A stretch of DNA of 56,506 nt from Obelidium mucronatum (Eukaryota; Chytridiomycota; Chytridiomycetes; Chytridiales; Chytriomycetaceae): NCBI GenBank assembly GCA_025765595.1, contig JAIVFH010000174.1, forward strand, positions 1 through 56,506. The letters run 5' to 3'. Of the stretch, positions 1 to 56,506 are shown piece by piece; the first letter of the stretch is position 1; every line of letters starts with the position of its first letter. Both the position numbers and the translations under genes were made by a program. Below the pieces are notes generated by a model. The model was not told where the DNA came from. It did no database searches and saw only the letters and a program-made list of their open reading frames with translations.

Positions 1-262
1 ATATTAGTTGCTTCATTGGTGCAGATCGTATTTTCATCCTGGCATTTTTAGAAAAAAACTGGATACTCCTGCATGCTTTCTCGTTCTGCAAACTACGGAA
101 TAATGTACATTATATAAGTCACTACTCAACGAATTGCCAAAATAAATCGAACTTTCTTTTTAATGTCTGTTGCCATTCAACGAAGATTGCACTTCCCGTT
201 GTTTGTCTTTTTCGAAATTGTCAAGTTTGTGTTTATTCCCTCCCAAAAAAAACAATATTTAA
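1..262. other. left-edge spacer
   Basis: AT-rich sequence before the first supported gene. A small open frame from 163 has no recognisable domain and overlaps the start of the F-box gene in another frame. Nothing else is recognised. Confidence 0.4.
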
Positions 263-1389
263 ATGTCAACAACGGCGGCCTCATATCCGATCGCTGGAAG
301 TCCCAAACGCGCCGCTTTATCGATATATCAAGCAGATTCAGCATTAAGCTTGAGCGAGCCAGACTACTTTACATCTCAACCAAATGAACTCATGTGGGAT
401 TTGAATTTGCAATTTTGTATGGGTGAAAAAAACTGATCCCCCTGTCCAGAACGCGTATTCTTGGATTCTTGGATGCATCAAACCTCGCGAATGTTTCAGA
501 GTGTTCCTCGAGGCTGTATTGTTTGGCCACTCAAGATCTGTTATGGAAGGAGCTCTGGTAAAAGTATTCCCACAAAATTTTGACATCCAACAGCATAATA
601 AATTTAATATCAGCAAACATCGATGGGCATCAAAAAAGCATCAAGAAATGTCGTTACATCCCTTTGTCGACTACACTGCCCTAATTGATCGCTTAGACCG
701 CGCTGAGAAGCTGGCCATCTTGAGAAGGAGATTTTTCTCAAGCAAACTGAAAGAAGACATGACAGAGAAGGAAAAAGATGATGAATTGAGTCAATTGGTT
801 CTTCACTCGAAACCTGTTGGTTGGGAAGGCGTGACAGTGTTTGTTCCGAAAAAATGCTCGAAATGGCAGGCGTCCTATGTTGCTGCGGAGCTTGATCAGA
901 ATAGAGATAAATTGACGATGGGTGAGCTGAATGCGTATGACTGGCTCTATCACGGTTTGTTCCTTATACTCCTTCTATCGTTAGTCAAGTAACTCGAGAC
1001 TACAAATACAGACAACTGGAGCCGAGGATTCTACGGAGGAGTTTACGGGAACGATGCAGGTTGGCGATGAAAATCAATCGACCGGATTCATTGTGGACTG
1101 TTGTTTTTTAACGAAGACAAATTTGCTTCCAGACGAGGAAACTGTTGTGCGGGTCAAATTCCATCCGAATGGACTAAGGGGGAACATTCTCGGACCAGAA
1201 TCGCGACCAAGAATGATGCCTTATCATTTTACGCACTTGGGGGCAATACAAGTTGGGCAGTATCCCTGTCATTCTAAGCCCAGGAGATTACCGGATTGGG
1301 GATGGGAGTTCAACAACGCCTACGTGACCTACTCGTCAATGGAACCGCTTGGTGAAAGCAAAGAGCAGAAGAAAAAGGAGGAAAACTAG
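263..1389 (+). CDS. F-box domain protein (exon limits approximate)
   Basis: Probable substrate adaptor of an SCF-type ubiquitin ligase. An F-box-like helix pair is encoded at about 462-560, reading ILGFLDASNLANVSECS and ending near LLWKEL. An intron follows (about 560-616, GTAAAA..CAG). A long open segment then runs to about 950. After another splice region the last exon runs to the stop at 1387-1389, with a Trp-rich stretch DWGWEFNNAYVTY near the C-terminus. The segment upstream of the F-box (ATG at 263) cannot be joined in frame by an obvious GT..AG pair, so the first exon is uncertain. The joint around 950-1054 is also ambiguous. The C-terminal substrate-binding part resembles no repeat class I can name. 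Confidence 0.55.
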
Positions 1390-1684
1390 GAAAGGGTGCA
1401 ATTTGGATGTATTGTGTAACCTAGAGGAGAAAGGTTCAAAACAAGCACAGTTGGTATTAGTTGTAGTGTGTTTCACCATCGTTTTTATCTGCTATCCCCA
1501 GCCGCTTCTTTTCTTAAGTAGTTTAGATTTACTCCACGTTTTGCTGTGTTTTAATGTTTGTCAATGTGTCATGTTTCAGGTTTTCCCCAGTTCCTCTTCA
1601 CCGCCAATAAACATTAATTTTTGTGTTTCCAACGTTGCCTTTCGGCTCCAAACAACATCCGCATTCAAAGTCTCCTTTGCTCGA

Positions 1685-3433
1685 ATGAGTCACGAGAACC
1701 TGTTCTTGGCGGCTTGTCAATACGAAAGAGATGGCCGCTCGAAGCAACTCAAGACAACAAACACCTCAAGCAGAGACAGCCTACATGGCTTCATGCTCAA
1801 CAGAGTCCCGACAAACTACAGATACAATGCATCGAGTACTTCAACACCCTCCTCTAGCGGATCGACTACCCTCACATCAGCCTCGTCCTTTGGACCATCC
1901 CTCCACTCCCTACAGCAACATACATACCAGCCACCTTCGTTGGTGTACAATAGCACGCAGCATAGCTATCATTCAGAGCAATCCTGGGGTCCAAGAGACC
2001 CCGAGGAGTTCATGAACATACCCGATTTGAAGGAACCACCGCCTTTGCGAAAGAAAACTCAACGATCAAAGACCTGTCGACTGGGTAATGAATTTCTCTG
2101 TCTTCTCAATTGAATTCGCTTATTGAATTAAAAACTTTTTTTTCAATAGTGACGGCATCTGTTATCAGTGTCATTGTTCTTGGGGCTGCAGTGTACCTTG
2201 CTGTCCATTTCATCCTCCTCAACCAACCAAGAGTGATTCCAGTCATATCCGTCATTCCTTCATTCGATACCTTTCCACCCCTCAAAGTCTCCAACAAAAA
2301 CATTATTTATCCAAACGGCACCGTCTGGAACGGCCGTGGAGTCAACCTCGGATCCTACTTTATCATGAATGCTATTTTCGGTGGATATACGGGTCTTGAA
2401 GAATTTGAGTTTTTTAATATCACGGACGCGAGGTGGGGCCAGGAAACAAGTCGGGAGTTGATGGACTATTTTATAAGGAACGCAATGGTGGACAGTGATT
2501 GGGACTTTTTAAAGTATCTTGGGTTCAATTTTGTTCGGTTTCCGTTGCATTTCAGGAATTTTCAGTGGGCGAATGGGACTTGGATTAGGTACTGTTTTTT
2601 TTTGTTTTTTGTTGACTTTTTTAAGCCTTTCTTTGTCTGATACCTAAAACAGAGACCCTATTACGAATGAAATTGACTGGAAAATCTTGGATGAAGCGAT
2701 TCACAACATCACATCCAAAGGCCTCTACGTTCAGTTCGATTACCATATCTGGCATGGACGAGACATTTTGTACGAAGCGATTTCGAAAGCAGAACCATGG
2801 CTCCCCGCTGATCTCGCTGAATTCTGTCAAAAACAACGAGAAGCCGCCGGCGAATTTCTCGGAAATTTGACTGCCCACGTTCGTGGAGTTCCTGGAATCC
2901 TTGCGATCGAGTTGATGAACGAAAACGTTCCGTCTTATGGAAACACGTTGGGACAAGTCTTGTACAATTACACGCGGCCTGTAGACCCTGATCGGATCTT
3001 GATGCATTACTATGGTGTGGATCGCGCGAACCCCGATGAATATGGATGGACAAATATGGTGTATTCGTTCCACACGTACGACACTGCCCAAAACCTTGCT
3101 GGGTTCATTGAAAATATCCAAAACAAGACTTCGGACCGATTCAATCTACCCTATTACGTTTCCGAAATGCATTTCACGGACCCAGCAGATATGCAGCCGA
3201 GTTTAAAATATATCAAAGAGTACAAGGAAGCGAATATTCCAATGTGGGCATTATGGACGTATAAAGCTGTCAATTATGACAATTGGGCTCTGGTAAATTA
3301 TGACTCCAACTTTTATGTGGACTTGCGGAGGGACTCGTTGGAAAAGATTCGGAAAGTGTGGGGAAGTATGCCGGCGCTGTCTTTACAGTACAGCTTGAGT
3401 GCGTGGGGTATGCAGTTTTTGCCGCCTCGGTAG
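1685..3433 (+). CDS. Type II membrane-anchored glycoside hydrolase family 5 (exo-beta-1,3-glucanase-like)
   Basis: Predicted cell-wall glucan hydrolase. Three exons: 1685-2084, 2150-2588 and 2653-3433, joined by introns that restore the frame (L-V-T-A and I-R-D-P joints). About 130 residues of Ser/Thr-rich cytosolic N-terminus come first. A single hydrophobic anchor (ASVISVIVLGAAVYLAVHFI) follows, then an extracytoplasmic GH5 (beta/alpha)8 domain starting at WNGRGVNLGSYF. The Asn-Glu pair in LMNENVP (about 2920) fits the acid/base glutamate. The Glu in YYVSEMHF (about 3165) fits the nucleophile. Trp-rich WALWTYKAVNYDNWAL is the usual beta-8 region. An ATG further upstream at 1349 is in frame, but its leader does not look coding. 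Fungal plasma-membrane exoglucanases share this type II layout. Confidence 0.8.
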
Positions 3434-3597
3434 GAGAGTAAGCAAACAAACGGTCTTTTCCTTCTTTCTCTTTTTAGCGTTAGTTTGCAATATAGTGTCG
3501 AGTTAATCGCGGCTTTAAAGTAAAGTGGAATGCCTGTTTCACAAAAGTTTTTGTTTATATTTTGCAGCACCACACCACCCACCATAAAACTTGAAAC

Positions 3598-4674
3598 ATG
3601 TTTGCGCCTTTTGCAAGCGACTGGAGTCTTACCGATAGTCAGATTGAAGCTGCCCAAGCACTCGCTGTGAAAGATGGCCTTGCGGTTGACTGTTCCTCGA
3701 AGCTTCGCCTCTTTCTGTATGCAAAGGGGATTCTTTCCACCAAGAAGTCGCTTGTGCGCAAGTCAGAGTTTGACGACGTCTTAAGCAACGATACAGAGGA
3801 AAGCTCTCAACAACTGAAGCGGTTAAAGACAATTGTCGAAGTTGGAGAGAAGTCACCCACCCGAACTGCTCTACAAGCCACGCCAAAGCTTTTCTTTGAT
3901 GCATTTGTTGCCTCTCATCCAGAGTGGGCGGCTACAGCTGGTGTCTTTGTTGCTCACCGAGACCACCCCGACCTGCAAGGGAAAGAACATGCACTAGTAG
4001 AGCGGTTCCAGAAGAGTGGGCTCTGTTACATGCACGCTCCAGCTGTCCTACAGCATTACCTGGTGGCAATGTCCACTTGCGATAAAACTCCAATGCTTGA
4101 TATTGCCGAGTTTTTGAAAAAGAACATGAGCGGTTCTGCATTGTAGCGCCATATCTGGGAAGGCAAGGGTGGGGATTCCTTGGTATTAAACCCCTGCCAT
4201 TCTGTTTGTTTAATTAACATCCAAGTTTAGGATTTCCTAAAGAGAATTCTTGCCACAAAACCAGACCCTGCGGATATTCTCCATGAATCGAACTTGATCC
4301 TTGCAAATTTAACAGAGCTCTTGAAATTGTATGGACCTGGTCTCATATCTGGATTTGGTGTAACCGCTAGTTTCAATTCAAATGAATGGAGACATGTTGG
4401 AAAATACAAGGGTATTGATTTTATTGGTCGCCATGCAATGGTGTTGATTGGATCTCGGCAAGAAAAAGACAAGACGTATTACTTGATGCAAAACTGGTGG
4501 AAAAAGAAGGCATATGTGGAGGTGGATGCAGAGTATTTGTTGCGTTCCGAAGCTACCATTCATTTCATCAAGGAGAAGCAGCTAAAAATGGGGGAATTCC
4601 CAACAAGTTTTGAGCAGTTGGTGGAATGTGAAAATGGATTGGATGCAGGCGAAAATTTCTTACCAGAGACGTGA
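3598..4674 (+). CDS. Papain-like (C1-type fold) protein with in-frame TAG
   Basis: Resembles a papain-fold cysteine peptidase. A Cys-containing helix start is seen at SGLCYMHAPAVLQHYL (about 4015-4062). The family's His strand appears as GRHAMVLIGSR (about 4427) and its Asn/Trp strand as YYLMQNWW (about 4480). The usual Cys-Trp is Cys-Tyr here, so activity is uncertain. The frame runs from ATG 3598 to a TAG at 4144-4146. It continues in the same frame for 12 codons (RHIWEGKGGDSL, 4147-4182) to a 48-nt GTATTA..TAG intron (4183-4230), whose splice gives GDSL|DFLKRILATK in phase. The sequence therefore reads as one gene interrupted by a single nonsense codon. Alternatively the 3' part could be a separate gene from an unidentified start. 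Confidence 0.55.
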
Positions 4675-4877
4675 AGTATAAATTTTCATTTAGCATAAGT
4701 TTAACTCTTGCTCCAGCAAGAGATTCAGCTGTCGGTTTGTTTCTTTTTTGTGGCATAAGTTTGATATTTTTTGTTTGGCGCCTCCACATTCCAAAAACCC
4801 AAGGTTACTCATGGAGGAGTGATTTATAAAAACTTAATAATTAAAAACACAATTGGCTTCTATCATGTATTTGTATA

Positions 4878-6045
4878 TTAAATTGGTGTCGTTGGCTTCC
4901 CCACAATCCTCATTTGTCTCTGTTGCCTCAACGCCTCGATTTGCTGAAAAAAGTCTTCCGTTGACATCTTTGTTGGTATGATGCTTTCAGGGAGAAATAA
5001 TGGGGTCGCTGTCTGGTCGAAAGAATCAGATCCAGCCAAACTCAAATCGCTTTCCGTATGGCTACTGCAAATGCTGATATTTCCACTATTCAAATCACTC
5101 AGTGGGAGGAGTAATGGTAATGCGCTGGGTGGAAGCATGATGGGTGATAATTGAATTGCGTGTGGAATACTCTGCGTGTGCATAAATCGAGCGAATTCCG
5201 GCAGTTCTGAGGGTGCATAAAGGGGTCTCTGCGAGGATTTTGTATGCCGCCGCGATCTGTTGAGGTGGACATCTTGCGGGTAAAAGTACGATATAACTTT
5301 GAATCTTTAAGTGTATAACGTTGAGCATTAAGCCAACTAAAAAAGAGTCTTATTTAAATAATCGAAACAGACCTTTCTCCATTGTGCGCAGTAAGGGATA
5401 TTGTCCGTTTCAGCAAACAATACGGTTCAAGGGGAATTGTTTTTTGACACGTCATATTGCTGTGTGTATCCTTACGTAGAGATTTAAAGATTGTTTTATC
5501 CTCTCTGAATCGCGGAAGCTCTCTGTATTTCGTATGGATTTATTGGGCAAGTCCAAGAAACGGATGAGTGACTTACCGATGTAGCAAGAAACAGCCATCC
5601 CTTTCTGCTGACGACCATCGGAGCCCATCCTTAAATTAAGCCTCATTACTTTCGATTTCCTTATGCTAGGCCAAACTGGTTGTTGTGTTACCTCCCAATC
5701 GAAATGTCTGCCTTGAATCTGCACACAAAACACACTTCCACTCCGAGCCGATGCCTTAGCAGCCGAACTAACTAAAGCAGGAGCATATACTGGAGAAAGA
5801 AGACCTGACGTGCACGCTGCAACCAATAGCTTTGCGTCTTGAAGAGATTGAATGAACCTAAAAAAAGAGGGTAAAACAGGCCATGTCAAAATCTTTATCC
5901 ACATAGCAGTGTTTTCTATTCACCCGCGAAATGTCTCTTTGACTTGATCTTGGTTCGATATGCTGCCTGGCTGTGTGGCGTTACAGCTTGTGTCTGACAG
6001 GACTGCAGCTGGTTGAATCAGAAACCTGGCCGAAGGGCTGTCCAT
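4878..6045 (-). CDS. W1: WOPR (Gti1/Pac2) paralogue, class B tail
   Basis: Five exons: 6045-5924, 5857-5692, 5629-5577, 5522-5373 and 5304-4878. The N half runs ETFRG|FIQSLQDAKLLVAAC, RSGSVF, FDWE|DGLRWSSAERDGCFLLHR. The C half runs LLKRTISLT, FKVISYFYPQDV and APSELPEFARF. The canonical WSxSR is WSSAE here, so the usual Arg is missing. The tail carries two Pro-rich blocks, IMLPPSALPLLLPL and LFLPESIIP, then a short helix DFFQQIEALRQQRQ. There is no CxCGG motif. It is the first of three minus-strand copies and its 5' end faces W2. Introns lie at the conserved sites (G|F, W.|DG, R|E, R|F..VISYF). The reading frame appears intact. Confidence 0.82.
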
Positions 6046-6085
6046 CTCAAATCAAAGGGGGTTTTTCGAAACAGTAGACTTAAGG

Positions 6086-7508
6086 CTAGGCAGAAAGCAG
6101 TGTGGAATACTTGTCCAGATCTGAAGATAAACCGCAAAGAGAAAAAGGATGAGAGAGAGGGGGAACCATGAATTTTTTCCCCTTTTTGAAATTTTCCGAT
6201 TGGGTCGCACGTGCGGAGTCTCGCTCACCAAAATACAAGAAAATTGTAAATGAGACAGATATTACAAAACATAACAGTAGATAATTATTGTTTATTGTAA
6301 TAAAGACTTTGAAAGCGTGATTAGAGAAGTAACTGCAATCGCCTCCTTCTGCTCGTGCTCGCGGTTGACTCTCCAGCACTCTTGTTCTTGTATTCGCTGC
6401 TGCTTCAGGGCCTCGAGCCGATGAAAAAAATGATTCTTTTGGCTGCTGTGTTGGCATTATACTCGTCGGTAGCAGTAGTGGCGTGATTGTCAGGTCAAAG
6501 GAATCCGAAATGGTGGATCCATCGCCAAACTCTTCGTTCCTTGACGATGATGGCGATGGTGTTACGATAGGAAGAATGCTAGGTGGAAGCATTATCGGGG
6601 TATAATCGTGAACTTGATGAATAAGCGCCGCATGTTTCAAGAAGGGTGCAAATTCTTGCAATTGTGATGGTGTTCGAAGGTGTCCTCCTTGTCGTTGAAC
6701 TCTGGAGTTTGAATGTTGACTTCTTTTGAAAAGATGCATCACGTCTTTTGTTTCGAAGTAGGATGTTATAGTGTATCTTGAGTGATAAGGGGTCTGATTA
6801 GTCATTGCTAAGAAGTTCAAGGCTGCAATACCTTTTTCCGTCCGTCCCCTGTCAACGAAATCACTCTTTTACAGAAACAGGCGTTCGGTAGCTTGCGATT
6901 TCTCAATGCATTGGTGCGTCGGAAATTTAGGTTCGCCAGGTCGAACCTCTTCCAATATGCTGAAATTTTTTTATGGATTGTTTCAGGGGGCACGCTTTTT
7001 GACCGATAGTGATGAAACTCGTACCGATAGACCAGGAACCCTCTATCGCTGCTGGGATGAGACCAATTGAGTCCATCCTATGAAATAAACAATGTCTTTT
7101 AGCAAGGATGTCATTTTTTGCGTTTGTGTTTCATACCATCCATTTCCGTCCACTTTCACGATGAATGTAAACGCCACCGCTGCGCACTGATGTTTCAATG
7201 GACATCTCAGAGGCAAGTCGAATGCAACCCGCAAGATATGCAGCCAATAAAAGCTCTGCGTCCGTAATCGTTTGAATGTATCTGGGGGAATCCAGTGGGT
7301 ATAGATTTCATCAGATTGGTGTCAAATCACAAAAGAAAAGGGAGCTATACAACGAACCCATAGAACGACTCTGAAGCAGATTGGCGGTACTCCGTTTGCT
7401 GCGCTGCGGATGGTCGTGTAGTTTGAAGCCATGAAGTTGTGTGCCTGCTTCTTGAGGCGGTGACACCATACTTCTCATGGCCTTCGCTCTTGTGCAATTG
7501 TTGGACAT
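6086..7508 (-). CDS. W2: WOPR paralogue, class B tail, probably degenerate
   Basis: WOPR signals are present in order: ESFYG|YIQTITDAELLLAAY, SVRSGGVYI, KWM|DGLNWSHPSSDRGFLVYR, LPNACFCKRVISLTGDGR, TITSYFETKDVMHLF and LRTPSQLQEFAPF. The tail has IMLPPSILPI and LLLPTSIMP. Three problems stand out. The ESFYG frame has no in-frame ATG, since the ATG at 7508 is in another frame. The join between FLVYR and the PNA segment does not keep frame. A run of seven Ts (near 6423-6429) breaks the frame before a W1-like helix FFHRLEALKQQR, whose own stop would be at about 6292 rather than 6086. It is either a pseudogene or affected by homopolymer sequencing errors. Confidence 0.6.
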
Positions 7509-8128
7509 TTTAATTCGATAGTTCGGTCTATTTCTTTAGATGGCGGAGTGGCAGTGCTGGTCCAGATAAGTGGAGTTGGTTTGAGAAATTGTTTTTTTCC
7601 TTTTTTCCTATTTCTTGATGAGTGTCAGGCCGGACGGAGGCTTGTAGCGGGGAATGAGAAGGGTTCGTCATTCGCGCCCCCTATTTGAGAAAATTTGAAG
7701 CACGCTTCTGTCGAAAGGTTCAAAGTGGTGGTGATAACAAACAAAAAATAAGTCGTTACGGACGCCTATCTACTGACTCAATCATGTAATCTTAGATCGT
7801 GGGGGGGGGGGGGGGGGGGGGGGGTCTGTGATTACATCAAACAGGGGGGCAGTGTACTCACCAAACCCTCCCCTCTGACCTCTTGCATGGCAACCTGATT
7901 CACTTGCGTTAGTCACAATTCCAAGCGTTGCCATTTTAATTTATTTCGTTTTATTTGCAAGTTATTCTACATCTACATGGCATTAGTGAGCCGAAATCAA
8001 AATACAAAGATATTAACACATTTCAGGAGGAGTGAGAATAAAGAATATTCAGCAAGAACAATAAGAAGGAGAAAGAGTAGGCAGGGGCGACTTTTGTTGG
8101 ATTGGAAGCCTGGGGTTAAAGAAAGGAG
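7509..8128. other. spacer W3-W2 with G24 tract
   Basis: Upstream region of W2 and downstream region of W3, both on the minus strand. It holds an uninterrupted 24-nt G tract (7801-7824). No gene is seen. The plus-strand open frame at 7977-8192 is antisense to the end of W3 and has no recognisable domain. Confidence 0.5.
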
Positions 8129-9253
8129 TCAAACAGCTATAAAGCTGGATGGCAGCAGAAGCGGCGAGATTGGATTATCATCGCTGTCATAATCAGTGTC
8201 GCCGTCAGTACTGTCTTCGAAAGGAATAACGGAGGGCGGCAAGGCAATTAACTCTGGTGTATGGCGGGTGGAACTAAATAAGTCCGAATCAGATATTTCA
8301 AGATATCTTGAATTGAGGCATGACAGATGGCGGTTTTAAGCGGTTCTGCGCTGTTGACGTTGATGTTATTTTCGGGAGAATGCGTGATACAGGTGGATAA
8401 TATCGACATGATTGAAGTAGGAGACAATATGGAATCTATGCGGATATAGAATTGTATTAAGAAAAAACCCGCGAATGCTTCCATTTTTTCATTCGTCAAG
8501 TAGTACCTATATCCTCGTGTGGATTTGACCGTGATGCTTCGTTTACACAGCCCATTTTCGACCTAACTGAGTTCCTTGGACCAGAGAAACTTCCGAATTT
8601 GATTGGTCGTGCATTAAACTATTGTCGACATGACCGCACTGCATCTGTTCGACTTGTCTGCGTTTTTTGAACATTTGTAAGCAAAGAGAGCCAAGCACCA
8701 CTTCGGAACATTGCACGCACCTGCTTAGCATGAATCGACCAACAGCTATCGCAGGAGACCACATCATCCCATCCTAAAATCAATCAGAATAAGTTGTTTT
8801 ATGTAAATAAATAATAACTCACATTCCACTTGAGTGCATCGTCCACAGTCATAATGAACACACTGCCGCTTCGAACATGAACATCGCAGGCTTGAGTCAA
8901 CGGAACTAAATCTATTGACGCAGCTTCAGCTAGAATAGCGGCATCGATGGGTTCCTTCACAAATCTAAAATTGTATGTCAAAAACCCCTATCATCAGTCC
9001 GCCCAAAAAAAGAAGCCTCATACCCAAAGAACGATTCGCTCGACTCCAAAGTAAGCTCTGGAGACGCAAAGGAGTGGTCTAGGGCGGGGAGGTTTGACTG
9101 GGCACTGCTGCTGCTTCTTTGGCTAATCAAGACTGGAGCTGGGGGCTTCGAGTCTCTTTGCAGAGGAGGCATTGGATGAAGCGTTGTCTTTGTATCCCAT
9201 CCAGAGGCACAGAGCGTGAAACACATTGTGCTTGCTGCCATTGTCGTTTGCAA
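8129..9253 (-). CDS. W3: WOPR paralogue, class B tail, with several frame breaks
   Basis: The 5' part is well preserved: SSESFFG|FVKEPIDAAILAEAA, HVRSGSVFI, KWN|DGMMWSPAIAVGRFMLSR, with introns at the family positions. Downstream, the segments VENGLCKRSITV, FHIVSYFNHVDIIHLY, LKPPSVMPQF and LIALPPSVIPF are all recognisable. They lie in different frames that no clear GT..AG introns connect. At least two one-base shifts are needed, around 8330-8400. The last block PLLLPSSFIAV ends at a TGA at 8129-8131. It has the class B tail and no CxCGG motif. The likely start is 9253 or the in-frame ATG at 9241. It is probably a decaying copy, though assembly errors cannot be excluded. Confidence 0.6.
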
Positions 9254-10245
9254 TAATGTGGAATGTTGTGGGGCACTTTTTTTTATTTCGATCCTTTTTG
9301 TTGGATGAAATCGTGCTTAAATTCTCCACACTTTGAAATCCGTGGTGTAGACAGTCAGAGAAGCGGTTGCTGTTGGATAAGAAGTTATAAATTCGTTGAA
9401 GGGGTTTGTATCCATGCTTTAAATACTAAAGTAATCACCAAGTGTACATCGTATTTATTTTATAGAAAAGCAGCGGTTGAAGTTTAACAATACCGTCGCT
9501 CTATTATGCCAACATTTTTACTTAAACAATCCCAGTCGACACCAGAAAGAACAGAAATAATAATGCACAGCGATGAAAAGTACAACCATAAAGATATCAT
9601 TGGATTTGATGTTCTGTCTGCCTGAACAACACAAAGAAGGGTTTCTCTCTTATATCGTCTTTCAGATTAAGTCAAAAGCACCCGGGTTCCCATGCAAAAC
9701 AGTAGATCGGTTCCAGAAACAACAAACACCCGTTAATTACTAAAACACAGTTGATGGTCCCATCCAACATGGTTGCTTAGAAGTCGGTCAACAAACCTTG
9801 GTCCTATGACGTCAGCAGAAAAGCAGGGATGTTTGGGAAAGGGCTGGCATGCTTTTGGTCAGTCACAGGACAGTCACGGCCGAAAGCTTCAAAGAAATTT
9901 AATTAAGAGATAGGACGCCCTGCGCTCCTCAGACGTAAAACAGGGTATCAATTGTCTGAAATTACTGCCAAAGAGGGCCTGGCTTTCCACACATTTAGCC
10001 GCCTTTGGATAAGATCCGGCGAGTTGGCCAAGAGTTGGCCGCCCCTGAAACGAAAGAATGAAGCGGATTAAATTTTTAACAAATGAACAATTTTTTGAAT
10101 TGGGAGAGGAAGAAGTCTTCATGAAGAAAAAAGGCAGTATGACGAATTTTTTCCTTAATCTCTCGCTAAAAGCAAGCACCTCTTCCAGATATGAACACAC
10201 AGCACTACCCGCACCACTACCCGAACAGCACTCATCCAGTCCCCA
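9254..10245. other. divergent intergenic region between W3 and W4
   Basis: This is where the array changes orientation, with minus-strand W1-W3 to the left and plus-strand genes to the right. It would hold both promoters. An ATG at 10191 opens a short His/Pro/Asn-rich frame of the type seen at WOPR N-termini, but it stops before joining W4. No other gene, repeat or RNA is recognised. Confidence 0.45.
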
Positions 10246-11736
10246 ATGATCCAAGTTGTTCCACCGCCTCCGGCTGATCATCAGAATAGTGTGAGGGATA
10301 ACCCTCGATCGAGACCAACGGGCTCGATCCGACCCCTTGTCAAGCCAGACACCACAGCTCAACGCCACCCGGTACACTACTACAATTCCCCAGAGACATT
10401 TCAGAGCCATTCGAATCTGTTCGTCTCTTCTCCGGTCGAAGCGCAGCTGTTGTTGGAGGCGGGACTTGCTGGCAAGTACCCGATCCTCAACGCAGGCCCA
10501 ACAATGACAACTACTACGCATATTAAAAGCGGCACTGTGGTTATTTTCGCTGAAAACAATCGGTACAGCCAAATGATTCGATGGCGGGTGTGTATTGTTC
10601 TGAAGATTTGTCACGTTTTTATTTTTTGCTGCACGCTGTTGTTGGCGAAGGGTGGGATCATCGATCGCTGACTTAAACTCTTTCTAAAACAGGATGGAAA
10701 GCGATGGTCTCCGTCGAGGCCGCAGGGGCCGTATCTTTTGTATAGGTATGAGCGGTGCTGTTTTGATCGCTTCTATTTACTAAATAACATTTGGGTAAAT
10801 CTTGTAACGGAAAACAGAGAAGTCGAAGCTGCCTCAAAGAAAACCTTTGTCGGTTCGATTCATGAAGAGTCTACTAGGTGTGATGCTATTTTTGGACGCG
10901 TTGTTGTTGTTGTTTCACAGTGCGTCTTAAACCATTTTATGATACGTTAGATTCACAAACCTCGCACTGAGACCCAACTGTCGGTTTATCCCGAATGGTT
11001 TAGCAAAGCGGACAGTTGGTTTAGTTGGAAGTGTGAGTTTCTTTTCAACGAATTCCCTTCTATTTCGAATACAAAATGCTCATCTTTGGTCGCAGGATGG
11101 TCTCAAATATAGAGTCATCAGCTACTTCTATCCAGTTGACGTTGAGCATTTTTTTCATCAAAATGGACAAGGAAGACTCGTAGCACCATCGCAATGCCCA
11201 GAGTTCCAACCGTTCCTGCCAACAGTTGTTGCGGAAGGAAACAATTCTCCCAGATTTGTCCAGCGCAATCAAACAGAGCCGTGTAGATCGCTTATCATCA
11301 ACGCCCGAGGCTCTTCAACCACCAACCACCCACACCATGGAGTCAAGCGAGCAGGAACTCCGCAGTGGCTCTAGTCGTCGATATCTTTCACCGAGATCAG
11401 CAAGTAACTCCTTATGACCGCCAACCTCAACAAAGCCAAATGACAAGAAGTTCACCAAGATACGAACCTGGCAACAGGCTCTATGCATCCCGTGCTGAAA
11501 TCCCAAGAATCCCGCCCTCTCAACGTGAGAGAACCGTGTCCTCGCCAGAGTTTGTATTTGAGAAGCACTGCATCTTCCAGATCCAGACTTCTGTTGTTTG
11601 TCGGTGTCCTTGTGGTGGATTGGGCGTACGAAAAGCTGTGGATTACTTTCGTGGGCAAGAAGACTGGACGAGGAGGCCGGTCATATTGGCGCCTCTGGTC
11701 GGTGGATATTGTCACGGTGCTGGGCGGTCTTCTTGA
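10246..11736 (+). CDS. W4: WOPR paralogue, class A tail, six exons
   Basis: Exons: 10246-10587, 10693-10745, 10818-10877, 10951-11032, 11096-11282 and 11366-11736. The N half begins NLFVSSPVEAQLLLEAGLAG in place of the usual ETFxGF. It continues HIKSGTVVIFAENN, IRWR|DGKRWSPSRPQGPYLLYR|EVEA. The C half is FTNLALRPNCRFIPNGLAKRT, VGLVGS|DGLKYRVISYFYP and APSQCPEFQPF. The tail needs an 83-nt GTAGAT..CAG intron (11283-11365) to stay in frame. It then ends with HCIFQI, CPCGGLGVRKAVDYFR and DWTRRPVILAPL plus a short extension. Its closest relatives by exon structure are the adjacent W5 and W6. Confidence 0.8.
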
Positions 11737-11985
11737 AATGGGCACACCAGAGAGACGTACATGGCACTTTCTCCCCCGCAATGATGAATAAAGTCTCAAT
11801 TGAATTCCCTTGTTGCCAGTGCATTGATAACACACAAACGATTTTCTAAAGATTAAACTAAATTTTTTATCCTCAACAGAATTTTTAGCATTTGGAGCAA
11901 AAAAAGAGAAGTGAAAGGTCCTGACATACCTTCATCATTGCCGCCACTTTGGAAAAAAAAAACTCTCAGAGCTCCGGGTGCGACC

Positions 11986-13479
11986 ATGAACTACGACTCG
12001 AATGACCAAAGAGACTTGACTGCCATGGAAGCGCTGCTGCAGATGGCTGTGGCAGAGGATCTTGAGCCCTTCCAAGCACCACCAGCCAGAAGCACCCAAC
12101 AGATCAGCTATCGTACTTCTAATCCAGTCGCACTACACCATACACATGCTAGCACTCCTCCTATCCCTCCACAAACTCCCGCATTCAACTGCCACAGTCT
12201 GTTCGTCAAGACTCCCTTTGAGGCCCATTTGATTGTTGAAGCTGCAATTGGGGGCAACTTCCCTATTGTAAACGCTGGTGTATCTATGAACATCGGCAGC
12301 AGTCCCCACATTCAATCTGGTTCTGTAGTTGTTTTCGCTGAGAACAACCAGTTTTCGCAGATGCTCCGCTTTCGGGTAAGCGTGTGCATATGCGTGGTGT
12401 GTATATTGGCACTAAGCACCCTCCTGACTACACCAAAAATACTTAAACACTAGGACGGAAGAAGGTGGTCCCCTTCAAGACCGCAAGGTCCTTTTCTGTT
12501 GTATCGGTGGGTTGCTTTTTTTTCTGTCTCCATCTCTACGGTCGTCAGCGTTATTTATTTTTTTATCTTTCTCATCTCCCAAAATCACATCTCATGACAG
12601 GGAAGTAGAAGCAGTGACGCAACAAAGACGTCCGAAAGAAGCATCCACAAGGTTTCGCATCTTTAATTTTAAAATTTTGCGTGTCTTTGAGGTACTTAAA
12701 ACCAAAGCATGAAAATATAGATTCACCAACGTTGCTTTACGACTTAATTCCCAATTTGTCAGTAATGGATTAGCGAAGCGGACTCTGCGCGTCCTTGGCA
12801 GTGTGAGTTCTTCATTTTTTACATGTACCCATTTGGGCGATTCGAAATGTTGCCAAATCGAAAAAAAAAGACATGCCAACACTTTAATATTTATTAATCA
12901 ATGTAAAAATCACTCACGAAACAATCACACACGAATAGGATGGACTGAAATACCGTGTCATCAGCTACTTTTATCCAACCGATGTTGAGCATTTGTTTCA
13001 TGAAGGGAAAACGGGAAGGCTTATCCTTCCATCCAACAGCCAGGGAATTCAAACCGTTCATTTCGAAGCTGGAGGGTCTTGATATTGTTGGCCGGCCGGA
13101 TGCTTTTCCTGCACCATCGTCATCATCAAATGGGAGTGAAACCAGCACGAAACGAAAGCGGTTCAGGAATTTCCCAGATGACTTATATACACCAGTTCTC
13201 ACACGAAGTAGACTAAAGTCAGCAGCGAACTCGGAAGCTGTTGAAGCAAAGTCGCCTGTTCTTGAGTCCTTGAACTCTATTATTGAGTGCAATACTGTCA
13301 TCACCCAATCCGTGCTTGAGGGGGACTTTGGAAACCACGCAATATTTCAAGTCAACAGGCCCATACCACCACAATGTCCTTGTGGAGGGCTGGGTGTGAG
13401 AAAAGCTGCGGATTACTTTCGCGGCGAAAAGGAGGCATGGACTGGAAAGTCAGTGTGGCTCGCACCGTTGAATCATTGA
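11986..13479 (+). CDS. W5: WOPR paralogue, class A tail, with a frameshift
   Basis: Exons: 11986-12375, 12454-12506, 12601-12651, 12721-12802 and 12939-13479. The domain includes SLFVKTPFEAHLIVEAAIGG, IQSGSVVVFAENN, LRFR|DGRRWSPSRPQGPFLLYR, FVSNGLAKRTLRVLGS and DGLKYRVISYFYPTDVEHLF. In the last exon the frame changes by one base between LILPSNS and EFKPFISKLEG (about 13030-13045), inside the conserved PSxxPEF element, with no splice site to explain it. Beyond that the tail is intact: HAIFQV, CPCGGLGVRKAADYFR and WLAPL. Read literally, the protein would end soon after the break. The start at 11986 is chosen because the in-frame upstream ATG (11911) adds unrelated sequence. Confidence 0.7.
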
Positions 13480-13751
13480 AGATGCCGTCAAATGAACGAA
13501 AAAAACATGCAAAAGAAGGATGCCTTTCCTTGGATATGGATGTTTCTGTGCGATTTGTATAAATACGTAGAAATAGATTTTAGCAATGGTCCTTAAAGTT
13601 CTATTGGTAACCACTTTTATAATTAAGTTTCGAAAGACAGCCAGAACTGCCACTTCATCACATTGAGTAATTGACGAATTCATTCAAATTAAGCCTTGGT
13701 TCTTTGATGTAAAAAAAAACAAAAGAATTTTTAGATTTAAGAAAACAGACC

Positions 13752-15346
13752 GTGAAGCACCCGTCAACAAGAAGAAAAAAAGACTTCAATTTGGTCAAGA
13801 ACCCGACCTTGAATCAGGCACCGGACCAACCTTACATGAACAACTTAAACGTCCTGCTAGCAGCTGCTGAATCCTACACAGAGCCACCCCCATCTACAAG
13901 CTCACTATCCGGGATGCTGCGGCCGGAAGGAACAATCACCATCAATCGAAATCAAACTGAGGAGATCCAAAACACCGAACCCGAACAATACACTGGATTT
14001 ATGCCATCTCCAATCGATGCCCGCTGGAAGACGAATCTTTTTATATCAACGCCATTCGAAGCCCAACTAATCCTCGAAGCTGCTTTGAATGGATGTTTCC
14101 CCATCCTGAACAGCGGGCCCTGCAGTTCTCCTGCATTGCCGTCCATTCAATCCGGAACTGTTTTGATTTTCGCTGAAAAGGGAAGTCATTTCACTCAAAT
14201 GGTTCGGTTTCGGGTACGTTTTGGAGGGAAATTTAAGAAGTGTGGTCGTGATGAGCCCACATATTACTAATTCGGATCTCTTGGGTTTTAAGGACGGAAA
14301 AAGATGGTCTCCGTCTAGGCCTCAAGGTCCGTTCTTGCTTTACCGGTAAGATATCTTTGATTTGATTTTCCATCATTGATTCCGATCACCACATTTTTCG
14401 ATATCTTTCACAATCTCATCTCCAAGGCCTCATTTTTTTTTCTCTTAGTGAAATCGAAGGATTTGGAGGAATTACGCATGTTGGATCAGTGATTGAGAGG
14501 TCGAGCAGGTAAGGTTGTCTTCTTTTTTTTTTTTTTGGCGATTCTGAAGTGCAACCCCCCAAAAAAGATTCGTCAACAAGGCGTTGAGAGAAAGATGCAG
14601 ATTTATTCCAAACGGTTTAGCGAAACGATCGATTGGATTAACCGGAAGCGTAAGTATTACTGTGTTTTTTACTTACTGTCTGATGATATTATCATATTTA
14701 GGACGGTCTTAAATATAGAGTCATGTCATACTTCTATCCTATGGATGTGGAGCATATATATGTGTCTGGTAATACTCACGGTGTCTTGACGATTCCGTCA
14801 GAATGTCCAGAATATCAATCCTTCATCAAATCTGCAAAAGATCTACAAGAACCGATACCCCGTTCGTTGTCTACTGTAACCTCAAACATTTCGCAGCCTG
14901 CATCGAATGCGCAATATAGTTATACCTCGGCACAGCAACCTGGTCGAAGCAATCTTCCATCAACCCGATCCAAACCTTCGCGAGGCAACAGCAAGTTACC
15001 CTATTCTCGACCTCCTCCAATTTCTGAAGCTGCAAGCATACCCGAAACAGTTCCCAAACGGAATCCTTCTCCAAGCTGCTATTCGCAACTTTCTGCGGCA
15101 AGTTCCGATAGTCTTGAGATCTCGCCACACGCTGTATTCCAAGTGGAGAATCTGGACAGCACCGGCATGGGTCGCTTATTTGAAAATCATGCCGTTTTCC
15201 AGTTGAGAAGGGTTCGGCGCGGAGAAAGCCAGTGTAGTTGTGGTGGGCTGGGGATACGCCGAGCTGTTGATTATTTTCGGGGACAAGAAGACTGGACTGA
15301 GAGGCCAGTTTTTCTTGCACCGTTGTTGAATTTTGAAAAACGGTAG
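13752..15346 (+). CDS. W6: WOPR paralogue, class A tail with doubled HAVFQ
   Basis: Exons: 13752-14213, 14293-14345, 14449-14508, 14568-14649 and 14702-15346. It has the same intron set as W4 and W5 (R|DG, R|EIE, SSR|FVN, GS|DG), with all frames open. The N half is NLFISTPFEAQLILEAALNG, IQSGTVLIFAEKG, DGKRWSPSRPQGPFLLYR. The C half is RFIPNGLAKRSIGLTGS, DGLKYRVMSYFYPMDVEHIY and IPSECPEYQSF. The Ser/Pro-rich tail has the short element HAVFQ twice, about 23 residues apart, then CSCGGLGIRRAVDYFR and DWTERPVFLAPL. The start was chosen as the first ATG of the open frame. The N-terminus before the domain is about 95 residues and low complexity. Confidence 0.88.
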
Positions 15347-15679
15347 TATCGTGTTTATGTATTAGAATAGAAAGTAGATTATGAAGATCGTGTTTTTATT
15401 AGAATAGAAAGTAGATTATGAGCTTAAGAAAAGCATTTGAAAGGAACAATATGAAAGGCACAATATGGGATTCTCCGCTGATTTTGATTGGCTTATTGAA
15501 GCAAATCACAAAACAAAAATTTATTTGACTTTAGATCTCGCTTCATTTTTCCTCAACTGATCTCCCCCTTTTTTTTCCTTGGAGCAACATCTCACCGTCA
15601 CACAGCCTCTCTACTGGCTAAAGGAAGTCCGTCAGTTGTTCAACAGCACAGTCTTTTCAGTCTCTATCATCCAAAAAGA
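15347..15679. other. spacer W6-W7
   Basis: Holds a short direct repeat just after the W6 stop (listed separately). A pyrimidine-rich stretch (about 15540-15580) lies ahead of the W7 start. No gene is seen. Confidence 0.5.
15348..15421. repeat. two-copy tandem repeat, unit about 37 nt
   Basis: A 24-nt core beginning ATTAGAATAGAAAG is identical at 15361-15384 and 15398-15421. Each copy is preceded by ATCGTGTTT. It lies in the 3' flank of W6 and looks like a local slippage duplication. Confidence 0.85.
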
Positions 15680-17369
15680 ATGATTCCGTACAGCAACTAT
15701 CCGCAGCAACAACAATCTGTTATCAATATGGGCAGGGGTCTTTCTGCAAGCCGACTTCACGACATGACACCTCCCCTGCCACCACAACCAGTGTACATCT
15801 TCCACCACACTTTCTTTGGGTTTATTAAAGACAGTCACGATGCCGCTTTGGTTATTGCCGGCTGCGTGGCCGGAGATCTACAGCCCTTCAACACGGCCCC
15901 AATGAACTCTACAAGCATCCAAATTACAAGCGGAACTGTGTTGGTATTTCAGGAGAATTCAGGAACGTCGATGGTCAGGTGGCGGGTCAGTCATCAATCA
16001 TTGCCCCAATTGTCTCTTTTTTTTCCTTTAGATCTGGGCGTTTGTTGTGACATTGTCAACAGATTGTCGCAGTTCCTTCCTTATCTTTGTTTGCGCTTGT
16101 TGTCTTATAGGCGTGGTATTCATATTTATTTTGTTCTTAGGATGGCAAGCGGTGGTCTCCGTCCAGACCGCAGGGTCAATTTTTACTGTATCGGTGAGTA
16201 TTTCCTCTCTGGCGCAGTCCTCCTTTCATCCCTTATCAATCACCTCACTTTCCTTGAAGAATATGCTGTGACTCAGGAGATGAAATTACGCGCTTTCTTG
16301 ATTTTCTACTAAGTGCATTTCGGCGGATGACTACTAAGAGAATAATTTGACTTACCAAACCACAAACACACCACAAAAAAAAAACAATCAACAACAGAGA
16401 AGTGGAAGCTAACACGAATCCAAATATGCATCATGAAGTTGAATTGAGTTCACGGTTTGTCAACATGTCCCTACGCGGTAGCTGCCGGTTTATTCCCAAT
16501 GGCCTAGCAAAGAGAACGATTGGGTTGGTTGGAAGCGATGGGAATAGATATAGGTGAGAATAACTTTATTATTTTGAGCCAAGAATTCGGAACTATATTA
16601 TGTTTTTCCTTTGTAATGAGGCCCTTTGTATTGAGACTTTCTTCTAAAAACCTTTTGAAAACCCAGAGTCATCAGCTATTTTTACCCGCCCGATGCCGAA
16701 AGATTCTTTGAAGATAAAAGAGACGACGTTATGAGACAAAGCAGACAAGTTCTATTTATGCCGTCTCAGTTGCAGCAGTTTTTCAAATACCGAGATGTGG
16801 ACGAGGCAGAACGGTATTCGCCACCGCCAAACTCCAGGAAAAGAAGCGCAAGTAGTAGCAGTGAACGAATCGTGAGCCCCCAGCGACACGGAAGTGGGGG
16901 ACTTTGTGCACAAACCTCTTTTGGCACGTATTCCCCACCACTGCCAGCAAGAGCACCAACTCCTCAACATTGTTCAACAGTAGCTTTTCGCTATCCTACA
17001 CACCGCTATAGGCCATACTTACGGCATCTGTCGTCTCCTCTTCTACCAACTCTCCCTGTTTTGGCACAACAGCAGCCATCGCCTTCAACAACGTCAAGCA
17101 CAGTATCACTACTGCCACCATTTCAAGCAACAGACGAACGAGCTTACTTTCGGGGCGAAAACGCATTCCATCCAATGTTTCAAGTCAGCGATATGGGAGG
17201 GTGCCATCAAAGAGCTACTGGCGGCAATTTCGGCCATAGTCACAGCAGTGATGTCCGTGCGAGCTGCCCGTGTGGGGGATTAGGGATTCGGAAAGCTCAT
17301 AATTACTTTTGGAATGATCCCTTTTGGTTTGATAGGCCGATACAGCTGGCGCCTTTAAAAAAGGTTTAA
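15680..17369 (+). CDS. W7: WOPR paralogue, class A tail
   Basis: Exons: 15680-15985, 16141-16193, 16398-16553 and 16667-17369. The N half is HTFFGFIKDSHDAALVIAGC, ITSGTVLVFQENS, VRWR|DGKRWSPSRPQGQFLLYR|EVE. The C half is FIPNGLAKRTIGLVGSDGNRYR|VISYFYPPDAERFF and MPSQLQQFF. The tail is Ser/Pro-rich, then FHPMFQV, SCPCGGLGIRKAHNYFW and FWFDRPIQLAPL. Compared with W4-W6 it lacks the introns at GS|DG and before FVN and gains the R|VISYF site, a structure shared with W8 and largely with W9. All frames are open. The ATG at 15680 is the first in the frame. Confidence 0.9.
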
Positions 17370-17797
17370 AAAGAAAATTGCACTTCATCATGCTAGAGTT
17401 GAAAAGCAAGAAGTAGAATTGTATAATCGTTGTAAATTACAGCAAGAATTAAAAATAATTATTATTTATCATTCTCGATTTCGATTGTATATCGTCTGAG
17501 TGGCGACAAATTCAGAATTATCAAAAAATTCAGTTATTAGTGTGGCTCACGACTTTGATTTAATTTCCTTTTTTTGAATGTTGAGTGTTGAGACCCTTGA
17601 AAATTGCCGGTGGTGCTTCAGCTAACCAATGACATTTTTTTTGCTGCACGGATTTCATCACCACTTTTTTCTCCATCTCCACTTTCATTTCGCTTTTTTT
17701 CTTTGCTTTGCTTTATGCACCCCTAATTTTTTACATAAACTTCCCGACATACTTCTGTGACACTTTTTAGCACTGACACTGAATCGAGGGGGCGAAA
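17370..17797. other. spacer W7-W8
   Basis: AT-rich, with a T/C-rich stretch at about 17640-17710 ahead of the W8 start. No gene is recognised. Confidence 0.45.
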
Positions 17798-20125
17798 ATG
17801 GAACCACGGCCTGCTGATACATATCATACCATTGAATCAAATTTGGAGACTTCCGGATCAGCTTCCGCCTCTTCCTATCAGATGCGTCATCCCGCCTTAA
17901 GCAGTCAAATACAAGCGATCTTGAGTTATCCAGATCATGGACTTCAACTGGATGGACAAGACCAACAAGACGATTCACTCAATGCATTCACAAACACTTG
18001 GTTTGGTTTTGTACAAGACTCACATGACGCCGCTTTAGGTATTTTGTCACTTCCAACACACACAACTCTCAAGCCACTGCCTCCTTCCAACTATTTTACC
18101 TAAAAAACAAATTATTGAAACACGTCTCTATACGTCTCATTTTTTTTGACAATTAGTGATGGAAGCCGTTATCGCAAAGCATCTCCAAGCCGTCAACAGT
18201 GTCCCAGGCGTTTCAATGTCAAGCATTCCCATCCAATCAGGCACTGTCTTGGTTTTCAGTGAATCAAGAGCCGTATCAAACAACATGCAGCGATGGAGGG
18301 TAATTATAAAATGTTAAAAATTTGGTGTTATCTTCGGCTGACTCCCCCCTTGACTTTTCTCGTATCACACTCTTCTTTTTTTTGTTGACTCTTATTTTAT
18401 GTGACAGGACTCAAAACGATGGTCGCCTTCACGACCACAAGGTCCTTTTTTATTGTACAGGTAATGTTGCGGTTGTGGTGGTGAGTAATGTAGAAACGTG
18501 TCTAATGTTTTTTCCTTACACAGAGAAGTAGAACCAAAACTTTTGGCCTCCGAAAGCACAAACTTGGAATTGGAAACAAGTACACGGTTTGTGAATCTGT
18601 CGCTTCGAGGAAATAGGCGGTTTGTCGTGAATGGATTGGCAAAGAGAACGATTGGATTGACTGGAAGCGATGGAAACAAGTACAGGTGAATATCAGACTC
18701 TTCACTTAAAAAATACTCCAAAAAAGAGCTAAAACTGTTTTATCTTTACTTAGAATTATAAATTATTTCTACCCGAATGATGTGGAGTCTATTTATGAGC
18801 GCGAAAACAACAACAGCAACAGTAGCAGCAGCGCATCAAAACCGCCAATTACTGGATTATGTCGACCTGGAGAAGTCAAAGAGTTTGAGCAGTATTATGC
18901 CACTGTCGAGGCACTCTTCAAAGACCTAGGCGGTCCTCCCTTGCGACGATATGGACCGAACGGAGTGAAACCAGCAGCAACTCAGCAAGGGCCACAAAAG
19001 AAAAAAGCCGGAAAAAAGAGGAGAAGGGACAAATCGTCGAGTTTGAGCGACTATTCATCAGAATTTGAGGTTGAAGAGGATGAGACGCCAAAAAAGAAAA
19101 GCGCCAAGTCTCCCAAAAAGATTTCGAGCCCAAACAGACTGGCTGTTTCCACATCACCTTTTGGAAGCGAGGGGTCGGCTTCGATGCAGCAGCAGATCCA
19201 GCAGCAATGGAGTCCGATTTCTTTGGGTTTCAAGAATAGCTTGCCGAGCATTTTGGATTTACCCATCCAGTTTCAGCAGCTTCAAAATCAATCGCCGAAT
19301 AATCCTTCATTCAAAAGTCCTGCTAGTTATCGTGTCCAAGTTCAGCCTTCTCCAGAGCGTAACGAGTTTGAACATCAACAACGCGTCTTGTTTCGGCAGC
19401 AGCAACAACAAGCGCAGTTGCAATATCAATCAAAACCGCAATCTTCAATGAGGCAAGAAGAAAATGTATTTATTCGCCAGACCCAACAAACGTCAGTTGA
19501 AGAGCTCCGGAGAAGTGAATCACGACAATTACTTCAGCAGCAACAGCAAAAACAAGCCGTCTACTTTCGCCAAAACCAACAACAGCAGCAAAATCGGCAA
19601 TATATAGCAGATCCCATCTTTTACCGGGAGCCGGCTCCGCAATTACAAATCAATCAGCCGCCGCCTATTCTGCCCCCACAAAATCAAAACAAGCAGATAG
19701 TCACACAACCGATCCCTTTGCCGCAACCTTTTCCTCAAAAAACAGTCATTACAAACAACGAAGTATTCAATGCGCACTACAACATGGCTCTGTCTGGCCC
19801 ATCAACGACGTCCAATATCCAACAATCTGGAACGAGCGGTGTAATCACTTCAAGGGAATTCACGCAACTGATTCACCAAGAGCAGCAATTCATGACGCGG
19901 GAAAACAAATACCACCCGATATTCCAGATTGAACAGGTGCTCCAGCAAAGACTTGCTTCGCCGCCTCCGTGTCCTTGTGGTGGTTTGGGTGTGCGACGAC
20001 CGCTTGATTTCTTTAAGAATGACAGGGGTTGGACAGAGAAACCAGTGTGGTTGGCACCTTTGCGTGCTGTTGCTGTTGTTGAAGCGGCTGGTCATGGAGG
20101 ATGGATGGGTTTATTGGTAGACTAG
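17798..20125 (+). CDS. W8: largest WOPR paralogue, long Gln-rich tail, class A
   Basis: Exons: 17798-18038, 18157-18299, 18408-18460, 18524-18685 and 18754-20125. The domain runs TWFGFVQDSHDAAL|VMEAVIAKHL, IQSGTVLVFSES, RWR|DSKRWSPSRPQGPFLLYR, VVNGLAKRTIGLTGSDGNKYR|IINYFYPNDVESIY. An extra intron splits the first helix (AAL|VME). The tail of about 450 residues begins with a basic cluster KKKAGKKRRRDK (likely nuclear localisation signal), then an acidic patch. A Gln-dominated region of some 300 residues follows (CAG/CAA runs). It ends YHPIFQIEQV, CPCGGLGVRRPLDFFK and WTEKPVWLAPL plus a 20-residue extension. Gln-rich tails are also known in ascomycete WOPR regulators, where they aid condensation and activation. 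That role here is inference. Confidence 0.9.
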
Positions 20126-20292
20126 AATATATATAATATATATTAAAATACACTTTTCGATGGCTTTTGATTTATTGTTTCAACAATTGAGGGTTATCGG
20201 GAAGTGTCGGAACTCTTTTCTTTTCGTTGGGGAAAAAAGACATTTTTTTGGAGTGCACCACCAATAACACCATCACCAACACCATTGGCTGA

Positions 20293-21765
20293 ATGATCTT
20301 CGACAGCATTTCGATTCCATCCGAAGTCCCAACGACTTCAGTCATCCCTCATCAACTGCAGCAACAGCTCCAGCAAGTCCAGCTCCAACAGCAGCAGCAG
20401 CAGCAGAGACCCCAGTCCCGAAGATTCACTGAAACTTGGAAGGGCTTCATCAAAGACCCCACCGATGCTTCGCTGATTATCGAGGCGTGCATTGCAAATA
20501 TGCTGCAGCCACTCAACATCATCCCAATGTCTCTCTCGGATTTGCAGATTCGGTCAGGGACTGTGTTGGTGTTTGCTGAAAACAGCTCTATGGGACAGAT
20601 GGTTCGATGGCGGGATGGATGCAGATGGAGTGCGAGTAGGCTGCAGGGTCCATTCCTGTTGTATCGGTATGTTGGTCGTTGGGTTTATCTAAAAATCTTT
20701 TGAGTTTGAGAACCCTAACATTACTTATCTTTTTCTTCGTTATGTCGTTTAGAGAAGTGGAAGCGTCAAATTCAAATACTAGTTCTGCCTCTGCCGAACC
20801 TGAGCGTGATGTGCGGTTCGTGAATACTGTTGTGAGGGGAAAGACAAAGTTTGTCACGAATGGAATGGCGAAGCGGACGCTGACGTTAACTGGTTCTGAT
20901 GGAAACAGATACAGGTTTGTTAAACTGTTTTGATTTGCTCCTCTTTCGGCTTGTTTTTGGTGTCACACTAACTCTTCCTCCTCCACAATAACACAGAGTC
21001 ATCAGTTACTTTTATCCCTCCGATGTTGGTCACTTGTACGGAGATGCAGTTCCTGCCGACAAAACTCCGAATTTGGCGACACCTTCGCAGCTGCCTGAAT
21101 TTGCTCGATTCACGAATAAGGTCGTGGTGCCTGCATACACTATGCCGGATCTTTCCCACAATGCTTTGAACCGATCTACATCTGGTTCAAACTTGGTTTC
21201 GTTGGTAGCAGCCGCAGCAGCCGCAGCAGCCGATAGTTCATCATTATCTTCATCTTCATCGTCGATTGCTGGTCCTTCTTCATCCACTTCATCGCGGCAA
21301 GTGATGGATTCGCCTCGAAATCAACGTGTACAGAGTCATGCAAGAGTGAATGACCAGCGACCATTGTATCACCACCACCAGCAACAAAGGCCAACTCCAT
21401 ATCCTTCACCCCACCAACCATCGTACAACAACTACAACAATAGCAGCGATAGCAATAAGCAGACAGAAACTCGTATTGTTCGCGAAGAAGAGAAAAACGC
21501 GGATGCATTCCACCATCCCATTTTCCAAATCCAACAACGGAATCCACAGTCGGCTTCATCAGCGAGCCTCTCTGAAAGCCACGAATCTTGCTCACGAACC
21601 AAAATCTTGAGTGCAACTGCATCATCATCGTCTTTAGCATCTTCCTCCTCTTCTTCCTGTAGCTGTGGTGGGTTGGGAATCAGGAAAGCGGCAGACTACT
21701 TTCGAAGTGACCCGTTTTGGACAGAGTTTCCAGTGACTCTTGCACCTATTAAAGAAAAGAAGTGA
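20293..21765 (+). CDS. W9: WOPR paralogue, class A tail
   Basis: Exons: 20293-20666, 20753-20914 and 20997-21765. A Gln-run N-terminus leads to TETWKGFIKDPTDASLIIEAC, IRSGTVLVFAENS, VRWRDGCRWSASRLQGPFLLYR|EVEA, FVTNGMAKRTLTLTGSDGNRYR|VISYFYPSDVGHLY and TPSQLPEFARF. This is one of the most canonical copies. The R|DG intron present in W7 and W8 has been lost. The tail contains an eight-Ala run within poly-Ser, then FHHPIFQIQQ, CSCGGLGIRKAADYFRSD and FWTEFPVTLAPI. Only 167 nt separate its start from the W8 stop. Confidence 0.92.
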
Positions 21766-22041
21766 ATGGATGGGAGTTATGATATGAGCCATTTTTGGAG
21801 GTGCTTCAAGTATGCTTGTTAGAAGTCGGGGTCATCTTGGTTTTTCCTTTTTTTTTTCTGATGTAAAGTGGGGGGATTCGAATTCGAATAAAAACATTGA
21901 TTGTACTAGTACTACATTTATTGGCTGTTGCAACACGTGGAACGGAACTCCACAAAGTCAGCTTCCGTTCCGATGTCGGAAAGATGATTGACAAAAAATC
22001 ACAAAAAATTTCTGTTTTGAAAGGGGTCAATCTCCTCCCCT

Positions 22042-23578
22042 TTGTCAATGTTCCAAGAAATGGCATCCAGCTCCGCATTTGGCACCATCGGAAGGGCGAT
22101 GGATCCCCTAGAGCAACTCTTGATGGCTGCAAAGCTGCAAGAACAGCAACAACTGCCTACAGTGTGGTATCCAAAAGCCTCCTCAACTGGATCTCCTATC
22201 AACGAAGAACATCGTGCCCAGCTCATCAACAACAGAAACAACACTATAGGACAAACGAATCAATCAATATCCGCACCTCCTGAATCCCACCTCCTACTCA
22301 TCACATCCAAGGCTCCTGTCACCATATCTCAAATAGCAGCAAGCGGAAGCCTCTTCAACTCCCGACAAGAAGAAACCTTCCATGGATTCATCAAAGACCC
22401 CATTGATGCTGCCATTCTCGCTGAAGCCGTCATTGCTAATCTGCTGAAACCATTCCGTGTAACGGAAACAGTTTCGCACTTGCTGATTGGTCATGGTACT
22501 GTCGTGGTCCTCGAGCCGGAAGCTATTCAATCGAGTGAACTGATATTTTGTAAGGTGAGGAAAACGTTGGTGGCTAGTCAGCTTTGTGGACAGAAACATG
22601 GAAACGGAGTGATACGGACTGTATAAAAACAGACACACGTCATGTGACTGACGCCTCTTGTTATTTTCTTTAATTTTCGCATATTTTGATATCATTCATT
22701 CTAATTTCCGTTCAATCTGTATAAAGGAAGGTGGAAGGTGGTCTTTTGCTTTCAAGCAAGGGTTATTCTCAATCTACCGTGAAGTGGAACCAACTGTAAA
22801 TAACATCTCGAGCCAGTCACAACAACGGCATCATCAACAAACGAAACAACTGCAACCCAAACTTGTGCCGAATGGTCTCTGTAAAAAAGTCATCACAGTG
22901 ATTGGAAGCGACACTCGGTCCTATTGCATAGTCTCGTACTTTCGAGCAAAAGACGTTGCTCACCATTATGGTGATTCTCCAATACTAAAAAGGAATTCGG
23001 TTCTGGACTCATCCTCAATACTATCTCTTCCATCCCGGGTCTCGCAATTTCAGCATTTGGTGGCTCGCGTGCACCAAAACTATTCAAATAGTGGATGGGT
23101 TGTCGAGTTGCCGAAACCTGACTTTAAACCGCAAGTGATGCAGGATGTCCATCCGACTTGTTTGTTTGTGGATTCGTCAAGGACTTCTGTGTGGGGAAAA
23201 CAGGAAGTGGAGGATGTGGATCAGGATGGCGATGAAGTGATGAGATTTCCCAATCCAGAACCTGCAATCCATCAGCAATATCATCAAATATTTCAATCGT
23301 CTTCAAGAGATGGAATGGAGCAAAGGCGTCGTTGTTCCTGTCGTTGGGTTGTTCGTAGAGATGAATGGGATTCGAAGCTTCCTATTCTGCCGCCGCTCTG
23401 GAGTGGAAATCGGCTATTAAGTGGCGTCAGAAGAGTTAACAGAAACCATCATAAAATGTCATTGCATACGGCGCTGGATGATCAGGATTTTCAGGGTCAG
23501 CGAAGGAGGAACTGTCCAGTTCACCATGGATCGAGCTCTTCGCCAGCGCCACATTGCGAATACCGATTCTTCAAATAG
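22042..23578 (+). CDS. W10: divergent WOPR paralogue, degenerate class A tail
   Basis: Exons: 22042-22554 and 22727-23578. A long N-terminus leads to ETFHGFIKDPIDAAILAEAV. The IRSG element is replaced by LIGHGTVVVLEPE and RWRDG by FCK|EGGRWSFAFKQGLFSIYREVE. The C half is LVPNGLCKKVITVIGSDTRSYCIVSYFRAKDVAHHY and LPSRVSQFQHL. The tail has YHQIFQSSSR, then RRCSCRWVVRR and LPILPPL, where the Gly-Gly-Leu of the class A motif is gone. A basic extension follows. It has a single intron at the conserved site before the DG-equivalent. The loss of WSxSR suggests altered DNA recognition. An alternative start is the in-frame ATG at 22063. Confidence 0.82.
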
Positions 23579-24181
23579 ATTTGTCTATTTTATTTAGCAT
23601 CTTTTTGCGGTCACAATGGACTCACGAGAATGAATGAAAACCCGAAATTAGATGTTCGACCTTGCTCTTCATGCTTTCAAAAAAAGAATGCGTGAGACAC
23701 CATTTCGAAGACTATGGTCAGTATTTCAGCAGCATTTTAACTTTCGAACGGCGTAAGTAAACTTGTGTTACAACCACGTTATTCACCGACACCTTATTGA
23801 GGATTTGCGCCGAGTAAGTGATTTCTTGCGGTAAAAAGGATTCTGTTTGCAATGTGGTATTTAAAATTCAATTGGATTTCAATTTGGAGATTAAGGACTG
23901 AATTTCACACCTACACAAAAGAGGCACATCAACGCATTGAAGACGTTGGCTTACAAAATATATTCATGGTAAATGAATTAGACCTAAACAGCAAACTGCG
24001 GCTATGTGTATCATCTCAAAGCAGAGGTTTGATTAAAACTGTCAAATGAAGCTGAAAAATTCAATTGGGAGATGGAGGGTGCGTGAAAAATTCCATTCCG
24101 CATGACCGACACATCAATTCAGTCCCTCATCTCTCTTTGCCATGAAAAAAGAAAGCTTAAAGAAAAAAAGCCGTTCTTATA
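23579..24181. other. spacer W10-W11
   Basis: About 600 nt, AT-rich. A 65-codon open frame at 23852-24049 has no recognisable domain. A purine-rich A/G stretch (about 24140-24175) precedes the W11 start. No WOPR remnant was found by eye. Confidence 0.4.
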
Positions 24182-25766
24182 ATGATTGCCCATCGAAACA
24201 CTCCACCGCACGACTCCTCTGCAGCAACTAGAGCCTCGGAGGGTGCATCTCCAAGTCTTCGGGAAGGTTCAGTGTTTAGTTCCGGTTCTAGTGGCCCAGA
24301 GCTTGCAGACTCTACTTTAGTGCATGAGCCAAACTCAACTTTGATTGAGACCTTCTATGGTAAGGAGAGCTTTGCTTCTTCCATCCCAAGAGTACGTTTT
24401 TTCGCTAACCAGCGGGATTCTAATTTCCAAAAGGGTTCGTGCAAGACAAGTGTGACGCCTACATTCTCGTTGAAGCATGCGTCCAAGGACTCTTGGATCC
24501 AATCATTAACTTGCCTTTGATTGTCTCTGGGTTGTCCATTCGGTCCGGCAGTGTAATCATCTTCCCCGAGCGGAAGGATCAAGTCCAGCAGTCGAGATGG
24601 AGAGTAAGTATCTTAAATTCTGCCTGTTTTTCTGTTACGCCCCATGATTCTATTAAAGAGGAGGTGGTGGTGGTGGTGTTTTGGGAGGATGAGGTTTAAG
24701 GGTCGACTTGCTGCAGTGCTTAGATCAAGATCATTTGCGACACACAACTCACTCTCATTTTTTATTTTAGGACGGAGGACAATGGAGTGCTTCTCGTATC
24801 TCTGGCGCTTTCTTACTGTACAGGTGTGCGAGCTCTCGCTTTGTTGTCATCAACCAACTCAATTTTTTCTCTTGGACGAGTCACTAATTTTTTTTAATTT
24901 AAAACAGAGAGATCGAAAGTATTGGAAAAGGAATCAGTAAACACCAACGCCATGGACAAGAAGCAGGCTCCATGTTTGGCACGAAGTTGCGTCCAAACAC
25001 TCGGTTTCCAAACGGTCTCACACTCAACAGACCTGATACCAACGAGAGAACCGATTCCGAAATGTTTTCAACAACTTCTCTCCGCCAAAACACTCGGTTA
25101 ATTAACAACGGAATGGCGAAACGGACAATCTCTCTGACTGGATCAGATGGAAACCGGTACCGCGTCATTTCATACTTTTACCCATCAGATGTTGAGCATC
25201 TGTACAAGAAACAAGATCCGATTGGAGGCAGAACTCCAGAAACTTTGAACACGCCATCGCAAATGCCGGAATTTGAGCATCTGTTGCATCAGTTTTCAAA
25301 GTCAGGAAACAGACGTCGCGTTCTTGCTCCCCAGAGACCTGTTGTTACTCAAGAAGCGTCGACTGGCTCGCAGATTCAGCAAAACCAGCAGAAATTGCAC
25401 CTCCAGCAAAGCCAAGAAACTGCTTTGGCATTAATGTCACTTTTCGGAACTCCATCACCAACGACTGCCCCAACCCCCGCACGAATGACAACGCTACCAT
25501 CGTTTCAACAGCCACCAATTGTTCAACCTCGATACCACTCAACACCGCTTATACTATCTTCAAGCGCCTTCACAAGAAATCAACAAACTCTGCCCATCTC
25601 TGCAGTGCTGCCACCACTTACTCCACCGCAACTTCTACCACGATCTCATTCGCAAAACTGTAGTTGCGGTTGCAGTAAACTGGAAATCAGGAAGCACTTC
25701 AGCTATTTGTCTCAGTTTCCAGAATGGGCTAGTCATCCTGTGATTCTTGCTCCATTAAGGCAATAG
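24182..25766 (+). CDS. W11: WOPR paralogue, class A tail, duplicated LRPNTR element
   Basis: Exons: 24182-24359, 24434-24603, 24771-24823 and 24908-25766. It retains the ancestral intron inside the opening motif (ETFYG|FVQDKCDAYILVEAC). It continues LSIRSGSVIIFPE, SRWR|DGGQWSASRISGAFLLYR|EIES. The linker carries the sequence LRPNTRFPNGL and then, some 35 residues later, the expected LRQNTRLINNGMAKRTI. This looks like an internal duplication of the strand before the second half-domain. The rest is SLTGSDGNRYRVISYFYPSDVEHLY and TPSQMPEFEHL. The tail ends NCSCGCSKLEIRKHFSYLS, EWASHPVILAPL; the GGL of the motif is altered to GCS. Confidence 0.9.
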
Positions 25767-26269
25767 ATGATTCAAAGTAGTTGGGGGTGTCTCGTCAACC
25801 TTTTCTTCTATTTTAATTGTTATTAAAAGGCGAATGGCCGGCTCCTTCCCTTTTTGCGCTCGTTTGTTTAGTACCAGGCTTTCATTGATAAATAGAAAGA
25901 AGTTAATACATAGTGAATATTGATTTTCATTGATTCAATTTTAACTTTTGTTTTCTTATCACATGACTTTAATGAAGTGTCTGCCAAATAAGGGGAAACA
26001 TTGCTCGGATATACTCAACATCCTCGGAAAAGAAGCAAACGGATAAAGATATTTACTGAGACACAGTCTTCTTAGGATCGTTTGAAGCCTTGTCTCGAAA
26101 CTGCTTGATGGATTCGGCGTGTTGAGGGATAGGATTTCCAGAATTTTCTTCTTTCAATCAAACGTGATTTCTACTGTCACATGCCATGTTTTTTGCGTGC
26201 CACCCTCAAACTCCTTCGTTTACAGAGAAAAATCGAGGAAAATCTCTGTTATTTTGCCCCTTTTCCAGA
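25767..26269. other. spacer W11-W12
   Basis: AT-rich. An open frame in phase with W12 begins at ATG 26186, so the 5' limit of W12 is uncertain. Nothing else is recognised. Confidence 0.4.
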
Positions 26270-27460
26270 ATGCATGTTGTACCAGCCCATCATCTAAATT
26301 TCCGGGCTCCTTTGGCGGTGATACAGTCTCCACCAGAGAGCATGCCAAACAGCCCCGTCAGCCCTGAACCTCCAACGCCAACACCGACGACTATCAGAGC
26401 TGCTGAACCCCCTGCCGTCTTCTCAATTCCCTCATCCCATCACGCTCCATCTGCTGTACTCCATGCCAACAATCGAACTCCGGTGGTCTTTCATGGTCAT
26501 GTCTTGACAGAATTAGACGCAGCTTTGCTGGTTGAGGCTTGCGTCCACGGGGATATGGCCGCGCTCAACAGTGGAAACACAATGCATAGCATCACAAGCA
26601 TGAGGATCAAGAGCGGCATGTGTGTCGTGTTTCAAGAACGGGTCGAGGAAGGGATGCTTCGACGGTTTCGGGATCAATTGAATTGGAGTTCAAGCCGAAT
26701 CCAAGGGCCGTTCTTGTTGTATAGGTAAAAAAAAACGATATGATGTCTATCTTCATATATATTTTTTGCATTCTTAACGGTTTCAATGGTTTCGTTTGAT
26801 AGGGAGGTTGAGCGCGGCAGAGATACAAGTGGTATTCCCAACCCGGAACCACATGGAGGCCGTTTTGGAAACACTCTGATCCGAGGAGATTACCATCACG
26901 TCCACCATGGTCTTGCCAAGCGCACAATATCCGTTGTAGGCTCAAATAGGTGCAAGTACCGTGTCATATCATACTTTTATCCACGCGATGTGGCTCACTT
27001 GTATGGCGAAGCCCCAGCATCAGGTCCAATGGCTTCGGCGAAACTCATGTTAAAAGCTGTCTCTAATTGCCAGCAGTTTGAAAAGTTTCTTGGGTCGGCT
27101 GGAAAGTTGGTTGCAATCGCCAAAGGAAGTCGTTGCTTGCCATCCTCCAATGGCCCAGCTGCCCCACCATCGCCCCCTAAAAGTACAAGTTCCGTTGCCA
27201 CATCTAGTTTCAATGCTAGTTCTTTAGCGCTTCCATATAGCGCTCAAGAAAAACAAGCGCGTCTTCATGATGTCCAGCAACATGGCCCGTTTTCTCCAAC
27301 GTTCCATCCGTATGGTATGACCAGTCAGACACATTGCCGCACTCAAAGAGAAAAAAAGTGTGGCTGCTTGGAATCGCGGAACCATCGTGATACAATCCAT
27401 TGGAGAAAGCGAGAATGGGAGCGAGTGGTTCCTGAATTACCAGTTTTACGCCGCTTTTGA
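26270..27460 (+). CDS. W12: WOPR paralogue, degenerate class A tail
   Basis: Exons: 26270-26724 and 26803-27460. Candidate starts are 26186, 26270 and 26342. The first adds a Cys/Phe-rich leader unlike other copies. The domain reads VFHGHVLTELDAALLVEACVHG, MRIKSGMCVVFQE, RRFRDQLNWSSSRIQGPFLLYR|EVER, HGLAKRTISVVGSNRCKYRVISYFYPRDVAHLY. The PSxxPEF element is weak (AVSNCQQFEKF). In the tail, FHPYG and KCGCLESRNHRDTIHW align with HPxFQ and CxCGGLGxRK, and VPELPVLRRF with the terminal PVxLAPL, so the module is recognisable but eroded. It shares its FHGH opening and single intron with W13. Confidence 0.85.
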
Positions 27461-28035
27461 AATATTTGTGCGTTTTCCCCATACCTTTATCATGTGTAGA
27501 AATATGTAGAAATATATTTGAAGCGAGAATACGCTACCTTTTTACATGTATTAAAGTTCTCATATCTTGTTCCGTCTCTGTTGATTATTGGGGCTTGAGA
27601 AAAGATCAATTGCTGACTTGTCATCACATAGATTGTGATCAAGTCTAAAATATTAAGAGATAGGAATATTCTTTGTTCTGTGAAGTTGGTTTTGTCAGGT
27701 CAGTTTAACGATCTAGGCCTTTACAACGAAACAATGCAAAAACTACTTCAGGCACCCATCAATCTACGACTCACTGATTTCTGAGGCACTTCATTGCACC
27801 GCAACTGAGGGAATCCGACTCGGGGAGACAAGCCTTAAATAACAGAAAGGTTGACCGAAAATCCCCCTTTTTTTACACCACCTATATAATTACAACCCAA
27901 ATCGCCCAATTTAACAAAACCCTCAGGAAATAGCTAACCCTATCCATCATTTTGCTCATATCCCTCAAGAGTGTATCGGGTAGAATCAGGCGACCTCAAC
28001 ACAAGCTGTCACCCATTTTTTGTCTTGACGAATTT
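27461..28035. other. spacer W12-W13
   Basis: AT-rich 3' flank of W12 and promoter region of W13, with a TATATAA-like element at about 27882-27890. No gene is seen. Confidence 0.4.
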
Positions 28036-29124
28036 ATGAACTCTCCCGCCTTCCAATCTCACGGCTCTTCGAGCGCAGGTCGCCCTCCAGCCACTTTCCA
28101 CGGCCACATTAGAACCGAGCTTGACGCAAAAGTGTTGATCGAAGCGTGCATAGCCGGAGAAATGGCAGTCCTCAACACTTCAAAAGTACCGCCGCGAGTA
28201 ACAATCACAAGTGGCACATGCGTCGTGTTTCAAGAAGGAGTCTCTAATGGAATGCTTCAGCGATGGAGGGACGGTTTATTGTGGAGCTCAAGCAGGATTC
28301 AAGGCTCGTTTCTTTTATATCGGTACCCCACTTTCTTCTATTTTTTTGCCTCCCTAACACATATCCGACGTAGGGAAGTCAAGCCAGTAGATGACATTAA
28401 AAGCCCGATTCCAAAACATGCAAAAGAGCCATCAAGCTCCCCCTTCTCAAACACAATCGTTCGAGGAAACTACAAACATGTTCCCAACGGCTTTGCGAAA
28501 CGAACCATCACTCTCGAGGGATCCAACGGGAAAAAATACCGTGTTATCTGCTACTTTTATCCGAAACACGTGGCCCATTTGTATGAAGGATTAGCTCCAT
28601 CTGATGGAAATGCAGATGTCTTGTTGACTTGTCCTTCCGAAACACCTCAGTTTGCAAAATTTCTCCCGCCACCCCCACATGTACCACTGGAGCCCCCGCA
28701 GCAACAGCAGCAGCAGCCGCAGCCGCAGGAGCAGGAGCCGCAGTCGAATCAGCAGTTTGGATTGCCATTTGGCGATAAAGGCTTCGAAGATCAAGATTGG
28801 CAAGGGTCAAGTTCCTTGCAGACGGGCGGATCTCATCCCTACCCCCCGATGAGCTACACGCAGTCTGAATACCCCACTCACCCTGTCTTTAATCGTCAGC
28901 AGCCATGGGAAAGTGCTAGCTACCATCGGCAGGAAAGTCAAATGCAACAGCAGCCGTACTATGAGCACCAAGCATACTACTATACTCCCTATTATAGCGA
29001 CATGCGCATGGAATGCCCTTGTGGTGGGCTGGGCTCTAAAAAGCATACCGACGCTGGATGGGACGTTGGCTGGGAGAACTCGGGAGTTATCCTACCGCCA
29101 ATTAAGAGGCAGACGCAGACTTAA
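28036..29124 (+). CDS. W13: WOPR paralogue, class A tail
   Basis: Exons: 28036-28322 and 28374-29124. The 51-nt intron keeps frame even unspliced, but its ends match the R|EV intron of the paralogues. The domain is TFHGHIRTELDAKVLIEACIAG, VTITSGTCVVFQE, LQRWRDGLLWSSSRIQGSFLLYR|EVKP, HVPNGFAKRTITLEGSNGKKYRVICYFYPKHVAHLY and TCPSETPQFAKF. The tail is Gln/Tyr-rich with THPVFNRQQ, ECPCGGLGSKKHTDA and ENSGVILPPI. An upstream in-frame ATG at 27952 is less likely. It is the last copy before the receptor gene interrupts the array. Confidence 0.9.
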   Translation: MNSPAFQSHGSSSAGRPPATFHGHIRTELDAKVLIEACIAGEMAVLNTSKVPPRVTITSGTCVVFQEGVSNGMLQRWRDGLLWSSSRIQGSFLLYRYPTFFYFFASLTHIRRREVKPVDDIKSPIPKHAKEPSSSPFSNTIVRGNYKHVPNGFAKRTITLEGSNGKKYRVICYFYPKHVAHLYEGLAPSDGNADVLLTCPSETPQFAKFLPPPPHVPLEPPQQQQQQPQPQEQEPQSNQQFGLPFGDKGFEDQDWQGSSSLQTGGSHPYPPMSYTQSEYPTHPVFNRQQPWESASYHRQESQMQQQPYYEHQAYYYTPYYSDMRMECPCGGLGSKKHTDAGWDVGWENSGVILPPIKRQTQT

Positions 29125-30299
29125 ACGTAACACAGCCCACATTTATTTCTGGATATTTATTTGATTCAAAGTCTCGAATAATAGTGTATTTCAATAAAAA
29201 GGTTTGAAGATGTTTTTACTCACAAACTATTGGTCAAGGCAAAGAGCAGCGTTCTATTTATCTTCGACAGGGAAAAAAAGCTCGAGATATTGTGTCTTTC
29301 AGCCAATATTCGACTTTCCTGGTTGAAATTCAGCAACTGATAACTGCTTTCTTTTTCTTCAAATCCTGTCAAAATCCCATCAAATCCCAAGATTTCCGGC
29401 CCGCAATGCACTCTTCTTTAGGTGATTCGACGGCGGCCTCGAAGTTGGAATCAGAAGCAGCTGGTACAATGGTTAGTGTCGCAACAGAAAGAGCGCTGAC
29501 CCCAGACTCACTTTCGACACTACAGAATACAGATGTCTGAAAGCGCCCCATCGACAACTGATGACAATACCACATCACCGAACAGGTGCGTTTACCATTT
29601 CTGTTTCTTTGTAACTGACGTCGGTGAAACATAATATAGAATCGACCATTCAGGAATCCTTTCTGGAAGCAGCGAACAAGTACAGATAGATCCACATCCT
29701 CATATCTTCTTAAACCCTTTCTAAATGTCTTCAGCAGATTTCGATAAGAATGGCCGAAGGAAAGCGTGGCGGGCTCAGCTTTAGTGAAGATGAAGGGGAG
29801 GAGGTTATTCATTAAACCAGCCAAGAAGTCACGAGCTTTAAAGAACCTTCTCGTGAACTACAATGGCTGCCATTGGCTGGCTGGCAAACCCAAATCCACA
29901 TCACGGCCATGATTTGTATGGGTGATCTTCAGAGGGCAGTTAAAAAAATGTGCAGGGCAAAAACCCAGAATATCATGCAAACTGTCAGCAGAATTCTGAA
30001 CAGCCCCACTGAGCACTAACGCCTTGGCTGAGATCATCTTGCGAACACCGATTGATTCACATATTGTTCTTGTGAGAAAACTCCAGAAAACAAATTTTAC
30101 AACAGTAGAATATGCAGCAGCTGTTGGCCAACTTTCAGAACAATTTGCTGTATGTAAAGTGGATCTTGGTAGTGTGAATTTGGAAATTTCAGAGGTTGGG
30201 GAATTCCTATTCCAGTATCTCCAAGTGGTATGTCCAGAATAAATGTTTATAGGGAAAGAATTTCAATAGAACAACGAATTGACTCCGAAAGAAAATTGA
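29125..30299. other. spacer W13 to LRR-SAM gene
   Basis: About 1.2 kb. Several short open frames occur: a Ser/Thr-rich one at 29406-29540 that resembles a WOPR N-terminus in composition only, and one at 30024-30242 starting MAEIILRTPI. None shows a recognisable domain. It may contain the wreck of a WOPR copy, but no IRSG, WSxSR or NGLAKRT remnant was seen. Confidence 0.4.
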
Positions 30300-32647
30300 T
30301 TAATACACTGTGTACGAAGGTGGAAGAGATTCGCTGTTTGCAGTGGTACCCAGCAATAGAGATATAGCGCGTTCCACATCCAAGGCCTCGCCCAGCGATA
30401 GACCTAGTGTGGTTTGCATGTCTTGTCGAGATAATTGTAAGAGGTTCTCGAAAGTTAATTGGTGTTCTGGAAATTGAAAGTTTTGGATTCAGTGTAAGAA
30501 AGAGAATATAATGTAAAAACAGAAAAACAAACCAATCACAGCATTCTTCAGTCTCGGTCCAACTCGCTCCACCGAGTTTGCCCACGCAGAAGTTTCATCG
30601 ATACCCCACGTACGAGGGCTCGGGGATGTTACAGCAGCAAGAGAACTACTCGAGCCTTGCACAACTGGAGGACCCGCCTCGATAACGCCTGGTTGTCGCT
30701 GGGCCAAAATCTCTCCTTTCACGGCATCACCCATGATTTTAGAAATCGCGACATTGGGTTGGCTTTCAGTTCCCATACGCCAAGACGAATCGACTTCTTG
30801 AACCGTTTTTTCGGCGGCTTGAGGTCTGAGTGCGGCATAAGCATTGTTGAGTAATGCATCCATGGGGCTGGATTTTTCACTGGGAGCCTGCTGGCTGTAA
30901 GCATGGTTGATGATATTGTTGAATGCTTCGGGGTTCCTTTTCTGTTGGGGTTTGCGAAACTTGATGTGGAACAACAACAGCTGAAGGGCCTTGGTACTCT
31001 GGCATGGTTTCTTTAGTATCGCGGTGAAGACTGTTTCTCTTGCTGGTAACAATAAAACGCTGTCTTGTCCTCGCTCATTGTCGATCGGCTTTTTACTGTG
31101 TTTTATAAGCCTCAACGTTAACCAATTCTTGTGTATGCAGGTTAAAACGACAAATGCTACATACTTGTCTCCACTCTTTCGTCCTTTTTTGTACCACAAG
31201 AACCCAAGTGACGCGAGAAGCAGCAACGCAGCAACGCCGCCAACAGCTCCACCAATAACGGCTCCATTTGAGCTACCGCTGCTGCCGTTGCTGCCATTGC
31301 TACCGTTGTTTCCGTTGGTACCGTTGACACCATTGATTGTAAGTCCCCCGTTAAATGTAACTCCATTCCCAAGCACCACACTACCGCCATTACCCGTACC
31401 AATAACAACTCCGCCATTTGAAGACGTAGCACCCACACCGCTTGTACCACCACATGCTGCACTTTTAGAAGCCGCTGGTTGGCTGTTGAAGCAATTGTAA
31501 TCAATGAGATGAGAAGGGAAACTGTTGAGAAAATCGGGAACATCTCCGGACAACTGATTTGCCATCAAGTTAAGGTATTGAAGGGATGTCATTCCAACCA
31601 ATTGTTGAGGAATTGGGCCAGTGAGTTTGTTGAAACTCATGTCTCTGGCGATTCAAAAAAAAAAAAAAGAATATGAGGTTTTAGTGTTGGGCCCAAAAAA
31701 AAAACAGGCGAGGACTCACAGATTCTGAATTGTCGAGAGTTTTCCAAACTCGGTGGGGATAGAGCCTTCCAGTTGGTTATTGGACAAAAAGAGTGTCTGG
31801 AATGTGGCGGGGAGGTTTCCGATTTCTTTTGGAATCGATCCCGTGAGTTGGTTCGAAAGAACGCTCAGCATAATGAGTTCCTTGAGGTTGAACAATTCAG
31901 TCGGGATGCTGCCGGTCAAATTGTTTTGCCCCACAGACCTGTGTTTTTGATGCTTAGCGTGAAATTAAAATAACAAAGTAATGAAGTTGTATTACAGCGT
32001 CCATAGCGTACCGATGCTGCCGAGTTGAGTTGGAATGGAACCCGTCAGTGTGTTTTTACTCAGGTTTCTATCAGCCGACAATCAAAAAACAATGTTAGAA
32101 TAGCTATAATTCTAACTATGCTACAGCGACTTACAGAGTTCGCAGTTTCTTCAGCTGTCCAAGTTCTGATGGGATGGAACCTCTCATTTGATTTCCTTCT
32201 AACCATCTGTTCAAAGAACATTCCTTTTAGATCATTTTCGACAGACAGACAGATAAATGAAAAGTGGAGGGAGATAAAGCGAGGTAGGATCTCGAAGTGA
32301 TGATGTGACTGTCAACTCACAGCGTCGTCAGTTCCGAGAGTTTTGCCAACTCGGCCGTGAGGATAAACTTGACAAAGTTCGCATTCACATTGCTCATTGA
32401 TCTGTCGAGGGGAATGTATGTCAAAAGTAAGTGCGATGGCAAGACTGGTAAAACAAACCCACAGCGATGTAACGCCAGCACTTGAGCAGTCAATGTATGT
32501 GTTCTGGCAGCAGTCTTCTGTTGGCTTAAAGATGGATGGAATCCAAGCAGAGAGAATGGCGCAGTCCGACGTTCGGTCTCTTGGAGCAAAGAGCTCTGTG
32601 CTCATTTTGCGAAATCTTGTTTCAAACAAAGAAACGATCAAGTCCAT
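30300..32647 (-). CDS. LRR - transmembrane - SAM receptor-like protein
   Basis: Membrane receptor-like protein encoded on the minus strand, with several short introns that often separate individual repeats. The N-terminus has a Cys-containing LRR cap (SDCAILSAWIPSIF, EDCCQNTYIDCSS). Plant-type LRRs follow, with the signatures LTGSIPTELFNL, LTGSIPKEIGNLP, LEGSIPTEFGKL and LTGPIPQQLVGM. A Gly/Asn/Ser-rich stalk comes next, then one hydrophobic helix VGGVAALLLLASLGFLWYKK (about 31250-31190). The C-terminus forms a SAM-like domain: TWGIDETSAWANSV, NQLTFENLLQLSRQDMQTTL, LDVERAISLLL. Its last exon ends at a TAA at 30300-30302. A signal peptide was not found, so the first exon (start at 32647 or 32605) is uncertain. 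It lies inside the WOPR array in opposite orientation. Confidence 0.75.
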
Positions 32648-32956
32648 TCATCCGCTGTTATCCCGCAGATATACTGTATTCTCAGTGCGATTTCGTGTTA
32701 TCTATAGCTTACTATGCTTTCTTCGAGGCGAGTCACGGTGAGGAAGCAGCAGCGAAAAGGTACAACAAAAATAAGATAAAGTTGGAGCAATTTGTCGGAT
32801 GTATGTTATTGGAACTGAATCAGTTGCAAATTCCGTGGAGCTTCAGTGGCGGGTGCTGAAACCCCACGATATCCAGCAACACGTCAGCCGATAAATTTAA
32901 GACAGCAAACAAACAGAAAAAAAAGGAGCAGAGATCAAAAACCGACAAGCGCTAAA

Positions 32957-33791
32957 ATGCCACAGCTTTTTATAAAAACCCTAGAAGATGCGCGGATTGT
33001 TGTGGAGTCTGCGCTCTCTGGAAACGAGAGACAACCGTTGCAAGTCATTGACCCTTCAACAAATCAACCGGTCGACATCCAAAGTGGAACTACTATAATT
33101 TTCAAGGATAAAACAGATCGCGGGGCGATTGTTCGATGGAGGTAGTGCTCAAGTCTTGAGTTTTTTTTTTACTTTGAGTCCGTCGGACTTTTGACAAATA
33201 GCGTTATTCTAGGGACGGGCGAACATGGTCGCCATCGCGAGCACAAAGTGATGGATTCTTGCTATATAGGTTTGAATTAATTATTTCAAGAACTCTTTTC
33301 CTTCCCCTGAAGACTGAACGTCAAAAAAAACGCTCAGAGAAATCACCAGACGTAAACGCGTACCAACAGCTTCCAAATCGATAAACGATTTTATTCCAAA
33401 TGGTTTCGTCAAACGAACTTGTATCATTCAAGCTTCCGATTCCGAATTGTATCGCGTTGTAAACTACTATTATACCAATTCCGTCGCCCATCACTTTGAA
33501 AATGAAATTCAGCCTACGACTTTAAGCTTTCCTATATTATCCAGGCCCATTCATATGCAGGAATACCAGAAATTTCGGCAAACCTCTTCAAAGGGCGATG
33601 GTGTTCTGACATTACCAAGTCTAAACACAATACTGTCGAGTATAAAAAGGGCTCAATCTTCAGAAACTAAACTATCAAGTCGAATCCGAAAGACTGGAAT
33701 GAAGAGATCAGCGTCTCCTTTTGATTGGAGCCAAGCTTCCGCGTTTTTACCACCCTTACGAAAACCCTTTAAGCTGCGACTTGATAGATGA
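32957..33791 (+). CDS. W14: minimal divergent WOPR paralogue
   Basis: Exons: 32957-33141, 33213-33269 and 33338-33791. The protein starts almost inside the domain (MPQLFIKTLEDARIVVESAL) and lacks the variable N-terminus and the ETFxG opening. If an in-frame ATG at 32846 is used, a basic 37-residue leader is added. Further elements are VDIQSGTTIIFKD, VRWR|DGRTWSPSRAQSDGFLLYR|EITR, FIPNGFVKRTCIIQASDSELYRVVNYYYTNSVAHHF. The PSxxPEF element is lost (LSRPIHMQEYQKF). The tail is short and ends SQASAFLPPLRK, without CxCGG. The linker between half-domains is also shorter than in other copies. The intron before DG is shifted by one base relative to the paralogues. Confidence 0.82.
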
Positions 33792-34338
33792 AAAAATGGA
33801 CACCATATACGGAAAGAAAATTTAATATATAAATAAGCCATTAATAATATATTTCCAACTTTTCTTTTTGGCAATTTCCGAAACAAAGGACTCCTGGGAC
33901 TTGGCTGTTTCAGAACCGCGTTTCAAAGGCAACTCCGAAAATAAACAGCAACCTATGTGAAGGAGCCTATCATCCGTTTTACTTGGTGCCCTCTTTAGCC
34001 TTTTTTTTGGGTGTGCGTGTGGAAAGTTTTTAATCTTGTGGGCTTGGATTTGATGGGCATGCGCGCAGCCACTTAACAATCCAGATCTACACACATACTC
34101 TCTACTGGCCAGTAGGGCCAGTAGAACGATATACAAGCCGTTTTTTTATCATTCTGTTTATCTTATTTCAGCGATAGAAGCCGTGAGAAAGCCCTCCGAT
34201 CTTTGAAATGAAAATTTCATTCAACCTGTCGAAATGTTTAAGATCTCGCTTTTTTTTTCTGATGAAGGCTTTTTTTTCCCTCCTTCTTTTTTCATTTTCA
34301 AACATTCACTCGAAAAATAACCTTCCCCAACAGTACTG
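33792..34338. other. spacer W14-W15
   Basis: No gene is seen. A T/C-rich run (about 34245-34300) lies directly upstream of the W15 start. Confidence 0.45.
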
Positions 34339-35615
34339 ATGAGTTTATCGCATAATCAAGGTTGTGGTGTCGATCTTGAATTGTCACAAACTTCGTCATC
34401 TCTATGGCAAGGGTCTTTGCCGACGTTTGCTGCCATGCTGGGATCACTTTCTCAGGATGTTTCCCAACCATTGCCAAACAGCCATGAGTTGTCGTCGCAG
34501 CCTTCTGAGACGGAAACGTTTTACGGGTAAATGTTTTTTTTTATAAAGCAACCTAGCAACGTGAAAAAGGACCCCTCACTTTTGGGCTTGGACTTAAAAA
34601 ACGTAATTTTTATTTATTTCCCAAGGTTCATCAAAGACGTGAGCGATGCATCGTTGTTGATTGAAGCATGCATTGCCGGCCACTACAAAATCATGCAGGA
34701 TCTTCCGTATGGTGTCACAACGCTTCCGATTCGGTCTGGGTCGTGTATTGTGTTTGCTGAAAGCTCTGCAAAGTCTTTGCGAGTTCGGTGGCGGGATGGG
34801 TCGTTGTGGTCTTGTAGCCGAATTTGTGGTATTTTTTTTTTTTGGTGATTTACAACATAAGGTTACGTTTGACTAAAAACCCCGGTGTGTATAGGCCCTT
34901 TCTTGCTTTATAGAGAGGTTGTGGGTACGAAGGATGGGGAAAGGCTTCAACGTGGGATACAGGAGAAGGAACGAAAGAATACATTCACAGTCACAAGTGC
35001 ACGACCCAATTCCAAGATTGTTCCCAATGGATTGGCGAAACGGACTATTTCAATGAATGGATCTGATGGAAACAAGTATCGGTGAGTATGGAAAAAAAAG
35101 AGGGTATTCTATCGCACCGTTCTTTGTGCTAATACTTCGCCGTTTCGGCTTATAGAGTAATCAGTTACTTTTACCCCAAAGACGTTGCATCTTACTACGA
35201 ACGCAATCAAAATGAATCTTTATTATTTACACCATCTAAGCTTCCCGAGTTTCAGCCCTTTGTAGGCCGTGCGCAAGTGACTCTACCTTCAGAAAGCCCA
35301 CCAATCGCGCCGCCAATCATCCCAAGCAGCACAGCACTATTTCAGCAGGATCACTCACTTCCTATTACTTTGCCTTCATTTCAACAATCGCCGCCACATC
35401 GGGATTCAATATCTTCATCTTCACCAACAATGGAATACTACAAACCGGAGGAACGACTTCCAGCATTACGCTCCTTGGTAACACACCCATATCTACGAGA
35501 AAACAATACATCATGTCCTTGCGGTGGTCTGACGGGTCGTCGGAAACAGTTTGACCCGAGTTGGATCAACTCGCCTGTTTATTTATCACCTTTACGGAGG
35601 GTACAACTAGAATAG
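34339..35615 (+). CDS. W15: WOPR paralogue, class A tail
   Basis: Exons: 34339-34526, 34626-34828, 34895-35081 and 35156-35615. ETFYG|FIKDVSDASLLIEAC retains the ancestral first intron. An intron inside the GPFLLY motif (RICG|PFLLYREVV) is unique to this copy. Other elements are PIRSGSCIVFAES, VRWRDGSLWSCSR, RPNSKIVPNGLAKRTISMNGSDGNKYR|VISYFYPKDVASYY and TPSKLPEFQPF. The tail is short (about 110 residues): THPYLRENNTSCPCGGLTGRRKQF, WINSPVYLSPL. All frames are open. The start is the first ATG of the frame. Confidence 0.9.
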
Positions 35616-36264
35616 AACACTGTTTTTTTTTTCTCTTTCGTATCATGGCGCGTGGGCAATTGCTGCTATAAAATTATTTAAAGTTTTGGACTCAATCACC
35701 GCCTTTTTTTGCCTTATTGCCGATCATGTTTTTTAGGGAAAAAAATGTGGTGATCGGGTTGGGTGGCATTGGCATTTGCATTTTTTTAGGGTGGCAGTGC
35801 GTATGTGAAACAGTATTAATTTGGGAGACGGGGGAGTTGATTTCGCGCGTGCTAGTTGCTGTTTTTTTTTGTGGTGATAGAGAGTAGAAAAGGTGCGTTG
35901 CAACAGAGTTGTCCAAAGTTCACTGTTTCTATGTAACGCAGTACACAAAGAAAAGGCAAATCCCTAGTTGAACGAAACGAGTTTCAGCTGCCACCGAAAA
36001 GCGTTTCATCTGTCAGTAGTTAGTGGTATCTGGCGTCTGAAACTCAAAAACTTTGAAATTTTTTAGGATTTTTCGTGAAACGACTCCGATCTCCAACTTT
36101 TTTGAGAGAAGGGAAAAAAAAAGCCAAAAGACAAAAAACCACAAAAAAAAGCCGTATTCAACAGTTTCTGTTGTAAATCTCCTCTCGCAGACCCACCAGG
36201 CACCACTTGTTTGACTCCCCCATCACTTGACGATTAGCTGTCACTTGGACTTCAAAAACACAAA
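35616..36264. other. spacer W15-W16
   Basis: About 650 nt with several poly-T/poly-A runs and a G/T-rich stretch. The minus-strand open frames here have low-complexity translations and no domain. Confidence 0.4.
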
Positions 36265-37409
36265 ATGCAAAGCCAAAACATGGTCCGCTCTCCCCTGCCC
36301 GAAGCGGAGAGCAATCAATTTCGTGCCGGATACCAAGACTTCCCTGAGACGTTCCGCGGGATCGTGGCGGATGAGCTCGACGCCCTCCTCCTGATTGAAG
36401 CCTGTATAGGTAATGCCGATCTCTTATCTTGATAAAAAAAAAAAAAAGCATGCTACGCCTCTGTCCTAAAACATTATACTGTTCTATTGGAAAAATTTTT
36501 ACAGGTAACATGCTATGTGCAATCAACATGAACCCACTGTCGATGGCGTCTCTCCGTATCCAGAGTGGAAGTGTGATTGTATTTTCTGAAAACTCGAGTC
36601 CCGCTCATATGCAGAGATGGCGAGACGGGTTGTCGTGGAGTCCTTCGAGGAATCAAGGGCCATTCTTGTTGTACAAGTGAGAGGATTTTTTTTTTGATGG
36701 ATGTGTGTGTGTGGGATTTGTTGACCCCAGTTGTCTTTAAATAGAGAGATTGACGAATGCAAAAAGATTATTCCTAACGGATTGGCAAAACGAACAATGT
36801 GAGTTTTATCCTCCGGGAGATTTAAGTTTAAACTCAACTCAAATAATAAGAACTCTGCCCGGTAGCGATGGACTACGGTATCGGGTTATTTCATACTACC
36901 ACCCACAAGACGTGAACCCGCTAAACTTTAGCCGGTTTCGAAGACAGCAAGGACCAGTGGTTCTGTCATGTCCTTCCCAAATGTCCGAGTTCCGACGATT
37001 TCTCGTCAACATTCATCAAACTGAACATGTCGCCGGTCTTGTGGCTCGTGCTTTCAAGGAATCCAATAATGTGATGGATAGTCCTCAGTCACTACAATTT
37101 CTGAGGGTACAGCCACAGAATTATCAGCCGGAGCAGTTTTCGACAACCTATAATCAACCACCAATGGTGGCAGAGCCGCATTCTCCACCGCCTACCATCG
37201 CTGGAGACAAGGGGTCATATTATCAGAGCATGTACTACTCTGACAATGGCAGTTATCACCCTGATGCCCAAGCCTGTTCTTGTGGCGGGATTGGTCAAAT
37301 GCAATTTCGACAACTGATGCACCAACACGCCCATTCAAACTGGCTGACTCGACCGTTGAGTTTGGCGCCACTCCGATATGAATGTAGGAATGATATGCAC
37401 TTGGGATAA
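36265..37409 (+). CDS. W16: WOPR paralogue with very short linker, class A tail
   Basis: Exons: 36265-36409, 36505-36676, 36745-36798 and 36851-37409. PETFRGIVADELDALLLIEACIG|NML has an intron inside the first helix region, at a site not used in most copies. Then LRIQSGSVIVFSENS, QRWRDGLSWSPSRNQGPFLLYK|EIDECKKIIPNGLAKRT. The linker between the two half-domains is only about eight residues, the shortest in the array. The C half is LPGSDGLRYRVISYYHPQDV and CPSQMSEFRRF. The tail has SYHPDAQACSCGGIGQMQFRQ and NWLTRPLSLAPLRY. All joints keep frame. Confidence 0.88.
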
Positions 37410-37872
37410 ATGAAAAAAGAACTGAGTAATAGTGTAAGAAGAAACGAGAATAAATATGTTAATTTCAGGTATTTATCACGGCTGGGTTTGCGAAAAAAAA
37501 ATGTAGTGGAAGTATTCATTATAAGCGATGGAATGAAATATGGAGATCACGTAAACCGGAACATTTTTATGGTGATTTAAGGGGTCCAGTGTCTTTAGTC
37601 ATTTTGACAAGAATAGTTGTTGTTTTTGATCCAAGCATTTTTCAGCAAGTTCCAAGTTATTGATTGTCATCAAGAATAGCCGAAAATTCCATTCCAAGAA
37701 GCATGTGCGGCAGGAAATAATCAGTTTTTTTTTGAGGAACCATCACAAAAATTTAATTAGAAAACCAGTTTGGAATCACACTTGTCATTCTTCCAGTCAG
37801 GGAGGAAAAAAAAAAGTTGTCATCCATCAGTGTACCGTTAAGAAGGGAGGCGAAGAAGGCACACGGATTAGA
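37410..37872. other. spacer W16-W17
   Basis: AT-rich. An open frame in phase with W17 extends upstream to 37660 but encodes basic low-complexity sequence. No gene is recognised. Confidence 0.4.
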
Positions 37873-38831
37873 ATGATTGGAGAAGGAAGAGCAAATGCGT
37901 TTCCGGAAACCTTCTTTGGGTGAGTGAGGTGCTAGATTGGCTTTTGCCCATTCGGCCAATGCCCGCTTGTGTCGGAGATGGGAAGTGGTGATGCTAATTT
38001 ACGAACTCTAGATTCGTCCGCGACAAGTCAGATGCCTCGATACTAGTCGAGGCAGTCATCTCCGGCCGCCTGCAGGCAGTGTCGCACTTCCCGACTGAGG
38101 CGGGCGGCCTGCCGTTCCGCAGCGGGTCGCTGATTGTTTTCTGCGAGTCGAAGCGGGTCCGGTGGCGCGACGGCGGCCTGTGGACGACGTCGAAGGCCTC
38201 GGGCGACTTTCTGCTCTACCGCGAAGTTTGTCCGGACGACGGCGCGCTGCCTAGCGAACTCGAAGTCGAGGACAGCCTGGTGTTCACGACGCCGAACGTG
38301 CGGCCGCAGACCCGCCTGGTGCCAAACGGGATGGCAAAGCGCACAATTACGCTGATGGGCAGCGACGGCCTAAGATACAGAGTCATCGGGTACTTCCGCC
38401 CGCGAGACGTCGAGCACTACTACAGGCAGACTACACAGGTCCCGCTGGTGCATCTGCCGCTGCCAAGCGATATTCCGCATCTGTCGCAGCTGCAGCGGTT
38501 CAATGACCTTCCCCAGCAACAGCAGCAGCAGTATCACCATCAAGCATTGCCAATTCGCCCATCACCTTCTTCTTCATCTCACAGCACGCCAATACGCGGA
38601 AGCCCACAGACATTCAATGCACCATTACGCAACATGCCGTCATCATCAAATTACTACCCACCACGCCCTGGTTGTCCTTGTGGTGGCCTTTCCGGCCTAT
38701 CACATTGGGATTACCATAGAATAGACCCGATATGGATGACTTACCCAGTCATTCTCGCTCCAATCAATCGCAACTTTTCAGCAACTCAGCAATCACGGGA
38801 ACCACATCAACAGTACTCATTTCATCAGTAG
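37873..38831 (+). CDS. W17: WOPR paralogue with GC-rich core, class A tail
   Basis: Exons: 37873-37919 and 38012-38831. MIGEGRANAFPETFFG|FVRDKSDASILVEAV retains the first intron. Then LPFRSGSLIVFCES, VRWRDGGLWTTSKASGDFLLYREV, RPQTRLVPNGMAKRTITLMGSDGLRYRVIGYFRPRDVEHYY and LPSDIPHLSQL. WSxSR is replaced by WTTSK. The second exon is strikingly GC-rich from its start to about 38500. By hand, 83 of 120 bases at 38101-38220 are G or C, against 28 of 60 at 36541-36600 in W16. Its Gln/Ser/Pro-rich tail is back to ordinary composition and ends GCPCGGLSGLSHWDYHR, WMTYPVILAPI plus an extension. Confidence 0.9.
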
Positions 38832-39469
38832 AACCTTACAAGAGACAAAAAAAACGAGAAAGACGACTTTTTTTATATTCTTTTTATTTGGGCATGTTTT
38901 TCTTGTGTACTTAGTTTTTTTTTTGCTTTTGTTAGACTGTTTTTGTTTTTTCTTTTGCATACCGTATACAATGAAGATTACTAAGTTAAGTTTGAACCTC
39001 TTTTTATGATCTTTGTTTTCAGACCCGCAACATTGTATCGCCAAAACTGAATGGTATAATGTATCAATATATTGGATTATGGAAATCAATAATAGGATAG
39101 CGTTTCAAAGATAACACTGGTTCATCAAATTGAATATTTTTTCTCATTGCGTCATTGATTTTTTTAGGGCTTGACCATATACTGATAAGGTGACAAATAA
39201 GAGTTGCGGGTCATCACAGTTGACCAGGGTCAGACCAAGACAAGTGGTTCAATAAAGTGAGTTATTTAAAGCTAGTAGCGGCCCTTGCTTTCCTGCACTT
39301 TACCGTACGAAATATAAGTGCGTGGTGGCAAAATCAAAAAAACATCTTGAAGGCACGCAAATTGGCACGCCATTGATAAGAAAAAGTCTTATCATCTGAA
39401 AACCCTTGATAACGGGAGCATAAAAAAAAAGCAACCGAGGCAAAATCAAATCATCGACAACAAGTATCA
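38832..39469. other. spacer W17-W18
   Basis: About 640 nt, strongly AT-rich with long poly-T runs near 38870-38960. No gene, terminal repeat or transposon remnant was recognised. Confidence 0.4.
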
Positions 39470-40297
39470 ATGCAACAGTCATCTGAAACAGCACAATTCT
39501 TCAGCGACTATGTTTCCTCACTGACGTTATCTGGCCAGCGCTTTGAAACATTCTACGGACACATCAACTCTGCGCAAGACTGTAAACTACTGGTTGAGCA
39601 ATGCATTGCCGGGAAACTACCGCTTCTCAACAACAATAACTGCGTCGATTCGAAACAGTTACGGATTCGAAGCGGCACAGTTATTGTCTTTAAAGAAGGA
39701 GCCATCAAAATTTTCCGAGACGGCGGGAAATGGAGTCTATCAAGAAGCAGGGGCCCCTTCCTCATGTACCGCGAGATTGAACAGATTACAAGCAAGAACT
39801 TTCAGCAGATCAGACAGAGTTATAAAGAACCTGCTGAATTCCAAACTAGTGGACTGCGACCAAACACGCGGTTGGTTGTCAATGGTCTTGTGAAACGGAC
39901 AGCTACAGTTGTGGGGTCGAATGGGAAGTCGTTTCGCATCGTTGCCTACTTTTATCCCAAAGATGTGGATCCACTCAATCCTCGGGCTCACTTGGATACG
40001 CCGTCCAAGTTGGCGTTACGTAAAACTACACCTTTGGTAGTGTGCCGTTCTCCCACTCCAGAATTTGTGTTGAAATCGCATAGTTCAAGCCCAACCATCT
40101 TGCCGCTGTCTCCAGCACCGGAGTCTGAGCGGTCCACACCGCATTTACAGTACCATGTCAAGCATCCATTCACGTCGCATCAAGCTGTAGCACCTGGCCT
40201 CCCGCATTTATCAAGTATAGGGGTAATGCTTTTAACGTTGGATGGTTCACCAAACTGGGTGAATGAACCTGTCCACTTGAAACCATTACGTCTTTGA
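39470..40297 (+). CDS. W18: intronless WOPR paralogue
   Basis: Single open frame of 275 codons. It carries every WOPR element without interruption: ETFYGHINSAQDCKLLVEQC, LRIRSGTVIVFKEGA, KIFRDGGKWSLSRSRGPFLMYREIE, LRPNTRLVVNGLVKRTATVVGSNGKSFRIVAYFYPKDVDPL and TPSKLALRK. The tail is short and lost the cysteines. The end, SPNWVNEPVHLKPLRL, is still the W...PVxLxPL terminus of class A. All introns found in paralogues at G|F, R|DG, R|E and R|V are precisely absent. This suggests either derivation through a cDNA intermediate or repeated precise intron loss. Confidence 0.9.
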   Translation: MQQSSETAQFFSDYVSSLTLSGQRFETFYGHINSAQDCKLLVEQCIAGKLPLLNNNNCVDSKQLRIRSGTVIVFKEGAIKIFRDGGKWSLSRSRGPFLMYREIEQITSKNFQQIRQSYKEPAEFQTSGLRPNTRLVVNGLVKRTATVVGSNGKSFRIVAYFYPKDVDPLNPRAHLDTPSKLALRKTTPLVVCRSPTPEFVLKSHSSSPTILPLSPAPESERSTPHLQYHVKHPFTSHQAVAPGLPHLSSIGVMLLTLDGSPNWVNEPVHLKPLRL

Positions 40298-40794
40298 TTT
40301 CAACTTTTTTTAAGTTAGTTTTTAATATTTTGAATCGTTTTAATGGTATAATTGCAATAGAATCTTTGATTGTGACTTGTTTGTGTGACCTTAGATAGCG
40401 ACTTTGAATTGGTATTGAATTGGTGTCTTCTCTGCGAAGCAACACGCATCTGAATGCACCTTGTCTGATGCGACACTTAAACAATTGTCAGCAAGAAAAA
40501 AAGCCTGTTGTGATGAGGGTACCTCCCAACCAAAGATCAAGATAACCGCCCCCACCCAGACAAAAGAAAAACCTCACATGGAAAAAAACAGACACCGCAA
40601 AAACAAAAGAAAAAGAAAACGAGAACCTGAAATAACACCAACACTGAGAACTTTATCTCCACTTTTCGACTCGTTAGATTAAATTTCTTGGAGGAGCGCT
40701 TCAAACGACTTTACTTTTTTGAAAAAACAGAAGCAAACAAACAAAAAAAAAGTTGCTGTGTTCAAGCCCGAGAAACCCAACCACTTCTTGCCAA
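40298..40794. other. spacer W18-W19
   Basis: A 73-codon Lys/Arg-rich open frame at 40461-40682 has no domain and is probably part of the A-rich 5' flank of W19. Nothing else is seen. Confidence 0.4.
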
Positions 40795-42241
40795 ATGGCT
40801 CAGTTCAACTACCAGCCGCCGCAACAATCGTATCTGTCGGAAGCAAGTGGATTACCGCTGGCTACTCAGAGCGGAAGCCAGTCTCAGCCAAGCGGATCAT
40901 GGCACAACCACCACCACCAGCGGCAGCAGCCTATCACTCCCCAATACCATCCCTCCCAGACCCACTTTGCTCCTCAGGGCCACACTGGTCACCACCAAAG
41001 TCCATCCAATCAGTCGAGTAGCTCGCATCTGTCGCAACAGCAACCTCACGCCACTGCCAGTTCTCGCTTCTATCCTCCCCAGCAACATTTGACCCCCCAA
41101 CCAACTCAGCCGAATTCGAGCCAACAATCGGAGACGTTCTATGGGTGAGTTTTTATCGATAGAAGGAGAACATTTATTTTATGTAGGGAGATGGATCCTG
41201 AAACCCGGCCTGGGAGACTTTATCAGCTTTTAATTGATAAGAGTTAACTTACTGATACCAAAAAAAAAAACCCCCCACCACAGATTCGTCAAGGACGAAA
41301 TAGACGCCAAAATCCTCATTGAAGCGTGCGTCAACAAGGAACTGCCATTAATCCCCGACATCCCATGCGGCGGGGAAGGTGCCTCCTCAGGAAAAGTCTA
41401 TGTATTTTGTGAATCCAGTTCACAGATATTGAAGATGCGGTGGCGGGATGGTTTGCATTGGTCGAGTTCGCGGATTTCGGGGAATTTTTTGTTGTATCGG
41501 GAAGTAGAGTCGACGGATGTCCCGACGAATGTGCTAAGGGCGCAGGAGAAGGAGGCTACGGCGCTGTTTACGACGAGTAGTTTGAGGCCTTATACTCGAT
41601 TGATACCCAATGGTGAGGCTTTTGCTTTTTTTTTTTTTTTTTCGATCGGAGGCTAAATTTCTATATGTTCAGGATTGGCAAAACGGACGATTAGTTTAAC
41701 AGGATCCGATGGCCTTCGTTACAGGTAATGAGATTGTTATACTCGAGGCGAACTACCCCTAACTTTTTTTTCTGTACATAGAGTCATCAACTACTTTTAC
41801 CCAAAGTTTGTTGAACATCATTACGCGCCTCCGAAGCCTCAAAAATTTGACCCAAATGCTCGCGGTATGCTTCAGATGCCTTCTCAGGTGCCACATCTCC
41901 AAAAATACGCAGCAAAATCGAATTCTACTGCTGGCGCAGCAACATCATCAACAATACAATCAGATTCAATGGAGACCCTTGCGCCTCAATCCCACGCGGT
42001 GCGAAACAGTCCCCAAAACACTGCCATCAGGCTACCGCCGCTGGAAAATAGCAGGAGTCAAACATCACAGTATTTACCAGTTCGACCAGATGCCCAGCAA
42101 CAGCACTTTCATCAACATCAGCCTTTATATCCAGGAATAAGAGAACTATCCAAGGCGTTTGAGGGGAATCCGAATTGGGCAGAGTCGCCTGTTATATTGG
42201 CGCCGCTGCTCTTACAAGGAGTACAGTGGGGAGATCGATAG
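40795..42241 (+). CDS. W19: WOPR paralogue, class A terminus without cysteines
   Basis: Exons: 40795-41144, 41284-41612, 41673-41724 and 41782-42241. The N-terminus is His/Gln/Pro-rich (about 115 residues). Then ETFYG|FVKDEIDAKILIEAC, ASSGKVYVFCESS, MRWRDGLHWSSSRISGNFLLYREVES, LRPYTRLIPNG|LAKRTISLTGSDGLRYR|VINYFYPKFVEHHY and MPSQVPHLQKY. The intron at NG|LAKRT is not used elsewhere in the array. The tail has no CxCGG, but LSKAFEGNPNWAESPVILAPL keeps the rest of the class A ending. GNFLLYRE is closest to the ascomycete form of this motif. Confidence 0.9.
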
Positions 42242-42659
42242 ATTTTATGTACTATACGAAAAATAAATAAAATGGGGAATTATTAAACAGTGAATGATGA
42301 TCGTTTTTTTTTTTTTCATTTCGTCGTCGGGCTTGTGGTTTGGCTTGTGGGAGTCGACTGTCTTGACATTTATCTGAGGCCCAAGAATATACACACAGGC
42401 AGAAGCGTATACAATCCCGAATCTCAAAAGCTTGTGAAATGCCAGATTGGCAGTTAATGAAATACAAATCAGCACGGACCAAAGCACGGATCCCGAAAAA
42501 TTTTTTTTGCATGTTTTCGCTGATGCAATCGCACGTGCCCCTTCCTGTGCAATTTCGTAATGTCCACGCCCCTCAAATATAAAAATCTAGCGAAAAGACA
42601 AGGAGCTACATTTTTTCCCCCTCCTTTTCAGCACTCCTCTTGGCGGACCCAAAAAAAAT
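42242..42659. other. spacer W19-W20
   Basis: Contains a TATAAAA-like element (about 42578-42585) and a T/C-rich stretch (42610-42630) shortly upstream of the W20 start. No gene is seen. Confidence 0.45.
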
Positions 42660-43870
42660 ATGACCATTGACACTACAAACGCACCAAAAGAAACCTGGTT
42701 TGGTTTCGTCAAGGACCGAACAGATGCATTGCTCCTGATCAATGCTTGCTACTCGGGAACCCTTCAACCAATTACACTACCGTTTAATTCAATGTGCCTT
42801 CGGATCAGAAGTGGTTCCGTGGTGGTTACGGTTCAAAAGAATGACAATCAAAACTACTGTTTCAGATGGAGAGACAACCTTCATTGGACTGCTTCCAAGC
42901 TCACGGATAACTTTATGCTCTATGTATGTATTTTTCGTTATTATGTTATTTTTGCACGTGCGTAATGATACTTCATGACGTATCCGACCGTGTTAATTCC
43001 TCATACCATCCCATGGAACTAAAACATGATCTTTATTCTTTTCTTCAGCGCCAAGTCCTTCATGTCAACCAAAAGGTCAAGTCACGCCAAAACACAATCA
43101 ACAAATCTTGCCGATTCCACAATGGAAGTCTTCGCAGCAAGTCCGAACTAATCGCCGATGGCCTTGCCAAACGATCATGGGGAACCGTTGGACCCGATGG
43201 CTTCTACTACCGCGTCACCCACTACTTTTACCCAGACCATGTCGAGCATTTTTACAATGGCGGGGAAAAGAGTTCATCTGCACCTGCCTTCCAGCGACCG
43301 TGTGATATTCCCATGTTTGAGCAGTACAAGGAAATCGCGGCTGAGCAGTTTCGTGTTTTGGAGTCCAAGCCGGCGTCGCCGAAGCAGAAGGAACTTGTCT
43401 TGCCGGCCGAAGCTGTCGCTTTTGAACCTGTTGTTGCAAAGTACAACGGGTCTGTTGTTCCACAGCAACCACAGCAACAACGGGTCGATGCTGATGAGCA
43501 AAGACGCGGTTCAGTTGCTTCCTTGAAAGGTGCGTCTACTACCAAGGCTAGTAAGGCTGTTCCAAAGAGGCTGCAACAGGCAAAGCAGGTTATTCCACTT
43601 GAGCACGTGACGCGTAATGACAGCATTCACCACCAACGCCAACAACAACCAGCCTACCACCCCCAAGCTCAACCATCTCATCAACGACACAGTCAACACT
43701 ACCAGCAATCACATTCCTTCTACAGCCATTCAAAACAATCATCATCCCATCATAGCCATTCCAAAACGTGCGGATGTGGGCCTCTGCCGTCTTTGTTGCG
43801 TAGCATCGACAGATTCCCACGGTTTGATGAGCGTAGCATTATTTTACCTCCCTTGAGAGTAGTGGCATGA
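42660..43870 (+). CDS. W20: divergent WOPR paralogue, partial class A tail
   Basis: Exons: 42660-42923 and 43049-43870. ETWFGFVKDRTDALLLINAC, LRIRSGSVVVTVQ, FRWRDNLHWTASKLTDNFMLY|RQV, LIADGLAKRSWGTVGPDGFYYRVTHYFYPDHVEHFY and RPCDIPMFEQY. In the core, WSxSR is WTASK and RWRDG is RWRDN. The tail is rich in His, Gln and Ser and ends TCGCGPLPSLLRSI, DERSIILPPL. The CxC pair is kept but GGLG is lost. It has a single intron at the FLLY|R site, in a slightly different phase from other copies. Confidence 0.87.
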
Positions 43871-44390
43871 CCTTTTTTTTTGGCTCAACTATTTCTCCTT
43901 TCTCTTTTGCTGCTCATGTTGTTGCTCCTTATGTATACCATGCCGTGTTGTTTCGGTTGATTAATTTTTTTGTCTATTGCTTTATGGTTTTTGTATAGTC
44001 GACCTTAGAATAAATAACGTTCACAAATATCGTTCTACAACTACTGCTTACCAATCTGTTCACCAATCTGCTTGTTTCTGTTGTAGCGGGAGCTGAACAG
44101 CAAGTTTCCCCCTGCTATCACTTCTTTTTGGGCATGTTGGCTTGGCTTGTGCTTAGGGTTGAACGCGTTGAAATCGCACCATCCCAGACTGATACAAAGT
44201 AGAAAAAGAGATTAAGCAACCCATCAGTATTAGCTGTAAACAGTTATTACTGCCGCAGAAGCTTCACAAAGGATTCCATCAGTTGAGATTTTTTTTTTTT
44301 TGGTGGAGATCAGATTTCTGTTCGGAGATCATTCAGGGGGTTATTTTTTAAAAGTGGCTACCCCCCTTAACTTTTCTTTACTCTAACAAA
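43871..44390. other. spacer W20-W21
   Basis: T-rich 3' flank of W20, then AT-rich sequence with a T13 run (44289-44301). No gene is recognised. Confidence 0.4.
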
Positions 44391-45488
44391 ATGACTAACA
44401 ATGCCAACATGAGACCGGCACCCCAGCGGTTGACCACGCAACCAAACTACGACTTTGAAACTTTCTACGGTAAATATGCTTTGTTCTAGATGAACTTGTT
44501 TTGCTCTCCCACACTATCAAGATAAAAAGGTGGTTCTTTCCTTTGTTAAATGACTCGTGTGTTTTTTTCTTTACAGGATGGATTCAAAATCGGGCTGATG
44601 CGTTCTTGGTTATTGAAGCTTGTGTTAAGGGAATGTTGCATCCTGTCATGCCCTATATGCATACAAGCACTGAAATCCGAAGCGGATCCGTTGTAGTATT
44701 TACCCAACGGTCGACGGATGTCAACTCGATTCGATGGAGGGTGCGTGAGGAAAAATACCGAGGGGCAACCAAATTTCGAGTCAACCTGTATATAAAAAAC
44801 AGGATGGTCGAAATTGGACTACCTCAAAGCTTTCGGAAAACTTTTTGTTGTACAGAGAGACGGAGCCGAAAGGAAGTCCGTATCGTGGACGGGAAACCTG
44901 TGCACTCTTTCCTGCTGGAAGCCTGAGACCCAACACTCAATTGGTCCCTGATGGAATGTGCAAACGGACAATGTAAAATAATACTGACATATATAGAGTT
45001 CATGTATGCTGTTCTGACTGATATTTATATTGTTTTTTTGGACTAGAACTTTGACTGGGAGCGATGGCTTGAGATATCGTGTGATAAGCTACTTTAAACC
45101 CAAAGACGTTGAGCATCGCGTTACAAGAACACGAGCCACTCGAGGCCTTGGATTGAAAACTCCCTCGGAATTACACGAATTCGATGAAATCAAGCGGGTT
45201 TTAGCTTCAAGGGGTCGGATTCTTTCAAATTCGCCAAACAATCAATTAGATTCAAGCACGTCCCCAAATTCAAGACTACCAGGAATATCTTCTTTTGGAA
45301 ATGAAAGCTCTACCCCTGAGATACTGTATAGAGTGCGGTATCAAGGAAGGTTGGAAACGTTTGGTTGTAGTTGCGGTGGACTTGCCGGGCTTCATCCATT
45401 TGATTACTTCCGTCGAGATCCATCTTGGCTCAATGAACCGGTTATTCTTGCCCCTTTGTGGATGAAGCGCTATTTTGTAAAGAATTAG
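44391..45488 (+). CDS. W21: WOPR paralogue, class A tail
   Basis: Exons: 44391-44469, 44577-44740, 44803-44972 and 45047-45488. A 26-residue N-terminus leads to FETFYG|WIQNRADAFLVIEACVKG, TEIRSGSVVVFTQ, IRWR|DGRNWTTSKLSENFLLYRETE, LRPNTQLVPDGMCKRT|ITLTGSDGLRYRVISYFKPKDVEH and TPSELHEFDEI. The intron at KRT|ITL matches that of W16. WSxSR is WTTSK, as in W17. The tail is compact and ends FGCSCGGLAGLHPFDYFRRD, WLNEPVILAPL. All joints keep frame. Confidence 0.9.
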
Positions 45489-45873
45489 AATGTAATTTAT
45501 GGGAATACAGTCCAAATTCAATCACATCAAGGAATAATCCAGTATTATTGATACGGTGTGAGCTTAGAATCTGCTTTTCAGACCATTTCTATTCTTTATG
45601 AATTGAGGCTGGAGTCGATAAATAAGCTGTTTCCAGATTGGTTTGCCCACATCTTATCGTAAGATTCTTAACGCTGAAGAAAGGACAAAAAGAAAGAATT
45701 ATTTAAAACCTTAAGCACTAACCATTTCAGTTGATCTTCAATTCTGACTGATTACTGTCTGAAACCGCAGGGGGCACACCCCAGCTGACTGAAACTCAAA
45801 AAAGGAAGAAACTCTTCGTGAAACAAACAGTCCATAAGGCTTCATTTGTAAACGTTTGCAACTGTCAAGAACA
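45489..45873. other. spacer W21-W22
   Basis: AT-rich, with no gene or repeat recognised. Confidence 0.4.
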
Positions 45874-46947
45874 ATGCCGGCGAACGACTCTGAATCCTTG
45901 ATACAGCCCGGCACCATTGAAGCGTTCAAAAAAGCAGAGACTTCAACATCCTACCCTCCAAGTCCGGAGCATACAAACGATTGTCGGATCGAGACCTTTT
46001 TTGGGTTTGTCAAGAACAGTTTCGATGCGAAACTTGTGGTTGAAGCATGTGTGCAAGGTCTGGCCTCCTTTTTCCACTTGCGACTGTTCTGCTTTTAACT
46101 CTGAATTGCAATAGGCTTATTGAAAACGATCCAACAGATTCCATATGGGATCTCCCCAAAAATTCGATCAGGAACAACGGTAGTTATTCAGGATCGGATT
46201 GAGAATACTGGATGGAGGGATGGCCGAAACTGGAGCTGTTCCACACAAGAGCGGGATGCCGATGGGTTCCAGTTATACGTGAGTCGAAAACGAAAAGTAG
46301 ATTATCTGGAACTAACCCAAAATCAGCGGGAAGTAGAATCAGATACACTTCCAACAAATCATCGAGGACGACCGATGAGACGAGAAAGGAGCCCTCTCTT
46401 TTCAGTAACCCATACTCGACCTGGATCTCGTCTCATTGTGAATGGGATGGCAAAAAGAATTATTCGCATAACTGGCAGTGATAATTGCCGATACAAGGTC
46501 ATCAATTATTTTCATGTGTGCCATGTCCAACATTACTATCTGGTCGACAACAGCTCGGATTCTAAAACACGGTATCGATGTTCGGGCCCATTGAGGACAC
46601 CTACTGAACTCCCTGGATATGCAAAGATTCGAGCGGTGTTACTTTTGAATGGGGCACAGTTTCGGACACCGTTTCCCGTTTGTAAACGAGAAAAGAAGCA
46701 GGAGTTTGAGCAAGTAACGGCAGCTATGGACGTTTCGAAAGAAATCAGGCCAGTGAGGGTTTTGGCTGTAAATGAGTTGAAGGCTGAAAAAAGTGGAGGG
46801 CACCCGTTGGTCTTGAGATTTCAAGCAGAGGGGGCACGATATGGTGGAACGGGGATGCAACAAGCAATATCATTGTTTCAGCAAAACCCCGATTGGGCCG
46901 AAGCGCCAGTTCTCTTGCCACCTCTTGGCACAAGTGGCGATAGTTAA
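45874..46947 (+). CDS. W22: WOPR paralogue, class A tail with cysteines lost
   Basis: Exons: 45874-46057, 46115-46278 and 46327-46947. ETFFGFVKNSFDAKLVVEACVQG|LL, PKIRSGTTVVIQD, TGWRDGRNWSCSTQERDADGFQLY|REVES, RPGSRLIVNGMAKRIIRITGSDNCRYKVINYFHVCHVQHYY and TPTELPGYAKI. The WSxSR loop has a several-residue insertion. The tail segment ARYGGTGMQQAISLFQ aligns residue for residue with CSCGGLGIRKAADYFR of other copies, with both cysteines replaced. It is followed by DWAEAPVLLPPL. The start at 45874 is preferred over an in-frame ATG six codons upstream. Confidence 0.88.
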
Positions 46948-47193
46948 AAGTTGTACAAAAAAACGAGTTCGAATAAAGCATCAGTCCAACCTTATTTCCG
47001 TCTGACAAACTCCTTTGAAACACTCTCGAAACTCGCAGGATTCAAATGTAAAATCACGAATGAATTTTCTCCAAATGACAAGAGGAGATGGCCACAAAAG
47101 CCCACTACCAAAAAGGGAGGCAGAAAAATCGAGTCAACAAAAAATCGCAATTTTGTGCCCTGTTGCCTTCTTTCGCTGATAACTGTCAAAGCA

Positions 47194-48459
47194 ATGCTCT
47201 CTCCAACACTGTCAACGCAAGCGGCTTCCTTTGACTTTGGAGTGAATATGGTCCAGTCGCCATTGGAGGCACTTTGTCCTGTCAGAGGGGTCGTGACCAG
47301 CGCTTCTAGGTCTGATGAGTTCAAACCCACATCGACAGCTGAACCAGTTCGTATCGAGACTTATTTTGGGTATGTACAGTCCCCCTTCTCACTCTTAGCT
47401 TGTCTTAACCTTTTACAATGCCACCAGATTTGTGGAAAAGACTGTCGATGCCTATTTTCTGGTCGAGGCCTGTGTTTCTGGAACTCTTCCCTGTGTCAGA
47501 GAACCAATTCGCCAGCCAATGCTTCCTGTGCGCAGTGGCAGTGTCATTGTATTTGAACTGACTGATAATGACAAGAAGATGAAATGGAATGTGCGTATAC
47601 GATCACCACCCAAACAACTTCCAAATCTCCAAACTAAACATTATTCTCTTTTAAATGTATAGGACGGAAAACAATGGTCTATTGCAACCAAGGAAGGCAG
47701 CTTTGTTTACACCAGGTACCGTCTTTTGACATAATCTATTTATAATCATTCCAAAACTTGTTAACTGAAAAATGCCAATTAATAATCTCGAAACAATACA
47801 GAGAGGTCGAACCAACCAATTCCAAAGTCCACGCACGAACTACTCAGCGAGAAAAAAGCAATCTCTTTGTGTCATGCAAAGTGAGACCAGATACCAAACT
47901 GATTCCCAACGGCCTTGTCCGCCGATGCATCTCCATGAATGGAAGCGATGGAAAACGATACCGAGTGCTTTCCTACTTTTACCCTTGCCATGTCCAGCAA
48001 TTTTATGTGTCTGCGGGCAAGACCCGTTGGGGGCGTGGTCCTTTGCAGACCCCTTCTGAACAGCCGAAATTCGAGCGCTTCATTAAGCAATGGATTGCCT
48101 TCAACTTTGCGAAAAAGCAAAAGCAAAAGATGGAGGACGAGTTGTCGCCTTTGCCGCCAAGTATTATCCCGCTTGATATGCGTGCTCCACAACTGGGTGT
48201 GCCTGTGGATGATTGGGACCGTTTGGAGCAGTTGCAGAAAACTCAGCCTCAAGAACAAAAGTGCATTAAAACTGCTGGTACTGTCGAGGCTGGTCCATTG
48301 ACGCCATCTGTTTCCCCAACGCATCAGAAACAAACAGAATCTTCATCACGAAAGAGAACTTACTCTGTTATGAATGGAGCCGTTGATGGAATCCCTACAC
48401 CTATTCAATCGCTCGATGCTGTTGATTCTTTACTTTTGCTTGCACAGCAATCTAATTGA
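47194..48459 (+). CDS. W23: WOPR paralogue, class B tail
   Basis: Exons: 47194-47369, 47428-47590, 47663-47715 and 47802-48459. ETYFG|FVEKTVDAYFLVEACVSG, LPVRSGSVIVFEL, MKWN|DGKQWSIATKEGSFVYTR|EVEP, RPDTKLIPNGLVRRCISMNGSDGKRYRVLSYFYPCHVQQFY and TPSEQPKFERF. WSxSR is WSIAT, as in the other class B copies. After the domain comes an amphipathic Lys-rich stretch (WIAFNFAKKQKQKMEDEL) and then SPLPPSIIPLD, the first class B block. A Ser/Gln linker and IPTPIQSLDAVDSLLLL follow, without a second clear LPPS block. The intron set is identical to W24 and W25. Confidence 0.88.
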
Positions 48460-48937
48460 ATATACGTTCCTGCTTCTCCTTTTTTCAAAAAAGGAACTAA
48501 TCTCTATAATATTCTCAGCCTGTTTTTTTTTTTATTCACTCCGTTTTTTTTTCTTTTACGTGTTTTTTCTTCTCGTTTTCAGCATTTTCCCGAATTGTTA
48601 AAATTAATAGAATCCCTTTAATATTGGAGAAATGAGTGCGCTGTTTAAATTATTTTGAAAGTTCAACTGTCATGACCCGTTTGATGTCAGGGCGGCATAT
48701 TACTAATCATAACCTTTTGCGACAATCACTTCGCATTCTCTGTCTCCAGGGCTTTACTAAGCTCTAATTTTGAATCAGGGAATCTAACAAGTAGTTTACA
48801 GTTCATTGGTGCTTCTGAAACAGAAGTAATTTTCATTTGAGGGTACAAAGAGATTTTGGCTTGAGATCTAGCAACCATTAAAGCCTCTTGCAACAAAAGC
48901 AGCGACACTGCCACTCGGTCGATCGGAATCTTTTTCA
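48460..48937. other. spacer W23-W24
   Basis: T-rich 3' flank (48470-48600). The minus-strand open frame at 48726-49169 is antisense to W24 exon 1 and not supported. Confidence 0.4.
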
Positions 48938-49984
48938 TTGGAATTACTACAAGACAAGATTGACAATATGAACTATGCGGAATGGACTCATTGCAATCTT
49001 GAAAACGAATCATCATCAAGACATTACAATTTACCATATCAATATCCGGAGACTTTGGGCAAGCTTTCAGTACCGCCGCTTGAAAACGCACCTTATTTGA
49101 GTACCGAAACCTTCTTTGGGTAAACGTCACAGTTCTCTTGATGAGTGATAGCAGGCGTCTAAATTTCAATATTCATGAGTCAGTCACGTTCACAATCGCA
49201 TGGACTGTTATATTCTTGTTGAAGCTGTCGCTGCTGGTGTGCTCAAGCCTTATATGGCGAATGTTGCTGTCAGGCCAAAAAGTGGGAGTGTCTATGTTGT
49301 CGAACATGAGCAAGCGTTCAAGGTAATAAATTCACTGGCTTCAGAATGGCTTCAAAAACCAAATTTAGTCGTAATATCTATTACACTTTCTAGGATGGTT
49401 GTGTATGGTCCAATGGAACGGTGACAGATTTATTCCTGACATTTCGGTAAGATACAGCAGTATTCGGGAATATGTGTTTCGATTAAATATGCTAATATAA
49501 AACAAAAATAAACAGGAAAGTCAAGAAAGATTGTCTTGAAAAGGAACAACGACGCACGAAAAAGCACGAAAGAGGGCTCGTTAAGCGAGTTCTTTCCATC
49601 ACGGCATCAAACAATGAGACATACCAAGTAGTTTCATACTTGTGTTTCAAAGATTTTCAGCTTTTGTATTCCAAGGAGACGCGGGCGTCTTCCGTTTGTT
49701 CAAGGAGACTGCAGCAGCCATCTGGAATGCTTCAATACCAGCAGTTTATTGTTCAATGGACTCAATTCAAGAGAATGAAATATATTCAGGATGCAATTCA
49801 CGCTGAGCTGACTCCACTTCCGCCGAGCTTGTTGCCTTTCAATAATGGAGAGAGTCAATTTCCAGCTGATAACTGGGATGGTGAGTCACCCAATGTCGAG
49901 AGATATTCCGACACTCTCGGTGACGTTGAATTACCAGAATCATTGATTCTACCTCCTAGCGCCTTACCTTTATGGAGTTCTTAG
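48938..49984 (+). CDS. W24: strongly divergent WOPR paralogue, class B tail
   Basis: Exons: 48938-49119, 49184-49322, 49394-49446 and 49516-49984. In-frame starts are 48938 or 48968. ETFFG|HVHNRMDCYILVEAVAAG, RPKSGSVYVVEHE, FK|DGCVWSNGTVTDLFLTFR|KVKK, ERGLVKRVLSITASNNETYQVVSYLCFKDFQLLY. Both the RW pair and WSxSR are lost, and the linker is short and basic. The tail has QWTQFKRMKYIQDAIHAEL, TPLPPSLLPFN and the terminal ILPPSALPLW. Despite the divergence all splice sites are conserved with W23 and W25 and the frame is open. This argues for a maintained gene. Confidence 0.83.
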
Positions 49985-50316
49985 AGAATAAAAAAATGTT
50001 AAATGATCGATAGGGCTCCTTTGTTTCTATTTCATCTCCCATTTATTGATTTGCGTTCGTTCTTTTCAATTACCCATATTGCCCTGAACGGCGGTATCCC
50101 TCTTTTCTCTTGTAACCAAAGCAAAGAGAAATCTGTTGCAAATGGATTTGCGTCGTCCAAACACAAACAATCCAAGAATTAAGAAAATTTTCATTTCCAC
50201 ACCGAACCAAGTGCGTGGCAAGAGGGCACGCATTATCAGCATTGAAACTCTCTTCAAAAACACTCAAAAGCAAGTGTTTTGCAAAAAGTTTGAAGCTAAA
50301 AGGAATAAGTGGAAAC
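49985..50316. other. spacer W24-W25
   Basis: No gene is seen. A frame in phase with W25 extends upstream to 50215 with a basic Lys/Ser leader that other copies lack. Confidence 0.4.
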
Positions 50317-51548
50317 ATGGAAAACAACTGCCGCAAGAACACTGGCGCCAAGTTGGAATGCGGGGAAGTGGGCAGCACATCCATCCCACCGCTGCTGAGT
50401 CCTTGCACGGATTCAGATGTGGAGTCCAACAGCGGCATCTGCTTGAATGAAAGTGACTCTGCTCTGAACACTCAAGAGACCTTCTTTGGGTATGTTTTAA
50501 AACACCAAAGAAGCTTATTCACCCAATGACTGTACTAACTTCAAACGTAGTTACGTAAGAGACACAATCGACTGCTATATTCTTGTCGAAGCTGTCGTGG
50601 CTGGACTGCTGCGTCCATACACTGGTGCCAGTGGATCTGTCAGAAACGGAACTGTTCTGGTCATCCCGCTCGACTCTCGCCCAAACAAGTTTATGGTACG
50701 GTCGACATCTTCTTACTCCCTCGGGCTTAAATTTATTTATTTCTACAGGATCACCGCCAATGGTCCGCTGCAAAGACGCAAGGCAGCTTTAAAGTTACGA
50801 GGTGTGTGTGTGTGGGCAAAAATCACGTGAAATCGATAATCGGAAAATAATCTAAAAATCGAAAATTTCCTTCTTGATTTATAATTCAAATTAAAACAGA
50901 GAGGTCGAGGCCGTCAACACGTTCCGTCACTCATCATCGGCAATTAAAACTCGACGCAATAGTTGTGCAGGTGTTCCCGGGGCTGTATTCCCCACATGTA
51001 CGGCACGCTTTGGTACAAGAATCAAAGACCAAGGACTCATGAAGAAGTCTCTCTCCATGAATGGATCAGATGGTCATTTATACCGCGTTATTTCGTACTC
51101 ATATCCCAAAGATGTGGAACACTTCCACAAGCTCGAGCCTACCACCAATCGCCTCTCCCACTTTTCGCCGCTCCAATGTCCTTCTCAAATCTGTCAATAC
51201 CAGCAATTCATTACAAAATGGGTGCAATACAACAAGCTCAGGAAAATGCGAGAGCAGATTGAATCTGAGCTTGTTCCTCTTCCCCCAAGTGTTTTCCCTG
51301 TGGAGAATCTTGCACCACAACCTGAAGATAACTGGGAACTCTCTGTAACACCACGACCGGATCACTATTACCAACTTCAACAAGGCGAAAACGGGTTCAT
51401 TAGTTTCGATGAAATGGACAGTTTGTTGCCCTTGTCGCTGCCGCCAAGTATTTTGCCATTGAACCAGCCAAAGGAGGTTGCGGTGGAACAGATTCGACAA
51501 GTGCTGTTACGTGAACAACGAATCATGCAGCAGAATAATCAATTCTGA
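50317..51548 (+). CDS. W25: WOPR paralogue, class B tail
   Basis: Exons: 50317-50489, 50551-50695, 50749-50801 and 50900-51548. ETFFG|YVRDTIDCYILVEAVVAG, SVRNGTVLVIPL, KFM|DHRQWSAAKTQGSFKVTR|EVEA, QGLMKKSLSMNGSDGHLYRVISYSYPKDVEHFH and CPSQICQYQQF. The QGLMKKS form of the second-half motif is nearer to the ascomycete GLIKKT form than in most copies. The tail has KWVQYNKLRKMREQIESEL, VPLPPSVFPVE, then LSLPPSILPL followed by a helix VEQIRQVLLREQRIM. That last helix resembles the terminal helix of W1. The start at 50317 is preferred over in-frame ATG 50215. Confidence 0.88.
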
Positions 51549-51793
51549 GCCAAACTATATCTATACCACATCGCAGCCACGAATATACTCGAACACAATT
51601 TACGTACACCAAAAACGTCACATACATTCATTTATAGAATAGAAGAGCGAAGTTGAATCTTCCAAATAAACACAAACTCCCATGCTGTTTCTCGTTTACA
51701 TTTGTATTCAATACAATGAATCTTTAAAAAAAAGGTGATAAAAAAAGGAACCAAACCGCAATCCCCAAAATCCCCCCCTTGACAAAAAACCAC

Positions 51794-54528
51794 CTAATCA
51801 TCATCTTCACTATCACTAGAGTCATCATGCTCCTCGCGAACCTTGCTGCCGCCAGAACCAGGAACCTTTCCAGCCTTCAATGCAGCCATCTGTCCAGCAA
51901 TCGTGTCTTCATCCGGCTCACTCATCTCTTCCTCAATAATCGCAGCACTGATTTCCGGCACATCCACAACTATAAGTGTCATTTCAATGTTCAAGTCACA
52001 ACCCATGCTCGAATCGTTCTTGACAAAGACGTGGAACTTCCACTGTCCAGGCTGCGGTGGCGCTTGGAACTGTAACTTGCAAGTCTTTGGCGGGCTTCCT
52101 GGAGGACCACTGTTGTTAATTTTCCCCAAGCAAATCAGACGATTGTTTTCGGGAGATCCCATCATGATCCACCAAGCGCTGTTTTTCTCGTTGGGGAAGT
52201 AAGGGCAGTGGGTAGGAAAGAGTTCGGCGGCGGTTTGTTCGAACCATTGGGGTTTAACTTCTTCATGGGAGACGGGGGGTGGGTTCACATCGATGGGGAT
52301 GACTCCTTCTTGTTTCTCGCGGGCGGCTTCTTCGGGTGTGATGTGTTCGAGAGTGACGGCGAGAGTTACAATGGAGCCTGGGGTGATGTATTCTTCGCCC
52401 ACAACTTCAAGAAGAAAAAAATTAATAAAGGTTTTGGCAGACTATGGGCACATTGTTGTTTTACCTGAGAAATTGCATTTGGAAACACGAACCAACGGGT
52501 ATTGTTGGGCAATAGCAAAGAGTTCGTTGTATTCGGCGTCGGAAAGGGATTTGACGAGGTCTCGGCGTTCTTGTTCCGGTAATTCGACAAACTCACGAGG
52601 GCAGGTGACTCTTCGCTGTTTTGTTGGTGCGCATTGATTTAAGAATTTCACAACTCAGTCTGCAAAAAGTTACAAAGTACCTTGGCAGTCACAAATTGCT
52701 TCAAGAGGTCCAATGTAAGATAAGGAAGTTGGCCTAATGGTCCCCTTGATGGAAGAGAAGCCTGGATAATCGCCTGGCGCAAATCAATGGCAGCCATCGC
52801 AGCGCTCAACCAGAATCGAGCCGCACAAATCTGCAAGACACCAACAACAACCATGGATGCAACTTCAGCAACACGAGATTGCTCTTTAGCGAGAGTAGCA
52901 TTGTCAATTTGAATACGCGCCAAGTGACTGTAGAGGAGGATTTGGATCTTGTGGGTAATGGCTTCTCCGACGTTTGTGTACTATGACATTTTGGAGTTAT
53001 TTTGTTGAGGACTGGTTATTCTTGTTTTTTTTGTTTTTTTACCTTCTTCTTGGCTTCAAACGGATATCCAAACTTTCCGATTTCCGTGGCAACTTTTTGA
53101 GCCAATTCTTCAACAAGAGCTCGTTCCTCTTTCTTATACGACACGGCGTCAATCAATTCATCAGCTTGGCAGATGATGTCAATCAAAACTGAAAAAAAAT
53201 ATCAATTAGAAAACCAATAACCAAATAAAACATGCAACACATACGGCGCGAATTCGAATCGGCCTTGACTTCCTTGTAAAACTTGCCCATCGTTTCGTGA
53301 CAGATCTTATCGTTGTTCATATTCTTTGAGCTGTACCACCAACGGGCAACGAAAATAGGCATAAAGATTCCAAAGATGGCACCATAGAGGAAGAGAACCA
53401 GTACATTGTTCTTGGAATCAACCAAGTATTTTGGAAGTGCGATTCCGAGAGTCAAAGCTTTGAAGTTTCGTTTAAAAAAAAGCACATGGTTTGGAAATAA
53501 CAGCAAAAGACATGTCTGTCTACCTTGACGACCATCAGGGTGTCCGAATTCGTCCCACGTCTTTCTAGCTTCTTCGTCCGTCAATACTTTTTGGGCTTTG
53601 GAAAGCTCATTGTACTTTGTCGCTGCTGCAGCCTTTTCTTCTTCTGTTCCTTCAACCTTATCGGGGTGGCTGTAGGAAAAGTCGTTATTAAGACCAATTG
53701 CCATCACAAGGAAAAAAAAATCCGAATAATTGAAAGTTACAATTGAAGAGAAAGCTTTCTGAATTTCTTTTTGATTTCTGCTTCTGTGGCGGCCTGTTTT
53801 TTTTTAGCGAAGAAATCAGGAAAACCCAAGTTTAATGATCCCAAGCAAGTCCAGACTCACCGTGCTGACACCCAAGATTTCATATGGATCCCACAGACCA
53901 CTTTCTGCAAGTTCGGCAGTGGCCACCTTGTACGCTCCAAATGCAAACACAATCCAACCCAGAATCAACAACAGGTTCCTGATGGTGCAACAAACCAAAA
54001 GATTTAAAAAAATGAGGAAGCAAGTTTATCGGTTTTTGAAGGAAGAACGGAAATGTTGATGACGCTGTTTCAAAATGACACTTCCACGTTCTGAAACATC
54101 CAAGACGGGCTTCCCATCAACCGATCGATATCTTTAAGTCCGAATATAGCCCTTAATTTGAAAGATCCAGATCCGGACAGGCATCTTTGATTTTGTCGTT
54201 GCGTTTTTGATGCAATATTGGGATGGGGTTTTTTTACTTTGTAGACAGAGTTCCGGCTTTGGAAGCAGCCTTTGCCTTTGCGACTTTCACAGTTTTCACA
54301 GCACATTCCTTGCAAGGACAAGCAGGGACTCCTGTGTTATAAGTGTGGTTGGGTTGGTGTGTCCACAAAAGAGAGCTCTTTTTTACCCTTGACATGTTTG
54401 ACAACGATAGGAGCAGTGCTTGTTCCGAACAGCGATGAATACGTCGTTGGGATCAAGACTAGAGCCAGGAAAGATACTACAAAGTAATAGAAAATGCTGC
54501 CATTCTCGTCGTATTCGTATTGGCCCAT
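51794..54528 (-). CDS. SEC63: SEC63 homologue, ER translocation J-protein
   Basis: Subunit of the ER protein-translocation complex that recruits the lumenal Hsp70 through a J domain. The N-terminus MGQYEYDENGSIFYYF and the first membrane helix are typical of Sec63. A second helix (LLLILGWIVFAFGAYKV) leads into WDPYEILGVS. The J-domain HPD sits at about 53662-53670, followed by a helix ending TDEEARKTWDEFGHPDG. Another membrane helix follows (NNVLVLFLYGAIFGIFMPIF). The cytosolic Sec63/Brl part runs from about 53250 to 52440 and continues to an acidic tail SSDSEDDD at the stop (51794). About seven introns were seen, with exact limits not all resolved. It separates W25 from W26, tail-to-tail with W25 and head-to-head with W26. 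Confidence 0.92.
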
Positions 54529-54941
54529 TTTTGTCGAATTTTTGTTGATTTTCTTTGGTCTGTTGGCATTTCGACAGAGACTTCGTAAGAGCTATTCTGA
54601 ACTGAACTATTGCTTGAAGATCGTGATTGGAGTGTTCAGAAATATGTTGCTTTTTAGCATCAAAGAAGATGTGCTTTAGATACTTTTTATTTAGACATAA
54701 AGACGACTGCCTCTGTTCAACAACACAAAACAACATTACGATCGTTGTAAATATCGTTCAAAGCGTTGAGTTTCACTCCTTTTCCCTTAGTCAGTCGCAC
54801 TTGTTCTGCCAAGATCATCATCTCCAAAACAAACCTGAAACAACTATCCCCAGGAGCGGATACTGGGCGAAAAAGGAAAGCAAACGATTATCCCAATCGA
54901 AGTTTCAGCAGCCCCCTTACCCCCAGTTTTCAAATCTCTTC
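54529..54941. other. divergent spacer SEC63-W26
   Basis: Shared promoter region. The W26 frame stays open upstream to 54627, but that sequence is Cys/Phe/Ile-rich and unlike any WOPR N-terminus, so it is treated as 5' flank. Confidence 0.45.
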
Positions 54942-56345
54942 ATGAATCACAACCATCATCAGAGTCTTCCACACTCTCGCAACAGTTGGCCTGCCGCACA
55001 AAACACTGGTGCCAATCGAAACACTTATCAAATGCATGACCAAGAGCCTGAATTAGCGGGTCCTTCATTTCAATCACAACAACCAAGCCACAATATCCAA
55101 GCCACACAAGTCCCCCACAGCACCATCCCCACTAGCACCAACCCCACAGCAGCCCCACAATACCAACAAACCAGTTTCGGTTTCGTCAAAGACAAGGAAG
55201 ACGCAATCCTGATAATCGAAGCCTGCGTCTCAGGAGCTCTGAAACCCGTCTCTGACCTGACAACGTCCACCTCGCTTCTAGCAATGCAAAGTGGAACAAT
55301 CCTCGTGTTTGTTGAAAACAGTGAACAGATGCAGAAAATGCGGTTCCGCGATGCTGGAGCGTGGTCATCTTCGCGCATCAGTGGTCCCTTCCTGTTGTAC
55401 CGGCAAGTTGAAACCAGTGACAAGAAGAAAAATGATGTCATTTTGGCAGGGGAAAAGAGTAGTTTGTTTACTACCACTTCATTGCGGCCTTATACCAAGT
55501 TGATTCCCAACGGGCTTGCCAAACGGACGATTACGATTTCAGGGAGTGATGGGAATCGGTATCGAGTGATCAATTACTTTTACCCGAATGATGTGGAGGT
55601 GTTTTATAAACGGAGTAGTGCTGCGGGGCCGAGTAACCGGATGGCTGGGCAGGTTTTGCCAATTCCAAGTCTTCAGCCCGAGTTTGACCAGTATAAGCAT
55701 TTGATTCCTGGTGGGCTTGGGTCTTCATCATCGAGAGGTGGATCCAGGAAAAGCAGTCGCCAGAGTTCTCCAAGTGGGGCTGTGATGGGGATGGGTGCGG
55801 ATATGAGTGAATCTCCTACCGTATCTTCATTGGACTCTAGTGGTAGTGCATCACGAAGAGTGTCGTGGAAACTAAGTAACTCTTCGACTGGATACATGGC
55901 TATTCAAGATTTGGTGCAAGTTGAACCACATCTACAACAAGCACCGCAGCCAGGACATAATAATCCGTATTCCACCTCCGACTACCAAGCTCCTAGAGCC
56001 CACTCATACCCACCACCCTTCTGGATTCCGTCAACATCTCAAGCACATACACAAAACGCGCAGTCTCAATTCGTGTCAAGCGAAGGACCTAGCCTGCATT
56101 CTGCGTTAATGGCAAACAGATATGATGTCCTGGGGCGAACTTTTGGAGCACCAATACTGAGTGTTCGGGAAATGGCTATTCAAGGAGGAGTCCCACATTG
56201 GTTGAATGAGCCTGCGATATTACCGCCGTTGCGTAATCTGAATGTGTTGCCACAACCGGAATATATTCAGGATCATTACGGAGGAATGAGGATTGTGATG
56301 ATGATAGCGAGCGGTAGTCAGCTTTTTCAAGAAATAAAGTACTGA
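54942..56345 (+). CDS. W26: intronless WOPR paralogue
   Basis: One open frame of about 467 codons from ATG 54942. The N-terminus is His/Gln/Asn-rich. The opening motif is TSFGFVKDKEDAILIIEACVSG, then AMQSGTILVFVENS, MRFRDAGAWSSSRISGPFLLYRQVE, LRPYTKLIPNGLAKRTITISGSDGNRYRVINYFYPNDVEVFY and IPSLQPEFDQY. All intron positions used by the paralogues are uninterrupted. The domain is most like W19 (FTTTSLRPYTKL against FTTSSLRPYTRL; GAWSSSRISG against LHWSSSRISG). The Ser/Gly/Pro-rich tail ends with MAIQGGVPHWLNEPAILPPL, a cysteine-free class A terminus, and a 35-residue extension. The array may continue past the window edge. Confidence 0.9.
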   Translation: MNHNHHQSLPHSRNSWPAAQNTGANRNTYQMHDQEPELAGPSFQSQQPSHNIQATQVPHSTIPTSTNPTAAPQYQQTSFGFVKDKEDAILIIEACVSGALKPVSDLTTSTSLLAMQSGTILVFVENSEQMQKMRFRDAGAWSSSRISGPFLLYRQVETSDKKKNDVILAGEKSSLFTTTSLRPYTKLIPNGLAKRTITISGSDGNRYRVINYFYPNDVEVFYKRSSAAGPSNRMAGQVLPIPSLQPEFDQYKHLIPGGLGSSSSRGGSRKSSRQSSPSGAVMGMGADMSESPTVSSLDSSGSASRRVSWKLSNSSTGYMAIQDLVQVEPHLQQAPQPGHNNPYSTSDYQAPRAHSYPPPFWIPSTSQAHTQNAQSQFVSSEGPSLHSALMANRYDVLGRTFGAPILSVREMAIQGGVPHWLNEPAILPPLRNLNVLPQPEYIQDHYGGMRIVMMIASGSQLFQEIKY

Positions 56346-56506
56346 TGAATATCCGCAATTTTACAACGAAATTGATTAGATGTGTTTTTAAAAAGAATAA
56401 AGAGAGAACTTAAAATTGAATTTTTTTTTCGCAAAAACTTCCCGAGTATTTACTCAAGAAGTTCAACCAGAACAAGAAACGCTAATGACCTGCGTGCGCC
56501 AGTCAA

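What the first reader, a model, noticed from the sequence alone, without database searches (positions are those of the whole stretch)
4878..56345. Tandem array of 26 WOPR (Gti1/Pac2) master-regulator genes
Seen: 26 consecutive loci each carry both WOPR half-domain signatures (DA..L.EAC...IRSG.V...RWRDG..WSxSR..G.FLLYREVE, then NGLAKRT..GSDG.YRVISYFYP.DV...PSxxPEF). Known: most fungi encode one or two WOPR proteins, which act as phenotype-switch regulators (Wor1, Ryp1, Sge1). Inferred: a lineage-specific expansion of a developmental-switch family by local duplication, interrupted only by an LRR-SAM receptor gene and SEC63. I know of no described cluster of this size.
Basis: partly seen in the sequence, partly recalled or inferred. 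Interest (0 to 1): 0.96.

Follow-up and report, generated by a model that had tools for sequence, protein, structure and literature searches.

The report
Ancient 27-gene WOPR regulator cluster
A chytrid fungus carries 26 relatives of fungal cell-fate switch genes side by side in this stretch, in a likely old cluster whose members, and apparently part of their order, recur in related genera; most copies show signs of selection to stay functional, and they are predicted to bind DNA and would likely switch sets of genes on or off.

Summary
In detail: 26 WOPR (Gti1/Pac2) genes, 3 minus and 23 plus strand; PF09729 matches 26 of 26. The window is a whole contig of Obelidium mucronatum. An allelic contig carries all 26 plus a 27th just past the window's end; 13 more distinct loci were read elsewhere in the genome. 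The array is not recent or species-specific: median identity between copies is 36%, neighbours are closest kin, and orthologues, linked in partly the same order, occur in other Chytriomycetaceae genera. Between alleles the domain is under purifying selection (dN/dS 0.13; off-frame controls 1.6-2.1), but A24, A02 and A01 look relaxed, and 11 of 26 genes differ by one-base coding indels of unknown cause. Two features stand out. A C-terminal tail (CxCGGL..W..PV.LAPL) occurs in 15 of 27 copies and in 0 of the 94 fetched proteins from outside the family. The threonine of the RWTDG motif, read here as the PKA-type site of studied WOPR proteins, is missing from 27 of 27. Separate roles as transcriptional switches are inferred; 'master regulator' is untested. 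The kind is known; I found no description of a cluster like this in nine searches of an incomplete library.

The parts
4878..5868 (-). A01 WOPR gene (domain 5178-5868)
   Evidence: LPPSxLP-type tail; relaxed, dN/dS 0.42
6086..7371 (-). A02 WOPR gene (domain 6635-7371; 3' end of model unsure)
   Evidence: dN/dS 0.66
8366..9037 (-). A03 WOPR gene (domain 8384-9037)
   Evidence: weakest domain score, 65.5 bits
10420..11697 (+). A04 WOPR gene (domain 10420-11218); tail at about 11605-11697, in another frame than the end of the domain model
12202..13470 (+). A05 WOPR gene (domain 12202-13013); tail at about 13375-13470, in another frame than the end of the domain model
14040..15346 (+). A06 WOPR gene with tail
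15809..17369 (+). A07 WOPR gene with tail; best match of a Siphonaria protein
17993..20125 (+). A08 WOPR gene with tail
20293..21765 (+). A09 WOPR gene with tail (domain from 20431); groups with proteins of Siphonaria, Rhizoclosmatium, Podochytrium, Chytriomyces and Physocladia
22372..23578 (+). A10 WOPR gene, diverged first half
24347..25766 (+). A11 WOPR gene with tail; orthologue in Podochytrium
   Evidence: published protein P0018 is its allele
26489..27460 (+). A12 WOPR gene
28093..29124 (+). A13 WOPR gene with tail; orthologue in Siphonaria; allele modelled
   Evidence: published protein P0001 is its allele
29369..31964 (-). interrupting LRR gene with a hydrophobic, transmembrane-like stretch
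   Evidence: (LRR_1 E 2.6e-9 on one exon piece)
32969..33791 (+). A14 WOPR gene
34513..35615 (+). A15 WOPR gene with tail; orthologues in Chytriomyces
   Evidence: published protein P0003 is its allele
36346..37409 (+). A16 WOPR gene with tail
37906..38831 (+). A17 WOPR gene with tail
39545..40297 (+). A18 WOPR gene; orthologues in Podochytrium and R. globosum
41131..42241 (+). A19 WOPR gene with tail
42690..43870 (+). A20 WOPR gene; best match of half a Podochytrium protein
44570..45488 (+). A21 WOPR gene with tail; best match of half a Podochytrium protein; relatives multiplied in Physocladia
45991..46947 (+). A22 WOPR gene with tail variant; orthologue in R. globosum
47356..48459 (+). A23 WOPR gene (LPPSxLP subgroup)
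49106..49984 (+). A24 WOPR gene, degenerate first half, dN/dS 0.84
50476..51548 (+). A25 WOPR gene (LPPSxLP subgroup); orthologues in Siphonaria; allele modelled
51794..53803 (-). interrupting SEC63 gene
   Evidence: Sec63 Brl and DnaJ on exon pieces, just under cut-offs
55167..56345 (+). A26 WOPR gene, domain in one exon

Best explanation
This is a tandem array of 27 WOPR-domain (Gti1/Pac2) genes, 26 of them in this window, that is likely ancient, likely grew by repeated local duplication, and whose proteins are predicted to bind DNA and likely act as separate transcriptional switches for different steps of the chytrid life cycle. Shown: 26 domains, a 27th on the allelic contig, PF09729 in 26 of 26, purifying selection between alleles on the pooled domains and on the last 30 downstream residues, relatives of single array members in other genera, and a shared C-terminal tail. 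Predicted by model: the WOPR fold for alleles of two members (A13, A25). Inferred: orthology and conserved order (from a tree, best matches and locus tags), DNA binding, nuclear role, specialisation of each copy, and that the tail binds a shared partner. Because the threonine of RWTDG is replaced (by arginine in 20 of 27), I infer that these proteins are not gated by phosphorylation at that site. Control would then rest on which copy is expressed and on the tail and the variable linker.
For: 26 of 26 domains match PF09729. AlphaFold2 models of P0001 (A13 allele) and P0060 (A25 allele) match the solved WOPR structures 4m8b, 4qtj and 4qtk first (best E 5.1e-11 and 8.7e-9). Pooled allelic dN/dS is 0.13 in the domain (4355 codons; off-frame controls 2.06 and 1.63), 0.27 downstream (3471 codons; controls 1.19 and 1.20) and 0.14 in the last 30 residues of the 24 genes with at least 50 downstream codons (717 codons). 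23 of 26 genes have dN/dS of 0.34 or less. In the tree, A09, A11, A13, A15, A18, A22 and A25 join proteins of other genera with SH-aLRT 81-100. Apparently linked best matches: Siphonaria A13-A09-A07, Podochytrium A20/A21-A18-A11, R. globosum A18, A22 and A12 (or A13), Chytriomyces confervae A09-A15. Neighbours are closer kin than in shuffled orders (p 0.0002). A tail profile made from other genera finds 15 of 27 array copies at E<0.02; best shuffled E 0.49.
Against: No expression, DNA-binding or knockout data. Wor1's core site TTAAAGTTT is at chance in the window (1 found, 1.36 expected) and no shared upstream word was found beyond A-rich runs, so self-regulation is not supported. T is absent from 27 of 27 copies at the RWTDG threonine, read here as the site whose mutation impairs Gti1, Wor1 and Sge1. 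A24 (dN/dS 0.84), A02 (0.66) and A01 (0.42) may be decaying. 39 one-base coding indels separate the two contigs in 11 of 26 genes, only 6 of them in homopolymers. One search also shows a stop in A04 on C84, a gap over one A25 donor site, and an indel at the stop codon of A14. Whether these are assembly errors or real breaks is open. 12 of 27 copies (A01-A03, A10, A12, A14, A18, A20, A23-A26) miss the tail at E<0.02.
Confidence: 0.65

Rival explanations
1. The copies are retained duplicates without distinct roles: a family that expanded by tandem duplication and persists by dosage or slow drift, with little specialisation.
For: Some members look relaxed (A24, A02, A01). Copy content seems to differ between genera, and Physocladia appears to have its own burst of A21-like copies.
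Against: Median identity of 36% between copies with low allelic dN/dS, and single array members with their own relatives in other genera, speak for distinct, maintained roles.
Confidence: 0.2
2. The array is a reservoir for variable recognition or stress responses, with copies expressed one or a few at a time, rather than a developmental programme.
For: Large tandem family next to an LRR gene; strongly diverged members (A01-A03, A10, A14, A20, A24) with long branches.
Against: Purifying selection at allelic level and relatives of single members kept between genera, unlike typical fast-turnover recognition loci (recalled).
Confidence: 0.1
3. A decaying array: largely pseudogenes.
For: 39 one-base coding indels between the two contigs in 11 of 26 genes, 33 of them outside homopolymers; 45 frame-breaking against 14 in-frame coding gaps. 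A24 lacks a good first half; A04 has a stop on C84.
Against: 15 of 26 genes show no one-base coding indel, including all of A13-A25 (one search puts one at the stop codon of A14). Genes with indels such as A09, A12 and A26 still have dN/dS of 0.08-0.13, which fits sequence errors better than decay.
Confidence: 0.06
4. An assembly artefact: one or two loci copied by misassembly or by counting haplotypes.
For: The assembly does keep both haplotypes apart (window and C84 about 94-95% alike; a third contig, C274, overlaps 4.9 kb).
Against: Copies are 22-64% alike at protein level, two contigs are collinear over bases 107-56506 of the window, and other species' hit lists appear to link the same genes.
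Confidence: 0.02

Closest known systems
WOPR (Gti1/Pac2) transcription factors: Wor1, Mit1, Ryp1, Sge1, Gti1, Pac2, Ros1
   Same: PF09729 in 26 of 26; predicted fold as in 4m8b and 4qtj for 2 of 2 models; both half-domains with variable linker
   Different: At least 40 distinct loci instead of about two; tandem array; mostly RWRDG instead of RWTDG; extra C-terminal tail in 15 of 27; function untested
Gti1/Pac2 family dynamics in early fungi (PMC10406608; passages read)
   Same: That paper lists Gti1/Pac2 among the most dynamically changing transcription-factor families of early fungal evolution
   Different: The passages read name no cluster; 'obelidium' and 'wopr' occur 0 times in its main text; its supplements were not open to me
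Hox and similar ordered clusters of developmental regulators (recalled, not searched)
   Same: Tandem cluster of predicted DNA-binding regulators whose members and, apparently, partial order recur across genera
   Different: Different family; no evidence here of order-dependent expression

Membership tests
WOPR / Gti1_Pac2 (PF09729) | Match to the curated family model | tested here: met
   26 of 26 spliced domains, best E 6.9e-27
WOPR / Gti1_Pac2 (PF09729) | Both half-domains (WOPRa and WOPRb) in one gene | tested here: met
   Own profile aligned from positions 1-6 to 146-172 of 172 in 26 of 26; first half of A24 weak; A03, A05 and A18 end at 146-151
WOPR / Gti1_Pac2 (PF09729) | WOPR fold | tested here: met
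   2 of 2 models tested match 4m8b, 4qtj and 4qtk first; other copies not modelled
WOPR / Gti1_Pac2 (PF09729) | Sequence-specific DNA binding | not testable with these tools
   Needs purified protein; Wor1's core site is not enriched in the window
Studied ascomycete WOPR regulators (Wor1, Gti1, Sge1) | Conserved PKA-type threonine in WOPRa (a trait of studied members, not of the Pfam family) | tested here: not met
   At the RWTDG threonine, T in 0 of 27 array copies, R in 20. Among 179 fetched proteins: T in 0 of 85 from Chytriomycetaceae (R in 73, no readable motif in 8) and in 92 of 94 others. Role of the threonine: passages of PMC3364952; that it is the RWTDG one is my reading
Studied ascomycete WOPR regulators (Wor1, Gti1, Sge1) | Control of a phenotype switch or sporulation | not testable with these tools
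   No expression or mutant data available

The most novel reading that the evidence does not exclude
A Hox-like regulator cluster in a chytrid: an ordered bank of WOPR selectors, kept in order since before the chytrid genera split, in which position in the array sets when each switch is used in the zoospore-cyst-thallus-sporangium cycle, with a shared C-terminal tail recruiting one common cofactor.
Probability: 0.15. Interest if true: 0.93.

Novelty: new variant of a known kind. Interest (0 to 1): 0.73.

Why it matters
WOPR proteins set cell fate in yeasts and moulds, where papers state about two per genome (PMC4917244, PMC3364952, passages). A 27-gene array with 13 further loci read, apparently old and largely constrained, suggests that one chytrid family built much of its regulatory machinery from this single domain. 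It offers about 40 natural variants of one DNA-binding domain, a new conserved tail to trace to a partner, and a natural replacement of what looks like the phosphorylation site of Wor1. It also makes a testable cluster for asking whether gene order matters for stage-specific expression outside animals.

Tried and rejected
Self-regulation through Wor1's site: TTAAAGTTT 1 found against 1.36 expected, TTAAAGTT 4 against 3.95; not supported. Shared upstream element: the most frequent words of 7-10 bases upstream of 23 plus-strand genes are A-rich runs; nothing usable. Tail packing on the domain: the A13-allele model gives the tail low confidence (block means 45-69), so no docking claim. The 2.9 kb insertion on C84 between A13 and the LRR gene holds no WOPR copy; it has matching inverted ends and a 638-residue frame without a Pfam match, so it looks like a transposon. 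Exact genome-wide count: I could read 13 dispersed loci besides the 27; further exon-level matches on C2, C8, C50 (four places), C155, C163, C173, C245, C348, C443, C472 and C490, some of them probably alleles of each other, could not be read, so I say 'at least 40'. The first allelic dN/dS run compared models with different exon choices in some genes and is superseded.

Tree: 105 rows, quick search, SH-aLRT only. Of the 74 relatives fetched by then 65 were used; 9 proteins of Obelidium itself were left out because the DNA models stand for them. Long branches (A01, A02, A03, A10, A14, A20, A24) are placed unsurely. The 105 proteins new are not in the tree. Same-contig linkage in other species rests on equal contig lengths and near-adjacent locus tags in the hit lists, not on reading those contigs. 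The hit lists are capped: one search listed 120 of 1571 hits, and searches scored only the candidates sharing most words, so counts per species are not given.
Full report
What is there. I aligned a WOPR profile to the window allowing introns, on both strands. After one round of profile building, 26 loci score 65-244 bits and the best background match scores 17.7. Three run on the minus strand at the left end and 23 on the plus strand, with a median spacing of 1.77 kb and two wider gaps, one holding an LRR gene and one SEC63. PF09729 matches 26 of 26. The splicing is credible: published proteins of the same species (P0001, P0003, P0018) agree closely with my models for A13, A15 and A11.

Whose it is. 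Hits P0001, P0010 and P0019 are named Obelidium mucronatum and lie on contigs of 152575, 143870 and 402532 bases, the lengths of C84, C89 and C19 of the window's assembly. The species belongs to Chytriomycetaceae, Chytridiales. The window is the whole contig C174. C84:70568-129887 is collinear with bases 107-56506 at 94-95% identity, apart from a 2.9 kb insertion that looks like a transposon. It carries all 26 genes and a 27th at 130378-130946. A third contig, C274, repeats 4.9 kb of it.

Genome count. Besides the 27, I read 13 further distinct loci: five in a second tandem cluster on C86, two on C19 (also on C206), three on C40 (also on C122 and C326), and one each on C37 (also C262), C89 and C159. 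So at least 40 distinct loci, against two stated for most fungi (passages of PMC4917244; PMC3364952).

Age. The array copies are 22-64% identical (median 36%). Neighbours are closer on the tree than in shuffled orders (mean 3.15 against 3.78, p 0.0002; 20 copies without long branches: 2.29 against 2.73, p 0.0002). In a tree of 105 domains, A09, A11, A13, A15, A18, A22 and A25 each join proteins of other genera rather than other Obelidium copies (SH-aLRT 81-100). Best-match comparison of apparently linked proteins gives A13, A09, A07 for one Siphonaria contig (tags 8339, 8341, 8342). For one Podochytrium contig it gives A20 and A21 (one model), A18 and A11 (tags 566, 567, 569). R. globosum has A18, A22 and A12 (or A13, nearly equal) on contigs of one length; C. 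confervae has A09 and A15 (g09123, g09124); C. cf. hyalinus JEL632 has A09, A15 and a third copy. For that third copy, P0040, the tree favours A27 and best match favours A19. Not every linked pair fits: those of Physocladia, Entophlyctis, Chytriomyces sp. MP71 and a second JEL632 contig match one and the same array member or dispersed loci rather than different array members. By tag number the Siphonaria and Podochytrium genes run in the order of the Obelidium array. All these genera are placed in Chytriomycetaceae. Linkage is read from hit lists, not from contigs.

Constraint. Comparing the two alleles, pooled dN/dS is 0.13 in the domain (off frame 2.06 and 1.63), 0.27 downstream (off frame 1.19 and 1.20) and 0.14 in the last 30 residues of 24 genes. 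By gene, 23 of 26 lie at 0.34 or less; A24 (0.84), A02 (0.66) and A01 (0.42) are the exceptions. Against full function: 39 one-base coding indels in 11 of 26 genes, 6 of them in homopolymers, none in A13-A25. One search, with another alignment, adds one at the stop codon of A14, a stop in A04 on C84 and a gap over a donor site of A25. Low dN/dS in several affected genes fits sequence errors, but this is not proved. Codons holding a gap or a stop were left out of these counts.

Signature changes. In the first half-domain the solved proteins and most relatives read RWTDG. The array has R at the third place in 20 of 27 copies and T in none; 13 of 13 dispersed copies have R. Of the 179 fetched proteins, T occurs in 0 of 85 from Chytriomycetaceae (R in 73, no readable motif in 8) and in 92 of 94 others; one of those others, from the chytrid Geranomyces, has R. 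The 94 are a capped sample: one search listed 120 of 1571 hits. PMC3364952 (passages) says a conserved threonine in WOPRa resembles a PKA site and that its mutation impairs Gti1, Wor1 and Sge1; that this is the threonine of RWTDG is my reading from recalled Wor1 numbering. Second, a C-terminal tail: a 31-column profile from 22 proteins of other genera finds it in 15 of 27 array copies at E<0.02 and in 3 of 13 dispersed copies at E<0.002; the best of 1235 shuffled pieces has E 0.49. In A04 and A05 it lies in another frame than the end of the domain model. Among the 179 proteins it occurs in 49 of 85 from Chytriomycetaceae (22 of them the training set) and in 0 of 94 others, in 47 of 49 within 25 residues of the end. 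A01, A02 and A23-A25 carry LPPSxLP-like stretches instead.

Fold. AlphaFold2 models of P0001 (A13 allele) and P0060 (A25 allele) give confident WOPR domains and low-confidence linkers and tails. The solved WOPR structures are the only matches under E 0.001. The A25 allele adds long helices after the domain.

Reading. The simplest account is an old tandem family of DNA-binding regulators in which copies have taken separate, maintained roles. DNA binding, specialisation and the tail's partner are inferred. I did not find self-regulation sites.

Literature. Nine searches combining WOPR or Gti1 (or the species) with chytrid, Chytridiomycota, early-diverging fungi, Rhizoclosmatium, paralogues or tandem expansion listed no paper whose title or abstract start describes such a cluster. 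I saw listings only, except for passages of PMC10406608, PMC4917244 and PMC3364952. PMC10406608 does list Gti1/Pac2 among dynamic families in early fungi. The library lacks most subscription journals. A tenth search, for the Wor1-DNA complex, found nothing.

Confidence went from 0.66 to 0.65, the pseudogene rival from 0.05 to 0.06 and interest from 0.74 to 0.73, because the A04 stop, the A25 donor gap and the reliance on locus tags are now stated in full.

Noticed in passing
G000:C86:54784-74170: A second tandem cluster of five WOPR genes that fall outside the array clade and show no CxCGGL tail.
   Followed up: partly
G000:C84:100485-103394 (L011): 2.9 kb insertion absent from the window's contig, with matching inverted ends and a 638-residue frame without a Pfam match; probably a DNA transposon.
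   Followed up: partly
window 2092-3433: GH5 cellulase-like gene to the left of the array (PF00150, E 1.3e-6 on one exon).
   Followed up: no
G000:C274:1-4985: Third copy of window 35674-40562 at 94% (96% to C84); a third haplotype, a mosaic or a duplicate.
   Followed up: partly
window 4878-27460 and 55167-56345: One-base coding indels between the two contigs cluster at both ends of the array and are absent from A13-A25.
   Followed up: partly
P0075 (Podochytrium HDU98_000566): One gene model holds two WOPR domains whose best matches are A20 and A21: a gene fusion or a merged annotation.
   Followed up: no
P0007, P0043, P0044, P0048, P0053, P0055 (Physocladia obscura): An apparently independent burst of A21-like WOPR copies in Physocladia.
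   Followed up: no
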